From Closterium sp. NIES-65 (lineage: Eukaryota > Streptophyta > Zygnematophyceae > Desmidiales > Closteriaceae), in contig CANXME010000309.1 of NCBI GenBank assembly GCA_948144175.1, forward strand, positions 558,001 to 622,000: a DNA stretch of 64,000 bases, read 5' to 3'. Within the stretch, counting starts at the first letter, position 1. Each line of letters opens with the position of its first letter. Below are positions 1 to 64,000 of this stretch, in pieces. The notes under the pieces were generated by a model. The model was not told where the DNA came from. It made no database searches and saw only the letters and a list, made by a program, of their open reading frames with translations. The translations under genes and the position numbers were made by a program.

Positions 1-1167
1 CGCGAGCTAAGATTCTCAAGTCGTTGCGTAACTAACTAAATGCAGGAAAGCTCGTGACGAATTCCGTCGTCGTTTCGTTCGACTTGGAATATAGAAGGGA
101 ACTGTTGCTTCAAAAGGCTCTGACTCTATGTTGTCGTATCCCTACAGATTATGTTATCTCTCACATAAACGCTGAGAGAGCAGACACACAGAACTGATAG
201 CGATGAGGCACCTCGATTTCCACCAAACTCTCCGTACCTGGAATGAAAGCTCGCCTCGGCACCGTCAGGCTGGTGCCACGAATTCCTGGGGGCTACGAGG
301 TTTCTGCAGCTTCCTAGCAGCGGCAGAAGCAAAGCGATGAAGTTGAGCGACAGGATCTGCAGCTACCGAACTGTACCCAGCCTACGACGACGCGGTGGTC
401 TCAGCAGTGCGGGAATTTCCAGGCAAACGGTCGCCTTCCTTTCGCAGCGTCGCTCGCTCTCCTGCGACATCGTCACTTTGCGACTCTCGACGAAACCGGG
501 GCCTCGTGGCGCCGCGAAACCTCAGAGATTCCCATTCCGCGTGCAGGGTACGCTCAAATAATTCTCCCCTCTCCGCCCAGCAGATTCTCCCCCCCTCCGC
601 CCTAACATGCCTTCCACGCAGCGCAAATTCACCGTACGCCGTACAGCTCGGAATCAAGCGTACGATGGACATGAAACGCGTGGGAGATGCGTGTGGGGGA
701 CTTCTCAAGATGGGGAGATCTTCGCGCGGAGATCGGTGTTGGCGCAAACCGACGAATCGCAAGCCCATCCATCAAGGGATGCGGATGTGGTGTTGCGAGG
801 CGCGCAAAAGTAGGCCAGCAACTGTGGCACCGCCAGCGACATCCATAGGCTCGGCTACCCTACGCTTGGACTCCGCGCGTCTCAAAACGGTCATTGGTTC
901 CAACCCAAGCATGAGTAGGTTGTCCGCGACATAGTCATGAACAGAATTACAGGACACACAGCGTCCACTTCGAGGATATTCACATAGTTGGAAACCTTTG
1001 TAGCACTTGCTCTACATCTCTTCTACATTATCCCACGTTCTTCATCCAAACGGCATAACATGTGCATTCATGTCAGCTCCAAAACTTCAATGCAACGCAG
1101 CGATTCAATACATTTTGTTACATGGCACAAACATATGTATATCGTTCCAACCATAGCATACAATGAA
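1..1167. other. Intergenic sequence downstream of EXO1
   Basis: I recognise no gene here. Short open frames on both strands overlap each other, have no recognisable domain and no splice context. The segment next to 1168 is expected to contain the 3' untranslated region of EXO1, which is transcribed leftwards. Confidence 0.5.
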
Positions 1168-4124
1168 TCATCCAAGCACGCACCCTTTCGATATTGGGTC
1201 CCATACAGGTTGAACTGTGTACTGTAAGCTTGCAATTCCAACCAGGTTGGACACAAACCCACCGTTATCCACCAACCTACCCCACTCATTTTCACATATA
1301 TCCTTGATCTCTAAGGGCCCGTGTTGCTCACTCCTAGCATATGTCCACCCGTCCTTTTCTGGATTGGTCGCAAAGCTAGAAAGCTCCCTCGCGATGACAT
1401 TCACTGCAGCATCTTCATAAACGTTACCATTTGGAGAGCTCCTGTTTGGAAAAAAACACCGAGAGGAGAGGGAGAGTGAAAAATTACGCACATGAGCATG
1501 AGCATGTGTGGAGCAAAAGCGCATGTGCGGCACTTACGAGTGGCCGAAAAGTTGAGCACACTTATCCGGGCACTTGCTTGCGTCGCCAATAACCACGTAT
1601 CGGATGCTGCTAGTGGAGCCATCCCATGCCGTGAAGTTCATGTGCTGCCGTAGGTAGCACCAGTCATCGCACATGTAAGTTTTCTCGTACGGCGCTGCTA
1701 GAGCAACGTCGGGGGATGCGAGGATGAAGTAGATAGCTGTGTCGTCTTCAGGAAGCATGCCACCATCACCCAACGCATTGCTGAGAACTGGATACAGTTG
1801 GGAGCATAAGGGAGAGAGAGAAGGAACGAAGTATGCGAGGTGAGGATGCCTGTGTGATGATGGGGGATGAGAGGAGGAAGTAGATGGCCATGTCGTCCAC
1901 AGGAAGCATGGCACCATGGTCATGTAGATGCTAAACGCGATGCCGGGAACTGGATACGGAAGAGAGAAGGAACGAAGTGTGTGAAGTGAGGATGCCAGTG
2001 TGATGTTGAAGTTAGAATGGCTGTCTTGTCAACTGGAAACAAGGTGACGTATGGTTAAGCAAAGGCAAAATTGCATGCACAAACAGATACATGCATATAG
2101 ATGGACAATAAACATCACTGCCATCTGAAAAGAGAAGGCAAAAGGCGAGTGCAAACAAACCATACCCGTTTCAACCGAGGCTTCGCAGCCGGTCAGATCA
2201 CTTCCGGCGGAGTAGTTGTCTCTCCCTGACCCGGCCAGAATAACCTGTTGGTAGCACCACAGATGCCATCAAGTAATACAGCGAGCGGGAGTCAAAAAGC
2301 CCTGATTATGAGCCGATGGTCACGATGAAGCAACGATTCGATAAAATCTGCCTCCCAACAAGCTTACAAGCACCACCTAGCACCAACTAGCACCAAGTAG
2401 CACCTGGTCGGTCACGTTGACAATGATGCCAGGGTTGCTCTCGTCCCGCCCCGTGTACCGACCCACCACCCTCCACCATCCCCGCACCCTCTTACCGCCC
2501 TCCCAGCACCCTCCCAGCACCCTCCACCACTCTCCACCACGTGTGTTTAAAGTCGACTCAAAGCACTCCAAGCATCAAGCGTCAACCAGCGCACCTGATC
2601 CGTGACGTTGACAATGACGCCAGGGTTGCTCTCGTCGTGCCCCGTATACCGACCCACCACTCTCCACCACCCCCGAACAGATGCCACCTGCCCAGAAAAC
2701 ACCTCCCCTTCCTCCCCTGGGGCTTCAGGTACCATGTCAGAAAAGGCGTCAGTTTCGCCGTAATTATCTGACTCATCAGGGTCTTGATTGAGAGAATTGA
2801 TGAAGTTCTCAATAGTGAAGGATGGGGACTCCCACGCGCCGTAGTACAGTATGTACGCGTTAATAGGCTCGTGCTTCACTGGCCCGCCACCGTACGTCAG
2901 CTCCACCCAGCCCGGAGGCCTTTGCTTCGGGGGAGGCGGAGGGGGGGTCCCAGGCTCGGAAGCTCCGCCATCCGAACCTCCACTGTTTCCTGAAGGGCTA
3001 GAATAAGAGAGGTCCGGGCCGTCAGGGGGGAAATAATATGGATCGTCCATTGGTAGAAAGGTGCCCTCTGATTCCCCCCCTTCCGACGCGGGCGCGGAGG
3101 CGGAGGCGGAGGCAGAAGGGGAAGGCGCAGACGCGGGGGCGGGGAAAGGTCCGAGAGGCGCAAGAGTGGCGGTGAGTAAGGAATCCCCTCGCCGCCGAGG
3201 CTGAATGGAGAAATCCTGGGAGGTCAGCTCGGGGGAGGGCGGGGGAATCGCGGGGGAAGCAGGGGGAAGCGGCGGGGTTGGTGAGGGCTGGGAAGGGGAT
3301 GGCGTGGAAGGTTGGGGGGGACTGCGGACGGCGGGAGTTGGGGATGGCGGAGACGCGATAGGGAGGGGAAAGACTCGCGCAACCGGTGGGAAGGGCGGCG
3401 GAAGGGGAGGGGGAGGTGGAGAGGGCGGAGGAGGTCGTGGCGGAGGGGGAGATGGGGATGGGGATGGGGAAGAGCGGCCCTCGAGGATCGTAAGGAGGGC
3501 TTTAAGCGAGGGAAGACGGGGCAGGCCGCCGAGGCCTCGCCTTCTTAAAGCCCGTCCAGGGGACACCAGGTGATGCGTAGTTCCTGTAATCGCGTCGCCC
3601 GAGTGACGGCTCTGCTTCTGTGAAAACGCTTGCTCGTATAGCTCAAGCCGTGGCGACTCTTGAGGCGTCTCAGAAGTTGCCTCGCCCGAGTGACGGCTCT
3701 GCTTCTGTGAAAACGCTTGCTCGTATAGCTCAAGCCGTGGCGACTCTTGAGGCGTCTCAGAAGTTGCCTCGCCCGAGTGACGGCTCTGCTTCTGTGAAAG
3801 CGCTTGCTCGTATAGCTCAAGTCGTGGCGACTCTTGAGGCGTCTCAGAAGTTGCCTTGCCCGAGTGACGGCTCTGCTTCTGTGAAAACGCTTGCTCGTAT
3901 AGCTCAAGCCGTGGCGACTCTTGAGGCGTCTCAGAAGTTGCCTCGCCCGAGTGACGGCTCTGCTTCTGTGAAAACGTTTGCTCGTATGACTCAAGCCGCG
4001 GCGTTCGGGCCGTACAGAGGAGAGGTGGTAGCGCTATCGCTACTATTAATAAAAACGCACATGCTACAGGTGTGGATATTATTAGTGCGACAGGCATCAG
4101 ACGCTTCGTCCGACGAGTCGTCAT
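1168..4124 (-). CDS. EXO1: divergent EXORDIUM-like protein with proline-rich N-terminal extension
   Basis: Four exons keep one frame: 4124-2595, 2244-2166, 1787-1538 and 1441-1168, giving about 710 residues. The N-terminus has a hydrophobic segment (about residues 12-38) that could be a signal peptide or anchor. Tandem 29-residue repeats (about 45-185) and a long Pro/Ser tract follow. The EXORDIUM (Phi_1-type) domain occupies the last roughly 280 residues and aligns with EXO2-5 at ILYYGAW, WWRVVGRY, AIYFILASPD and the Cys-rich CDDWCY region. Family members are secreted cell-wall or apoplast proteins linked to growth and carbon status; no enzymatic role is proven. This copy is divergent: the HELAE motif of its neighbours reads RELSS, so the histidine is lost. 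A second copy of the WWRV exon segment lies in intron 1. ATG 4124 was chosen because it opens directly into the hydrophobic segment. Confidence 0.8.
2404..2566 (-). repeat. Duplicated EXO1 exon-1 end inside intron 1
   Basis: This is a second copy of the 3' end of EXO1 exon 1. It encodes WWRVVGRYTGRDESNPG and the following residues and ends at its own CAG/GTGCTA donor. The first copy ends at 2595. Between the copies, around 2545-2566, sits a decayed palindrome with a GTCGAC core. Splicing to the distal donor would duplicate about 25 residues; the copy is more likely a silent intronic relic. Confidence 0.7.
3640..3990 (-). repeat. 87-bp in-frame coding repeats of EXO1
   Basis: About five tandem units of 87 bp (29 residues) encode SPRLELYEQAFSQKQSRHSG followed by EATSETPQE. 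Units differ by only a few bases, so the array is young or homogenised. Each junction, at about 3656, 3743, 3830 and 3917, carries the near-palindrome TTGAGGCGTCTCAGAA, a decayed form of the intronic palindrome family seen elsewhere in the window. The antisense frame is also open but is a shadow. Confidence 0.9.
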
Positions 4125-6035
4125 TATCGTAAACGGACCACAAAGGGGAATGAGTCATTCTCCTGTTCGTCTGCTTATCAAGCTTTCTGTATTGCATTTT
4201 TCCAGGCGTTGTAATTACACTGGTAACGCAGGCCCGGTATTGCTAGGCGCTAGGTCGAATCTCGGCGACGTCGCAGCGTCGCTGCCCTGGCGGAAGTCTC
4301 TGCGTGGAAGTAGTTGGAAGTAGGATAGCGATAGCGTCGGCAAACCACAGTCGGTGTCACGCTAGTCGTTCTTACTCAGGATTCGATAAGACCCTAAGTG
4401 TCAGTACCAGTGCTAGCGGTTTCAAGCTGGTCATTAGCAACCGCTGAAGACCTGCTGGTTTTGGCCGCGAGAATGTTGGTTCTCTTCGGTTTAGTTGCTG
4501 AACTTCCTGCTCTAGTTTGGTCTCTCAACGTTCAGTTTCCGTTATTGGGTGCTGCTGAGAAAATGGTTCAGGAAAAATGGTTCAGCTGGACATTTCGCAG
4601 GTGAAGTTTGGCGATACATGGGCTTCCTCTTCATGGGATCTCGACAGTTCAGATCATCGACGGTTCGCAGCTAGGGAATTCAGGTGCACGGGCCGCATAT
4701 CCGTGTGTGCCATGGCTCAAATGCGACGTTTCGCCTCCCACAAAACTGAGGAATGCGCTATGCGAAACTCTATTTTCCTTACAAGCAGTTAGATACTTCA
4801 TGTATAATACCGTAATAAAAGCATTGTATTTCCCTTCCATTTCGGCCAAATGGTGCTGATTAAAGTTCATATTCAACCGTTTTCAACCGTGAGGTAGTTC
4901 TGCTGTACAAGGCCCTGAACGAACCAGGGCACATGCGGCCCAACCTGCTTCCTAGGTGCGGTGAGGCCCTTCACAGATCCCCTTGGTTGGTCAGTCAAAT
5001 CCGAGCAAGCCACGCCCACTTGAACTGCCTCTGCTGGTTGAAAAGTGAGAAGACCGTTGGTTCCCATGCACTGTGGCTTGGGGAAGGAGAAAATGTCCCC
5101 TCCCGTGGCGCTCCCGCCCACCCGGAGAGCCAGGTTTTGCACATGCGCGAGACACCAGCTTCGGGTTTCCGCGTGTCGCAGATTTTGTCATTGACAGGTG
5201 TGCGGTGAGGCTAGTCCATCCACCTAGTTGCCCGAGTTTACTGTACCACCGGGTCCTCTCAAATAATCGCATGACACGAACGACCCATGCTGGTTTGCGG
5301 GAGGGGAGTCACCAAGCAGTGTACTGTTCTGAATTGACATGACAGTAAATTGGAGGAAGCACAACGACGTTGTCGGAACACTTTCTCAAGCGAAAGTAGG
5401 CGACGAAGCTAACGACAGGGCAGCGAAAAGTCGGTGTGGTAGCTGGCGACGACAAATACGGACTAGCCCCTCCATCGCCGCACATCCCTGGTGCCCCTCT
5501 CTCCCCTCGTGCCCCATACTCGTTTCATCTTCCCTCAGGTTCCCTTCATTCCAGGAAAACGTGTCGAGATGTAACGCAACGCACCGTCAGCGGAAGCGTG
5601 CGCGCATCCGCAACTCCTTTCCCCCAGTTTCCGGAACCGAACTGCCGTTTCGTGTCATCTCTAGACTCAACTTCACTGATGATACCCTGCTTCCGCGCAG
5701 CTCCCACCTCCCACCTCTGTTTCGCAGTTGCGTCTCACCGCCTTTCATACAACCCTCACCTCTTCAACCCTCGAGAACATCTCGAATTTGCTCAACTCAG
5801 TTCTGCCATTTACAACTTTTGTTTGCAGTTCTGGTGTCCTGGATAGTCAGGACTTGAGCTGCTGTTCAGCCGTTCCCGTTCGATAGATACCTAAGGCTAT
5901 TATTCCAAGCTCCCTTTCAGGACGCGCTTACCGTTTCTACCGTAGGAGCTTATATTCGCGAAAATCGTCTTCCGAAAGATTGTTTCCTGCTTCATCGAGG
6001 CTTATCTGCTGGTGAAACAAGCGTAGATTCTTACA
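4125..6035. promoter_or_regulatory. Divergent spacer between EXO1 and ABCA
   Basis: Roughly 1.9 kb separate the divergent EXO1 (minus) and ABCA (plus) start codons. No conserved coding feature is visible. The small open frames at 4398-4859 and 5339-5857 have no domain and no sensible splice structure. The spacer should contain both promoters and 5' untranslated regions, but I could not assign a TATA box or initiator with confidence. Confidence 0.5.
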
Positions 6036-9000
6036 ATGGAGGAAGTAGAGCTCGGCAGCGTTAATAACGAGTCTGGGCTGGTTATGAAGGAGGGAGGGTA
6101 TGCGGACAAAACGACGCAACAGCGGCGGAGGAAACTAGCGACAACCTTTGGAACGCAAGTTGACGCTATCATGCGGAGAAATCTCGCTTACCAGGTACGC
6201 ATGATATGTGATCGTCAAGCCTGCATGCGGACACTTCTCTGTAGGGCCTGCTGCAGTGCTGAATACTCACGCCAGGAAGGCTTGCATTTTATTGTCCGGA
6301 TTTGTCGCCTACACTGTGTTTCTGCAAGGGCTTACGGAAACAACTGGGTCGGTTAGTTCGACACAGTTGCTGGGGTATTTCGCACGAAGCACACGCATTT
6401 GTCACAACCAACGCGATGAATCTGACCCAATGCTATGCATGTAGGCCATAACGCTTTGGCGTGTAGTCGGTTCATGGACCATACCAGCCATATTAATTTT
6501 TGATAAGGATGATGCAGAATGAGCGGATCGTCATGCATTTCAGAGCGAGAAACCCCATCTGGTCGTATAAGACCTTGTTTCATGCGCGAAAACGATCCAC
6601 TTGGCCGCATGTCATGCACAGATGTCGTAGCATGCGTTCCATGGCTTTTCACATCATGTCGGGTGTTGAGGCGCCTCAAAACTAGACTTCTCGCATGTCA
6701 TGCACAGATATCGTAGCATGCGTTCCAAAGCCCTTCACAGTGTGTCGGGTGTTTTGTTTTCTGAGGCGTCTCAGAATCTTTTTTGGCGCGCGCGTAACGA
6801 TTCATGTTGCCGCATTTCCATTCTCTACCCCCTCATTTCACGGAAACGAACTTTGTCAGCAATTTGTGCGTCGTGAGTTGAAGCGTCTCACAAACCATCC
6901 ACCGCTGCATTTCTGTCTCCCATCTTGATCCCACAGAAACGCAACTGGGGCAGCAACAGGTGCCTCGTGAACCTGCCAGCTTCATGTGCCTCTTCTTCCT
7001 CTTCGTCATCCAACTCACAAACCATCCACTGCTGCATTTTTCTCCCCCCCAACCGCCCCCCACTCCTCCCCCCCCTCCCCCCTCCTCTCCCCTCCACTCC
7101 TCCCTTGTATCTCACAGAAGCGCAACTGGGGCAGCAACCTGTGCTTGGTTAGCCTGCCGGCCTTCATGTGCCTCACCCTCTTCCTCATCCAACTCCCAAA
7201 CCATCCACCGCTGCATTTCCTCCCCCCCCCCTCTCCCCCCCTTTCTCCCGTCCACTCTGCCCTGTATCTCACAGAAGCGCAACTGGGGCAGCAACCTGTG
7301 TCCGGTGAGCCTGCCGGCCTTCATGCCTCTTCCTCTTCCTCATCCAACTCACAAACCATTCACCGCTGCACTTCTCCCCCTCCCCTCCCCAACCCCCCCT
7401 CTCCTCCCTTCTCCTTTCCACTCATCCCCCGTATCCCACAGAAGCGCAACTGGGGCAGCAACCTGTGTCTGGTGAGCCTGCCGGCCTTCATGCCTCTTCC
7501 TCTTCCTCATCCAACTCACAAACCATGTACCGCTGCACTTCTCCCCCTCCCCTCCCCCTCCCCTCCCCACCCCCCCCCTCTCCTCCCTTCTCCTTTCCAC
7601 TCATCCCCCGTATCCCACAGAAGCGCAATTGGGGCAGCAACCTGTGTCTGGTGAGCCTGCCGGCCTTCATGTGCCTCTTCCTCTTCCTCATCCAACTCCT
7701 CATCGCCAACGTTCTCAACGCGCGCTTCAAGTGCGGCTGCGGCTGCCCCACTGAGTTCAAGAACCCCGACGGGTCCTGTCAGCCCGGAAAAAAAGTCTGC
7801 GGCCCACAGTACACCGACAAGCTCGGGCAGATTGCTTTTTGCGAGTTCCCACACCCGCCAGCCTGGCCGGCGTTTCTGCAGGTGCCGGAGGAGAAATTCC
7901 GGGCGGCGGACTGGGGGTCGGGCGGCGGCCTGCCGCCCAGCAGCTGCCGGGTGAAGCCGGCGAATTTCTCGATTGATGAGTCGACGAGCATGGAGGGCAA
8001 CGGGACATACCCGTGCTTTAACTCGGTCTTATACACGGGACAGAACCGGCGGATTGCTGACAGTGAGTGGCTGGCATTACTGGGCTGGGATGGGTGAGTG
8101 GGTAGGGAGAGTGCAGGTTGACGAGCATGGAGGGCAACGGGACATACCCGTGCTTTAACTCGGTCTTATACACGGGACAGAACCGACGGATTGCTGACAG
8201 TGAGTTGCTGGGGCGGACTAGACAATTAGTTATAATTATTGTGTGAGAGAGAAGGGGGAAGAGGGAAGAGAAGGGGGCCCAGTGCGGTTGACTTAATTCC
8301 GTCCTATAACACAGTGCCCTTTACGGAAATGGAAATGGCGCACGTTTGTGCAAGAGTTCTCTTAATCCCTCATTTCTGAGAATTCTCAAAAGAGTATTTT
8401 TGAGAATTCTCAAAAATACTCTGCAACAAAATGGCGCACGTTTGTGCAAGATTCTTCCGTTCCTCCCTCATTTCAACCCCAATCCCTCAATCCCCTCCCC
8501 CCATGCAGGCATTGGCTCCAAGCTCATCCCAGACGTGCCTCTCTTTTCCCTCCAAACCGCCAAGAAGAAGCAGAGCGTCATGCTCTACCTCACCGACCCT
8601 CCCTTCAACCAAACCTCGCCGCCAGCCTCAGCAGCGCCAGGCTTGGGACCCCCCCCGCCCGCCACAGCAGCAGCCGCAGGTCCGGCAGCGAGGAGAGGCC
8701 TGAGGAGGGTCGAAGAGGTGCTTCCAGCAAACGTGGTGCGGCGAGTGATTCAAGAAGCAAGCAAATGGGAAACCGCCACGCGCACGGGTTGCGGTGCCTC
8801 TGTCAATCCCGCCCGTAACCCCCATCGGGCACTGCAAGCCAGCGGTAACCCCCATCGGGCACTGCAAGCCAACGATAACTGGGAGACTGACGCAGGCTCG
8901 GGCGGTGGCAGCTTCGGCAGCGGCGGTAGCAGCGGCGGGGGGGGGAGCGGCGCGCTGGGGGGCATGGCGGGCGGGTTCGGCAACATGACCAGCGCAACCG

Positions 9001-12000
9001 GGCCAAACGCGACGAATTTCGGCGTGTTCAATTACACAAACACCTCCTACATGATCCCAGCGATCACCTACGACATGGCGTATGTCCCCCCCGGGTCCAG
9101 CACCCTGCGCGGGTGGTCGCTGTACACAGAGGAGGCGCTGGTGGGGTCGGCAACGACGGGGAAAGCGAGGAATGTGACGATTTACCTGATTCAGCCCAGC
9201 TGCGCCAAGTACAGCCTCCTGCCTCAGAGCTCCAACATCACGTTTTCCGGCTTCAATATGACCATCCGTGAGTACCGTTCTTTGTGTGAGGGAGGGAGTG
9301 AGGGAGTGAGGGAGGGAGGGAGGGAGGGAGGGAGGGAGGGAGGGGCGAATGTGCCTTGGTGTGACTAGTGTGTGAGCAGGGCAACCCCTCCAACCTCCCC
9401 AACCAGTGCATGTCCGCCTACGACTTCCAAAACTCCTCCTCACTCTCTCCCTCTTTGCTTCCCTGCCTCCCCTTCCCTCCCTCCCTGCCTTCCTCTCTCG
9501 CTCCTTTCCTCCCTCTCTCCCTCCCTCCTTCCTTCCCGCCCTTGCTCTTTCCCCTGCCCCCTCCCTCCCCCCTGCAGGCATTGAGTGTCTGGTAACGCTC
9601 TCCCTATGGCGCCCCAACACGACTAACATAAACGATGATCTCTACAAGGGGTACTACCAGGGCAACCCCTCCAACCTCCCCAACCAGTACATGTCCGCCT
9701 ACGACTTTCAAAACTCCTCCTCCTCGCTCTTCCGCACCCAGATCTGGTACAACGCCTCCTTCTCCCGCGCCTTCGCCCTCGGCGGCTCCTCCGCGCTCAT
9801 CCGCTTCCCCCGCTCCATGAACCTCGCCGCAAACGCGTTTGTAAAAGCGCTGCTCAACCCGAACGCCACGATTCCTCTCCTGTACCTGAAGGATTTCCCC
9901 CGGCCGCAGGATTCGGTGGGGTTGGATTCCGCGACGCTGCTTGGACCGCTGTTTTACCTGTGGATGCTGCAGCTCCTGTACCCCGTGTTCACGTCGAGCC
10001 TGGTGTATGAGAAGGAGAAGAACCTGAGGATGATGATGCGCATGCATGGGCTCAAGGACGGGCCCTACTGGCTCATCTCCTACTCGTACTTCACCATCAT
10101 TTCCGTCATCTTCATCGCCGTCTTCCTTATCGCCGGCTTCATCGTCCGTAAGTGCTTGTGTGCATTCCTGGCTGTGTGTCTATGGAAGGAATGGGTTCCA
10201 CTGGCTCTGTAAGGACGGGCCGTACTGGCTCATCTCCTACTCTTATCTCACCATCATGTCTAACATCTGCATCGCTGTCTTCTTTATTGCCGGCTTCATT
10301 ATTCTTAAGTGTGTCTTCCTGACTGTCTCTCTGTAAGGACGGGCTGTACTGGCTCATCTCCTACTCTTATCCCACCATCATGTCTAACATCTGCATCGCT
10401 GTCTTCTTTATTGCCGGCTTCATTATTCTTAAGTGTGTCTTCCTGACTGTCTCTCTGTAAGGACGGGCTGTACTGGCTCATCTCCTACTCTTATCTCACC
10501 ATCATCATGTCTGTCATCTGCATCGCTGTCTTCTCATTGCCGGCCTCGTTATTCATAAGCGGCGGTTCCTTTTCCTTTCCCCCGTTCCCCTCCTCATTGC
10601 GCATTGCTCGCGCGTACAGCCTGATCATCTTCATGCACATCTCCTTCTCCCTCCTCACCTCCTCCGCTTTCTGCCTTCCTCTTGCCCTCTCTCTCCTCCC
10701 ATTCCCTCCCACCCTTCCAGAGCTAAAGATGTTCACGGCCAATCCGGTCGGGCTGCAGCTGCTAGCCTACGGCGTGTTCATCTTCATGCAAATGTCCTTC
10801 TCCGTCCTCACCTCCACTGCTTTCAACAACTCCAAAGTGGCCACGGTCGTCTGCTACTTCTACGTGTTTGGCTCAGGGCTCATGGCTAATTTCCTCTTCC
10901 GCCTCTTTCTCGACTCTGAGAGCGCCTCAAGTGAGTCAAAGTCAACTAAAGTCAAACCAGAGTCCAAACCAGTCAAGGCAAGTCAAACAGAGTCAACAGA
11001 AGTTAGCAACTCCCAAGGTTGCCACAGTCGTCTGCTACTTCTACGTGTTTGGCTCGCGGCTCATGGCTAATTTCCTATTCCGTCTCTTCCTCGACTCTGA
11101 GAGCGCCTCAAGTGAGTCAACCAAGTCAAACCAAAGTCAACCAGAGTCAAAGCAGTCAAGGCAGTTCAAACAGAGTCCACCACTGCCTCTACTCCATTGG
11201 GGGCTCACAAACTCATTTCTTTCTCTCACCCCTTCCCCTCCCCCCACCAACAGCCGGGGTGTTGATCGCCCTGCAGCTCATCCCGGCCTTCTCCATCTAC
11301 CACTGCCTCGACGAGTTTCCTTTGTGGGCTCACAAGCTCATTTCTTCCTCTCTCTCCCCCTTCCCTTCGCCCACCAACAGCCGGGGTGTTGATCGCCCTG
11401 CAGCTCATCCCGGCCTTCTCCATCTACCACTGCCTCTACGAGTTCGCCTCGTCAGCATACGACGCGGCCGTGATGAATGGAACCGGCACGCTGACGTGGC
11501 AGACGGCCCAAAACGCGGGATTCTTCACAGCAGTCCTCATCCTCGCTATAGAGGCGCTCGTTTTCCTGCTAGTGGGGCTGTATTTGGACCAGGTGGTGGC
11601 GGTGGGTAGCGGCGTGCGGAAGCATCCCCTGTTGGGGCTGCAGAAGCTGTTTAAGAAAGGCAAGAGGCAGGACGCGAGGAGGAGCAGTTCCATGGAGGAG
11701 GGAGCGGGCGACGAGGATAAACCTGATGTCATGGAAGAGGTACGTTTCTTTTTGGCTGGGGGAATTGACCCTGGTGTGATGGAAGAGGTACGTTCAAGAA
11801 GCATCCTCTGCTGGGGCTGCAGAAGCTGTTCAAGAAGGGCAAGAGACAGGACGCGAGGAGGAGCAGTTCCATGGAGGAGGGAGCGGGCGACGAGGACAAG
11901 CCAGATGTGATGGAAGAGGTTGGTTCCTATTTGTTTCTGTTCTGCCTTGAAGGGGGGAAAGGTAACTCAGGAGAAGAACACAATAGAACACCATGGTCCC

Positions 12001-14271
12001 ATTCCTCTTTCTCTCCCCTCTCCTCCACTTCGACTCGGCGCCCCCGGCCTCGCCGCACTACTCCACCATCTGCGATCATCTCAGGAAGGTCCACCCCTCT
12101 CTCATTCCCTTCCCTTACCCTTGCCCCTCCCAATTTTCCCCCAGTGTTCCTCCCTTCATCCCTACAGCGAGCGCTGGTGGACTCTCTTCTCCACTCGGAC
12201 TCGGAGCAGCCGCCGTCCTCGCCGCACTACTCCATCATCTGCGACCGTCTCAGGAAGGTGTACCCATGCCCCAGTTCGAGAATCATCTCCCTGGTTCCTG
12301 CTTCCCTCCTGTGTTGTGGTTCTCCCTCTTCCTACAGCGAGCGCTGGTGGACTCTCTGTTGCATTCCGACTCGGAGCAGCCGCCGTCCTCGCCGCACTAC
12401 TCCATCATCTGCGACCGTCTCAGGAAGGTCTACCCCGGCCGCGACGGCAACAAGCAGAAGGTGGCTGTGCGGGACCTCTCAGTCGCCGTGGCGAGAGGGG
12501 AGTGCTTCGGCATGCTGGGGCCGAACGGGGCGGGCAAGACGACGACGCTGAGCATGATGATGGGGTTCCTGCAGGCTAGCGAGGGAGCTGCGATCATTGA
12601 AGGCATGGGGATTGTGGATGACATGGACGCGATTTACTCCATCATGGGCGTGTGCCCACAGCACGAGTGAGTTTCGGTGCGGTTGAGCGTGGTTGGAGGG
12701 ATTCAGTGAGGTTTGGACAGGGTTGATTGCGGTTTTGAGGGGTTTGAGAAGGGTTGATTGTGGTTTTGAGGGGTTTGAGAAGGGTTGATTGTGGTTTTGA
12801 GGGGTTTGAGAGAGGTTTGGGTGGGTGGAGTGTTTGATTGTTGAGCATCGACGCATGAGACAAATCTAACCTCGTCCGTTTCTAACCCTTGGGCACCTCT
12901 TTCCCCCTCCATCCACCCATCCTTCCCCGTTCCCCGCCTCTCTCCTCTCTCCTCTCCATTCCCCAGCCTGCTCTGGGAGCAGCTGACAGGCAGGGAGCAT
13001 CTGCTCTTCTACGGGCGCCTCAAGAACCTGCGGGGGCAGGAGCTCAAGGACGCAGTGGACAAGTCTCACTCCCTCCTCCATCGCTCATCTCCCTTCCCCT
13101 TCCCTCCCTCCCTCCCTCTCTCCCTCTCTCTCTCCCTCTCTCTCCCCTCTCCAGTCTGCTATGGGAGCAGCTGACGGGCAGGGAGCAACTGCTCTTCTAC
13201 GGGCGGCTCAAGAACCTGTGCGGGCAGGAGCTCAAGGACGCAGTGGACAAGTCTCTCTCCCTCCATTGCTCACCCTCTCTCCCCTCCCTATCCCCCTCCC
13301 TCTCTCCCCTTGTCCAGCCTGCTATGGGAGCAGCTGACGGGCAGGGAGCATCTGCTCTTCTACGGGCGCCTCAAGAACCTGCGGGGGCAGGAGCTGAAAG
13401 ACGCAGTGGACAAGTCCCTCAAGAGCGTGAACCTGCTGGCAGGGGGTGTGGGAGACAAGGTGTCGAGCCAGTACAGCGGCGGCATGAAGAGGCGCCTGAG
13501 CGTCGCCATCTCCCTTATAGGCAACCCCCTTGTTGTGTATATGGATGAGCCCAGCACCGGGCTGGACCCCGCTTCCCGGAAGCTTCTGTGGGACGTAGTG
13601 AAGGCTGCCAAGAAGGACCGAGCGATCGTGTTGACAAGTGAGTGCCTGCACCGTTTTCTTCACCCTTGCGCTCACCCTTACATGCTTTGAGGCGCCTCAT
13701 TATTCACCGTTTTCTGTGCTATCGTGCTGGCGAGTGAGTGCCGTCGCACCCACCCTTTTCTCGCAAGCCGGCTCTCAGCTTTTGCCAGCCTCTCATTTCT
13801 TCTCATCCTTTCGGCATCCTTCTCCTCGCAGCCAATCGCACCCTCTTCCCGCTTCCTGTCTGCCCGCCCTCCCCTCTCCCTCCACCAGCCCACTCCATGG
13901 AAGAGGCTGAAGCTCTCTGCGACAGACTGGGCATTTTTGTGAGCGGTCAGTTCGAGTGCATCGGTAATGCACGCCAGCTCACCACGCGTTACGGCGGGAC
14001 GTATGTGCTGACGCTTACCACGCCTCTGGAGGAAGAGGAGAACATCGGGCGGGTCGTAAACTCCATCTGCCCGAACGCGAAGCGGATCTACAGCCTGGCG
14101 GGCACGCAAAAGTTTGAGATGCCCATGGCTGAGGTGGAAGTTGCAGATGTGTTTGCGACGATTGCATCGGTGCGCGACCAAATGTCGATCAGGGCATGGG
14201 GGTTCACCAACACCACTCTTGAAGACGTTTTTATCAAGATTGCCAAGACTGCGCAAGCTACACCAGTATGA
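6036..14271 (+). CDS. Half-size ABCA (ABC1-like) transporter
   Basis: Nine exons give an uninterrupted 1176-residue protein: 6036-6194, 7621-8062, 8509-9267, 9578-10147, 10721-10930, 11381-11739, 12338-12666, 13318-13637 and 13889-14271. One transmembrane domain is followed by one nucleotide-binding domain, the half-size layout of plant ABCA2-12-type proteins. The plant motif LAYQKRNWGSN spans exons 1-2. Membrane segments lie in exon 2 and exons 4-6, with a large loop containing NxT/S sites in exons 2-4. The ATPase has Walker A GPNGAGKTTT (about 892), signature SGGMKRRLS, Walker B VVYMDEPSTGLD and the TTHSMEEAE switch region. The family moves lipids or related amphipaths across membranes; the substrate here is unknown. 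Exon 3 contains a Gly/Ala-rich insertion. Nearly every exon has partial tandem copies in the adjoining introns. Confidence 0.92.
6606..6776. repeat. Tandem duplication with palindromes in ABCA intron 1
   Basis: A unit of about 63 bp occurs twice with an offset of 86 bp (from 6606 and from 6692). Each copy ends in a palindrome of the same family. The first is the perfect 14-mer TTGAGGCGCCTCAA at 6666-6679. The second is the 18-mer at 6759-6776 with one mismatched pair and core GGCGTC. Confidence 0.85.
6842..7620 (+). repeat. Tandem copies of the ABCA exon 2 acceptor region
   Basis: The 5' edge of exon 2, with its polypyrimidine tract and CAG acceptor, is repeated upstream of the full exon. 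Copies begin at 6937, 7118, 7275 and 7442, and a decayed one lies near 6842. Only the copy starting at 7621 continues into the full transmembrane exon. The copies share the start AAGCGCAACTGGGGCAGCAA and break off after about 85 bp into a common pyrimidine-rich spacer. Spacing is 157-181 bp. Confidence 0.9.
8110..8205 (+). repeat. Copy of the ABCA exon 2 3' end with donor
   Basis: The last roughly 80 bases of exon 2, including its GACAGTGAGT donor, recur in intron 2 with one or two substitutions. Use of the second donor would add a frame-disrupting extension, so the copy is probably not used. Confidence 0.85.
8333..8475. repeat. AATT-core palindrome pair between direct repeats, ABCA intron 2
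   Basis: A perfect 32-bp palindrome spans 8391-8422, centred on GAGAATTCTC. A second imperfect copy (TTCTGAGAATTCTCAAAA) lies immediately upstream at about 8375-8392. Both sit between two direct copies of a segment starting AAATGGCGCACGTTTGTGCA (from 8333 and from about 8429), one of the clearest repeat-palindrome-repeat arrangements in the window. Confidence 0.9.
9295..9440 (+). repeat. GGGA simple repeat and partial copy of ABCA exon 4
   Basis: A (GGGA)n tract at about 9295-9345 follows the exon 3 donor. At 9378-9440 lies a copy of an internal part of exon 4 (coding GNPSNLPNQCMSAYDFQNSS), placed upstream of the real exon at 9578 and without its membrane-spanning remainder. Confidence 0.8.
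10213..10560 (+). repeat. Three 125-bp copies of the ABCA exon 4 3' end
   Basis: The end of exon 4, encoding KDGPYWLISYSY and the following membrane helix with its donor, recurs three times at about 10213, 10338 and 10463. The 125-bp period is exact for the first two intervals. The copies share substitutions absent from the functional exon (SNICIAVFFIAGFIIL), so they amplified from one another after the first duplication. The third copy is truncated. Confidence 0.9.
11008..13255 (+). repeat. Partial copies of ABCA exons 5-8 in introns
   Basis: Exon-edge copies continue through the second half of ABCA. The exon 5 3' end with donor recurs at about 11008-11110. The exon 6 acceptor side recurs at 11254-11320 and its 3' end at 11793-11919. 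Exon 7 acceptor-side copies lie at 12168-12255, with a partial one near 12028. Two exon 8 acceptor-side copies (LLWEQLTGREHLLFYGRLKN) lie at about 12966-13062 and 13155-13251. The copies lack the catalytic ATPase motifs, which occur once each in the assembled coding sequence. Confidence 0.88.
12703..12830 (+). repeat. GGGTTGATTGTGGTTTTGAG minisatellite in ABCA intron 7
   Basis: Three to four tandem units of about 30 bp (GGTTTGAGAAGGGTTGATTG and its continuation) follow the exon 7 donor. They are non-coding on the plus strand; the antisense frame looks open only because of the repeat composition. Confidence 0.8.
13625..13750. repeat. GCGC-core palindrome at the ABCA exon 8 donor duplication
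   Basis: The 12-bp palindrome TGAGGCGCCTCA at 13688-13699 lies between the real exon 8 end (ATCGTGTTGACAAGTGAGTG) and a decayed second copy of it (TATCGTGCTGGCGAGTGAGT, 13718-13737). Confidence 0.75.
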
Positions 14272-14277
14272 ATATAT

Positions 14278-14397
14278 TCTACGACGATTGCTTCAGTGCG
14301 CAACCAAATGTCGATTCGGGCGTGGGGGTTCACCAACACCACTCTGGAAGACGTTTTTATCAAGATTGCCAAGACTGCCCAAGCCACTCCGGTCTAA
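14278..14397 (+). repeat. Duplicated end of the ABCA terminal exon
   Basis: About 120 bases of the terminal exon, from the TIASVR codons through AKTAQATPV and a stop, are repeated directly after the stop at 14271. The copy is about 95% identical and its frame is intact. It has no upstream start or acceptor, so it is expected to lie in the 3' untranslated region. Confidence 0.9.
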
Positions 14398-15005
14398 TTA
14401 TGCTTCATATAGTACTGGATAGGACTTCAGGAAACAGAAACAAACTGTACACCCGTTTCCTCATTGTCCCCAATGTTATATTAGCAGTTCAAGTGAGGTG
14501 TAGCACCTCCATTGCTAACTGTTTCTGTTCCTTAATCTGTAGCTATCTTTGTGTGATATAGGGAAGACAAGCAAAACCGCAGTCCAACCAAGCAACTGCC
14601 TTTTATCAACACTTCAGCAGCCTGTGTTTTAGTGCCACACAAAATTAGCAACACTCGATGGTTAGCAGCGCGTCGCAATAGCAAATAGCAATCAACCAAC
14701 CCACCCCACCAGCATAACCAGTCTACGGTATATTTGAGGGACCTTAACCATACGCAGCAGCGCCAACAGCACCACCAAACCAACCACACCTCCAGCAGCA
14801 GCAGGGGGCGGCATGGGGCTCTCTGCCACATCACCAAACTTATCATCATGTCATCAGCTCAATAGCTCATTAGCTCGCAAGCAGTGCCTCGATCCGACGG
14901 ATGTCAGGCCCAGCAGAGCAGCATCAGTACTAGAGCTACCAGAAGCAGCACCAGCCGAATACGTTTTTTTAGAATTCCTTGAGAATAACTCATTCCTTTT
15001 CCACA
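14398..15005. other. Convergent spacer between ABCA and the Barentsz homologue
   Basis: This holds the 3' flanks of two convergent genes. Around 14755-14925 lies a decayed second copy of the last roughly 130 bases of the Barentsz coding exon, including the LLAS tail region, downstream of its stop codon. No other gene is visible. Confidence 0.7.
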
Positions 15006-17930
15006 TCAGCTTGCAAGCAGTGCCTCAATCCGACTGATATCAGGCCCAGCAGCATCAGCAGCACCACCAACAGCACCAACACCAACAGCAGCAGGGGGCG
15101 GCGTGGGGCTCTTGGCCACGTCACCAAACTTGTCATGCTGCCACCTGTCCTCCCCTCCCCCCTCCCTCTTGAAACTCCTCACTCTCACCGGCTGCTCCTC
15201 GTCCCGCCACCCATCATCCAAAGGTGCATGACCTCTTCTCCCCGACTCCACATTCGTGCGAACACGGTCGCGACGGGAGTCTGCTGTGCCTGGGTAAACC
15301 TGGTCGCGGCCGTAATAGTAGTGTCCACGGTACTTGGCCGTTTCCTCGACCCAGTCACGTGCCCGCTCCCCACGCTCCCTGCTTCTTTCGGCTCGATCGC
15401 TCCTCCTCTGCTCCCTCTCTCTGTCTCTCTCTCCGTCCCTCTCTCCGTCCCTCTCTCCGTCCCTCTCCTTGTCCCTGCCCCTGTCCCTCTCCTTTTCCCG
15501 ATGCCGGCCAGCCGAAACAGGTCTATCAACCACATAGCGTTCATTGCCCACACCTGTACCATAAGCACCAGCAGGATCAGCACCAGCACCAGCAGCAGCA
15601 GCAGCAGCTGAATCGTCCTTTCCACCCTTAGCCACAACAACAAAGCTCCTTCTCTTTGGAACTACATCCCTTTCCCCTCCTCCTTCAACCTCCTTCCTCC
15701 CCTCTTCAAACTTATCATGACCCCATCGGTCCTCGCCCCTCTCCTTCCCAGCCCCCCCTCCCCTCTCCCTTGTCTCCCCTTTCCCTCCTCTCTCACTCCT
15801 ATCCACCCCTCTCTCCCTCTCATCTTCATACCTCCCACGTTTACCCTCCCTCTCCCTCTCCCTCTCCTCGCCACCTCGTTCCCTCCCCCTTTCCTTACCC
15901 CTGCTCCCATTCCTCCCCCTCTCGCCCTCCCTCTCTCCCGCCCTCTCCTCCTCCCTCTCCCTCTTCCTCTCCCTACCCCGCCCCTCCTCTCTCCTCCCCT
16001 TGCCATCATCTTCAAAATCAAAGGAGGAATCACCGGGTCTAGGGCCCCAAGTGCTGCTGTTGAGGTTGGAATAGTCTGGAAGGGGGGGAGGATAAGCAGG
16101 TGGGCAAAATAAGCAGGGTCAAAAGGGTAAAAGATGAGCTGGTCCTCCCTTTGCCATAATCTTCCAAATTCAGAGGAGGAATCGCCAGGCTTGGGACCCC
16201 ATGTGCTGCTGTTCAGGTTGGAATAGTCTGGAGGAGAAGGAAGGGGGTACCAGGGGCGCAGGAATAGCAAGGGCGCAGGATTATCAGGGGTGAAAGGGTA
16301 AGAGATAGGCTGATCACCCCCTTGCCATCATCTTCAAAATCAGAGGATGAATCGCCGGGCTTAGAACCTCATGTGCTGCTGTTGAGGCTGGAATAGTCTG
16401 GGGGAGGGGGGAAATGGGAGGGGAGAAGGGGAGGATTAGCAGGGGCGCAAGGGTAAGAGATGGGCTTATCATCACTCCCTTGCCATCACCCTCCGAGTTG
16501 AAAGAGCAATCGCCAGGCTTAGAAACCCACGTGCTGCAGTTGAGGCTGGAATAGTCTGGGGGAGGAGAAAGGGGTAGGGAAGTGGGGTGGAGAGGGAGGG
16601 AGGAGCGAGAGGGAACACTGGAGAGGGGAGGAGGGAGAGGGGAGGAGGGAGAGGGGAGGAGGGAGAGGGGAGGAGGGAGAGGGGAGGAGGGAGAGGGGAG
16701 GAGGGAGAGGGGAGGAGGGAGAGGGGAGGCTGGATACAAAAGCGTGCATCCAAGGGAACAGGGCTTACCATGGGGAGAGGAGGGCTTACCTGCGGGGAGG
16801 GTTTACCTGCGGGGAGGGTTTACATGCGGGGAGGGTTGGCCTGCGGCGACGGTTTACGCGGGGAAGGCTTACCTGCGGGCAGGCCTGATGAGAGGCGAGG
16901 GCGGCGAATGGGCTCGTTCATCCGATCGTCATGCTGCAACGAGAGGGGGAGCGTGGTGGGGAACAGGAATAAGGGGGGGGGAGGGGGGGGAAACACGGGG
17001 AAGCAATGGGAGCGGGGACAAGGGAGTGAGTTTTAGACGAATGGGTTCGTTCAAACGATCGTCGTGCTGCAAAAAAGGGGAGCGTGGTGGGGAAGAGAAC
17101 GGGAGGGAGGGGAGAAAACGGGGAGGGGGAGGGAGGGAGCGGGGGGGAGGGGCGAAAACGGGGAGGGGGAGGGAGGGAGCGGGGGGGAGGGGCGAAAACG
17201 GGGAGGGGGAGGGAGGGAGCGGGGGGGAGGGGCGAAAACGGGGAGGGGGAGGGAGGGAGCGGGGGGGAGGGGCAAGGCCACACGAGAAAGCAGTGGGAAC
17301 AGGAGAGGGGGCGACATGGAGAGAGTTTTGAACGGATGGGTTTGTTCAAGGCAGAATAAGAGTGAGAAATTTCCTTGGAACCGACTTTTGAGTAGATTCA
17401 CAAATCATTGAAAGGTGGGAGTGAGCGAGTGAGCATGTACGCACCAGGAAGAAGCGGGCTGATCTCGGGATGTGCTGCGGGTCAGGATTCACAAATTCCG
17501 GCCTGATCTCTCCCTTGGGACCTCCACCAGCAGCACCACCACCAAAACCACCACCACCGGCATCTAACCCACCATCCACGTCCATACCCTCCGCACCTTC
17601 CTCGAAGCCCCCCTGCCCTTGGTACCGGTCCCCCCAGCCCACCCTTCCCCCCCTCCCCCTTCCCCTCCCCCTCCCCTCCGCGCTGTTATACCCGCGGCTG
17701 CTGCTAAACCCGCCGCCATACCTCCCCCCGTCTAAGTACCCCTCTCCGCCGCGCCAACGGTCTTGGTCCCTCCAACCGCCCCCTCCCCTTCCTACGCCTC
17801 CGCCTCTGTCGCCGCTCGGGCCGCCGCGAAAGGCGCCGTTTGTGGCGGCCGGGGGATCCGATCCGACGGTTTCGATCCGCTCGGAGACCCACCGCCCCTG
17901 CGCTCCGCGCGCCCGCTCGGGGCTGAGGGG
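15006..17930 (-). CDS. Barentsz/MLN51 (CASC3)-like exon-junction-complex protein
   Basis: Three exons join in frame: about 17930-17445, 16933-16873 and 16075-15006. The join reads HIPRSARFFL / HDDRMNEPIRR / DYSNLNSSTWGPRPGD, then a charged Arg/Glu region, EDRWGHDKFEE and a second DRWQHDKFGD. HDDR and RWxHDKFEE are the hallmark blocks of the Btz (SELOR) domain. In characterised homologues this domain wraps eIF4A3 in the exon junction complex, which supports mRNA surveillance and localisation. The N-terminal exon is Gly/Arg-rich (RGRGRGGRVGWGDRYQ). The start codon is unresolved: the frame is open to 18095, but that part looks like a pyrimidine tract with an acceptor near 17930, so an upstream exon is likely. 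Identity rests on the Btz motifs; the low-complexity remainder is uninformative. Confidence 0.82.
16140..16575 (-). repeat. Three decayed copies of the Barentsz exon start
   Basis: The acceptor side of the last exon (DYSNLNSSTWGPRPGDSSF) is repeated three times upstream, at about 16560-16485, 16400-16322 and 16228-16150. One copy has TGG changed to TGA (a stop in place of the Trp). Another has a frameshift after SSSEF. These look like non-functional relics; the intact copy is the one contiguous with the 3' coding exon. Confidence 0.85.
16613..16732 (-). repeat. GGGAGAGGGGAGGA minisatellite
   Basis: About eight near-perfect 14-bp units lie in the Barentsz intron. On the transcribed strand this is a pure pyrimidine tract upstream of the duplicated acceptors. 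Confidence 0.9.
16760..16876 (-). repeat. Tandem array of 5' splice-site-like units
   Basis: About seven 16-bp units read on the minus strand as CCCCGCAGGTAAGCC or close variants, at roughly 16763, 16785, 16801, 16817, 16833, 16851 and 16866. The first in transcription order (72/73 junction at 16873) is the donor that keeps the Barentsz frame. The others are consensus or near-consensus donors in tandem. Confidence 0.8.
17030..17365 (-). repeat. Duplicated HDDR exon and 40-bp minisatellite
   Basis: A second HDDR exon copy (HDDRLNEPIRLKLT) has an acceptor and begins at 17066. A third, decayed copy (LNKPIRSKL) lies near 17330-17355. Between them, four 40-bp units (GAAAACGGGGAGGGGGAGGG and onward) start at 17113, 17153, 17193 and 17233. 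The 17066 copy has no clear donor in the right phase, so 16933-16873 is preferred as the functional exon. Confidence 0.8.
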
Positions 17931-19592
17931 GAGTGGAGGTAGGGCAAGAGATGGTGGGAAGAAGGGGAGAGGGGAAGAAGATGTGGGGGGGAGGAGGGAA
18001 AGGGAGGAGAGGGGTTGGGGTTGGGGGAGGGGAGGACGGGTAGGCGTGAAAATAAGGCGAGGAATGACCCAATGGAAAACGGTGTTTTCTTTCACCTTTT
18101 GTCGGGAACCAGGTCGCGGGGGAGGGGAAATACATGCTATGAAAAGCCGATGGAAAAAAATGATAAGGAGGGTTAATCAGTGATGAAAATAACAGAACAG
18201 ATTCAACGAAACAAATTCAGGAATCAACACACCAACGGTCATCGAATAGCCAGCCAAGTTCGTGTTAGACCAGCAGGAACTGTTTTCATGCATCAAATCG
18301 CGCGCTGGTACCGATTCGCGTCGATGCGCGTCGGTGCGCGCGCACCTGTCGCTCACCTGTCCTCTTCCATTTTAACGCGCGTAGGCAACCAATAACTACT
18401 GGCTGGCCGCGTGGCCGCAAACAATGAAGAGAAAGCGAACGAAGCGACAGTGAAAACGAAACCACAGCAAAAGCGGAAACAAGAACAGCAGATGATCGAA
18501 ACTCTGATCTGGGTGGTCTCGACCGGAAACGGAAAAGCAACCGCACCGTACTACAGTAAACTGGACCGCACTGCGCTTCTATGGTTTATGAGAACTCACA
18601 GGAATCGGAAGAACCTTGGGATCGTTTCCCAAGAAGCTGGTGCTCCGATAACGAGAGATCGCGTGGTCTGGAGAAGTCAAAGTTTCGACAAAGTGGTCAC
18701 GGTACACCAAATTGATTCGAGAAATTCACTTACTCTTCACCACCAGAAATTCACTTACTTTTCACCACCAGAAATCAAATAAGGTATATTCAAATATGAC
18801 CCACTCCAATCCTTTGAAGGCTTGATAAACAAAAACTTGTCTTGCATTAATCTAACCTATCAACATAGCAATACTTATGTAGATTGATACAACCATTTTC
18901 TTCGTGTCCCATATGAGGCGGTAAAAGGTCTCAGGTTAGGTCCCCTACCAGACCATCCCATCTCTCAGATGACTCTTCACCCAAGGCCTCCCCAGAGACC
19001 TTGTACCGCCTTATATTGTAACCTGTGACTGGCGCTGCTTCTACTGCATGGCAGCATTGCATTGACTGCAGATGCTGGAGAAGGGAGCTGGTTATTTGGG
19101 AAGAGTAGTGCACTAGTGGAGGGAGCAGAGGAAAGAGGAGTTGCAGGGAGGGAGGATCGTGAGTGCTGTGAATGTGTCCCAATCAACGGTCTGAGTTTCT
19201 CGGAGAGCTCTCGGAGTGCATCCGACAGTCGCCAACTGTCGTAGCATCTGGCCCAGTCATGTGCTGTGCCACTTTGCTGATGTGGACCTGCTTCCACAAC
19301 CACCCATTGCCACAAAATGGCATCAGATGCAGACCTCTTGTTAAGCAGCGGAGTGCCAGCAGCAGCAACAGCATCACCAGCTGCAGCACCACCAGCACCA
19401 GCAGTAGCACCAGCAGTAGTACCAGCGGTAGCACCAGCAGCAATAGCACTGCCACCATACCAGCTCAGCAGTAGCAACAGCAGCAGCAAGACCACCCTCA
19501 CACCAACCACTCTCTCTCCGTTCACCCAGAAAGGGCGAAAAAAACCCTCTACTACTCCACACTCGCCGCTTCACGTCTCAACATTTCTCCTC
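17931..19592. other. Spacer between the Barentsz homologue and EXO2
   Basis: This probably includes the unassigned 5' exon or leader of the Barentsz gene and the 3' flank of EXO2. A 29-bp motif (GAAATTCACTTACT and onward) is tandemly duplicated at about 18721-18777. CAG/CTG-type short repeats at 19360-19490 make several frames look open. No recognisable product is encoded. Confidence 0.5.
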
Positions 19593-21521
19593 TCACAACC
19601 ACCCCGGTTGACTCGTCAAAACATCAGCTCCGGGCCCATCCGCCTCAATCGAGCACGCCCCCCTTACAGGGTCCAGATTTGCTTGCACTAAAAACCTCGA
19701 CCCGCGCACGCCAACAAGATTATACACCGCGCCGGTAACCGCATCCTTCTTCACATCCCCGTATTCGTGTGAGCAGATGTCGGCGTTCTCCTCGCCGTGG
19801 TCGTCGAACCACGTGGCGAGGAAGGGGCTGCTGGTGGCCTCTGCGAGTTCATGCGCCAACACCGACACCATCCCGTCCATCCCCGCATCCCCGTTCGGGG
19901 ACACTGCTCCGCGGCGGTTGAGACGAGGAGGGATGCAGCGCTTGGGACACTGTGGGAGGAAGGAGAAAGGCAGGGTGAAAAAAAGATGGAGAAGGAGAGA
20001 GTGAGCGGTGGGTCTCAAGCACAACACGATCAGGACCTGCTACGGAGCATGATAAATCATGGAATGGTTGTTTGCGGTTGCGACTTACCCTGGTGGCGGC
20101 ATTGCCAACGAATGCGATGGGGAGTTCCAGAGCATCGCGCGTGTAGAAGTGCCACCCGCAGTAGTTCCTGCAGAACGCGGATTTCTCCGGAGCAGTATCA
20201 TCTTCTTGCGCCACCGTTTGGTCTCCCATGACGAAATACACGCCGTTCGGGTCGTTCGCGAACTGCTTGCTGGTAACCGCGGACGAGACAAGTTTCGCCA
20301 CGTCGGTGCTGAGCAGAGTGCGGCCCTTGGAGTAATCTGCGTCGTCGATCTCCCCCTTTAGAGTCACATATGCAGAGATATGGTTGCCCATCGCGTCGTA
20401 GTATAGGCGATTGACGTTCCACCAGTTGGTGACTGTAGCGTCGGTGTCATTGCTGTTATTGAGTGACTCGATAAACGTGCGGATGATCTGCTTTTGCGCG
20501 TCTGTGAACTTGCCGTACCATATAAGGTACACTGAGATGGGCTTGTACATAACCCCGCAGTACTTTGTAACGGGGTTGCACACGCTGGAAACCTCGGGAT
20601 CATCCCAATGCGGGTCGATGTTGTGGAAGGCGGGGGAGTGGCGCGGCGGAAAAATCGAGGCGGAGGAGGAAGGTGCGCGGAGCGCTGAGGCGATCATCTG
20701 GCTCACAGCCTCGGGGGAAGGGGCGGGGGCGGAAGACACGGCGGAAGCGGAAGAAGCGGCGGAGGCGGAACGAGCCGCGGAGTTTACAGCAGCGGAAGAT
20801 GAGGAGACGGGTTCGCTGTTGTTGTGAAGGCAGAGGCGGGAGGAAAGACAGAGGATAGGGTGGAGAAGGGAGAGATGGGTGAGATGGGAGAAGCGAACGT
20901 GGGAAACTATTGAGAACAAGGCTGAGGTGCTAATAGTTGGGGAGAAATGCATTTCCGCGAATGGTGGTATTAGCGCGGCACCGCTCACCTCGTGTCGACG
21001 ACTTGCGCGATTCCCTCTGGCATCGCGCCGCGCATCAGAAGGTTATCGTCCGTGCGCTTGCGCCATTTCTGCGCGCGAAGAATAAGGGGAGAGACGAGGG
21101 AAGAGGAGAGTTTAGGCCACAGGGTCGCGGGGGAGGGGGAGAACAGGATAGTCATATGGGGGGAAGAAAGAGGGTGGGGGAGAGGGGAGGGGAGGAGGGG
21201 GAGAGGGGTGGGAAGTAGGAGGACAGCCATGACTACGACTCATGCTTGAACCAGCTATGCCTCGAAATTGACACCAATTCAATAGCTTGCTAACTGAGGT
21301 GTATAATGAGACGGCGTCTGAAGGCCGGTCAGGTATTTCTTTCTATGGCGCATCGAAAATTGCAGGGCGAGGCGAGACGAGTCTGTGCGACAATGGCGAC
21401 GACTTACGAGGAGTCGTCTGTGCTGTCGCGCGCAGGCGATGGTTGAGAGTGCGGCGAAGAGGAGGAGTGCGACGATGGCTCGTATATGGAACGACGGCCG
21501 GCTGATACTTTTAATTGCCAT
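19593..21521 (-). CDS. EXO2: EXORDIUM-like secreted protein
   Basis: Well-supported exons are one ending at 20089 (domain core) and 19949-19593 (C-terminus), joined in phase 0 at GNAATR / CPKRC. The core carries YCGVMYKPISVYLIWYGKF, WWNVNRLYYDAMGNHISAYV and VYFVMGDQTVAQEDD. The last exon carries AHELAEATSSPFLATWFDD, the conserved HE-containing block of the family. A first exon at 21521-21408 encodes 38 residues with a clear signal peptide (hydrophobic VALLLFAALSTIACA) and ends at a GTAAGT donor. Joining it to the core needs an intermediate exon or another acceptor between about 21230 and 20820, which I could not settle. An Ala/Ser-rich linker precedes the domain. The mature protein is expected in the apoplast or cell wall. 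Confidence 0.82.
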
Positions 21522-24081
21522 GGGACCTGAACTGGACTCTGGAGTAAGAAACTGGAGTTACACTATCGCACAATACAGGCTGGACTCGACCAAGACTCGA
21601 CCTCAAGTTGTAGTGCTGAGCAGTGTGCAACTTTGGTAGCTCGGCTTTTAGTATTGGGAGAGATATCCCGACGGACTGATTCACACGAGGCGCGACGGTA
21701 GGGGCCACACAAAGAACTGTGACGTGGCTGCGCCGACTAAAGTGGGCCGAATGGGTGCTTGGTGGGTCAGGTCACGTTCGCTCTGCAATGGGGAAATGCC
21801 TGGTGCGGATTATCGTCTGCTGTGCTGGGTGTGGTGTACTGACTTGTGTTGGCCCACGATTGGTGCCGAGAGGAAAACGGAGATGGTTCTCGATCATCGG
21901 TGCCAGGTGGTGATGGTGGTGGTGAGTCGCTCCCTAAGTGACGCACAGGGAACCTAAAACGCGGAGGCGCTGAGGCATTTGGTGAGTAGGGCCGAGAGTC
22001 CAAACATTGCGCGACCAATTCGATTTGAGGGCGCAAATAGCGCACGTCGCAATGCAGCGCAAACTGATGGAAACAGCTGGCAAATCTTCAAATCTCCAAA
22101 GCAGGCCTGTCGCTTGCAGGGCGTTTGCCCTGCTGGACCTTGAATTCCAGGGCTGGGTTGCCCTTGAAAACTGAAATTGATGGGTTGAGAAAATTGTGGC
22201 CCTGATTCATTACAGGGCTGATTTCGGGCTTTGGTCTGGAGTGTGAAGGGTAGATTTTAGGCGAGCCCTGGAACAAAGTCTTTCGAACTTCCCCTCCCAC
22301 TCCTCCCCCCCCCTCCCCCCCCCAAACTCCTCCATTCCCCCTCCCCCCGTTTCTATTTTGATTGCATTCAAGCCTGTCAAATTTGGAGTTGCGTGGCTGG
22401 ACCACAGATTCAACTCAACCAACAACTGGTACTTGTACCAATTACAACCTCGCTCCCATCCCATGACACACAGACAGTAGCATGAATCAACATGCAGCAG
22501 CAAAACACATCTCAGATCCCCGTCATGTTGTGCACCCTCAGGCCTGAATGGGCATAGCAAGCAGCAAAACACATCTCAGATCTTTGCTAAGAGTTGGAAG
22601 AGGAGGAAGTCTGTTACGCGTGCGTAGTGAATGACGCTAACTAGTTTTTTTATTGCTAACTAGCTAATTTGATACTAGCGGAGTGCAGCTGTCAGCTTTG
22701 TGGTAGAACTGAGGCTGCAGAATTTTCCGTGCCAAACCTGATTTACAGGGAGGAATAAATTTCAGCCCTGAAGCCTAAAGGGCCGAGATTCGCCCCGACC
22801 CTGCTAAATACAGGGTCGTACATGCCAGGCCCCCTGATTTGTCCGGGGGGGCCAAAACGAAACGACAGCCCTGCTCCAAAGCTAGCACAGTGCAACCCTG
22901 CCAGAAGGCGCCAGCGGTGGGCAGCAGAAGCCTTATTGTGAAAACGTTTGAATCGGCCTTGGGCAGGCGCAGCACAGCTCGAACGATCCCATGTTGTACT
23001 TTTTAGGCGGTCAAAAAGTTGTTGGTCAGATCAGATGGGGATGGCGTGGATTGTCGACTGGACGGTGGCCCTAGGCGCGGTTCTCCCACGTCTCGTAGGT
23101 CACACACCGATCTTTCACCTCGGGTCACGTCGAGTCGCTCATTGTTTGTTGCTTGCCGAAATTTGTCGTCTTTAAGTTGTTATTTGTTGACGGAGGTCAC
23201 GGGCAGTAGTCGACTTTTCACGGATAAGAAACCCGTACCAATTGTACCGGATCCGCACAAGATTGAGAACTTGCACTACGAATTTGAATGTTGATCGACT
23301 TATCACGGATCCCCACGCTACAAACATCAGCAGCTGGAAAGGACTAGTCCCACTTGATTTTCACACTACACAGAACGACACCACTTCTCATTAATAAACG
23401 CCTTGACTTCTCCTCCATTCTCCAGTCAGTGTTTGAGCATGGCTGCCTTTCTAACGGGTCCAACTTCAGAGAAAGACGGGGTTATGTAAGTGCTGAAGTT
23501 TACGGTGGAAACACTCGATCCAGAGTGTTTTTGGAAATCGATCCTAGTTGGAACCAAATTCCGACAGGACTGGAACTCAATTATCCGGGTTTTCCAAAAA
23601 CAAACGTTTTTCACAACTCTGTAAAAGGGATGAGCTAGAACGTAAATTCGGTTCCTTCGAGTGAGTGCCGTGCATGCCGCACAACATTCGGTTAGGCTAG
23701 GTCAAGGTCTGCCCGCTCCGGTCAACATTCGCTCACCTGAACTCTGCCCGCACGCTGTCGTGTGAATTTATTTTGGTGCTGCAAGGGTTTCGCGTGGCGG
23801 TTATAGAAACAAGCGCAGTCCAAACTGCAAATGTACATCATCAACACCTCCGCGACCTTTGTCCAAGATCCGCTGTTGGCAGACACTATACAGAGATGTA
23901 TATGAGGTTCAATAAAAGCCTCATGCTTTTTGTAAAACAATCACCCATACAGGCCATGCAAATTAATCAGCATCAGTTACACCAATGATGAGTTGCATCA
24001 GAGCCGAGGTCCTCTGAAACCGAACACACCTGTGCGTTGCAACACATTCTAGGGTGGTATAGCTGTATAGTTCATACATAA
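21522..24081. other. Intergenic region between EXO2 and EXO3
   Basis: No gene is recognised in about 2.5 kb. It includes the putative promoter of EXO2 and, near 22.1-22.9 kb, a segment rich in CAGGGC/GCCCTG motifs that may be a decayed inverted-repeat element. A direct repeat of AGCAGCAAAACACATCTCAG lies at about 22496 and 22562. The open frames at 23354-23638 and 22948-23294 have no recognisable domain. Confidence 0.5.
22098..22880. mobile_element. Possible decayed inverted-repeat element
   Basis: The left end AGCAGGCCTGTCGCTTGC (about 22098) matches the reverse complement of the right end (about 22862-22880, GAAACGACAGCCCTGCT) at about 15 of 18 positions. The interior near both ends contains many CAGGGC/GCCCTG words, and no transposase is encoded. 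This would fit a short non-autonomous DNA transposon. Target-site duplications were not identified, so the call is tentative. Confidence 0.25.
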
Positions 24082-26278
24082 TTAGAAACCAAACAAGCTA
24101 CTTAAGAAGGAAACAAGTGCATCCCAGGTACTCCCTCCTGAGGGCGTTCCAGTTACTGGTGGCTCAGGTGTAGCAACGGTGGGTGGCTCTGGGACAGTTT
24201 CAGGAGGCGTAGGAACGGTAACCGGGGGTGTGGGAACGGTAACTGGTGGCTCTGAAGCAGGTGGCGGACTGGGCGTGGTACCAGCGGAAGAGGGAGGCTC
24301 GCTCGGACTTCCCAAAGCCTCAGGCCCGTCAGACTGCACTACGCAGCGGCCGGTAACTGGGTCGAGATTCGCCTGTACGATGAACTTTGATCCCCGAACA
24401 CCCTCTAGGTTGAAATACGCTCCCGTGGTCGCATCACGGGTCACATCCCCGTAGTCTCCTGCGCAGATGTCGGCGTTCTCCTCGCCCTGGTCGTTGAACC
24501 ACGTGGCGAGGAAGGGGCTGCTGGTGGCCTCTGCGAGTTCATGCGCCACCACCGACACCATCCCGTCCATCCCCGCGTCGCCGTTCGGTGCCACCGCCCC
24601 CGGCTGGTTCAGGTACGGCGGGATGCAGCCCTCCGGGCACCTGGTTACTGCGTTACCAGCAAAAGAAATCACGAGCTCGAGGTTGTCGTGGGTGTACGCG
24701 TGCCATCCGCAGTAGCTGCTGCAAAATCCTGACTGAGAGTAGCTTGAGTCGTCCTCTTGAGCCACTTTGGAATCCCCGAGGACGAAATACACTCCGTTGC
24801 TGTCATTGGGAAGTTTCCCGTCGTTCACTGCGGAAGAAATGAGGTCGGCGACGCCAGAGTTGTACAGAGTGGTGCCTTTGGAGTAGAGTGTGTCGTCGAT
24901 CTCGCCCTTGAGAGTGACGGATCCGGAAATGTAGTTGCCTTGAGCGTCGTAGTAGAGCCGGTTGATGTTCCACCACTTGGGAACTGGCAGGAGGAACGGG
25001 TGAGCATATTGGTAAAGGAGGAAGAAAGCCAACAATGTTCAAGGGGAATCAGAGCAGGGAAGGTTAGCGAGAAATGGAGTACGTGGCGTCATGCTGTGAG
25101 AGGTACTGTGATGGAGAGAACGTGAATATGATGCCACGTATGATGCCACCCAGGGACGAAGGGCGGGGGGCTCTGGAGAGCATTACCGGTCAGAGATGTG
25201 TCGTTGCTGTTTCCAGTATTGAGTGACTCGATAAACGTGCGCATAATCTGCTTCTGCGCTTCCGTGAACACGCCGTACCACACGAGGTACACTGCGATGG
25301 GCTCGTGCATGACTCCGCAGTACTTGGCGTTCGCGGAGCACATGTAGGCGGCACTGGGATCGTCCCAGTGGTAGCCGATGTTCTTGGGCGGGGGATTCGA
25401 CGCAGATGCGCCTACTTGGGCGCTGTTGTTGCAGGGATAGGACGCGTGGAAAGTACCAGGGGATCATGAGAAAGGGACATGATAGTTGAGGGAAATTCCG
25501 TCCCTGAGACTCAATTGCTTTGCGTCAAATCGGACGATGCATCATGATGCAAGAGGCGGCTATTCATCGCGTTGAACATGACGAGTTGTACAAAGGAGTG
25601 ATGTTTCAGAAATGACCTGTCTTGGTCAGAGCAGATGCGTTCACACACCTGTTATCGATCAGAGCTCTGACTCCATGCGGAAGCTTCGTTTGTCGCATGC
25701 TCGCGCTGCCGCTTCTGATTCCTCCTGAAGACGCGATTTCCGTGAGACCGCGCATGCTGATGTGAGAGCCGCGGATGGGCGTGTACGAGATTCTGGATAA
25801 CCGACGCATCGCGCTCCATTCCTGAGAGAGGGGACGTCGGGATATGCAGAATAAATGACTTTTGAGGCGCCAACCCCGTATGCTGATGCGAGAGCCACGA
25901 ATGGGCGCGTACGAGACCCTGAATGTCCGACGCATCGCGCGGATCCATTGCTGGAGAGGCGGGATTTTCGGAAAGCGTGGGAAGAAAGTGCGGCATGAGG
26001 ATGTGCCGCATTGATCGTCAGATGCAGTATCTCTCGACATATTCATATGACGCCCAGATGTGTGTGACTCAACGATCGTTGAACCCACATTTGAGCAATG
26101 TCACGGCCTTGAAGGCATTACTCAGGAAAATCTTACAGCCAGAACTTACATCGGTGCGGCTTTCCGGGATGGATGGAAACAGATCGCTTGCGGACGATGC
26201 ATTTAGGAACGAGGCCCAGAGGGCGAGGAAAAAGAATGGGATGGCTGGAGAGAGCGAGCTAAGTCGAGAACGAGCCAT
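24082..26278 (-). CDS. EXO3: EXORDIUM-like protein with proline-rich C-terminus and hydrophobic tail
   Basis: The terminal exon 24983-24082 joins in frame (G/TT) to an exon ending at 25187 that carries YHWDDPSAAYMCSANAKYCG and YLVWYGVFTEAQKQIMRTF. The terminal exon holds WWNINRLYYDAQGNYISGSV, VYFVLGDSKVAQEDDSS, the HELAEATSSPFLATWF block and a TVPTPP-type Pro/Thr linker. It ends in a short hydrophobic tail (LVSFLSSLFGF). EXO2, EXO4 and EXO5 have an intron between NAxxR/Q and CPxxC; here that intron is absent. A first exon at 26278-26150 encodes a clear signal peptide and ends at a GTAAGT donor. The exons between 26150 and about 25430 are uncertain because that stretch is locally duplicated. 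Expected product: a secreted apoplastic protein. Confidence 0.82.
25745..25965. repeat. Direct repeat with half-palindrome in the EXO3 5' region
   Basis: Two copies of a roughly 80-bp segment (each containing a GAGAGCC...ATGGGCG...TACGAGA core) flank TGACTTTTGAGGCGCC at 25856-25871. That is exactly the left arm and core of the GCGC palindrome type with the right arm missing. Confidence 0.7.
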
Positions 26279-26933
26279 CGTCGTGTGCCAACGATATTTC
26301 AATTCTGATAGTGCAGGAAGACTCCAGAAGGACGAATTGATCTGAAGCTTATGGAGGATTCGTGTATTGGGAATCGCTGAGCTTGCTCGACCACTGAGAG
26401 TTGAAAGATATCCTGCGCCAAACTCTGATGCCGTGTGGGAGAGGATGAAAACGCAATGTCGAAGAAAAGCTATGCTTGTGGTTCTGGTTGCAAATGAATT
26501 ATGGGTGCGAATGTATAAGTCGGCGACAGCGAGGAACGAACGGTTTGCGAATTCACGAGCTCCTCTGTGAACCCCCTGCACATCCTGGTTACTGAGAGCG
26601 TGGACGATTTCATGCGAGCCCCCTCTTCGGTGCACATGATGTCGGCGAGTCGCATGTGTCTCGGTTTCCCGAAAGCGCGATCCGGATCGTCGTGACGCGG
26701 AGAACATCCCTAGCTTGTCTTTTTTGGCTGCCGCAATTGTCGTATTCTTCGGCAAAGCGATGGTGGGGGGAATTCGGCGGTGCCTTGACCAGCCAGACTC
26801 GGCACTGTACTGTAACCCCTAGATAAAACATAGGTCGGCGATCTAACGACAACGAAGAGGGGTACAGTGTGGTTCCAACGAACGGTGTAATTTACAAATA
26901 TGCCCAACTTTTATCATGGCCCAGCATGAACTA

Positions 26934-29900
26934 TCAAAAGCCAAAAAAGTGAGTGATAAACTCTATTAGTTTATCTAGGAATGATGGTGATGGTGGAGGT
27001 GGCTCCTCAACCGGCACATCCACGCTTGGAGGGGGTTCCCCAATGGTGGGATTATCCACGCTGGGAGAGTTGACGGCAACTGGTGAAATCACACAACTCC
27101 CTGCTCGTGGGTCTAAATTTGCTTGCACTAGGAATCGTGCCCCATTCTGACCCACCACGTTGTATTGCACACCACTGGCTGCATCTGATATCACATCACC
27201 GTAACTGCGAGACAGAATAAACAGATTGAAAAGAAAGAGACAGGGAAACACAAGGAAGGACCATAGGAGAAAAAGTACAGTGTACCTCGCATGCCCATGT
27301 CCAGTGTCCATCCCCTCATATACGAATCTACAGCCTACACAGTCCGAAAGACAAACATATGTACCCACAAGAGCAGATTCCTGAATTGTCCTCACCCGTT
27401 ATTACTATAAGTACCCCCTTTGCCACTAGGGCTACACCGTTTTCCGAGAATTTGCCCCGAGGGCCCAGGATGTCCTGGAACGGATCTTAGGTCTTCGCTC
27501 ATCTTCGCATTGGCAAGTCAACAAAGAAAACCAGATATAAAAGAACAAAATATATGACACATTCGTACTTTGAGGCGCAGATGTCGGCGTTCTCCTCGCC
27601 CTGGTCGTCGAACCACGTGGCGAGGAAGGGGCTGCTGGTGGCCTCTGCGAGTTCATGCGCCAACACCGACACCATCCCGTCCATCCCCGCGTCCCCGTTC
27701 GGCGCCACCGCCCCCGGCTGGTTCAGGTATGGAGGGATGCAGCCCTCCGGGCACTGCAAGGGGATGGGGAATGATTTAAGAGGGGGGAGGAGGAGGGGGG
27801 TGGTTTCGAGATACAATGAGATGCAGTGGATCGGTGCCACCACCCCGGGCTGGTTCAGGTACGGCGAGATGCAGCCCTGCCCTCTGGGCACTGCGTGGGG
27901 CTGGTTGAAAGAACATCTTGATTTTGATTGAGATGCTATGCACCATGATTGGGGTACAATGATATGCAAGTGTCATGTACTGTTCCTCGATGTTTGGAGA
28001 GAGCACTGATGGGGTACCAAGTATTTATTATTGGATTGGTGTTGGGGTTGGGAAGTGTGTAAACGAGACAGTGCGTACCTGATTGACTGCGTTTCCGACG
28101 AAAGATATGATAAGCGGTCGCCCGTCCTGGCCTTGAGTGATGTGTGCCAAGCCAACCGCAGTAGTGCGAGCAGAACACCATTGGTACGTCTGTGTTGACC
28201 CAGGTCACATGGAAAGAGCTCGTACCTGGTTGACTGCGTTCCCCGCAAACGAGATGATGAAGGGTCGCCTGTCAGTCCCTTGAGTGATGTGTGCCATCAG
28301 CAGTAGTGCGAGCAGAACGCCAGTGTTACCTCTGTGTTGTCCAGGTCACATACAGTAATTTAGTACCTGGTTGACTGCGTTCCCCACAAACGAGATGATG
28401 AGGGGTCGCCCGTCAGTCCCTTGAGTGAACGAGTGCCATCCGCAGTAGTGTGAGCAGAACGCCAGAGCATACTGCGTACCCCCCGTCCCGCTCGGATCGT
28501 CCATCTGCGAAACGTCTTCATCGGAAAGGACGAAATACACGCCGTCCGGGTCGTACGGCAGTGACCCGCTCCTGACGGCTGATTGGACGAGCCCCGCCAC
28601 GTCAGAGCGCAGCAGCATGGTGCCCCGGGTGTATTTGGTGTCGTGAGTTTCGCCCTTTATAGTCACATTGGAGGAGATGTTTCGGCCCTGCTTGTCGAAG
28701 TAGAGCGTGTTGATGGCCCACCATGCTGGCACTGTGGAGAGGGGTTGAGAGGGGTTGCGAAGGGTTGTGAGTCTCGGACTTAACAGTCACATTGGAGGAG
28801 ATGTTTCGGCCCTGCTGGTCGAAGTAGAGCGTGTTGATGGCCCACCATGCCGGCACTGTGGAGGGGGGTTATGGGGGTTATGGGGGTCACAGGATTCCCG
28901 CGAGGAAGAGGAATGATGTGAGAGGAATTAGAGGGAGAAGGAGAGGCTTACGAGAAAGCGTTCTGCAGTCCTGAACACACTCAAGCCGAGCCACCCACCT
29001 GTGGCGTCTGGATCAATTTCTTCTGCAGCGAGGGAAGCGACAAACAAGCGCACGATGTCTTTCTGCTCCTCGCTGAACTTGGCTCCATACCACAGCAGGT
29101 ACACCCCCACAGGCGCGTGCATCACGCCACAATGCGCGGGCGACGCGGCACAGAAGGCCATCTGATTGGGATCCAGGTCGTCCCAGTGGTAATCTATTCC
29201 CCGAGGCGTGAACGGGAGGTTCGTGCTGCTGCTACTGCTGCTAGATGCTGCTGCTGAATCTCCTGCTGATGCAGATTCTGCTGATGCTGTTGTTGCTGTT
29301 GCTGTTGCTGCTGCTGCTGCTGCTGCTGCAGATGTTTCATGGCTGCAGCCGATATAAGAAAGACCAGGAGGAGGCGGACACGGGGGGCGGGGAAAGGGCT
29401 CCAGAAATACTCAGTATCGCAAAGCGAATGCAAGAAAAAGGAGGGAGGAGGGGGGGGGGGGGGGAAAGATAAAAACAAACAGTCATGCGGAGACGTGTTG
29501 CATAGTAAAAGTACCAGCACGGTCATAATAGGTCCATAGCACAGAAAATAGTAATAAAGGTACAATTAGTACAATACAGTACAGCGCAGTACGCTACCTT
29601 GCATTATACACGCGCGCAATTCCCAAGGGACGGACGGTCGTGGGGGTCTCGTCGTGGAGCCCTCTCTGGTGGCTCGAATCGGTGCTTTTGTTGGTGGAGG
29701 TTTCATCTGACTGTAAAAGTCCGGCTCTTCTGGCGTAGGTGTATCTGATGGGGGGTTCCCGCTGGTAAGGCGCGGTGGAGCGAGGCAAGCGGGCGAAGGT
29801 GTGGGGGGTGGGGGGCGGGAGGACGGGGGAAGAGGGGGAGGGGAAAGGGGAGATGAGAGAGGGAGATTAAGGATAGGGGGTTCACCAATGGCTATTGCTA

Positions 29901-30295
29901 GCTTAAGAATAGGAGAAGCTAGAACGGCATGGGGAACCTGCAATTCGAAGGCGCCTCGCAATGGAAAGGCCGCGAACGAGTGTTTGTGAGAATGCCTTTT
30001 TCGCGATGAAGTTTAGGAACGTCTCAAACTCAACGGCGGGCTACGTTGAGATCCCTACCGTAACGGGCGCTTGTGGTGATGATTTGGCGAATGACGATAA
30101 GCTGACTAAAAGGCCGCGAACGGCGAGCTAGACTGAGATCCCTACCGTAACGCCGGGCGCTCGCGGTGATGATTCGGCGACGGAAATGACGGTAAGCTGA
30201 AGGAACGCAATTAGGAGTCCCAGGAACAGCGGAAGCGCGCTTCTGAAGTTGAGGCTCGTACGGGAACGCCGGATGCGGCGACAACGGGGCCGCAT
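26934..30295 (-). CDS. EXO4: EXORDIUM-like secreted protein
   Basis: Exons consistent in frame are: one ending at 28999, then 28731-28367, 27753-27569 and 27204-26934. They carry CGVMHAPVGVYLLWYG, WWAINTLYFDKQGRNISSNV, VYFVLSDEDVSQMDD, CPEGCIPPYLNQPG, the HELAEATSSPFLATWF block and GDVISDAASGVQYNV. The C-terminus has a Pro-rich linker and a hydrophobic tail (FLDKLIEFITHFFGF). Upstream of the domain is an Ala/Ser low-complexity stretch encoded by a GCA/GCT-type repeat around 29230-29335. A signal-peptide exon probably starts at ATG 30295 and ends near 30142 at a GTAGGG donor, but the exon order between 30142 and 29330 is unresolved. Partial exon copies fill the introns. Confidence 0.8.
27835..28860 (-). 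repeat. Partial exon copies within EXO4
   Basis: Decayed copies of the CPEGC exon start lie at about 27838-27890. Two copies of the 3' end of the WWAIN exon (YCGW...GNAVNQ plus GTAC donor) lie at about 28079-28180 and 28215-28320, the first frameshifted and the second with an in-frame TGA. A copy of the 5' part of that exon (PAWWAINTLYFDQQGRNISS) lies at 28855-28770. The intact exon is 28731-28367. Confidence 0.85.
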
Positions 30296-30860
30296 TTTCC
30301 TGTTACTAAGAACCATTTCCTTCGTCGCGTTTTGCCTCGTGCTCTGTTCCTGGTTTAGCTATCTGCCTCAATGCCTGCACCTGAGCCGTCGAGATCCTTA
30401 CCAAACTAGCAGACGTGACGTGAGGCGAGCAAGCAGGGATTCCTTGATGTGCTAAGATATTGGCAGTGGTCACGTAGGGTCGTCAGACGAATTGCAGTGG
30501 CCGCCACAACCACGAGAAGTCATCAGGCGAATGCACAGGCGGTTTTCCAGGTGTTGCCCACCCTCGAAATTGGTTATGACCTGACCACACTTTTGTTGGG
30601 CATAACTATATTTTCCTGCCACGCACAGGCGTGATTCTCTTTACAGTCGTGAAAGAAACTTTTATTTCAGGGTTACAGACACCCCTATACATTTTGCAGC
30701 TTACGATATTTCAATTTCGAGGGTGTTTCCCGCTCAACGGCCCACCGACAAAGGGCATGGATTTGCGCCTCGGCAAATGTGCGTGCTCCCACCAACTTTA
30801 GTGAGGATGTACAGTGGCTACAGGTACAGATACGAAGGGATTATACGTCAGCATTACATT
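30296..30860. other. Short spacer between EXO4 and EXO5
   Basis: This holds the 5' flank of EXO4 and the 3' flank of EXO5. No gene or RNA is recognised. Confidence 0.5.
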
Positions 30861-33800
30861 TTAGTTGTGAGGAGGTGGTGGTGGTGATGGCGCTTGCTGT
30901 CTTTGTTTATTGGAGCCAAAAAACAGCTTCCACAAAAGTTGCAAAAGTTCAACAAGAGTTGAACCAGTTGGCGGTGGCGGGGGTGCCGAATAGCCTGATG
31001 GTGGCGGTGATTTTTTCGATGGTGGTGATGAAGAGCTGGAGCCTGGGTAAGGCACAGTGGTTGCGCATCTACCTTTTGTTAAGTCCCAGTTTTGCTGAAT
31101 CAAGAACTTGTAACCGTTCACACCTACTAGGTTGTACGGAGCATTCGAGGAGTCATGGTTTACGGTGCCGAACCTAGTGGTGGGAGTGTGACACGAAGGC
31201 ACACGATGTTAGGAGAAAAGATTGGCAATGAGGGGGTTTTGGAAAGGGGCATGTCAATAAACGGGGGAAAAAGGAAAGAGAGTAGCAAAATAGGAAGATC
31301 AAAGGAAAAAAAAGATGATTGAAACTAAAAGCACGGAAGAAAAAAGCAGGAGCGGGGTGAAAGGAGAGAGAGAGTAAAAAATGGTAAAAAGTACTTACTT
31401 CCATCCGCATTTGTCTGCGTTCTCGTCCCCTTTGTCATCCATCCATGTTTGCAGGTACGGGCTGCTAGTCGCCTCTGCCACCTCGTGTGCGTACACAGAC
31501 AGCAGCCCATCCATGCCCTTGTCGCGGTTGGGTGAGGAGGACGAGCTTGCAATGAGGCCCGCGATGCAGCTCCTAGGGCACTGTGGATGGGGGGTTGGTG
31601 GTGGCAGGGGGAGGGGGATAAGGGTATACCACGGACAGCAGCCCATCCATGCCCTTGTCCCGGTTGGGCGAGGAGGATGAGGAGGAGATGAGGCCGGTGA
31701 TGCAGCTCCTAGGGCACTGCGAATGGGGGGAGGGTGGCAGGAGGGACCCAGGTGGGTGTATGAGCAAACAAGGAGACGAGGTCTGCGATGCAGCTCCTAG
31801 GGCACTGCGAATGGGGGGAGGGTGGCAGGAGGGACCCAGGTGGGTGTATGAGCAAACAAGGAGACGAGGCCTGCGATGCAGCTCCTAGGGCACTGCGAAT
31901 GGGGGGAGGGTGGCAGGAGGGACCCAGGTGGGTGTATGAGCAAACAAGGAGACGAGGCCTGCGATGCAGCTCCTAGGGCACTGTGGATGGGGGAACGGTA
32001 GCAGGGCAGATTTGGAAAAGGGGAGAAGGCGGAAGGGAGGGGTCGGGTGCGGGACTGGGGGGTGGTATCAGAGCAACACAGACAGCAGCACATCCACGTC
32101 TGCCAGTCAGGTATGGACTGCTAGTGGCCTCGGCCACCTCGTGTGCGTACATAAGAGTATACCACGGACAGCAGCCCATCCATGCCCTTGTCCCGGTTCG
32201 GCGAGGAGGAGGAGGATGAGATGAGGCCCGCGATGCAGCTCCTAGGGCACTGCGTGTGGGGAGGGGGTGAGAGGAGGGAACCAGGTGTGTGTATGTGTGT
32301 GCATACACGGACATGCACTTGTCCCGGTTGGGCGAGGAGGATGAGGATGAGATGAGGCCTGCTATGCAGCTCCTGGGGCACTGTGGATGGGGGGTTGGTG
32401 GTGGCAGGGGAAGGGGTATAAGAGTACACGGACAGGAGCCCATCCATGCCCTTGTCGCGGTTGGGCGAGGAGGATGAGGAGGCAATGAGGCCAGAGATGC
32501 AGCTCCTAGGGCACTGTGGATGGGGGGTTGGGGGTGGCAGGGGGAGGGGGATAAGAGTATGCTTGCCCTTGTCCCGGTTGCGCGAGGAGGATGAAGATGA
32601 GATGAGGCCCGCGATGCAACTCCTAGGGCACTGCGTGTGTGGGGAGGGGGTGGGAGGAGGGAACTGGGTGCGTGTGAGTGCATACACGGACAGGAGCCCA
32701 TCCATGCCCTTGTCCCGGTTGGGGGAGGCGGAGGAGCTTGAGATGAGGCCCGCGATGGAGCTCCTAGGGCACTGCGTGTGTGTGTGGGGGAGGGGGGGAG
32801 AGAAGGGGGAATCGGGTGCGCGTGTGTCCATACACGGACATGCCCTTGTCCCGGTTGGGGAGAGGCTGGTGTGATGAGCTTGAAATGAGGCTGGTTACGC
32901 AGCTCCCAGGTCATTGTTTGCACATGCATGTCAGAAGGAGTGTGGAGAAGGGAAGGATGGAAAAAAGGAGGGGGGGCTGGAAAATAGGATGGAGATGCGA
33001 TTTGAGCGGGGCCAGGAGAAAGGGCACTGTGGGGGATTTTCTGAGAATTCCAGAAAATCCCTGCAACGATTTGAGTGGGGCCAGGAGGAGGAGCACTGTG
33101 CGCAGGGCCGTACGTCCCTGGCTTTAGGGCAGGGTTGTACACACAGGGCGCAGGAGAGATTTGGAGAGCGGAGGAGGAGCGGGGGGGGGGGGGTGGTTGT
33201 GTACAAGTACAAGAATAAGCTGATGTGTTCTCGATGGGCCAGGATAGGTGGCGCTAGCAACGTGATCCCTGCCAGAGATGACAGTGAGCAAATGTGCTCA
33301 CCTGGGTCTTGGCGTTGCCCACCCAGCCGCTGACCACGCGGCCCTTGCCCGGGACGTCTGTGTAGGTGTGCCAGCCGCAGTAGTGCGTGCAGAAGGAGGA
33401 ACCTTGAGAGGACTGGGATACGAGATGAGGGAGATTGGGGTTGGGGTTGGGGTTGGGAAATGGGGAGGCAGGAGTTGAGTCGGCACCTCAACACACGGCT
33501 CTTGGCGGAGACGAGGATGTAGGTGTGCCAGCCGCAGTAGTGCGTGCAGAAGGCGGAGCCTTGAGAGGACTGGGATACGGGGGGGGGGGGGGGGGGGGGG
33601 GGGGGAGAAAGGGGAGGGAAAAGGGGAGGGAGAGGCGGAGGGAGAGGGGAGACTTGAGTTGAATAATGCTCTAGGCCCTTTTACTAGCCCCTGTGGGTTT
33701 GGAAGCACATATTTTGCCCGAAAGCATAGATAGCTGTTGGGTCTACATGCCTCATTCAGGGTTCAGGGTGTCATTTCAGGGTGTCATCTCAGGGTGTCAT

Positions 33801-35018
33801 CTCAGGGTGTCATCTCACCTGGCTGACCGTTTCATCCGAGAGAACGAAGTACACGCCATTTGGATCGTACGGCAGCTTTTGGCTGCTTATGGCGGACGAG
33901 ACGAGCGAGTCGATCTCGCTGTCGCTGAGGCTCGAGCCTCGGGAATACCCGGTGTCGGACGTTTCATCTGCAAATGTAACGGAGCTGGAGATGAAACGCC
34001 CGTTACGGTCGTAGTACAGCTGGTTAATGTTCCACCATAGGGGTACTGTGTGGGGAAAGGGAGAGAGGAGGGGGGTGGGGGTGGGGGAGGAGGGATGGGG
34101 GGCAGGCAAAGGGGAAGGGAAGGGGAAGAAGGCGGTTTGGGGGGGAAAGGCGTCGGCAGACGCGCGGTTGATGTTCCGCTATAGGGTCGCTGTGGGGGCG
34201 AGGGGGAGGGGGAGAATGAGGGCGAGAGGCGCGGAAGATCCGAGGCAGGAAAAAGGGGGCAGGGGGCAAGGAGGATTGGGGAACGGGAGTGGGGGAGGGG
34301 GGGTGGCGGAATACGAATATAAAAACGGAAATGCGAAACGCAAATGTCAGTTGAAACTTGCAACAATTCGAGAAAACGTACCCGTTATAGAGGTATCCGA
34401 GCTGGGGTTGAGCGAGCGCGTGAATGCGCGCACTAGCTCCTTCTGCGTCGCCGTGAACTTGCCGTACCAGATAACGTACACCTTAATCGGCGCGTACATC
34501 ACCCCGCAGTACGGACTATTCCGACACTGACGGCTGTTCCACCCCGGACTAATCCCTATGGGGCCCGCGAACGGCTTTATCTGAGTATTTCCGGCAGCGC
34601 CGGCCGCGCCGGCCGCGCTCTTCCGACTGTCGCCGCTCACACTTCCGCTGCTCACGCTACCGCTGCTCTCGATACCGATGGTGCGGTTCGAAGTGGAGGA
34701 TGCGATAGTGCCGGAATCGGAGACGTCCGTTGATTGCGGCGTTGTTGTGTAATAGCTCGTGGGCAAAGAAACGCCGCGTCGCACGTTCTGACCCGTGGGA
34801 GCCGCCATTGTGGGATAGAACCGCATGGGGCGGCGGGAAGGCGCTTCTCCGGCTGCTAAAAGCTGCACCATTCCCCGTCTACTTCCGCTGATCCTTCCAC
34901 CGACGCTACCGCCATTGCTTCCGCCTGCTGTCTGAGCGCAAGACGACGCCACCAACAGGAGCGTCGAGATTACGACCTTAAAGCTGCGACGTCGCATACT
35001 TTCTCTATGCCACGCCAT
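30861..35018 (-). CDS. EXO5: EXORDIUM-like secreted protein
   Basis: Five exons keep one frame: 35018-34382, 34045-33819, 33412-33302, 31580-31399 and 31173-30861, giving about 489 residues. A signal peptide follows ATG 35018 or 34997 (hydrophobic FKVVISTLLLVASSCA), then a Ser/Gly-rich linker. The domain carries YCGVMYAPIKVYVIWYGKF, WWNINQLYYDRNGRFISSSV, VYFVLSDETVSQ, FCTHYCGWHTYT, CPRSCIAGL and HEVAEATSSPYLQTWMDD. The C-terminus has a Ser/Pro linker and a hydrophobic segment (LVELLQLLWKLFFG) followed by a Pro tail. The 1.7 kb intron 3 is almost entirely made of partial copies of the HEVAE exon. Start 34997 would give a more typical signal peptide. Confidence 0.88.
31585..32910 (-). repeat. 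Amplified partial copies of the EXO5 HEVAE exon
   Basis: At least eight partial copies of the exon acceptor side (CPRSCIAGLISSSSSSPNRD plus KGMDGLLSV) stretch upstream of the functional exon. They lie at about 31720, 32265, 32375, 32510, 32635, 32775 and 32910, with shorter relics between. Within this, an 87-bp unit occurs three times at about 31725-31985. Most copies stop before the HEVAE codons; one reaches them (32105-32145). They keep the acceptor but have no matched donor. Confidence 0.88.
32993..33102. repeat. Hairpin between direct repeats in EXO5 intron 3
   Basis: An 11-bp perfect stem (GGGATTTTCTG / CAGAAAATCCC) at 33033-33061 encloses AGAATTC. It lies between two copies of a GATTTGAGNGGGGCCAGGAG segment (about 32999 and 33067). 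The arrangement matches the palindrome loci elsewhere with a divergent arm sequence. Confidence 0.75.
33490..33610. repeat. Copy of EXO5 exon 3 and a 30-base G run
   Basis: A partial copy of the FCTHYCGWHTY exon lies at 33575-33495. Immediately upstream on the minus strand, positions about 33577-33606 form an uninterrupted run of roughly 30 G on the plus strand, a likely sequencing and assembly weak point and a possible G-quadruplex. Confidence 0.8.
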
Positions 35019-38000
35019 TCAGGACGGCTGCCACGTCAGCCTAGAACGGCCTACCGCGGCAGGTTTCGGTTGAGACAGCGAGGGTGGGAAGAGTGACTCA
35101 AATTCGTCGTCCGCAACGACATCTGGTTGCGGGGAAAGAATCCTGACGCGCGGAACGGCAGCGCACGAAAGTTGGAGGGGAAAACTCGCGTTTATGAGGA
35201 AAACGGCGCACATGCGAGGGGGCGAAAAAGGGGGAGGAGGGAGAAAGGGGATGATACAGTATGTTGAGGCGGAGGCCCTACAACTCTGCGGGAGGGAACA
35301 ACCCAGGACCCTCGATTGCGTGGGGGCCAGGCCACCCATAAATTTGGTCCAGAAAATCGAGATCTGTAGGGTTGCCCATTGGTCCTTCGGCCCTGAAAAT
35401 TGCGGGAGGCGGCCCAACCGAACCTGCTGGTGACAAACTTACGGAATTACCTGCGCTAAAGGTTCTAGAACCAATGAAACTCTTAGAATTGCTTTTTAAA
35501 CATTATTTAACGCGGGTCAATTCTCCAGTGTGATATGGCATGACAATAAATTTAGAATTGCCTCACATACGAAGGGGCAACACGAATATTGCACGAGTTG
35601 CTTGGAAGTGGGAAGGGGGTAATGTGTGGGAAATCCCCGTGGGTTTACAAAGTTGGCAGGCGTTGGGAAGAAGTTGGAGAGCTTTGAAGGGGTTCTAAGG
35701 AGTATGAGCCTGTGGAAGCATTGAAAGTGGTTGACTGAATGAATTACATCTCGAGTCGCGCAATGGCAGTTCGATTTGCAGGTTGCCACTTCCAAACCGT
35801 ATACAGCTAATGCCCGACCATTGCACGCGAATTTGCTATGCACCGTATGTAAACGCTGCACCCGAGCTCACGCACCCTGCTTGCTGCTCCCACAGTACAA
35901 GCACCTGGATGGCTGGCTACAGTACACGCGCTGCGGCCACCAACGCACGTGCAGTCCCGCACCCTGTTGTCTGTGGTTTGCCTTGTTTCTAGGCCAGAAG
36001 TCAGGCAGGCGAAATGTAAGGACGAAACGTGAGTGGTTTCGTGAACGCATTCGCCCGACTGCCACGCCACCTAAGCGAGGTTCATCGTGCGTGTAACAGA
36101 CATTTGGGCAGATTCACACTGCCACGTGTAGTCTGCACCTGTGGGGTACAAGCGCATTATCAGCCAGGCATTGTTCGCCGACCCCACGTCAGACATTCCA
36201 TCGTGTGGTTACCAAGCCACACAAGCGGAGATTCAAGATAGGTGCAAGGAACTAACAACGGCCACACGACTAGGACGAGCCACACAGAACAGGCCCCACG
36301 AGTGACACAGCACGCCCGCCATCCGAAGTTAAAATCAGACCAACGAATTCACAAGAGCATCGTTCTCACACACCCCCGCCTCTCACAATCCCCCGTTTCC
36401 ATCGTCGTGACTAGCACGATTTGCGGTAAATTAGTCAGACAGAACCACATCCCGATTCCTGATTCCCCTAGGCGAAGCATCGGTCAGACCCTCTGTCATC
36501 CTCACAGCTCTCAGGAGTTTACAGGGTGTTGGTTCATAGCTACTAAAAGTATCCACGCAACTCGATGATTCAACCTCTCTCGATCAAGTTCCTTCATTTC
36601 TTTTTTCTGCCATTTCGCAAATGGTTAACCCGAAGCTTCCGCCGCGTTGGGTCGACAAATCAGACGCGTCATTGCAACTGAAAGAGCTGAGCCGCGATGT
36701 CGAGCCGCTGTCACCAACGACTCGTTCTTTTCTTTCTGACGAGTTCTACACGACAGTCCCATCGGCTCGTCCCATTTCAAAACGCTACAAAGATATAGTT
36801 CGACCCGTCGATTCCCTCGTCCGTTCCAAACGGGAAACGTGCGATGCCATTTTTCGCATTCCAAATCATCACTTTTTAGCAAGCCATTTCTCGGCGCGCT
36901 ACTGTGTTTTCCTAACGTGATCCTTGTGTCACAGGAGCACTGTCGCCGTTGTAAGGGCGGCGAGCAGGTGTGGGTACGGACGACCGTCGATATGGCCTAC
37001 CACGTCGTGGAAGGCACATAGCCCGACGGATGTGAGAATAACGAAGTCGGTGCGGCGGAACCCTCCATCACAAAAACAGACGAATGCGACAGTAAGCGTC
37101 GAAAAAGCGCGTGAGGAAGAAGCTGCTTCAAGACCAGCGGAATCGAAAGGAGGTGCAACGCCAGTGGCAGGAGCTGTCAGCTCGAGTGGGGGATTCGGCG
37201 TGTTATGAGGCGGGGAGCATGGAGTGGCACACCATGCAAGGCGTCGTAGGCAATTTGTTGAGTATAAGTGTTCACTCTTTGTGCCCATTTGTGCGTGTTT
37301 CGATGTTTGTGTGGAATGGAGCTGGGGGCCATGTGGGAGAAGCTGATTGGTTGTGATTGGTGTTTTGGTTGTTTTGAACTAAGAGGAACATTTGATGAGG
37401 CTGCTTGTTTCGTTGTTCTTACATTCGTTGAGTAACCTGTAACACACATGTGGGACAAGTAGGGCCAACCATTACTGTTGCGATTCGGACAAATCGGGTG
37501 GTTACCATGTTCAGTTTTGAAGCACGCATAAAGCCTAACGAAACGTACGAACCCCACGCGAAATGCAGGTTTAGCTTACAGACCCCCTTCACAAGGCAAC
37601 CGGGAAGGGCTCTAACGGGCATTAGCTGTATTACCGATACATAGTGTTTCCATATCAAGTGTTGCTACTCTCACTCTTCCACCCTGGTAATACATGGAGC
37701 AGCCTAATCTCTGTTTTTCCACCTAAGACCTAAATATGTTCATTTGGGATATTACAATTACCTGTACACAAGAATATCCTCCTTGCACAAAAGTAGATGG
37801 GTGTACATATAGGCCACAGACATGTGGAAACCCTTCGAGCATGCACCATGTCATAAACTCTCTGTACTCATTTTATTCCTGATTGATAATGGCTGCTCCA
37901 TGTCGTAAACTCTCCGTACTCATTTTATTCCTGGTTATTAACGGCTGCTTCGTTTGGAAACATGAAGGCCCTGGAGCTTCAAGATGACTTGTGGTGAAGC

Positions 38001-38020
38001 AGCAGTTGTTGCCGATGAAT
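35019..38020. other. Gene-poor spacer between EXO5 and the MATE gene
   Basis: Three kilobases with no confidently recognised gene. The 35.0-35.4 kb part should contain the EXO5 promoter. A small open frame at 36621-36920 is listed separately. The 37.4-37.9 kb part is AT-richer and probably holds the MATE 3' untranslated region; a decayed tandem repeat (CATGTCNTAAACTCTCNGTA, twice at about 37848 and 37900) lies there. Confidence 0.5.
36621..37021 (+). CDS. Possible small two-exon hypothetical gene
   Basis: An ATG at 36621 opens a 99-codon frame rich in basic and hydroxyl residues. Downstream, TTGTGTCACAG (to about 36931) resembles an acceptor and leads into EHCRRCKGGEQVWVRTTVDM and a stop at 37021. 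A donor near 36839 (AAACGTGCG) could join them. The CRRCKGG stretch recalls a small Cys-motif protein, but no family is recognised. It may be spurious. Confidence 0.25.
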
Positions 38021-41000
38021 TCATGAGGACTGCGAGTCAGAAGCCTCCTTGAGTATGCGCCAAGGACCACTGGCAGTGCAAACCCTGTAACGAGTGTAAC
38101 AATAAAAGGGCATGTGGAATTGGCAGCTATGACGTTGATGAGAACAATGCTTTGAACCGAAAACAGGAAGAAAAAAAACCAACTCACTAACAAATCCAGC
38201 TTGGGAGATACAGTAGCAAGAACAACAGAAATTAACTGGATTACCTTGCCAAGCCAATGAGCATGCGTGCAGTCATGATGAGGGTAAGGCCGACCCACAC
38301 GCCATGGATGCCCATGACCTTTGGGGCATACGCCAGCACTCCAGCTATTGGGGGCATCACTGTGATCTGGCAACGTGGAGTGGCGGGGAGAGCCAGGGAG
38401 GATAAGAGTGAGGTCGACCCACATGCCATGGATGCCCATGACCTTTGGCGCATACGCCAGCACTCCAGCTATGGGCAGCATCACTGTGATCTGGCAATGG
38501 GGTGAGAGATAACAGAGGGAAACAGCAGGGCATGAAGACACAAGAGGAGGTGAAGAGCATGGAAAGTGGCAAGGAGGGTGGGAGCAGACGTGACTCCAAT
38601 AAAGTCAGTCTGGGAGCTCACAATTGCAGTGGCGGCTTAGGCAAAGTCGGTCGTGCCGTAATGCAACCCGTCAAAGACACACTTTGAGGTGGCTCAGTAA
38701 CGGAGGGAGGGAGCAAGAGAAGACTCACCATTGCAGTGGCAGCGTAGGCAAAGTCAGAGGCGCCGTAATGCAGCCCGTCAAAGACAAAGGCGAGAGATGT
38801 GATGGGCTGTGTGGCCGCCACGAACTGGGGGAGTGGGGGACACGTGGGAGGGATGGCGGAAGCGGGAAATGGGGTGAAAGAGAGACTTTCAAGCGAGTCG
38901 TTCGAATGTTGCATAGGCGACGTGATGGGCTACATGGCTGCCATGTTGTTTTTGAGACGTCTCAAAAACAACCTCCCTTCACATAGGCGACGTGATGGGC
39001 TACATGGCTGCCATGAAGTGGCAAGTTTCGCAAATGGGAAGATGGAGGAAGGAATTAGAGTGGGTGGTTTGGAATTAGGAGAGTGGAATTAGGAGGGTGG
39101 AAGTAGGAGAGTGGAATTAGGAGAGTTGAAGTAGGCAGGTGGAAGAAAGGGAGTGGAGCTACGGATGCAAGTCATTACATACCGGCATCAGGGAAGTCAG
39201 CGCCTTCTGAACAGTGTGATCGGATGTGAATGCGCGGGGGATGTAGGGCGTGGCGAGGGTGAGTAGGGCCGCGGTGGTGAGGCCCATGAGCAGCGCCATC
39301 TGTGTGGCTCGCATGGCGATCCTCCTCACCCTCCTCGCATCGTGGCGTGCGAAAGCTGATGCTAGCATGGTCTGGGGGGGGCGGAGGGGGGGAAGGTGAA
39401 GGGAGGAAAGAGGGGGGGGAAACAGAGACACAGACAAAAATATTTGAAGGGATGGCAAGCAAAGAAAGGATAGAGAGGATTGAAACTGGGGGAAAGCGAG
39501 GCAAGGAGGGAGACGGATCTGGTGCAACGCCATACATGTGTGGCTGTGTCCCCTGTCTCCCCTCTGTCCCTTCTCCCATGTTATCCTCTCCCTTGTTTTC
39601 TCCCTCTCCCTCACCTGGGCGCCAAGAGCATCAGGTCGTACATAACCAAAACCGCGAGCCAAATCTGCATGGTGATCTGAAGCGCTGCCATGCTCGTGTG
39701 GCCCTGCCTGCCTGCCTCGCCTCCTCCTACCGTCTCCCTTCACCCCTCTCCCTTGATTTCACACCCCCCCTCTCCCTCACCTAAACACCAAGAGCCACGT
39801 GTTTGAAGAAGGTTTTGAGACGTCTCAAAGCACTTCTTCAACCACGTAGCCAGACATGAGAGACACTGCGAGCCAAATCTGCATGGCGATCTGGTGTGCC
39901 GCCATGCTCGTGTGTGTGGCCTTGCCCGACTTCTTGCCTCCTCATACCCTTACTCACACTCCCCACCCACCCCTTGCTGCCCTCACCTGGGCGCCAAGAG
40001 CCACGGAGTCGGACATGAGAGACACTGCGAGCCAGATCTGCATGGCGATCTGATGCGCCGCCATGCTCGTGTGGCCCTGCCGCGCTGCCATGGAGGTGGC
40101 GAGGGTCATGGTGCAGAGCAGGGCGAGAGTGCGACCCAGCAGGAGACCACCTGCACAACGCAGGAGTTAGGAACGGTGGAGAGGGGTGAAGCGAGGTGGT
40201 TATACGGAGATGGCGAGGGTCATGGTGCAGAGCAGGGCGATTGTGCGACCCAGCAGGAGACCACCTGCACAAGGGAGGAGTACAGAGTGGTGGAGAGCAG
40301 TCAGAAGCAGTGCTGCCGTGCTGCCATGGAAGTGGCGAGAGTCATGGTGCAGAGCAGAGCGAGCGTGCGACCCAGCAGGAGACCACCTGGAACAGGGAGG
40401 AGTCAAGAACGGTGGCGAGGGTTGAAGTGAGGAGCTGCCATGGAGGTGGCGAGAGTCACCTCCATGCAGGGCGAGCGGTGAGGCAGGTATGAAGAGGCGG
40501 GGAGGGGAGGCTGCAATGAAAGCTGCAATGCTGCACTGCGCTGTCACTGTCACTGTCACTGTGGCTGCAGCCTGAGAATCACTTGTGACAAGTCTTGAAT
40601 CAGGTGAGATTGAAAGACCTCTATACTCACCTGATTTGAGGAAGCGGTCAAGCTTCAAGTGAGAGAGGCGGGGAGGCATGAGCACCACGCGTTGGCTGAG
40701 CTGCCACAGCATGAAGGCCGCAATGCTGTACTGCGCTGTCACTGTGGCGAACGCTGCCCCGCTGACGCCCAGCCCGCATGCAAACATGAGGAGCGGATCC
40801 AAGGCGATGTTGACGATGTTGCCGCCCACTGGTTAGAAGGAGATGAAGGAGAAGTGGAGCAGAACGAGGAGGGAGAGGAACAAGGGTGATGCTTTGAGGC
40901 GCCAGAAAGCAAAGGTTGCTACGCTGATGCCCAGCCCGCATGCGAACATGAGGAGCGGATCCAAGGCGATGTTGACGATGTTGCCTCCCACTGACGGGGA

Positions 41001-43564
41001 AGTGGAGGGGGTGGAGGGAAAGGAGTGGAGAAAGCGAAAAAAAAACGGTGTGATGCGACAACAGATATACACGGGGGAAAAAGAAAAACGTTCAGTGGTA
41101 GGTTCGTGCGTACCTTGAGCGATAAGCGGAGTGCGAGTGTCCTTAAAGCCTCGGAACACCCCTTGAGTGGCCAGAGCCAGCACCACAGCAGGCGCGCCCA
41201 GCGCCCTGAGGGAGAGGTAGTGCAGCGCTGGCCCGCGCATGGGCGAGGTCTGCAGGACACAGGCAAGCCGAGAAGGGAATAAACGGGGGAGGAGCAAGGA
41301 AATGGGGAGATGAGTAGAAGTCACATAGCAGGTGCACCCGGCGCCCTGAGGGAGAGGTAGTGCAGCGCTGGCCTGCGCATGGGCGAGGTCTGACGCACAT
41401 ACACCGGAGGACGGAACGCACAGGGGGGAGAAACATGGAGACGAGCGGATGGGGAGAAGAAGCAATGCAGGCAGGCGCACCCAGCGAACTCAGAGAAAGG
41501 TAGTGCAGGGTTGGTCAGTCCCCGCATGTGCGAGGTCTGATCTGATGCACACAGCGGCGCGAGGAGAGGAACAGGGACATGGGAGAATGAGAAGAAGAGG
41601 AGTTTTTTGAGGCGCCTCAAAAATCTGATGCACACAGCGGCGTGAGGAGAGGAACAGGGACATGGGAGAATGAGAGGAAGAGGAGGAGAAGCAACGCACG
41701 CGCACCCAGCGCTCTGAGGGAGACATGGTGCAGCGCTGGACCGCGCATGGGCGAGGTCTGACGGATGAAGAGAGGGTAGCAGAGAAGGTTGCAAGGGCAG
41801 CCAGGAAAAAGGGGAGGGAGACGGGGGAAGGGTTGGGAGGGAGGGAAAGAGACGGTTGAATCCATTATACATAAGAGAAGTGGGCTTGTTTTAAATGAGA
41901 GTCAAACTGAAAAGAGTAGGAAGACTGAAGAAGACACAATAAGGAAGAACACTAAACAAGGAGTAGGACAAGACACCCACCGCAGGGACGCCCATGGCTC
42001 CGAGAATGGGTGCAGCAGCAGAGGCGAGCACCACAGCCTCGACAATCCCGAGAATGGCGCCCACCAGCAGCGCTGCTGACACCGCAGGCACCACTCGCTT
42101 CTCACCCGCCGCTTCTGTTGCTGCGGACGCTGATGCTGCTGGTGGTTGTGGGGAGCGAAGCGAAGACAGAAGGAGAATGGCAAGGTATGAGAAGATTTAT
42201 ATTGAAAAAGAGAAGAGATTAGCGAGCAACAAGGGCAGGAATAGAAGGAATGAGACAAGAAGATCTGCTTGTCGTCTAGAGGCGCCTGATTCCAAGATGA
42301 GAACGCATGCGGATCATCACATCAGTCCCAGTACCTGATTGTTTCGTGAATCAACTCGAGAGTTACCTGATTTCGCTCTGGCTTCGCCATCCTCAGCGAC
42401 GAAAGAGGTGGTGATGTTGAGGAGGGGGAAGTTGAAGACCTTCGAGACAAGGTTGAACACTGAGATGGACACGCCAATGGCCGCGAGACTCACGGCTCCT
42501 GCAGACACCCACAGGGACACACACAGGCAATGCGGACGATCCCAAGGAGGGAGGGGGAGGTGAGGTGGGGGACGTGGTGAGGTTGAGAAGGGGGAAGTTG
42601 AAGGTCTTAGACGCGAGGTTGAAAACTGAGATGGACACGCCAATGGCCGCGAGACTCACGGCTCCTGCAGAGACTCGCAAACAATGCACTTCAGACACCA
42701 GATAAGGAAATGTGACAATTACAATACGAACATGTTTTTAGAAAGTATAAAATGGTGGTATTTACCGGTTCGTGCAATGAATGCGGTCTCCGTAAGCTGC
42801 GCGACAGGCTCCGCCAATCCGGCGATGACAGCAGGGATGGCGAGCTTGATGAGCTCCCCTGCGACGCCTTTCGGAGAGATCCTTCTCAGCGACCTTCTGT
42901 GTGGAGAAAAAACAAAGGAATCGAAAAAAGGAGTCTCGAACCTGATTTAAAATACAAACCAACTAGCTGTGTATATTAGGCATCGATAATAACCAACTAT
43001 CTCCGTAACTTGGTTTAAAGTGACTTAAAGTATGTCGTCCAACACAGAAGTAAGGATGAGGTTACTGATGCCTAGTATCAGAGTAATTACTGATAGCAGT
43101 AAGGAACGATCACAGGCGACTCACCTAGTTTCCCTCCAAACCTCCGACAGCCCATCCTGCTGCCGTCCCCTAAAGTCTTCATGGGGATTGATTGCCGCTT
43201 GGGACCTTACTCTGCAAGGAACACTAGCAGCCTTTCTTGCTTGTGCGTGCTCTAAACCCTCGGACAGACAAGCCGACCCATCGGTCAAAAGCGTGAAGCA
43301 AAGGTTCGTCTCTCCAGCGAAGAATGGCGAATGGCGTAACTGGCACTGGCGACAGCGCGAGAGAGGGACTGGCGAAACAAGAGCCCTGGATTCGCAGCGT
43401 CGCAGCTTCGAGATCGGAACAGAGGCACGCCGGGGATTCGGCGGCAACAGGTGGTTGCTTCCTGCAGTGTTAGCATTGATAGTCCTTGTACGAGAGCTTT
43501 CTACCGCCGTGGCTCCTGTGAGACAGCAGCTTCCTTGGGTCACCTGATTGATCAGACTTGCCAT
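38021..43564 (-). CDS. Plastid-type MATE family transporter
   Basis: Eleven exons keep one frame: 43564-43125, 42896-42766, 42498-42367, about 42138-41981, 41249-41114, 40828-40631, 40150-39987, 39371-39183, 38824-38729, 38366-38245 and 38069-38021, giving 604 residues. The first roughly 120 residues are Ser/Arg-rich with few acidic residues and look like a chloroplast transit peptide. The MATE body carries PAVIAGLAEPVAQLTETAFI, AIGVSISVFNL, GVFRGFKDTRTPL, NIALDPLLMFACGLGVSGAA, FVFDGLHYGASDFAYAA and HGVWVGLTLIMTARMLIG, and ends in SGPWRILKEASDSQSS. This resembles the plastid clade that includes EDS5/DTX44-47-like proteins. MATE proteins export organic solutes by H+ or Na+ antiport; the substrate is unknown. 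An ATG 23 codons further upstream is an alternative start. Confidence 0.9.
38430..38700 (-). repeat. Copies of MATE exons 9 and 10
   Basis: A second copy of the exon 10 start (ITVMLPIAGVLAYAPKVMGI) lies at 38490-38400. A copy of the exon 9 3' end (VFDGLHYGTTDFA) at about 38678-38615 has TAA where the functional exon has TAC. Both are decayed relics. Confidence 0.85.
38910..39016. repeat. Perfect 28-bp ACGT-core palindrome between direct repeats
   Basis: Positions 38945-38972 form a perfect 28-bp palindrome centred on GAGACGTCTC with TTTTT/AAAAA and GTTG/CAAC arms. On both sides lies the 34-bp sequence CATAGGCGACGTGATGGGCT and onward (38912-38945 and 38981-39014), itself a decayed copy of the MATE exon 9 acceptor region. 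Confidence 0.92.
39600..40480 (-). repeat. Tandem copies of MATE exon 7 edges
   Basis: The exon 7 3' end (MAAHQIAMQIWLAVSLMSDS) recurs at about 39690-39605 and 39900-39780. The exon 7 5' end (GGLLLGRTLALLCTMTLATS) recurs at about 40262-40200, 40388-40320 and as a shorter relic near 40460. The assembled exon uses 40150-39987. Copies differ from the functional exon at scattered positions. Confidence 0.88.
39795..39847. repeat. Palindromic insertion in a MATE exon 7 copy
   Basis: In the sister copy at 39981-40077 the sequence runs uninterrupted through AGAGCCACGGAGTCGGACAT. Here about 47 bp are inserted after GCCACG. The insert has a perfect 16-bp core TTTGAGACGTCTCAAA at 39814-39829 and longer imperfect arms (ACGTGTTTGAAGAAG / CTTCTTCAACCACGT). 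CCACGT occurs at both edges (39795-39800 and 39842-39847) and could be a target-site duplication, although the arms are also inverted repeats. Confidence 0.85.
40895..42670 (-). repeat. Partial copies of MATE exons 3, 5 and 6
   Basis: Exon 6 start copies lie at about 40990-40910. Exon 5 start copies (SPMRxPALHYLSLRALGAPA) lie at about 41395-41335, 41540-41475 and 41760-41700. An exon 3 start copy (GAVSLAAIGVSISVFNLASK) begins at about 42664. Each retains the acceptor and loses the donor side. Confidence 0.85.
41541..41685. repeat. GCGC-core palindrome between 60-bp direct repeats
   Basis: The perfect 20-bp palindrome TTTTTGAGGCGCCTCAAAAA occupies 41604-41623. It lies between two copies of a TCTGATGCACACAGCGGCG segment (41541-41602 and from 41624), about 60 bp each and about 95% identical. 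Confidence 0.93.
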
Positions 43565-44747
43565 GCGCGTGAAAGAGATAGCTGAATTTGAACGGTTTTT
43601 GTTTCGAGTACGGTGTACAACCCAGACGAGCAAAAAAGGTGCGCGTTCTTAACAAGTGACGCTATTCGAATAAATCGCAAGATAGGCAGGGAGAAAGAAA
43701 CAGAGATTGGTAGGCGGATGAGGGGCTAAGGTGAGCGGGACACACCAAAGAACTGAAATTCTTGAGTCACGATAATTGGAAACAACCAAGCACCAAGGCT
43801 GCTACTATAGTGGCTCTTGCAGAGCCTCTCGGGTGGCTGGATTCCCGATGTTGATTGCTCCTGAGAGACGAAAGCACTGAGGGTCCATCTGATAGACACC
43901 CTACAAAACGAGGCCTTGGGAGCTTCAGGAAACCTTGGGAACAGATGTCGTTCTTCCCCCATGGGAAGAGATTCGAGAGTATGAATTTGTCAGCTGGCTT
44001 TGCGAATGCATGCTGTGCATAGCGAAACGAAACTTGTTGACACGTTTCTGAACATTCGCCGCGAGGTTCTGTTATTCGCCACTGTGCCCACGTGGCTGAC
44101 CGTCTGCCCTTTTCCTGACCTTCGGGAGAACTTTTTTCAGATCGTTTCGTTCACGGTCAGCGAACGCACTTTCTTGTCGCCTTTCCGTCATTCGTTGCCG
44201 TCATGAGGTGGACAATACGCTGTCAGCGACATCCAATCAGCAAATCATCGTGGACCCTTGCACGGTCGTCTCGTGCAATCTCATCGTCCATCTCGTTTTC
44301 CCCGCCGCCAAGGCTCGCTTGCTTGTCAGCAGATTAGCAGATTCTTGTGCCAAAGGCGAAGTGCGGTCCGCTTCGATATAACATTGGATTGGGCTTGTAC
44401 ATAGTGGATGCCTCCTTGCGGCCGACTTCAATGGTGCGTTGGATCACTCATTGAGGGGCTGACCAGTAAATTTGAGCCACTTAAAAAAAACGATTCATAC
44501 GTTTCGGGGAAGGCATTCCGCCTCATGCTGGTAAGAGGGATTTGGGTCATAGAGGAGCATTTGGTTCAGGTTATGCAATCTCACAACTACATGACTAGCT
44601 AGTTATGCATCTATATCACTTTCTAGAAGGCCGTTTGCACTCGGTGCTTATTCTGGAGCATGCTCTACATTTGCATGTTTCCAAGCGACTCACACAACCT
44701 AGAAAGCATTCGTGTCCTACTTGATCAAGTCAAACTTCTACCGCTTG
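43565..44747. other. Spacer between the MATE gene and the receptor kinase gene
   Basis: This includes the MATE promoter side and the kinase 3' flank. No gene is recognised; the short open frames at 44000-44206 and 44408-44602 have no domain. Confidence 0.5.
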
Positions 44748-47700
44748 TCACTGCTGATCCAGAAGGCGTAGAACCTGCACACACATGAAAATTAGGGCCG
44801 TCAGATAAAACATACAACTCTGGGTCTGAAAAAAAAAAAAAAAAATCGCTGACACAAAACCACCTCTTACCTGGCTCATGCTTGGTCGGAGGACAGCCGA
44901 CTGCCTCACACACTGCGAGGCAGCCACAATAACACGATCCATCTCCTTCACCCCAAAGCAGCCATCCAGATTCGGGTCAGCCAGCTCCTTGAGCGTGTTG
45001 GAGGCAAGGAGTGGCCGAGCCTGATAAGGTCAGGGGAGGAAAGGAAGGGGGCATGGATAGTGCACTCAGGGCATGTGTCATCCAATGTAGTTGTCACCTT
45101 GTAATGCAATGAAAGCCACATCACACAAGGCACTCACCCACTCAACCAGGCTGTCCTTCTGCCCCCTCTGCTTGTCACTGGGCTTCCTCCCCGTTATAAG
45201 CTCCAGCAAGACCACTCCAAACGAGTACACGTCCGACTTCTCGGTGAGCTTGCCTGTGAGCGCATGCTCCGGCGCCAGGTAGCTGGGAATCACACACAAC
45301 GGAAGGGGGTGAGAGGGAAGGGGGATTGAGTGGTGAAGCATGGGAGAGCTGACCAGCAACATAGAAGACCGCTCATACAACCATATCCATGACAATCAAA
45401 GCTCCATACATGTCAACTGGTGAATGTTGACTGCTCACCCAAAAGAGCCGGCCGAGCTGATGATGGTTGTGAGGGCAGCATCTCCTGCCAGCTTGGCTGA
45501 GCCGTAGTCACTCAGCTGAGGGGAGGAGCAGAGAAAGAACAAAAGCACAACAGAAAAACACAAGTCAAGACAATGTCAACAATATGTGGGGAGGTAGATG
45601 TGTTCCTTGGTGTATAGCTTGAATGTGAATATCTGAATTTGGGACAACACAGGGGTTTTGTATGCTTACCTTGACCTCGTACTGAGCGTCGAGCAGGATG
45701 TTAGATGACTTGATGTCCTTGTGAATAATGTGGGGCTTGCCTGTAAGAAATGAGTGGGAGCCACAGGGTTAAAACCAGGGTCACATGCAGAGCTTCTAGA
45801 AGGAAGAAGGGAAACAATAATAACTGAATTTGGAAAGGGGTAACGTCTAGGTTCGCGGCCACTTACATTCTTCGTGCAGGAATGTGAGAGCCCTCGCAGC
45901 GCCCTTGGCGATCTTCATGCGGAAATTCCACGCCAGGATTGGCTTGTTGCTCCCATGCAGCGCCGCGTCAAGCGAACTGTTCGCGACAAATTCCTGCACC
46001 AGCATTCGCTGCGAACTGGCGAGGCAATAACCCAGATAAGTAACCAAGTTCTCGTGCTGGATCGCGAACACCTCTTCCGCGTCGCGTTTCCATGCGTCAT
46101 CGCTCAGCGAACCTTTCACTTTCAGCACTTTCACTGCAACCTCCTGCCCGTCTTCCAAAACTCCCTTGTAAGTAGTTCCGAAAGTTCCCGATCCGAGCTT
46201 GTTCGAAAGAGCGAAGCGTTCCGTAGCTTGGTCAAGTTCTTCAGCAGGGAACCACCACTGTTCGGACGGATCAATTTCGTCTTCGTCGTTTCCTGACTTG
46301 GCTGCCGCCGCACCTGCGACCACCCCCGCGCCAGCTGCGCCTGCAGCAGGAACAGCAGCGGCTCTCGCGGCTGCCGGCGTCTTTGTTGCCGCGGTGGCAG
46401 CTGCCGCTCCTACCGCCGCTCCTGCCGCTACTGCCGCCGCAGCACCCGCAACCGCACCCGCAGTTGGCGCCACCGCTCCTGCTGCACCCGAGCCCGCGGT
46501 AGTTACTGTCGAACCGGCGGCCGAACCCGCTCCTGCAGCTGCTGTTATACCCCCCGCTGCGCTCGCCAGCGGGCTTGCGCCACCCGGGAGAGGAGTCAGG
46601 CTTTTCCCCGCTTTAGCAGATGGCGGACTTGCGTTGGGGCGAGCACTCACTGCGCCACTAGCAGCCGCCGCGCCAGCAGGTGGCACGTCAGCAGATGCCA
46701 CGTCAGCTGCTTTGTCAGCAGGGGCAGATCCCGCGGTAGCGGTTGCGACCGCTGCTCCTGTCGCCACTGCTCCTGCTCCTGCCACTGCTGCAGCCGCTGC
46801 TGCTGGCGGAATTCCTGTCACTCCGGATTCTCCCCCGTCTTGCATCTCCGCACTTTCCGGATTGCCGGTGGCCTTACTCGTCTTGAACGGAGCTGCGTAG
46901 AATGGTACCTTGCCTGTTGAAACAGCGGAATGCAGGGGGTGAGGAGGATGGGAAAGGGCGGAAAAGAGGAACGTGAGTACATGTGTGTACTCTACATCAC
47001 TGTCAACTAAGTGGGAAAAAAGCCACATTATTCACACATAGAGCAAACACACACAAAACAGACAGCATACTCACTTTTAGTTGCCCCTTTGGCCGCACCG
47101 CCCGCTTTCCCCTTCTTCTCGCCGTCGCTCTCCTCCTTCTTGCGCCTCAGCAGCAGGAACACGTACAGCCCCAGCACCACCAGCAACACGAACCCCAGCG
47201 TCACACCAGTAGCGATCCCCGCAATCGCACCCGCGGACACGCTGTTTCCGCCAGTGTCCGCCGTCGCGGTCGTGTTCGCGGGAGGGGTCGTCGAGTAGGG
47301 GGTCGCCGCAGCGTTTGCCGAAGTAGAGAGCTGCGGCAGCGGAGCGGAGGGCTGCGCAGGGCGCGGCGGGGGGAGCGAGGCCGGCGCGGTGATGGAGCCG
47401 TTTTTAGGCACGCCGGATGGGGCGCGCGTGGAACCGGGTGCTAAGACAGGAGCCTTGGCGGAGCCAGGGGCAGGTTTCGGAACTTTGCCAGGTGCGGAAG
47501 CTGGTGCAGAGGCGGAGCCAGGCGCGGAAGCGGAGCCAGGAGCGGACAGGCTAGCAGGGGCGCGGGACGGCAGAGAGGACGGCGCAGAGGCGGAACCAGG
47601 CGCAGAGTCGGAACCTGGAGCAGCGGCGGAGCTTGGTGCAACGGGGGGTACTTTGGGGCGCGGAAGTCCGGGGACCGTTTTCCCGCCGGGGGCGGCAAGA

Positions 47701-49118
47701 CTGCCAGGAGCTACAGGCGGGGTCTTGGGCTTCGGAACGACAGGCGCGCCCGTAGAACCAGGCGCAAGCGGCGGAAGTTTAGGATTCGGAACGCCAGGCG
47801 CGGCCGTGGAACCAGGCGCAAGCGGCGGAAGTTTAGGATTTGGAACGCCAGGCGCGGCCGTGGAACCAGGCGCAAGCGGCGGAAGTTTAGGATTCGGAAC
47901 GCCAGGGGCGGCCGTGGAACCCGGCGCAACAGGCAGAACCTTGGGATTTGGGACGCCGGGGGGAATTTTAGCACCGGGGACCGTTGGGGGAACCTTGGGA
48001 GTGGGAGTCGAGCCTGGGGCTCCGGGTGTGGGGACGCTGGGGTTGACTGGGGGAGTTGTGGGCGTGGGGACGCCAGGAGTCTTAGGCGTGGGGACGGTAG
48101 GTGTTGTGGGTGTGGGTACGCCAGGAGTCTTAGGTGTGGGGACGCCAGGAGTAGTGGGCGTGGGGACGCCAGGAGTCGTGGGCGTGGGAACGCCAGGAGT
48201 GGTAGGAGTGGGGACGCCAGGAGTAGTGGGAGTGGTAGGCGTGGGGACAGTTGGAGTCTTGGGTGTGGGATCGACGACAGGCCCTTTAGGCGTGGGAACG
48301 GCAGGAGTCTTGGGCGTGGGGACAGGAGTTGTAGGCGTGGGGACAGGAGTCGTAGGCGTGGGGACAGGTGTCGTAGGTGCGGGCACAGGAGTCGTAGGAG
48401 CGGGCACAGGAGTCGTAGGCGTTGGAGTGTTCGGCACAGCCGGGATCTCCGGCGTCACGGGCGTGGGGGTGAACCCGCCCGGCCCGCTGGGGAAGATCCC
48501 AAACCCTCCGCCGCTGGCGACCGGGGGATTGTTGACGGGCGTGGGGGTGACGACGGGCGCGGGGGTGACGCCCGGGAATAGCGGCGGTTGCGTGCTCCCA
48601 TCGTTCGGCTGCGGCTGCGGCTGCGGCTGCGGCTGCGGCTGCGGCTGTGGTTGTGTTACAGGCTGCGGCTGCGCGACAGATGGCTGCGTCGTCACTGCCG
48701 GCTCGTTCACTACCGGCTGTGACGGTGCCGGCTGGGTCGGTGCCGGCTGGGTCGGTGCAGGCTGGACCAGTGCAGGCTGGTTCGGTGCAGGCTGGGTCGG
48801 TGCGGGCTGGGTCGGTGCGGGTTGGGTCGGTGCAGGCTGGGCCGGTGCCGGCTGGGTCGGTGCCGGCTGAGCCGGTGCCGGCTGCGGCTGCTGCTGCTGC
48901 TTTTGCCTTTGCTCGCGCGCCGAGGCTTCAATAGCCTGATCCAGCGTCATTTGCGCTACCGCGATTCCCGGCGATGCGCCATTACTTCCTGAAAGGGACT
49001 CGGTCGCGAGTTTTCTGCCTTCATCTCTCGAACCGCGGATGGGGACCTCAGGAAAGAGAAGCGAGCGCGGCTCAGGATGGACAGCTGCAGTGCGACGAAG
49101 GTTCCGCCTAAGCTTCAT
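44748..49118 (-). CDS. Proline-rich extensin-like receptor kinase (PERK-like)
   Basis: Seven exons keep one frame: 49118-47075, 46913-45867, 45740-45670, 45515-45439, 45282-45138, 45020-44871 and 44774-44748, giving 1186 residues. The ectodomain is dominated by [10 protein letters not shown]-, VPTPTTPG- and [10 protein letters not shown]-type repeats. One membrane helix (about 628-655) is followed by basic residues. An Ala-rich cytosolic linker of about 200 residues precedes the kinase domain (about 910-1180). Kinase motifs are [45 protein letters not shown] and [15 protein letters not shown]. Two canonical motifs are altered: HRD reads HKD and DFG reads DYG; the catalytic and metal-binding Asp residues are kept. 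PERKs sense cell-wall state at the plasma membrane. No cleavable signal peptide is obvious, as in other PERKs. Confidence 0.88.
47730..48900 (-). repeat. Coding repeats in the kinase ectodomain
   Basis: Tandem in-frame units encode QPxPTQPAP (about 48850-48720), a run of PQ dipeptides (48655-48605), [16 protein letters not shown] units (48420-48040) and [16 protein letters not shown] units of about 60 bp (about 47930-47740). The antisense strand is open for 493 codons across this region purely because of repeat composition. Confidence 0.9.
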
Positions 49119-50344
49119 GGTTCAAATAGACTAGCGGCAATAAAACATCAACCTTTGAATGGGGCCGTGAACTGGTAACCGTTTTTAATCAATCGAGGCC
49201 TCTAGGACTGACGGGCATGTGGAAAGCTACGAGATGACTCAGGGATGGAAGGCGCCACAAGAACTCTAAAATGAGTACACGGGTGCTATGTTAGGGCTCT
49301 CTCGCTATGCCTGTCACTGGTGGGAATAGTGGATACTATGTGTCTCAACTTTGAGCTTTAGTCAATGTCGTAGGTCAAGGAAGGAAAGAATCGACGACGA
49401 TGGCTAGGCTAGTGCCCGCATTGACGAGGTCGACTGACAACATTCCTTGCATCTGTGCCTGAAACGGAATCGTACAGCTAGAGTTGCCACGCAAGCACAA
49501 TGATGCCGCACTCATCTCACGCCTCGAGAAGCGACCGGGGGGAATCTCCTCCGGCTCTCAGCACGCCACAGCGCTCGGATGCCATGCGGTGTGGTAGAAC
49601 TCGCGACGTGGGTGAGAGGGAGTTCTCAGGTTGCTACCGAGGGCTGTGAGAGCGGGTTTCACGGGGGCGTGGGAGACCGCACGCACGAGAGCACATCAGG
49701 GGGGAGGCGAAGCAGGCGGAAATGGGCAGGCAGTGGCGGTGGTGGGACGACTTGCGGTTTGCAATTTCCATCCATAGGCGGATCCACGGAATTCATTCGA
49801 ATCGATCCCGCGTCGCGCAACTTGTTTATTTTACTGTACGTGAAATCTGCTGACATTGCTTGGCCTGCTTCTTGTGCGTGCGTGATGGTTGTGAAGGGAT
49901 TTCGCGGCGCGATGCTGTGGGGAGAGCTGAAGTGGGGCTTGACTGGCCACGACCAGCAAAGCTGCCAGACGAGCTCCAGGACTGCTGATGTGGTTTAATC
50001 TTAGTGGTCGATGATCCATCTGGTTCGGAGATGGCTGGTTGTGAAGGCATTACACTACGGACGTGCGCACGAAGCTGACGGTGCGGGCACGTTCATCATG
50101 GACGAGGCGCGGATCATGTGTGTTGGGGATATTCGGTATAAGCTGCCATCACGCGGTTCGAAGTCTGACCAATTGTTAGTAGTACACCTTATACAGTCTC
50201 TAACCTTATTCAGCGTTGAAAAAACCATTTGCAGGACATGCTTGACAAGCGCATTCTCCTGCACTTCAAGAGAAATGCAACTTGGAGATACAAAATACAT
50301 GCCAGAATCAGCAACCACCGTTAACTAGGTAATATTTGAGGCAA
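49119..50344. other. Spacer between the receptor kinase and VPS18
   Basis: This holds the promoter side of the kinase gene and the 3' flank of VPS18. The open frames at 49579-49998 and 50011-50328 have no recognisable domain. Confidence 0.5.
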
Positions 50345-53300
50345 TCAAATGCTCCATGCATCTAGCACATTTCCTTCATGAGCAGCGATCAACGGCTCAG
50401 ATGTGCTAGCCACCATCAGTGAACCGCAGAAAGGGCATTCACCGGCAATTGCTTCATCCAGCTGCATCCGCACCTGCCAGTATGCGGGAAAAAGACATTC
50501 ACACCAACTCGGAAAATCGAATGCATAACATTGAGTTCATGGCAAACAAACAAATTAATGAGCTGAAATGAAAATCAAGAAGGCCATTTCAGATACCAAT
50601 CCCACCCACACCCAGATTTGCTTGTGTGAGAGTTTACCTTATCAATTGGCGATAGTCCCGCATGAAGGTCCACCACGTCACTGTCTCCCTCTACTCCTGC
50701 TCCTCCTATTCCTCCTCCTGCGCCTCGTTGCTTGCCACCCCTCCTCGGGGTCTCCAGCACTCCCAGCAGCTGCCGCTTCAACTCCAACACATGCTCCATC
50801 TGATGTCAGGTGGCAGTAAAAAAGGGGAAAAACACACGCATTTGAGTAACCTAGATAGTCCTCCCAATCCTGCTCCTGCTGCTGCTGCTGTTCCTCGCTG
50901 TTTGCCACCCCTCCTCGGTGTCTCCAGCACTCCCAGCAGCTGCCGCTTTAACTCCAACACATGCTCCATCTGAGGTCGGGGGGCAGATGCGGAAGTAGAA
51001 TCACACGGAGATTGGAAAAGGAGGGTGATAGAAGTGGAAATGCAGAGTGCTGTGGTACAAGTCCCCCCCACCCCCCATCCCCCCCCCCCCCCCCCCCCCC
51101 CCCTCTCTCTCTCCCAAAAAAACAAGAAGGAACATAAGGTGCTTAGGCACCTCAGCAGGACAACACCTCACCAGAAAAGGGTCAGAGTGTTGAACCACGT
51201 GGGTGAGCAGGCAGTCAATGTGGAAGGCATGGGAGCAGGGGAACACATAGAAAGGCGTTGCCTCTACTGCTGCTGCTGCTGATGCTGTTGCCAGGCTTGC
51301 CGCTGCTACTGCTGCTACTGCACCAGTTAAACCACCACCACCAACACCGCCAGCAGAAGCAGCAACACCACCGCCACCACCAGCGGCGCCGGCTGCAGCA
51401 GAACCAGACAGCAGCGCTTTCTGCGGCGGCGGGGCGGCGAGAATCAGACGAGAGCAGACGCCGCAGGTCTCCCGCGTGGACACGATGACGTGGCGCTGAC
51501 TCAGCGCCTGGATGTCCCTCCGGATCGTGTCCGCCGCCCGGGTCGCCTCGGTCATTTCGGCTTTTAGCCGGTCAATCTCTTGTCCATACGCCTCTAATGA
51601 CTCGCACACAGCATCTTTGAAATCGTCTATCAAGGTGAAATCCGGGAAGAAAGGCAGAATGTCCTCGACTTTCAGCAAACCCTCGGTTTCTTTCAGAAGG
51701 GCAATTGCTCTCCGAACGTTTTGCCGCATTGCACTCTCCTCCTCATTCTCCCTCCCCTTCTCATCCCCCCTCCCACTCTCCTTCTCCTCCTCCCCTTCCC
51801 TCTCACTCCTGCCTGTATCATCTCCGCCAATCACAGCTCGGCCTGCTAGCCCTTGCTCGATGACGTGGCGCGCTATCATTAGCCAGAGCGATTGCTTGAG
51901 ATCCTGTTCTCGCGCCTTATTGGCCTCTCGTTTCGCCAGTGCCACGTCAATCTGGAGAGCTAGAGCTACTGCCTCTTGATGCATTCCCAAGGTACTGTAC
52001 ACGCAAACACACCCCCGCATCCTCCTTCGCTCTAAACACACCCTCAAAGCGAACTTAGGGTCGTAAATTACCCCTCCCCTTGCTGCCCCAGCTGCTGCTG
52101 CTCCTCCTGCTCCTCTTCCTCCTGTGTCTCCGCTGCTGCCACCACTGCCACCAGCATTGGCTAGGCTTGGAGAGAGGTTGAGTGTGGTGCCGGTGGGTGT
52201 GACGGCAGGGGAGCGGCCTGCTGCCCCTACTGCTGCGGCTGCTGCAGAGGGAGAGGAGGAGGAGGAGAAGGAGGAGGAGGAGGGGATGGTGGGGAAGGAA
52301 GGGGTGGAGGAGAGGAGGAGGGTGTGTGGTGGTGGAGGAGGGGGGATCCAAGAGAGGAAGTTGACCAGGGATGTTTCATTCGCCTGCTTAGACATGGGAG
52401 CAGTGTGCACAGAAATAGGAGGAAAAAGAAGGAAAATGAGCAGAGGTGAATGGAGGGTTCATGGCGGCGGGGGTGGGAGGACATTAGAGGTGAGAGGTGC
52501 GGGTGGTGGGGGGCGGGCAAAGGATTCGAAAAAGAAAGTTGACAGACCTGGTCGGCATAGAGATGACTCATTGGCTTGATAGATTAGGGATGGACCAAAA
52601 AAAAAAACAGGGTCTGAGGAGAAACCGAGTCAGATCTACAGACCTGGTCAGCATAGAGAGAGAGCAGCAGGTTGTGGATGGCAGGATCTCTGGATCCCAG
52701 CCTGTGCACACAAAACTCCAAAAAGCGGATGGCTTCATTTGGCTGGTAGCTGGTAACAGTGGCAGCCGTAGCAGCACCACTAGAGGCAGTAGCACAACGC
52801 ATGATTGCTGGGATAAGCCGACGAGGATCGAAACCTGCCGCAGCAGATGCAGCGGCAGCAGCACCGGCAGAAGAAGGAGTAGCAGAAGCAGGAGCGGAGG
52901 CGGCAGAGGCAGACATGATCCAGAGGTCAACAGTGCTGGAAGGAGCCAGGAGCACGAGTGCTGGTGAGAACTTGTACTGGGAAGGAGGGGGAGGGAACGA
53001 AAGGGCAAGGAGTGGAAGGGGGGACAGAAGGGGAAGGACACGAGAAGCAGCAGACGCAGACATGATCCAGAGGTCAACAGTGCTGGAGGGAGCGAGTAGC
53101 ACGAGGGCTGGTGAGAACTTGTACTGGCAGGGAGGGAGGGGGGTGGGCCCATGCGCGAGGGGCAAGAGGGGAGGTCTGGCAGAGAGAACAGATGTGACAG
53201 AGGGCGCTGTGAGAACAGAGCACGAGAAGAGAAGGTATTACTGGCAATGCGATTGCAACAGGGGCAGTGTAGCTGTGCTCTTAGGAGATGTGACAGTAAA

Positions 53301-56300
53301 GGGAGCAGAAGAATCACCGTGCTGTTCAAGAGAGTGATAATAAGGGGGGTGAATGAGGGCGGCCTACCAGAAGCTCTAGAGGCACTGAGGGTCGGCGCAG
53401 CACGGCGATTGCTGAGTCAGCATCGCCTTGCTGAGGTGGCGACACCGGATTGGATGACATGTTTGATCAGGCACAAAGGGGAGACAGGAGAGAGCGGGAG
53501 GAGAGAGAGGGACAAATCTATCGACCACTTGAGCAGCTGCTTACAAATTGCTCGGAATGCGAGACGTCTCAAATCATACATACCCGAATAAAGTGTTCAA
53601 TCACTGTCTCGTGCCGCTGCTTCAGCCCCGCAGAGTTTTGAGACGTCTCAAAACACGTCTCATTATTTGAGACGCCTCATTCATGCCTCTCATAGTTTGA
53701 GACGTCTCAAAACATACATACCCGAATAAAGTGTTCGATGACTGTCTCGTGCCGCTGCTTCAGTCCTGCAAAGTACACCAGCTCCTCCTCCCGACCATAG
53801 CTGCAAACACACACCACGGTCAACACAGGTCAACACAGGTCAACACAGGTAAACACAGTCAATACAGGTCAAGACACGGAGCCTCTCATTTTAGTCCTGC
53901 AAAATACACTAGCTCCTCCTCCCGACCGTAGCTGCACATGCACACACAGGTCAACACAGGTCAACACACGTCAATCCACGTCAACACAGGTCAAACCCAA
54001 TCGGATGAAGGAATTACCCCTCATTACCAATCACCACACCTCATCAAACCTTATCACCCCTCACCACCAATCACCACCTGGCAAGCAGCTTCACAGTCGT
54101 TGCTTCTTCCAGCACGCCCTTTCAGTCTGTTGAAGTCAGCAGTACGTATCGCCCCTCGCCACCCCTCACCACCGCTCATTACCACGTGTCACCCACCTGG
54201 CGAGCAGCTTTACAGTGGTGGCTTCATTCAGCACGTCCTTGCAGTCACTGAGGAACGCTCTGAACGCCGCCACCACCCTTCTATACTCCTCTCTCAACCC
54301 TTCCACTCCTGAACCCTCCTTCGAACCTCCCGTCCTTGATCCTTCCGCTCCTGTCCTGCTTCCTTCCCCAGCAGCACCAGCAGCACCAGAAGCACCAGCA
54401 GCACCAGCAGCACCAGCAGCACCAGAAGCACCAGCAGCAGCAGCAGCAGCAGAACTGGACTCGGACTTGGTAGCTATCGAATCGTGCTTCTCAAAGTCAG
54501 GTGGCAGTTGCAGCAACAACCGGTTGATCTGAGTAGGGAGAGGGGGGAGAGGAGGGAGAGGGGGGAGAGGAGGGAGAGGAGGGAGAGGAGGGAGAGGAGG
54601 GAGAGGAGGAAAAATATGGAAAACATGGGGACGAGTGAAACGAAGAAAACTTGATAAGGGGGACAGGGAAGGGTGAATTATGGGCCTACCTAGAAGGAGG
54701 GAAGGGAACAAAAGGTGGGCATCGAGTGGAGGGACAATCGCGCATGTGCGAAGTGACTTTTGAGTCGACTCTAAAGTCACCTTGGGAACAGAAGGTGGAC
54801 ATCGAGTGGAGGGACAATCGCGCATGTGCGAAGTGACTTTTGAGTCGACTCAAAAGTCACCTTGGGAACAGAAGGTGGACATCGAGTGCAGGGACAATCG
54901 CGCATGTGCAAAAGGGGCACTAAAGGTGGAGGCATCATGCATACATAGATTATACATATCATTGAGTGCACATCTGAGTGTTACCTTGTGAAGATACAGC
55001 GCATACGCCCACGCATGGCCACCATTGTCATTTCAGTCGACTCGAAGTTCACCTTGTTAAATGGCACACAGTGCCTGGGCTTGTGCTTGTGTGTCCCTGC
55101 GCCACACAACTCTGTGTGTTGCCTTGTCATGATACAGCGCAGACGCCCACGCGTGGCCACCATTGTCATTTGCATCGACTGAATAAGTCACCTCGTTAGT
55201 CTGCAGCACACAGTGCATGTGCTTGTGCTTTTGTGTCCGGCACTTGTGCGTTACCTTGTCAAGGTACAGTTCTGAAGCCCACGTGGCCACCATGGTCATC
55301 TGCGCGCGCTCCTGCTTGGGTAGGTGGTCCAGCTTGTGCAATAAGAAGCTCCTCAGGGCGTCCCACACACACACGCCTATCTGTTTACCTTGTCAAGATA
55401 CGCCTTCGTGTCCGGCAGATGTGTTACCTTGTCAAGGTACAGTTCTGAAGCCCACGTGGCCACCATGGTCATCTGCGCACGCTCCTGCTTCGGTAGGTGG
55501 TCCAGCTTGTGCAGTAGGAAGCTCCTCAGGGCGTCCTGCTGCCCTGCCTCCACGAATTTGAGCGCCACCTCTTCAAATGGCACCTGGTGGGCCGTCTGGA
55601 GGAAGGAGCGAGTGTGTGGAGAGAGAGTGGGGCAGGGGGGAGACATGCATTGGTTGTGCTTTGGTGTGGGCAAGGTTTCATGGAAAGGAGCAGAGCAGAG
55701 CGCCCTGCTGCCCCGCCCCCACGAATTTGAGTGCCACCTCCTCAAATGGTACCTGGTGGGCCGTCTGGTGGGGGGGAGAGGGTGAAGGGGCCACGCAAGG
55801 CAGGCAGGCATGAGTTGATTTGAATGCCGGAAAGGAGAGCAGAGCAGAGCGCCCTGCTGCCCTGCCTCCACGAACTTGAGCGCCACCTCCTTAAAGGGCA
55901 CCTGGTGGGCCGTCTGGTGGTGGGAGGGAGCAGGTGGAGCGTGGTGGGAAGGATTTGAGTGAGTGCAGGCACGGGGCAAAGCAGCCCATCCTGCTGCTGC
56001 TGCCCTGTTTTTATGAATTTGAGCGCCACCTCCTCAAAGGACACCTGGTGGGCCGTCTGGTGGGGGGAGCAGGGAGGGGGCAGGTAATGGTTGTGGTCGG
56101 GTGTGGGTAAGGTTTGATTGAAGGGAGAGCGCAGAGCGCCCTTGGAGGCGCCTCAAAAGAGAGCGCAGGGCGCCCTGCTGCCCTGCCTCCACGAATTTGA
56201 GCGCCATCTCCTCGAAAGGCACCTGGTGAGCCGTCTGGTGGGGGGAGATGGGGTGGGCGGTGGCGAGAGGTGATGAGTGGTGGTGAACGGTGATGGGAGA

Positions 56301-59300
56301 TAGGGCGGGCAAGCATCCACGAACTTGATACACATGCAATCACTGTGCGGTTGACAAGCGTACCCGAGCAAAGAAGGTGGCGGCTCTTTCATAGTCCCCG
56401 TCCTTGAACGCGGATTCAGCTTGGGCGGCATACACCCTGTCGCGCTGCAGGGGCGTGCGGCAGGAGGAGAGGGCCATGGTGTAGTCGTGCCTGTCCAGAT
56501 ACACCTTCATCCTGCCCCAACCACTGTGTGTGTTGTGCAGAAACACGTACCCGAGCAAAGAAGGTGGCGGCTCTTTCATAGTCCCCATCCTTGAACGCTG
56601 ACTCTGCCTGGGCTGCATATACCCGGTCGCGTTGGAGCGGTGTGCGGCAGAAGGAGAGGGCCATGGCGTAGTCGTGCCTGTCCAGATACACCTGCCACAT
56701 GGCCCTGCCCTCGTCGCACACAGCAATCTGGGGAGAAAAGACGGTAGAGGGGGGAGCAATTGGGGGAAGAGACGGGAGTTTGTCAGCAGAGCAGCCATGG
56801 CGTAGTCATGCCTGTCCAGGTATACCTGCCACATGGCCCTGCCCTCGTCACAGACAGCAATCTGGGTTGGAAAGTTGACAGAGCGAGAAGGGAAGGGAAC
56901 GGGAGGGAGGGTGTGTGTAAGCACCCATGGCGTAGTCATGCCTGTCCAGATACACCTGCCACATGGCCCTGCCCTCATCGCACACGGCGATCTGATGCGA
57001 AGGGGAGCACAGATAGAAGGAAACGGAAGGACATGGTGAGTGGTGGGTGTAAGCACCCATAGCATAGTCATGCCTGCCCAGATACACCTGCCTGCCACAC
57101 GGCCCTATTGAAATCACTTTTGAGAATTCTCAAAAGTCATAACGTAGTCGTGCCTGCCCAGATACACCTGCCTGCCACACGGCCCTATTGAAATCACTTT
57201 TGAGAATTCTCAAAAGTCATAACATAGTCGTGCCTGCCCAGATACACCTGCCTGCCACATGGCCCTCCTTGATGGAGCAGAAGGCATAGTAGGCACCTCG
57301 CATAAGATCATGTCCACACATGCATAATCTATGTCTGCATGTATTCTAGTGACTTCTGAAAATTCTCAAAAGTCACTCGAATTTGCATGCATAATCTATG
57401 TCTGCATGTATGTATGCAAGTATGACACACACACACACACACGCGCGCGCGCGCACACGCGCGCACATGCACCTCGTATATGTTGTTGGAGCAGAATGCA
57501 TAGTAGGCTGAGGCAACCTCGTCAGCAACCAATCCGAGCATGCCACCTGGCGCCATCTCCAGAGCGGTGGCATGAAAGGGCAGCTGATCCACCAGCACCT
57601 CGCTCACTTGGTTGACAATCTGTTGACAGGCAGGGAGAAGGTTGGTAGAGCATGGGAGGTGGATGAGTGGGTGGGGGCCCGGGGGAAGCACAGGAAGAGG
57701 AAAGTGCGTGTTTGCGTGGAAGGGGAGTTGATCCACCAGAGCCTCGCTCGCTTGGTTCATGATGTTTGGGAGAGGGGAGAGACATGCGAGGTGACTTTTG
57801 AGTCGACTCAACAATCTGTGGGAGTGGGGAGAGACATGCGGGAGGGGCACTATTGAGGGAGCGGGTGGTGAGTGTCAAAGGACAGGAGGGGGGAAAGGTT
57901 GGGGAGAGAGGTGGAAGAACAGGGAAGACGGAATGTGTAGCATGCTGCATGATGGCAGGGAGGGCAAAGGCATGCAAGGGCAGCTGATCCACCAGCGCCT
58001 CGCTCACTAGGTTCATGATCCGTTGACATGAGGAAAGGGGGAGGGGCAGGCAGGTGTCTTTTGAGGCGCCTCAAAAGGGGGAGGGCAAGGCAGGCGCCTC
58101 GCTCACTAGGTTCATGATCTGTTAACATGAGGAAAGGGGGAGGGCAAGGCAGGTGTACCTTCGGATCTTAAGGGCGACCTTGCCTACTGCTGCCCTTCTT
58201 CATGAGCACAGAAACATGAGGGAAAGGGGGAGGAGGGCAAGGCAGGTGTACCTTCTCACGCACCCACCCTCCCTCCAGTTCCTCCGCCCCCACACCCGCC
58301 CCAGCCACCTGATCACCTTGATGTGGTCGTTGTACGCAGAGCAGCCAGAGCCATGCTGCTCTTCCTGCACTGCACTGCACGCCCTCACAGAGTTTATATT
58401 GGAGTGACGTTTGAGAATTAACGCACAGGTGTACCTCACAAAAGTCACTCCAATACAACTGCACGCCCTCACAGAGTTCGCTCGCTCGTTGTGAGTTAAC
58501 ACAGGCAGGCAGAGCACACTAACGGCTGCTCTGCCTGTCAGGAATAACGGCTGCTCTGCCTGCGTTAACTCCCTCCCCACGGGGCCCCATCACACCTTGA
58601 TGTGATCGCTGTAGAGCAGCAGCAGGTGGAACTCAGACACTGCCATTGCCGTCGGATGCTCCACCGCAGCCGCACCGGCAGCAGCACCAGCACTGTCGTC
58701 AGTGTCATCTGCGCTGCTAATGGGACCGGCTGGGAGAAGCTTGGCGAAGGGCAGCAGAGACTTGCGCTGGATGGGGGGCTCTGATGAGGAGCTGGAGGGG
58801 GGGGGGAAGGGGCGAGGGTGGGAGAGGGCGGGGAGAGGGCAGGAGACAGGGAGATGAGGGTGTCCCTGTGGGGCACACACAGACAGACAGTGCTGGGAGC
58901 AGCTTGGCGAAGGGCAGCAGGGACTTGCGCTGAATGGGGGGCTCTGATGAGGTGCTGGAGGGGGAGGGGGAAGGGGAGAGAGGGTGGGCGATAAGTAGGG
59001 GACACTAATGGGACCGGCTGGGAGCAGCTTGGCGAAGGGCAGCAGAGACTTGCGCTGGATGGGGGGCTCTGATGAGGAGCGTGAGAGGAGGCTGCAGGGC
59101 GGAGAGGGAGAAGGAGGGCGAAGGAGGAGCGGGAACCAAAGCGATCTTTTGAGGGGAAAATCAGGCATTAGCAGGGTGGGTGACTTTTGAGTCGACTCAA
59201 AAGGGACACTGACGGGGCTGGCAGGGAGCAGCGTGGCAAAGAGTGGTAGCATCATGTCATGCACGCATCATGTCGCCCAAATATGCATCATGACGGTAAT

Positions 59301-60024
59301 GACCACTGCACGGATGTTGACAGCATTATCTTTAAGTGGCGGATCTACCCGGAGAACGTGGCGTTGCGGTTGAGGTGCCCGATGAGCACACCAGGACGCT
59401 TGAATCACTACCTGAATTACTACCTGATATTTCAAAAACCACCTGATGAAAGTACCTGGAGGAGGTGGCGTTGAGGTTGAGGTGCCCAAACAGCACACCA
59501 GGCCCCGCCATCCATGCAAACCCTAAGTCAACTCAATAATCGACTCAAACAGCAGCACCTGTCGCCTGCACATACCTGGAGGACGTGGCGTTGAGGTTGA
59601 GGTGGCCGAAGAGCACGCCAGGCCCCGCCATCCATGCAAACCGCTCTGCGTACCGCTGCTGGCGACCAAAGAAGTGCAGCGAGCTGAGGGGTGATAACGG
59701 CAATGGCGGGGGGAAGGGAGGGAGAATGGAAGGGAGCCGTGCGAGCGTATGAGCGTTAGACGACGCTGGCTGGCAGATCAATGAGCTTGGGCAGCTGCTG
59801 AGACGCAAAGGGCTTCTGACACTTCTCAAAACTCGATAAGGTTCTCTTTGAGTGGGGCAGAAGAGAGGAGAGCGCGAGGAATCAAATGAATGAGCGCCAT
59901 ACCTTGCAATTAGTGGGGACAAGGCTGGAAGCTCGATGAACTTGGGCAGTTGAGATGCGAAGGGTGACTTTTGAGAACCCTTAAAGCTCAAAAGCCGTTT
60001 CTGAGACGTCTCAACAGTTGTATG

Positions 60025-60062
<38 letters not shown>

Positions 60063-63000
60063 GGTACCTTGGTATGAGGGGGGATGATGCGGGCAGCTCG
60101 ATAAACTTGGGCATTTGAGATGAGAAGGGTGCAAAGGTGGCCTGCAGTTTGAGAGGGGGCGAAAGAGGGGGGGGGGGAAGGAGAGCAAAGGGACATCTAG
60201 TGTGGGAAGCAATGGAAGAAAACGATTGGAGCAAGGAGGAGGGAAAAGAGTTAGCAGCGGGAGAAATGGATGATGGGACTGCAGGAAATTGACTTTTGAG
60301 TCGACTCAAAAGAAATGGATGATGGGACTGCAGGAAATCCTCTGAAAGCAGGAAATGAGTTAGCAGCGGGAGAAATGGAACACAGAAAACAAAAAGAGGA
60401 AGCGGGGGAGAATTGAACGCAATTGCTTGACCTCAATAATGCCAACGCATGCCTCAATCCTTACCTCTCCTACTGCTTACTTGATGTGACTGACTAACCT
60501 CGAGAGACGTGGAGCCGACAAAGGCAAGGAGGCGAGTGGCTGTGGCGGCCAGGACGAAGAAGCGCTGAGATGATGCGCCTGGCGCAGTTGTACCTCCCCC
60601 GGCTCCTCCTCCCCCTGCAGAAAAACCTCCCCCTGATGAGCCTCCCCCGTGTAATCCCAGCACTTCCATCTGGGGTTGTATTCAGGGCAGTGATTGGTGG
60701 AAAGATGCAGGAAGGGAGGATTAGAGGCGCTGCCCTTCGATTTAAAGCACATTTATTCAATATAGTCTTCCAATAATAGTGGGCAATTTCCTTCGATATA
60801 GGTGCACTGCCTTCCTTTAAGAGCACATACCTGGATGCCCCGAAAGGGGCACTTTTCAGCGTCGGGCAATTCGAAGAGCAGCTTCAGCGGGCGGTCTCGC
60901 TTGTCTGCTTCCTCGAACGCCGCCTCGTAGAGCCGCCCGCCCTCCGTGGCGAGAATGATCTCCCGCGTGCTGCCTGGCGTGGAGAGAGATGGTGGGGGTG
61001 AGACGTGGTGCAGAGTGGTTCAAAGCGGCGCAGGCATGCCATGGGATGGATAGGCATGGGTGGTCTAGAGTAATCTCCTGCATGCTGCCTACCGTGGAGA
61101 GAAGGGGGGGGGGGGGTGAGACGTGGTAAAGAGTGGTGCATAATGGTGCAGTGCGGTGCAGAGCGGCACAAAACAAAGGATACCATCATCATGTGCCATG
61201 CCATGTGGTTCACTCTCCACACCATATCCATTCCATCGCCCCATCATACCAGCCCAGCATGAATTCCCCAAATCTCCACCACACATACCATCATGTGCCA
61301 TGGGAGCAGGCTGCCATGCCACAGCAGCAACAGCCCCAATGGCCATGCGACGGAGTGCCACATGCTCCACTCCTCATGTCCCATGCCCCATACTCAACCA
61401 CCCCCGCACATACCATCATGTGCCATGGGAGCAGGCTGCCATGCCACAGCAGCCACAGCCCCGATTGCCATGCGATGCCGTGCCACATGCCGCGCGCGCT
61501 GCCACCCCCCATGCACATACACCACATCCCAGTACGTCCCTGCTGCATACATCCCTGCCACCGCTCCCCCCGTCCCACTGCCACTCCCATGCCCATGCCC
61601 ATGCCCATGCCCACTGCTGCCACTCCCACTGCTACTGCTGCTGCCACTTGCCCTGCTGCCGCCGCTATTGCTGCTGGTCGTTGGGGGTGTTGCGGGGGCG
61701 CCGAGGGGCGTGTGTTGCAGCACGGCGAGTGTGTGGCGGCCGCCCGGGTCAACGAATACGCTCTTCACGTGTATGCGGTAGGACCCGTTGATGGGGGTTG
61801 CAGATGGGTACGAGGAGGTGGTGGAGGAGGAGGAGGAAGAGTCTGGGGGGATGTAAGACGCTAGGTTGATCTCTGAAGAAGGTGGCACGGGTTAGGAGGT
61901 GGGCGGGAGAGAGAGGGGACAAGGAAGGGAAGGGAAGGAGAGAGATGGAAGAGGGGAAGACGGGAAGTGGGTTTAGAAGTCAGGTCAGGCAAGGAGACTA
62001 TTGCGTCGACTCAAGATGTAGGATGCTAGGTTGATCTCTGAAGAAGGTGACAAGGTTAGGAGGCGGGAGGGAGAGGGGAGGCGGGGAGGAAGGGAGGGAG
62101 GTAGGATGGAGAGTGAGTGTATGAAGGTCGGGAAACACAGATCTTCACATTGCTGCTGCTCACCACTGCGCTGCTCTTTTCTGAGGTGCCTCGACAATGG
62201 AATCGCACCCACTCATCCCACGCCCACCCACCCGCCCGCCCGCCCGCCCGCCCGCCTGCCCACCTGCCAGCTCATCATTCAGGAAATCATATCGCACGAG
62301 CCAGCCGTCGGACGTGCCCACCGCCACCACGGAATTGCCGGCCGCGCCGCTTCCCCCTGCCGTCCACCCTCCTTACTTCATTCATGAATTCCTCCCCTCC
62401 ATCCCTGGCCTGCCACGTCATCCCACCCACCTGCCAGCTCATCATTCAGAAAGTCGTATCGCACGAGCCAGCCGTCAGAAGTCCCTACGGCAACCACGGA
62501 GTTGCCCGCGGCGCTGCACGTGATGCGCCCATGGCCCAGCGCCGCGTGGGCTTTAAGCACCTCCACGCTGAACAGAGGCTCGTTCGAGTCGCTGAACCGC
62601 TGCTGCTGCTGCTGCTGACGTGGCTGTTGCTGACGTGGCTCATCCTCGTCCTGAGGACCGGGTTGTTAAGGGGGGGCGGTTGGTTAGGGGTGGGGGAAAA
62701 GGAGTGGTGCAGAGCGGTGAGGAGTGGTTATAGCAAGTACATTGCAATGCGGCGCCCCGCACGTGATGCGGTGCGGCGGCCGTGGCCCAGCGCTGCATGG
62801 GCTTTAAGCACCTCCACGCTGAACAGCGGCTCGCTCGAGTCGCTGAACCGTCGCTGCTGCTGCTGACGTGGTTTGCCTTCGTCCTGAGGCTGGGTTGTTT
62901 AGGGAGGAGCGGGAGGAGGAAGAGTGGTGCGGGGTGGAGAAGGAAAGGGAACGGTGAGGGGCGGTGGGGAGCGGTAAGGAGCGGTAAGACCATCGCGTCG

Positions 63001-63142
63001 TTGAGTTGCGCCGTCAAGCCGTATGACCTACCGCGCCGTATCCTTGGTAGCCATATTGCCCGCCGTAACCCCCGCCGTGATTCCCGCCGTAGTTTCCGCC
63101 GTCTACGACCCGCTCCCGCTCGTCCTCCCAGTCGTCCAACAT
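50345..63142 (-). CDS. VPS18: VPS18, core subunit of HOPS/CORVET tethering complexes
   Basis: Eighteen exons keep one frame over 1427 residues: 63142-63032, 62650-62431, 61872-61414, 60973-60831, 60669-60499, 60141-60068, 59683-59576, 58791-58596, 57619-57473, 56727-56551, 55595-55428, 54528-54197, 53800-53722, 53430-53368, 52976-52644, 52383-51172, 50799-50638 and 50473-50345. The beta-propeller part carries VVAVGTSDGWLVRYDF and VKSVFVDPGGRHTLAV. The solenoid carries MWQVYLDRHDYAMALSFCRT, SYGREEELVYFAGLKQRHET, FLEFCVHRLGSRDPAIHNLL and DILPFFPDFTLIDDFKDAVC. A C-terminal RING has CGVC, FYVFPCSHAFHIDC and CPFC. VPS18 bridges endosomes and vacuoles before fusion. The protein is longer than usual because of Ala/Gly/Ser low-complexity insertions, one inside the RING. 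Confidence 0.93.
50800..50970 (-). repeat. Copy of the VPS18 exon 17 start
   Basis: A partial copy of exon 17 (MEHVLELKRQLLGVLETPRR) starts at 50969, upstream of the functional exon at 50799. It retains the acceptor but diverges before the ID(K) donor. Splicing to it without a matching donor would read into intron sequence. Confidence 0.85.
53041..53145 (-). repeat. Copy of the VPS18 exon 15 start
   Basis: YKFSPALVLLAPSSTVDLWI and MSASAAS are encoded again from about 53135 to 53041, one copy upstream of the functional exon at 52976. Identity is over 95% and the acceptor is retained. Confidence 0.88.
53561..53775. repeat. Cluster of ACGT-core palindromes bracketing a duplicated exon 13 end
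   Basis: Palindromes GAGACGTCTC at 53561-53570, GTTTTGAGACGTCTCAAAAC at 53635-53654 and TTTGAGACGTCTCAAA at 53696-53711, plus a decayed one at 53668-53679, bracket a copy of the VPS18 exon 13 3' end (ACATACCCGAATAAAGTGTT and onward, 53572-53633). The functional version begins at 53712. All intact cores are ACGT. Confidence 0.92.
54535..54612 (-). repeat. GGGAGAGGAGGGAGA simple repeat
   Basis: A purine-only tandem repeat on the plus strand (pyrimidine tract on the transcribed strand) directly upstream of the VPS18 exon 12 acceptor. Confidence 0.9.
54707..54930. repeat. 80-bp tandem array with TCGA-core palindromes
   Basis: Three copies of a GAACAGAAGGTGGACATCGA unit are separated by palindromes at 54753-54780 (28 bp, one mismatched pair) and 54833-54860 (28 bp, perfect). 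The palindromes share arms GTGACTTTTGAG / CTCAAAAGTCAC and core TCGA. The offset is exactly 80 bp, so the palindrome is part of the repeating unit. Confidence 0.94.
55000..55345 (-). repeat. Copies of the VPS18 exon 11 3' end
   Basis: The donor side of exon 11 (ERAQMTMVATWASELYLDK plus GTAAC) recurs at about 55350-55253. More decayed versions lie near 55180-55120 and 55040-54990. The functional exon is 55595-55428. Confidence 0.85.
55670..56250 (-). repeat. Copies of the VPS18 exon 11 5' end, one with a GCGC palindrome
   Basis: Four copies of the acceptor side (TAHQVPFEEVALKFVEAGQQ) lie at about 55765, 55915, 56060 and 56235. Between two short direct repeats of GAGAGCGCAGNGCGCCC (56125-56141 and 56159-56175) sits GAGGCGCCTCAAAA (GAGGCGCCTC at 56145-56154), a palindrome with a partly eroded left arm. 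Confidence 0.87.
56360..56520 (-). repeat. Copy of the VPS18 exon 10 end
   Basis: The exon 10 3' half (PLQRDRVYAAQAESAFKDGD) with its donor recurs at about 56515-56363, downstream of the functional exon 56727-56551. It is an almost exact copy. Confidence 0.88.
56780..57290 (-). repeat. Copies of the VPS18 exon 10 start with AATT-core palindromes
   Basis: Five or six partial copies of AMWQVYLDRHDYAM lie at about 56850, 56975, 57090, 57180 and 57260. The last ones are separated by identical 22-bp perfect palindromes ACTTTTGAGAATTCTCAAAAGT, reported in two halves around AATT, at 57116-57137 and 57196-57217. The offset is again exactly 80 bp. Confidence 0.92.
57310..57410. repeat. AATT-type 30-bp palindrome between direct repeats
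   Basis: A 30-bp palindrome with two mismatched pairs occupies 57348-57377 (outer arms AGTGACTT / AAGTCACT). It lies between two copies of CATGCATAATCTATGTCTGC (about 57319 and 57387). Confidence 0.88.
57427..57470. repeat. CA/CG dinucleotide repeat
   Basis: An alternating (CA)n then (CG)n tract next to the VPS18 exon 9 donor. Alternating purine-pyrimidine of this kind is prone to slippage and Z-DNA. Confidence 0.9.
57720..58130. repeat. Duplicated VPS18 exon 9 starts with TCGA and GCGC palindromes
   Basis: Partial copies of the exon 9 acceptor side (VSEALVDQLPFHA) lie near 57760 and 58015. TTGAGTCGACTCAA occupies 57798-57811, and CTTTTGAGGCGCCTCAAAAG occupies 58058-58077. Each sits between direct repeats: GGGGAGAGACATGCG around the first, and CTCGCTCACTAGGTTCATGA around the second. 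Confidence 0.9.
58374..58490. repeat. Interrupted palindrome between direct repeats
   Basis: Arms TATTGGAGTGAC (58397-58408) and GTCACTCCAATA (58444-58455) are perfect complements. They flank TTTGAGAATT... CTCACAAAA, a decayed core. Copies of CTGCACGCCCTCACAGAGTT lie on both sides (about 58374 and 58459). Confidence 0.82.
58880..59240 (-). repeat. Copies of the VPS18 exon 8 start and a TCGA-core palindrome
   Basis: Copies of SSEPPIQRKSLLPFAKLLPA lie at about 58960-58895 and 59085-59020, with a further decayed fragment near 59240. The perfect palindrome CTTTTGAGTCGACTCAAAAG occupies 59184-59203, immediately beside that last fragment. Confidence 0.88.
59330..60020 (-). repeat. Copies of VPS18 exons 6 and 7 with a palindrome
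   Basis: The exon 7 3' end (GPGVLFGHLNLNATS) recurs near 59512-59455 and 59400-59340. The exon 6 core (SQMPKFIELPALSPLI) recurs near 59965-59895 and 59800-59760. TGAGACGTCTCA lies at 60002-60013, and decayed relatives (TTTTGAGAACCC...GCTCAAAAG) lie near 59969. Confidence 0.83.
60026..60063. repeat. GTCT tetranucleotide microsatellite
   Basis: About nine GTCT units directly adjoin the VPS18 exon 6 donor. Confidence 0.93.
60262..60338. repeat. TCGA-core palindrome between identical 28-bp direct repeats
   Basis: CTTTTGAGTCGACTCAAAAG at 60293-60312 lies between two identical 28-bp copies of AGAAATGGATGATGGGACTG and onward (60262-60289 and 60311-60338). The right repeat overlaps the last two palindrome bases. 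This is the simplest and youngest-looking example. Confidence 0.94.
61255..61350 (-). repeat. Copy of the VPS18 exon 3 end
   Basis: The exon 3 3' end (HRMAIGAVAAVAWQPAPMAH plus donor) recurs at about 61345-61280, downstream of the functional exon, with over 90% identity. Confidence 0.87.
61985..62345 (-). repeat. Copies of the VPS18 exon 2 end and exon 3 start
   Basis: The exon 2 end (VVAVGTSDGWLVRYDFLNDE) recurs at about 62332-62263 with its donor. The exon 3 acceptor region (EINLASYI) recurs near 62042-62015, next to a decayed TCGA-type half-palindrome (GCGTCGACTCAAG, about 62003). Confidence 0.83.
62755..62895 (-). repeat. Copy of the VPS18 exon 2 start
   Basis: A partial copy of the exon 2 acceptor side (RFSDSSEPLFSVEVLKAHAA) lies at about 62893-62760, with a shortened Gln repeat. 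It loses homology before the WD-like core. Confidence 0.86.
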
Positions 63143-63314
63143 CGAGCCGCGTTGATGCTGGGGTGGAGGTAAAGGGTAGGAACGACTTCTAGATAGTGGT
63201 GAACGACTAGCTACGTGATGTACATAGTGTCGCGTGATTGGCTGCAGCTAATGGGTCGCAACTCGCGGGATAGACGAAAAGTTTTAAAAAACATTTTAGA
63301 AGCTAGTAGAAACA
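63143..63314. promoter_or_regulatory. Spacer upstream of VPS18 and tRNA-Lys
   Basis: Only about 170 bp separate the VPS18 start codon from the tRNA on the opposite strand, so the VPS18 promoter must overlap or lie beyond the tRNA gene. Confidence 0.5.
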
Positions 63315-63387
63315 GCCGCCCTAGCTCAGTTGGTAGAGCGCAAGGCTCTTAACCTTGTGGTCGTGGGTTCGAGCCCCACGGGCGGCG
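63315..63387 (+). tRNA. tRNA-Lys (anticodon CUU)
   Basis: A 73-nt cloverleaf: acceptor stem GCCGCCC / GGGCGGC, D-arm with TAGCTCAGTTGGTAGA (A box), anticodon stem CAAGG / CCTTG with loop CTCTTAA (anticodon CTT at 63348-63350), and T-arm GTGGGTTCGAGCCCCAC (B box). No intron and no encoded CCA. It decodes AAG. Confidence 0.97.
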
Positions 63388-63567
63388 CACTTTTGCCTCC
63401 GGCGTGCTCAGCCCCTCCCGCTTGTTTTTGCCCCTCGCTTCTTCCGCCCCACCTCCCCTCCCAATCCAGCCCAACCATTGCAATTGCTCGTAGCCTATCT
63501 GCGCCATTCTCGCCGCACTTTCCGCGACCAGCTATCGCTCGACCCTAGATAGTATTTCTCCGTCGAC

Positions 63568-64000
63568 ATGCTGTTACAAATGGCGTCGTCCTTTTCGCTC
63601 GCGCTTTCGCCGCCGGTTTCTCGCGCCCACGTGCCAGCAACGGCACAGCTCTCTTGCGACTCTCCTAGCAAATGTCGCCCTGCCTCGTCCAATGCCATGC
63701 AGACACGTGGCATATCGTTCTCTTCCTGCCACCACCAACGCGGTGCGAGGTTGAATAGTAGGGGTGGAAATAGGTCCACGTGTCGCCACGTCAGCAGGAG
63801 AGCGGTAACAACGGCAACGGCGGCGGCGGCGATGTCGGGAGGAGGAGACATGCGCGTCTCGTCGTTCGCGAAGGAAATGGAGCGAGTCGCCGCTAAAGAG
63901 GCGCTGCTACTTGCCGTACGCGTTATACGCATTTCCCCCCCCTTCCAAGTCAAATTTTCAAGTTCAAGTTGCAGCACTGTGCTTTCGTTTTCGCCGAAAC
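63568..64000 (+). CDS. 5' end of a gene with a plastid-transit-like leader (partial)
   Basis: ATG 63568 (or 63580, same frame) opens a reading frame through the edge region. The first roughly 90 residues are rich in Ser, Arg and Ala with few acids, as in a chloroplast transit peptide. A charged stretch SFAKEMERVAAKEALLLA follows. A GTACGC donor after CTTGCC (about 63917) probably ends exon 1. The family is not recognised; the charged segment could begin a plastid-lipid-associated (fibrillin) domain, but that is a guess. Confidence 0.55.
   Translation, partial: MLLQMASSFSLALSPPVSRAHVPATAQLSCDSPSKCRPASSNAMQTRGISFSSCHHQRGARLNSRGGNRSTCRHVSRRAVTTATAAAAMSGGGDMRVSSFAKEMERVAAKEALLLAVRVIRISPPFQVKFSSSSCSTVLSFSPK

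What the first reader, a model, noticed from the sequence alone, without database searches (positions are those of the whole stretch)
6606..62020. A dispersed family of short palindromes with constant arms and four interchangeable self-complementary cores
About 20 clear and several decayed copies share the form TTTTGAG-NNNN-CTCAAAA. NNNN is always its own reverse complement: GCGC (6666, 13688, 41604, 56145, 58058), ACGT (38945, 39814, 53561, 53635, 53696, 60002), TCGA (54753, 54833, 57798, 59184, 60293) or AATT (8391, 57116, 57196). Constant arms with a variable but always palindromic core are not expected from chance, microsatellites or ordinary MITEs. They fall mainly in introns of ABCA, MATE and VPS18. 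I know of no described element with this design. It could be a miniature palindromic mobile element, a programmed hairpin insertion, or a scar of a repair pathway.
Basis: seen in the sequence. Interest (0 to 1): 0.93.

Follow-up and report, generated by a model that had tools for sequence, protein, structure and literature searches.

The report
Palindromic inserts at duplicated break junctions
In the nuclear genome of a Closterium alga, tens of thousands of near-identical 18-letter mirror-image DNA inserts occur, and in the stretches examined most intact ones lie between two copies of a short duplicated stretch, which looks like the scar of a break-repair process that adds the same small tail to both broken ends.

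Summary
TTTTGAGNNNNCTCAAAA occurs 30,327 times exactly in this 874-Mb Closterium assembly, against 4 for the reversed pattern. In 264 kb read in full, 49 of 52 exact copies have a core of TCGA, GCGC, ACGT or AATT; the other 3 are one step away.

38 of 51 non-redundant exact copies lie between two copies of the local sequence (X), against 98 of 1000 random positions; X is 16-71 bp. X copies diverge as palindromes decay (rho -0.43), so both appear equally old. The centre is fixed. Outer arms vary in length and sequence, yet are symmetric copy by copy. At 14 loci, by my merging of paralogues, one arm unit (TCGACTCAAAAGTCACC) directly follows itself, at six or more clearly on one side only.

Best reading: scars of staggered double-strand breaks. 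Both 3' ends received a short templated tail ending in a self-complementary tetranucleotide, and the tails annealed. The duplication is shown; the tail mechanism is inferred; enzyme and template are unknown. No clean empty site was found. I know of no described element with this architecture.

The parts
6606..6749 (.). X58 (6606-6663) - palindrome GCGC (6664-6681) - X58 copy (6692-6749)
8333..8451 (.). X23 (8333-8355) - two AATT palindromes (8374-8391 with 1 mismatch, 8398-8415 exact) - X23 copy (8429-8451)
38912..39015 (.). X34 (38912-38945) - TTGT - ACGT palindrome (38950-38967) - ACAACCTCCCTTCA - X34 copy (38982-39015)
39813..39830 (.). ACGT palindrome, 1 mismatch, longer imperfect symmetric arms (GAAGAAGG / CACTTCTTC); no flanking duplication found
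41540..41685 (.). X63 (41540-41602) - TT - GCGC palindrome (41605-41622) - X63 copy (41623-41685)
53636..53712 (.). Two ACGT palindromes (53636-53653 exact, 53695-53712 with 1 mismatch), decayed relatives around them
54704..54909 (.). Array X-TCGA-X-TCGA-X (palindromes 54758-54775 with 1 mismatch and 54838-54855); paralogue on contig C763 has only X-palindrome-X
56141..56158 (.). GCGC palindrome, 2 mismatches, at the edge of a VPS18 exon match
57058..57266 (.). Array X-AATT-X-AATT-X (palindromes 57118-57135 and 57198-57215); paralogue on C763 has a single palindrome
57319..57411 (.). X26 - TCTAGTGAC - decayed AATT palindrome (57354-57371) - GTCACTCGAATTTG - X26 copy
57767..57840 (.). X22 (57767-57788) - AGGTGAC - TCGA palindrome, 1 mismatch (57796-57813) - ATCTG - X22 copy (57819-57840)
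57995..58156 (.). X63 - GCGC palindrome (58059-58076) - X63 copy (boundaries approximate)
59185..59202 (.). TCGA palindrome, exact, left arm GTGAC; no flanking duplication found
59969..60016 (.). Two decayed copies (59969-59986, 59999-60016)
60263..60338 (.). X27 (60263-60289) - TGAC - TCGA palindrome (60294-60311) - X27 copy (60312-60338), both X copies identical

Best explanation
Each copy is the scar of a repaired, staggered double-strand break in the nuclear DNA of Closterium. Step 1: the broken ends overlap by X (16-71 nt), and both copies of X survive. Step 2: each 3' end is extended on the same short template, starting at a variable position and always stopping at the same template end. 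The added tail reads (..GGTGAC)TTTTGAG-TCGA, or ends in ACGT, GCGC or AATT for other templates. Step 3: because the last four letters are self-complementary, the two tails anneal, gaps are filled and nicks are sealed, giving X - arm - TTTTGAG-NNNN-CTCAAAA - arm - X. Step 4: later the X+palindrome unit can expand into arrays. Shown: the insert, the duplication, ageing of the two together, the fixed centre with asymmetric copy-specific arms, tandem arm units, and array copy-number difference between paralogues. Inferred: the break, the templated tails, the annealing. A template-bound, telomerase-like reverse transcriptase would fit, but neither enzyme nor template was identified.
For: (a) Duplication: 38 of 51 non-redundant exact copies flanked by X, against 98 of 1000 random positions and 44 of 292 positions 400 or 700 bp away. 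That set includes 17 stretches from two other contigs; 15 of those 17 had a repeat scoring 16 or more, L032's at a distance. (b) Same age: X identity 0.968, 0.934, 0.935, 0.914, 0.831 for palindromes with 0 to 4 changes, Spearman -0.43, p = 0.0009, n = 56. (c) Arms beyond the 18-mer are symmetric copy by copy: mean 2.12 nt in 93 copies, against 1.13 for same-core re-pairings, largest 1.52 in 1000. Examples are L033 GAGTGAC/GTCACTC, L036 GTGAC/GTCAC and L030 AAAAGTTGGG/CCCAACTTTT. (d) Fixed centre, variable asymmetric outer ends. (e) The single-arm unit TCGACTCAAAAGTCACC follows itself directly, junction GTCACC|TCGACTC, with no left arm at that junction; the pattern that includes this junction gave 78+25 matches genome-wide, control 0. 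I count 14 independent loci with it. (f) At two independent loci (L052/L053, a compound locus, and L056/L064/L107) the outer unit is cut short next to X while the inner unit is complete, as expected if a first partial copy is followed by a full one. (g) A half product: at C309:583860 the insert ends at TTTTGAGGCGC(C) with no right arm, 9 nt before the second, diverged X. (h) Of 39 stretches chosen for tandem arms, 31 have X around the block; 6 of the other 8 end inside an array.
Against: No clean empty site was found: near-identical paralogue alignments show no break at single copies, and diverged paralogues could not be aligned through introns. Short matches between X ends and the template were not above my expectation (21 of 39 junctions, null about 17). 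13 of 51 exact copies and 49 of 67 decayed copies show no duplication by my criterion. The 17-nt unit is the commonest, not the only, tandem unit: other spacers (TAG, TTGAG, TGAG, TTG, TGGAG, TCGAG) occur at about 11 further loci, and long uniform arrays can grow by slippage. The tandem-arm matches are few beside all copies (103 matches, against 30,327 places). Nested pairs that reuse the same X ends (C309:541984/542050 and C6:104156/104215) are not predicted by independent random breaks. No template RNA or enzyme was identified.
Confidence: 0.5

Rival explanations
1. Target-primed reverse transcription of short RNAs by a LINE-type machinery. Nicks staggered by 16-71 nt give the duplication, and both target ends prime on the same RNA and run to its 5' end (twin priming), so the two cDNAs meet as a palindrome.
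For: The duplication varies in length, the centre is fixed and the outer ends vary; arms are symmetric per copy.
Against: No preferred nick motif was seen at X ends by eye (not tested statistically). Tandem arm units are not expected from a linear RNA copied once. X up to 71 nt is long for LINE duplications (recalled).
Confidence: 0.2
2. Template switching during replication or break-induced synthesis: the polymerase leaves X, copies an existing palindrome elsewhere, and returns to the start of X.
For: Local duplications without the palindrome are also very common here: 356 non-redundant loci in 264 kb, 60 of them holding a family member.
Against: Copying a donor palindrome with flanks predicts non-symmetric flanking sequence from the donor. 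Instead the arms are symmetric per copy, and one family supplies nearly all long perfect palindromes.
Confidence: 0.14
3. A miniature transposon consisting only of its terminal inverted repeats, moved by a transposase in trans.
For: Inverted repeats and flanking direct repeats are present; high copy number.
Against: The duplication is not of fixed length (16-71). The fixed point is the centre, not the outer ends. The core comes in four self-complementary forms.
Confidence: 0.08
4. The palindrome is a pre-existing break hotspot: extrusion causes local breaks and duplications around it, so X is a consequence and not part of the insertion.
For: Arrays of X+palindrome differ by one unit between paralogues; nested pairs share X ends.
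Against: Clean singles read X-palindrome-X with one palindrome and two X, e.g. 60263-60338. Duplication of X plus palindrome would give two palindromes. It does not explain how 30,000 copies spread.
Confidence: 0.08

Closest known systems
Interstitial telomeric sequences inserted by telomerase at double-strand breaks (PMC2246262; passages read)
   Same: A constant short repeat inserted at breaks by a template-bound enzyme; some loci have target duplications; an in-register start is reported there.
   Different: There the insert is TTAGGG telomere repeat, and duplications are the minority (6 of 130 rodent, 4 of 25 primate loci). Here the insert is usually head-to-head, centred on a self-complementary tetranucleotide, and most exact copies read lie in duplications. 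No link to the species' telomere was shown.
Small tandem duplications by CST-Pol alpha-primase fill-in at staggered breaks (PMC8355091; passages read)
   Same: Both copies of the staggered overlap are kept, giving small duplications (overhangs there as small as 43).
   Different: No constant insert at the junction in the passages read.
Short palindromic repeats of Volvox carteri organelles (PMC2670323; passages read)
   Same: Short palindromes dispersed in non-coding DNA of a green alga.
   Different: Those are organellar, about 50 nt on average with a 3-5 nt loop (TAAA/TTTA), and were judged inert in the nucleus. The term target site duplication counts 0 in that paper.
Ultra-short or palindromic mobile elements of fungal mitochondria (MUSE1, double-hairpin elements, A/T palindromes; mentioned in PMC7218506, passages read)
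   Same: Very short elements that appear mobile.
   Different: Mitochondrial; different sequences; the term duplication counts 0 in that paper.
Introners (PMC9860276; listing and start of abstract only)
   Same: Very many insertions lying in genes.
   Different: Introners are whole introns (recalled); here an insert of some 18-60 bp, in VPS18 mostly outside exon matches.

Membership tests
Interstitial telomeric sequence (telomerase-inserted) | insert is the species' telomere repeat | not tested
   Search for TTTAGGG arrays did not complete; 20 contig ends of 250 bp hold no TTTAGGG, which says little.
Interstitial telomeric sequence (telomerase-inserted) | break ends in register with the template (microhomology) | tested here: inconclusive
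   21 of 39 TCGA-template junctions match by at least 1 nt; my own calculation of the null is 0.44 because duplication ends are ambiguous.
Interstitial telomeric sequence (telomerase-inserted) | first unit partial, later units complete | tested here: inconclusive
   Seen at two independent loci abutting X (L052/L053, L056/L064/L107) and, with a spacer, at L096; at L037, L048/L057, L061 and L063 the outer unit is complete and the match runs 2-3 nt further.
Interstitial telomeric sequence (telomerase-inserted) | empty orthologous site | tested here: inconclusive
   No empty site in paralogue alignments.
TIR/MITE transposon | target duplication of fixed length | tested here: not met
   X ranges 16-71 bp in 56 copies.
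TIR/MITE transposon | fixed outer ends | tested here: not met
   Arm lengths between X and the 18-mer vary from 0 to more than 20 nt.
Organellar short palindromic repeats (Volvox type) | loop of 3-5 nt and organellar location | tested here: not met
   Perfect palindromes without loop, in contigs with spliced nuclear genes; organelle genomes were not examined.
Small tandem duplications at staggered breaks | direct duplication of tens of bases at the junction | tested here: met
   38 of 51 exact copies.

The most novel reading that the evidence does not exclude
Closterium mends double-strand breaks with a built-in linker. A telomerase-like enzyme with a small set of template RNAs adds the same tail to both 3' ends; each tail ends in a self-complementary tetranucleotide (TCGA, ACGT, GCGC or AATT), so any two broken ends become cohesive and are joined. 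The genome carries tens of thousands of such scars.
Probability: 0.25. Interest if true: 0.96.

Novelty: categorically new. Interest (0 to 1): 0.87.

Why it matters
If the tail model holds, this is a form of end joining in which the cell supplies its own sticky ends, in a close algal relative of land plants, with more than 30,000 datable scars as a record. It would also tie together telomerase-like synthesis, small tandem duplications and intron growth. Even without the enzyme, it is a large repeat family with an architecture that fits no described transposon class known to me, and it may provide a dense natural map of past breaks.

Tried and rejected
Ordinary explanations considered and set aside: chance (control); microsatellite or low complexity (constant 7-nt arms at exactly 4-nt spacing); sequencing adaptor or assembly artefact (near-identical paralogue contigs align through the same copies, copies decay with their X, arrays differ by one unit; raw reads not available); RNA gene (Rfam at gathering scores finds only a tRNA at 63315-63387 in the window); known motif in print (the listings showed no description of it; open-access library only, listings and passages, no whole paper read).

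Led nowhere: paralogue C429 was too diverged for introns; kinase-like paralogue at C6:120 kb likewise; microhomology test inconclusive; 20 contig ends for telomeres; per-core counts genome-wide and the canonical-telomere search did not complete.

Script errors: the duplication finder used had an index fault that lengthened X in a few rows when the match ran off the left flank; scores were unaffected. It crashed and was corrected; the counts used are. One search dropped copies with an identical 10-nt flank on either side; one search dropped copies with an identical left 10-mer and copies more than 4 changes from the four forms.
Full report
ORIGIN. The window is G000:C309:558001-622000 of an assembly of 874,075,685 bases in 2400 contigs. 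Its EXORDIUM-like protein is 80% identical to one of Closterium sp. NIES-68, and VPS18 of Closterium sp. Naga37s-1 matches it in exon-like segments at up to 100% identity. It is therefore taken as a Closterium nuclear genome; assemblies of 438-975 Mb are reported for the C. psl. complex (PMC10407611, passages read; 'palindrom' occurs 0 times in that text).

OBSERVATION. TTTTGAGNNNNCTCAAAA with up to 2 mismatches occurs 27 times in the window, against 0.29 in shuffles. Genome-wide there are 30,327 exact places, against 4 for the same pattern read backwards. In 264 kb read in full (window, 100 kb to its left, 100 kb of contig C6) there are 52 exact copies: TCGA 20, GCGC 13, ACGT 10, AATT 6, and 3 others one step from these. 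With up to 3 mismatches there are 128, against 10 for the reversed pattern. The arms are 4 nt apart: 52 pairs, and no more than 4 at any other spacing up to 59.

THE DUPLICATION. Most intact copies read lie between two copies of the same local sequence. With a corrected script, 38 of 51 non-redundant exact copies, 8 of 24 with one change, 2 of 11 with two, 6 of 17 with three and 2 of 15 with four have a flanking direct repeat scoring at least 13; this compares with 98 of 1000 random positions and 44 of 292 positions 400 or 700 bp away. X is 16-71 bp long. A clean case in the window is 60263-60338: GAAATGGATGATGGGACTGCAGGAAAT - TGAC - TTTTGAGTCGACTCAAAA - the same 27 bases again. Identity of the two X copies falls from 0.968 to 0.831 as the palindrome decays (Spearman -0.43, p = 0.0009, n = 56), as expected if both arose together. 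The 118 copies of that set include 17 stretches from contigs C9 and C10, where 15 of 17 had a repeat scoring 16 or more.

FIXED CENTRE, VARIABLE SYMMETRIC ARMS. The insert between the X copies has the same centre, but its outer ends vary and differ on the two sides. Outside the 18-mer the two arms tend to mirror each other copy by copy: mean run 2.12 nt in 93 copies, against 1.13 when left and right arms of copies with the same core are re-paired (largest of 1000: 1.52). Arms differ between copies, yet match within a copy (GTGAC/GTCAC, GAGTGAC/GTCACTC, AAAAGTTGGG/CCCAACTTTT). 22 of the 93 have no symmetric letter beyond the 18-mer. A family of conventional elements would share its arms; here each copy seems to have been made symmetric when it was made.

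ONE-ARM UNITS. At C9:134018 the right side carries the unit TCGACTCAAAAGTCACC twice with no second left arm. A genome search for such tandem arms gave 78 forward and 25 reverse matches, control 0, about 100 of them listed. I fetched 40 stretches at or beside these places. Merging paralogues by eye, the junction GTCACC|TCGACTC occurs at 14 independent loci and other spacers at about 11. Of 39 stretches with a block, 31 have X around it; of the other 8, six end inside an array (L049, L062, L089, L100, L101, L105) and two fail (L102, L107). At L061 one unit stands on the left and two on the right; at L064 it is the reverse; L037, L048/L057, L052/L053 and L063 are likewise one-sided. At L052/L053 (where other sequence lies between the left X and the palindrome) and L056/L064/L107 the outermost unit is cut short while the inner one is complete, which slippage of a single short arm would not give directly. 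Long uniform arrays (C1756, C885) may well be slippage.

ARRAYS. Two arrays in the window (54704-54909 and 57058-57266) have two palindromes; the near-identical paralogue on contig C763 has one at each place and reads X-palindrome-X. The other copies in the two stretches compared with C763 show no alignment break, nor do the single copies of C6 against C1658 and C347, so no empty site was seen. Diverged paralogues were uninformative.

MECHANISM. The simplest process I can find that gives X on both sides, a fixed centre with a self-complementary tetranucleotide, variable and asymmetric outer ends, per-copy symmetry and one-sided tandem units is: both 3' ends of a staggered break are extended on one short template with a fixed end, and the two tails anneal by their last four letters. 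This would make the cores self-complementary of necessity. Enzyme and template are inferred only. A telomerase-like enzyme fits the repeat addition; insertion by telomerase at breaks is argued for mammals, with duplications at 6 of 130 rodent and 4 of 25 primate loci and in-register matches in 67-80% (PMC2246262, passages read). My own in-register test was inconclusive (21 of 39, null about 17 by my calculation). Fill-in of staggered ends to give small duplications is described in PMC8355091 (passages read).

AGAINST THE READING. No empty site. 13 of 51 exact copies lack a duplication by my criterion; some of these stand next to another palindrome, which shortens the flank examined, and some have one further away. 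Nested pairs reuse the same X ends (C309:541984/542050 and C6:104156/104215); I can explain this only by re-breaking at an older palindrome. The frequency data come from four contigs; the L048-L067 and L088-L107 sets were chosen because they carry tandem arms and say nothing about frequency. Per-core genome counts, the telomere sequence and TERT could not be searched because the tool was busy.

INTRONS. In the VPS18 span 13 of 15 copies (up to 2 mismatches) lie wholly outside protein-matching segments. One copy on C6 (109299, X60) seems, by eye, to duplicate the end of an exon-like segment with its splice donor: if X spans the splice site, the gene keeps one complete exon and the remainder becomes intron. 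This could explain why scars collect in introns, but it is inference.

NOVELTY. The listings of ten full-text searches of the open-access library showed no description of this family or of an element with this architecture. Subscription journals were not searched. The parts of the process have known relatives; the combination (constant head-to-head insert with a four-letter self-complementary centre inside a long variable duplication, in tens of thousands of nuclear copies) matches no kind that I know.

Noticed in passing
window and C309/C6 stretches (264 kb): Local direct duplications are extremely common: 356 non-redundant loci with X >= 17 bp in 264 kb, only 60 of them holding the palindrome; several seem to duplicate exon ends with splice sites.
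   Followed up: partly
window 56340-57104 and 55845-56059: Partial copies of VPS18 exons in tandem (protein residues 237-261 and 297-320 matched several times).
   Followed up: partly
window 3595-4003: 87-bp tandem repeat, 4.7 copies, in an open frame (29-residue protein repeat); four units hold a decayed family palindrome TCTTGAGGCGTCTCAGAA.
   Followed up: no
window 32998-33100: A different palindromic insert (GGGGATTTTCTGAGAATTCCAGAAAATCCCTGCAA) between two copies of a 34-bp stretch: possibly a second insert family.
   Followed up: no
window 36001-37630: Repeat with many 77-97% copies on other contigs, probably a transposable element.
   Followed up: no
C309 vs C763:259461-305586: The compared parts of the window have a 96-100% identical paralogous or allelic region on another contig.
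   Followed up: partly
L049 and L105 (C1051:2985550-2986170): Long internal array of 17-nt units close to TCGACTCAAAAGTCACC, telomere-like in appearance but 3 Mb inside a 4.4-Mb contig.
   Followed up: no
C309:540851-541110 (L013) and C6:137344-137484 (L024): Direct-repeat arrays of 42 bp and 20 bp whose units contain a single TTTTGAG arm.
   Followed up: no
window 19647-34000: Cluster of EXORDIUM-like (PF04674) gene fragments on the minus strand.
   Followed up: no
window 63315-63387: tRNA gene.
   Followed up: no
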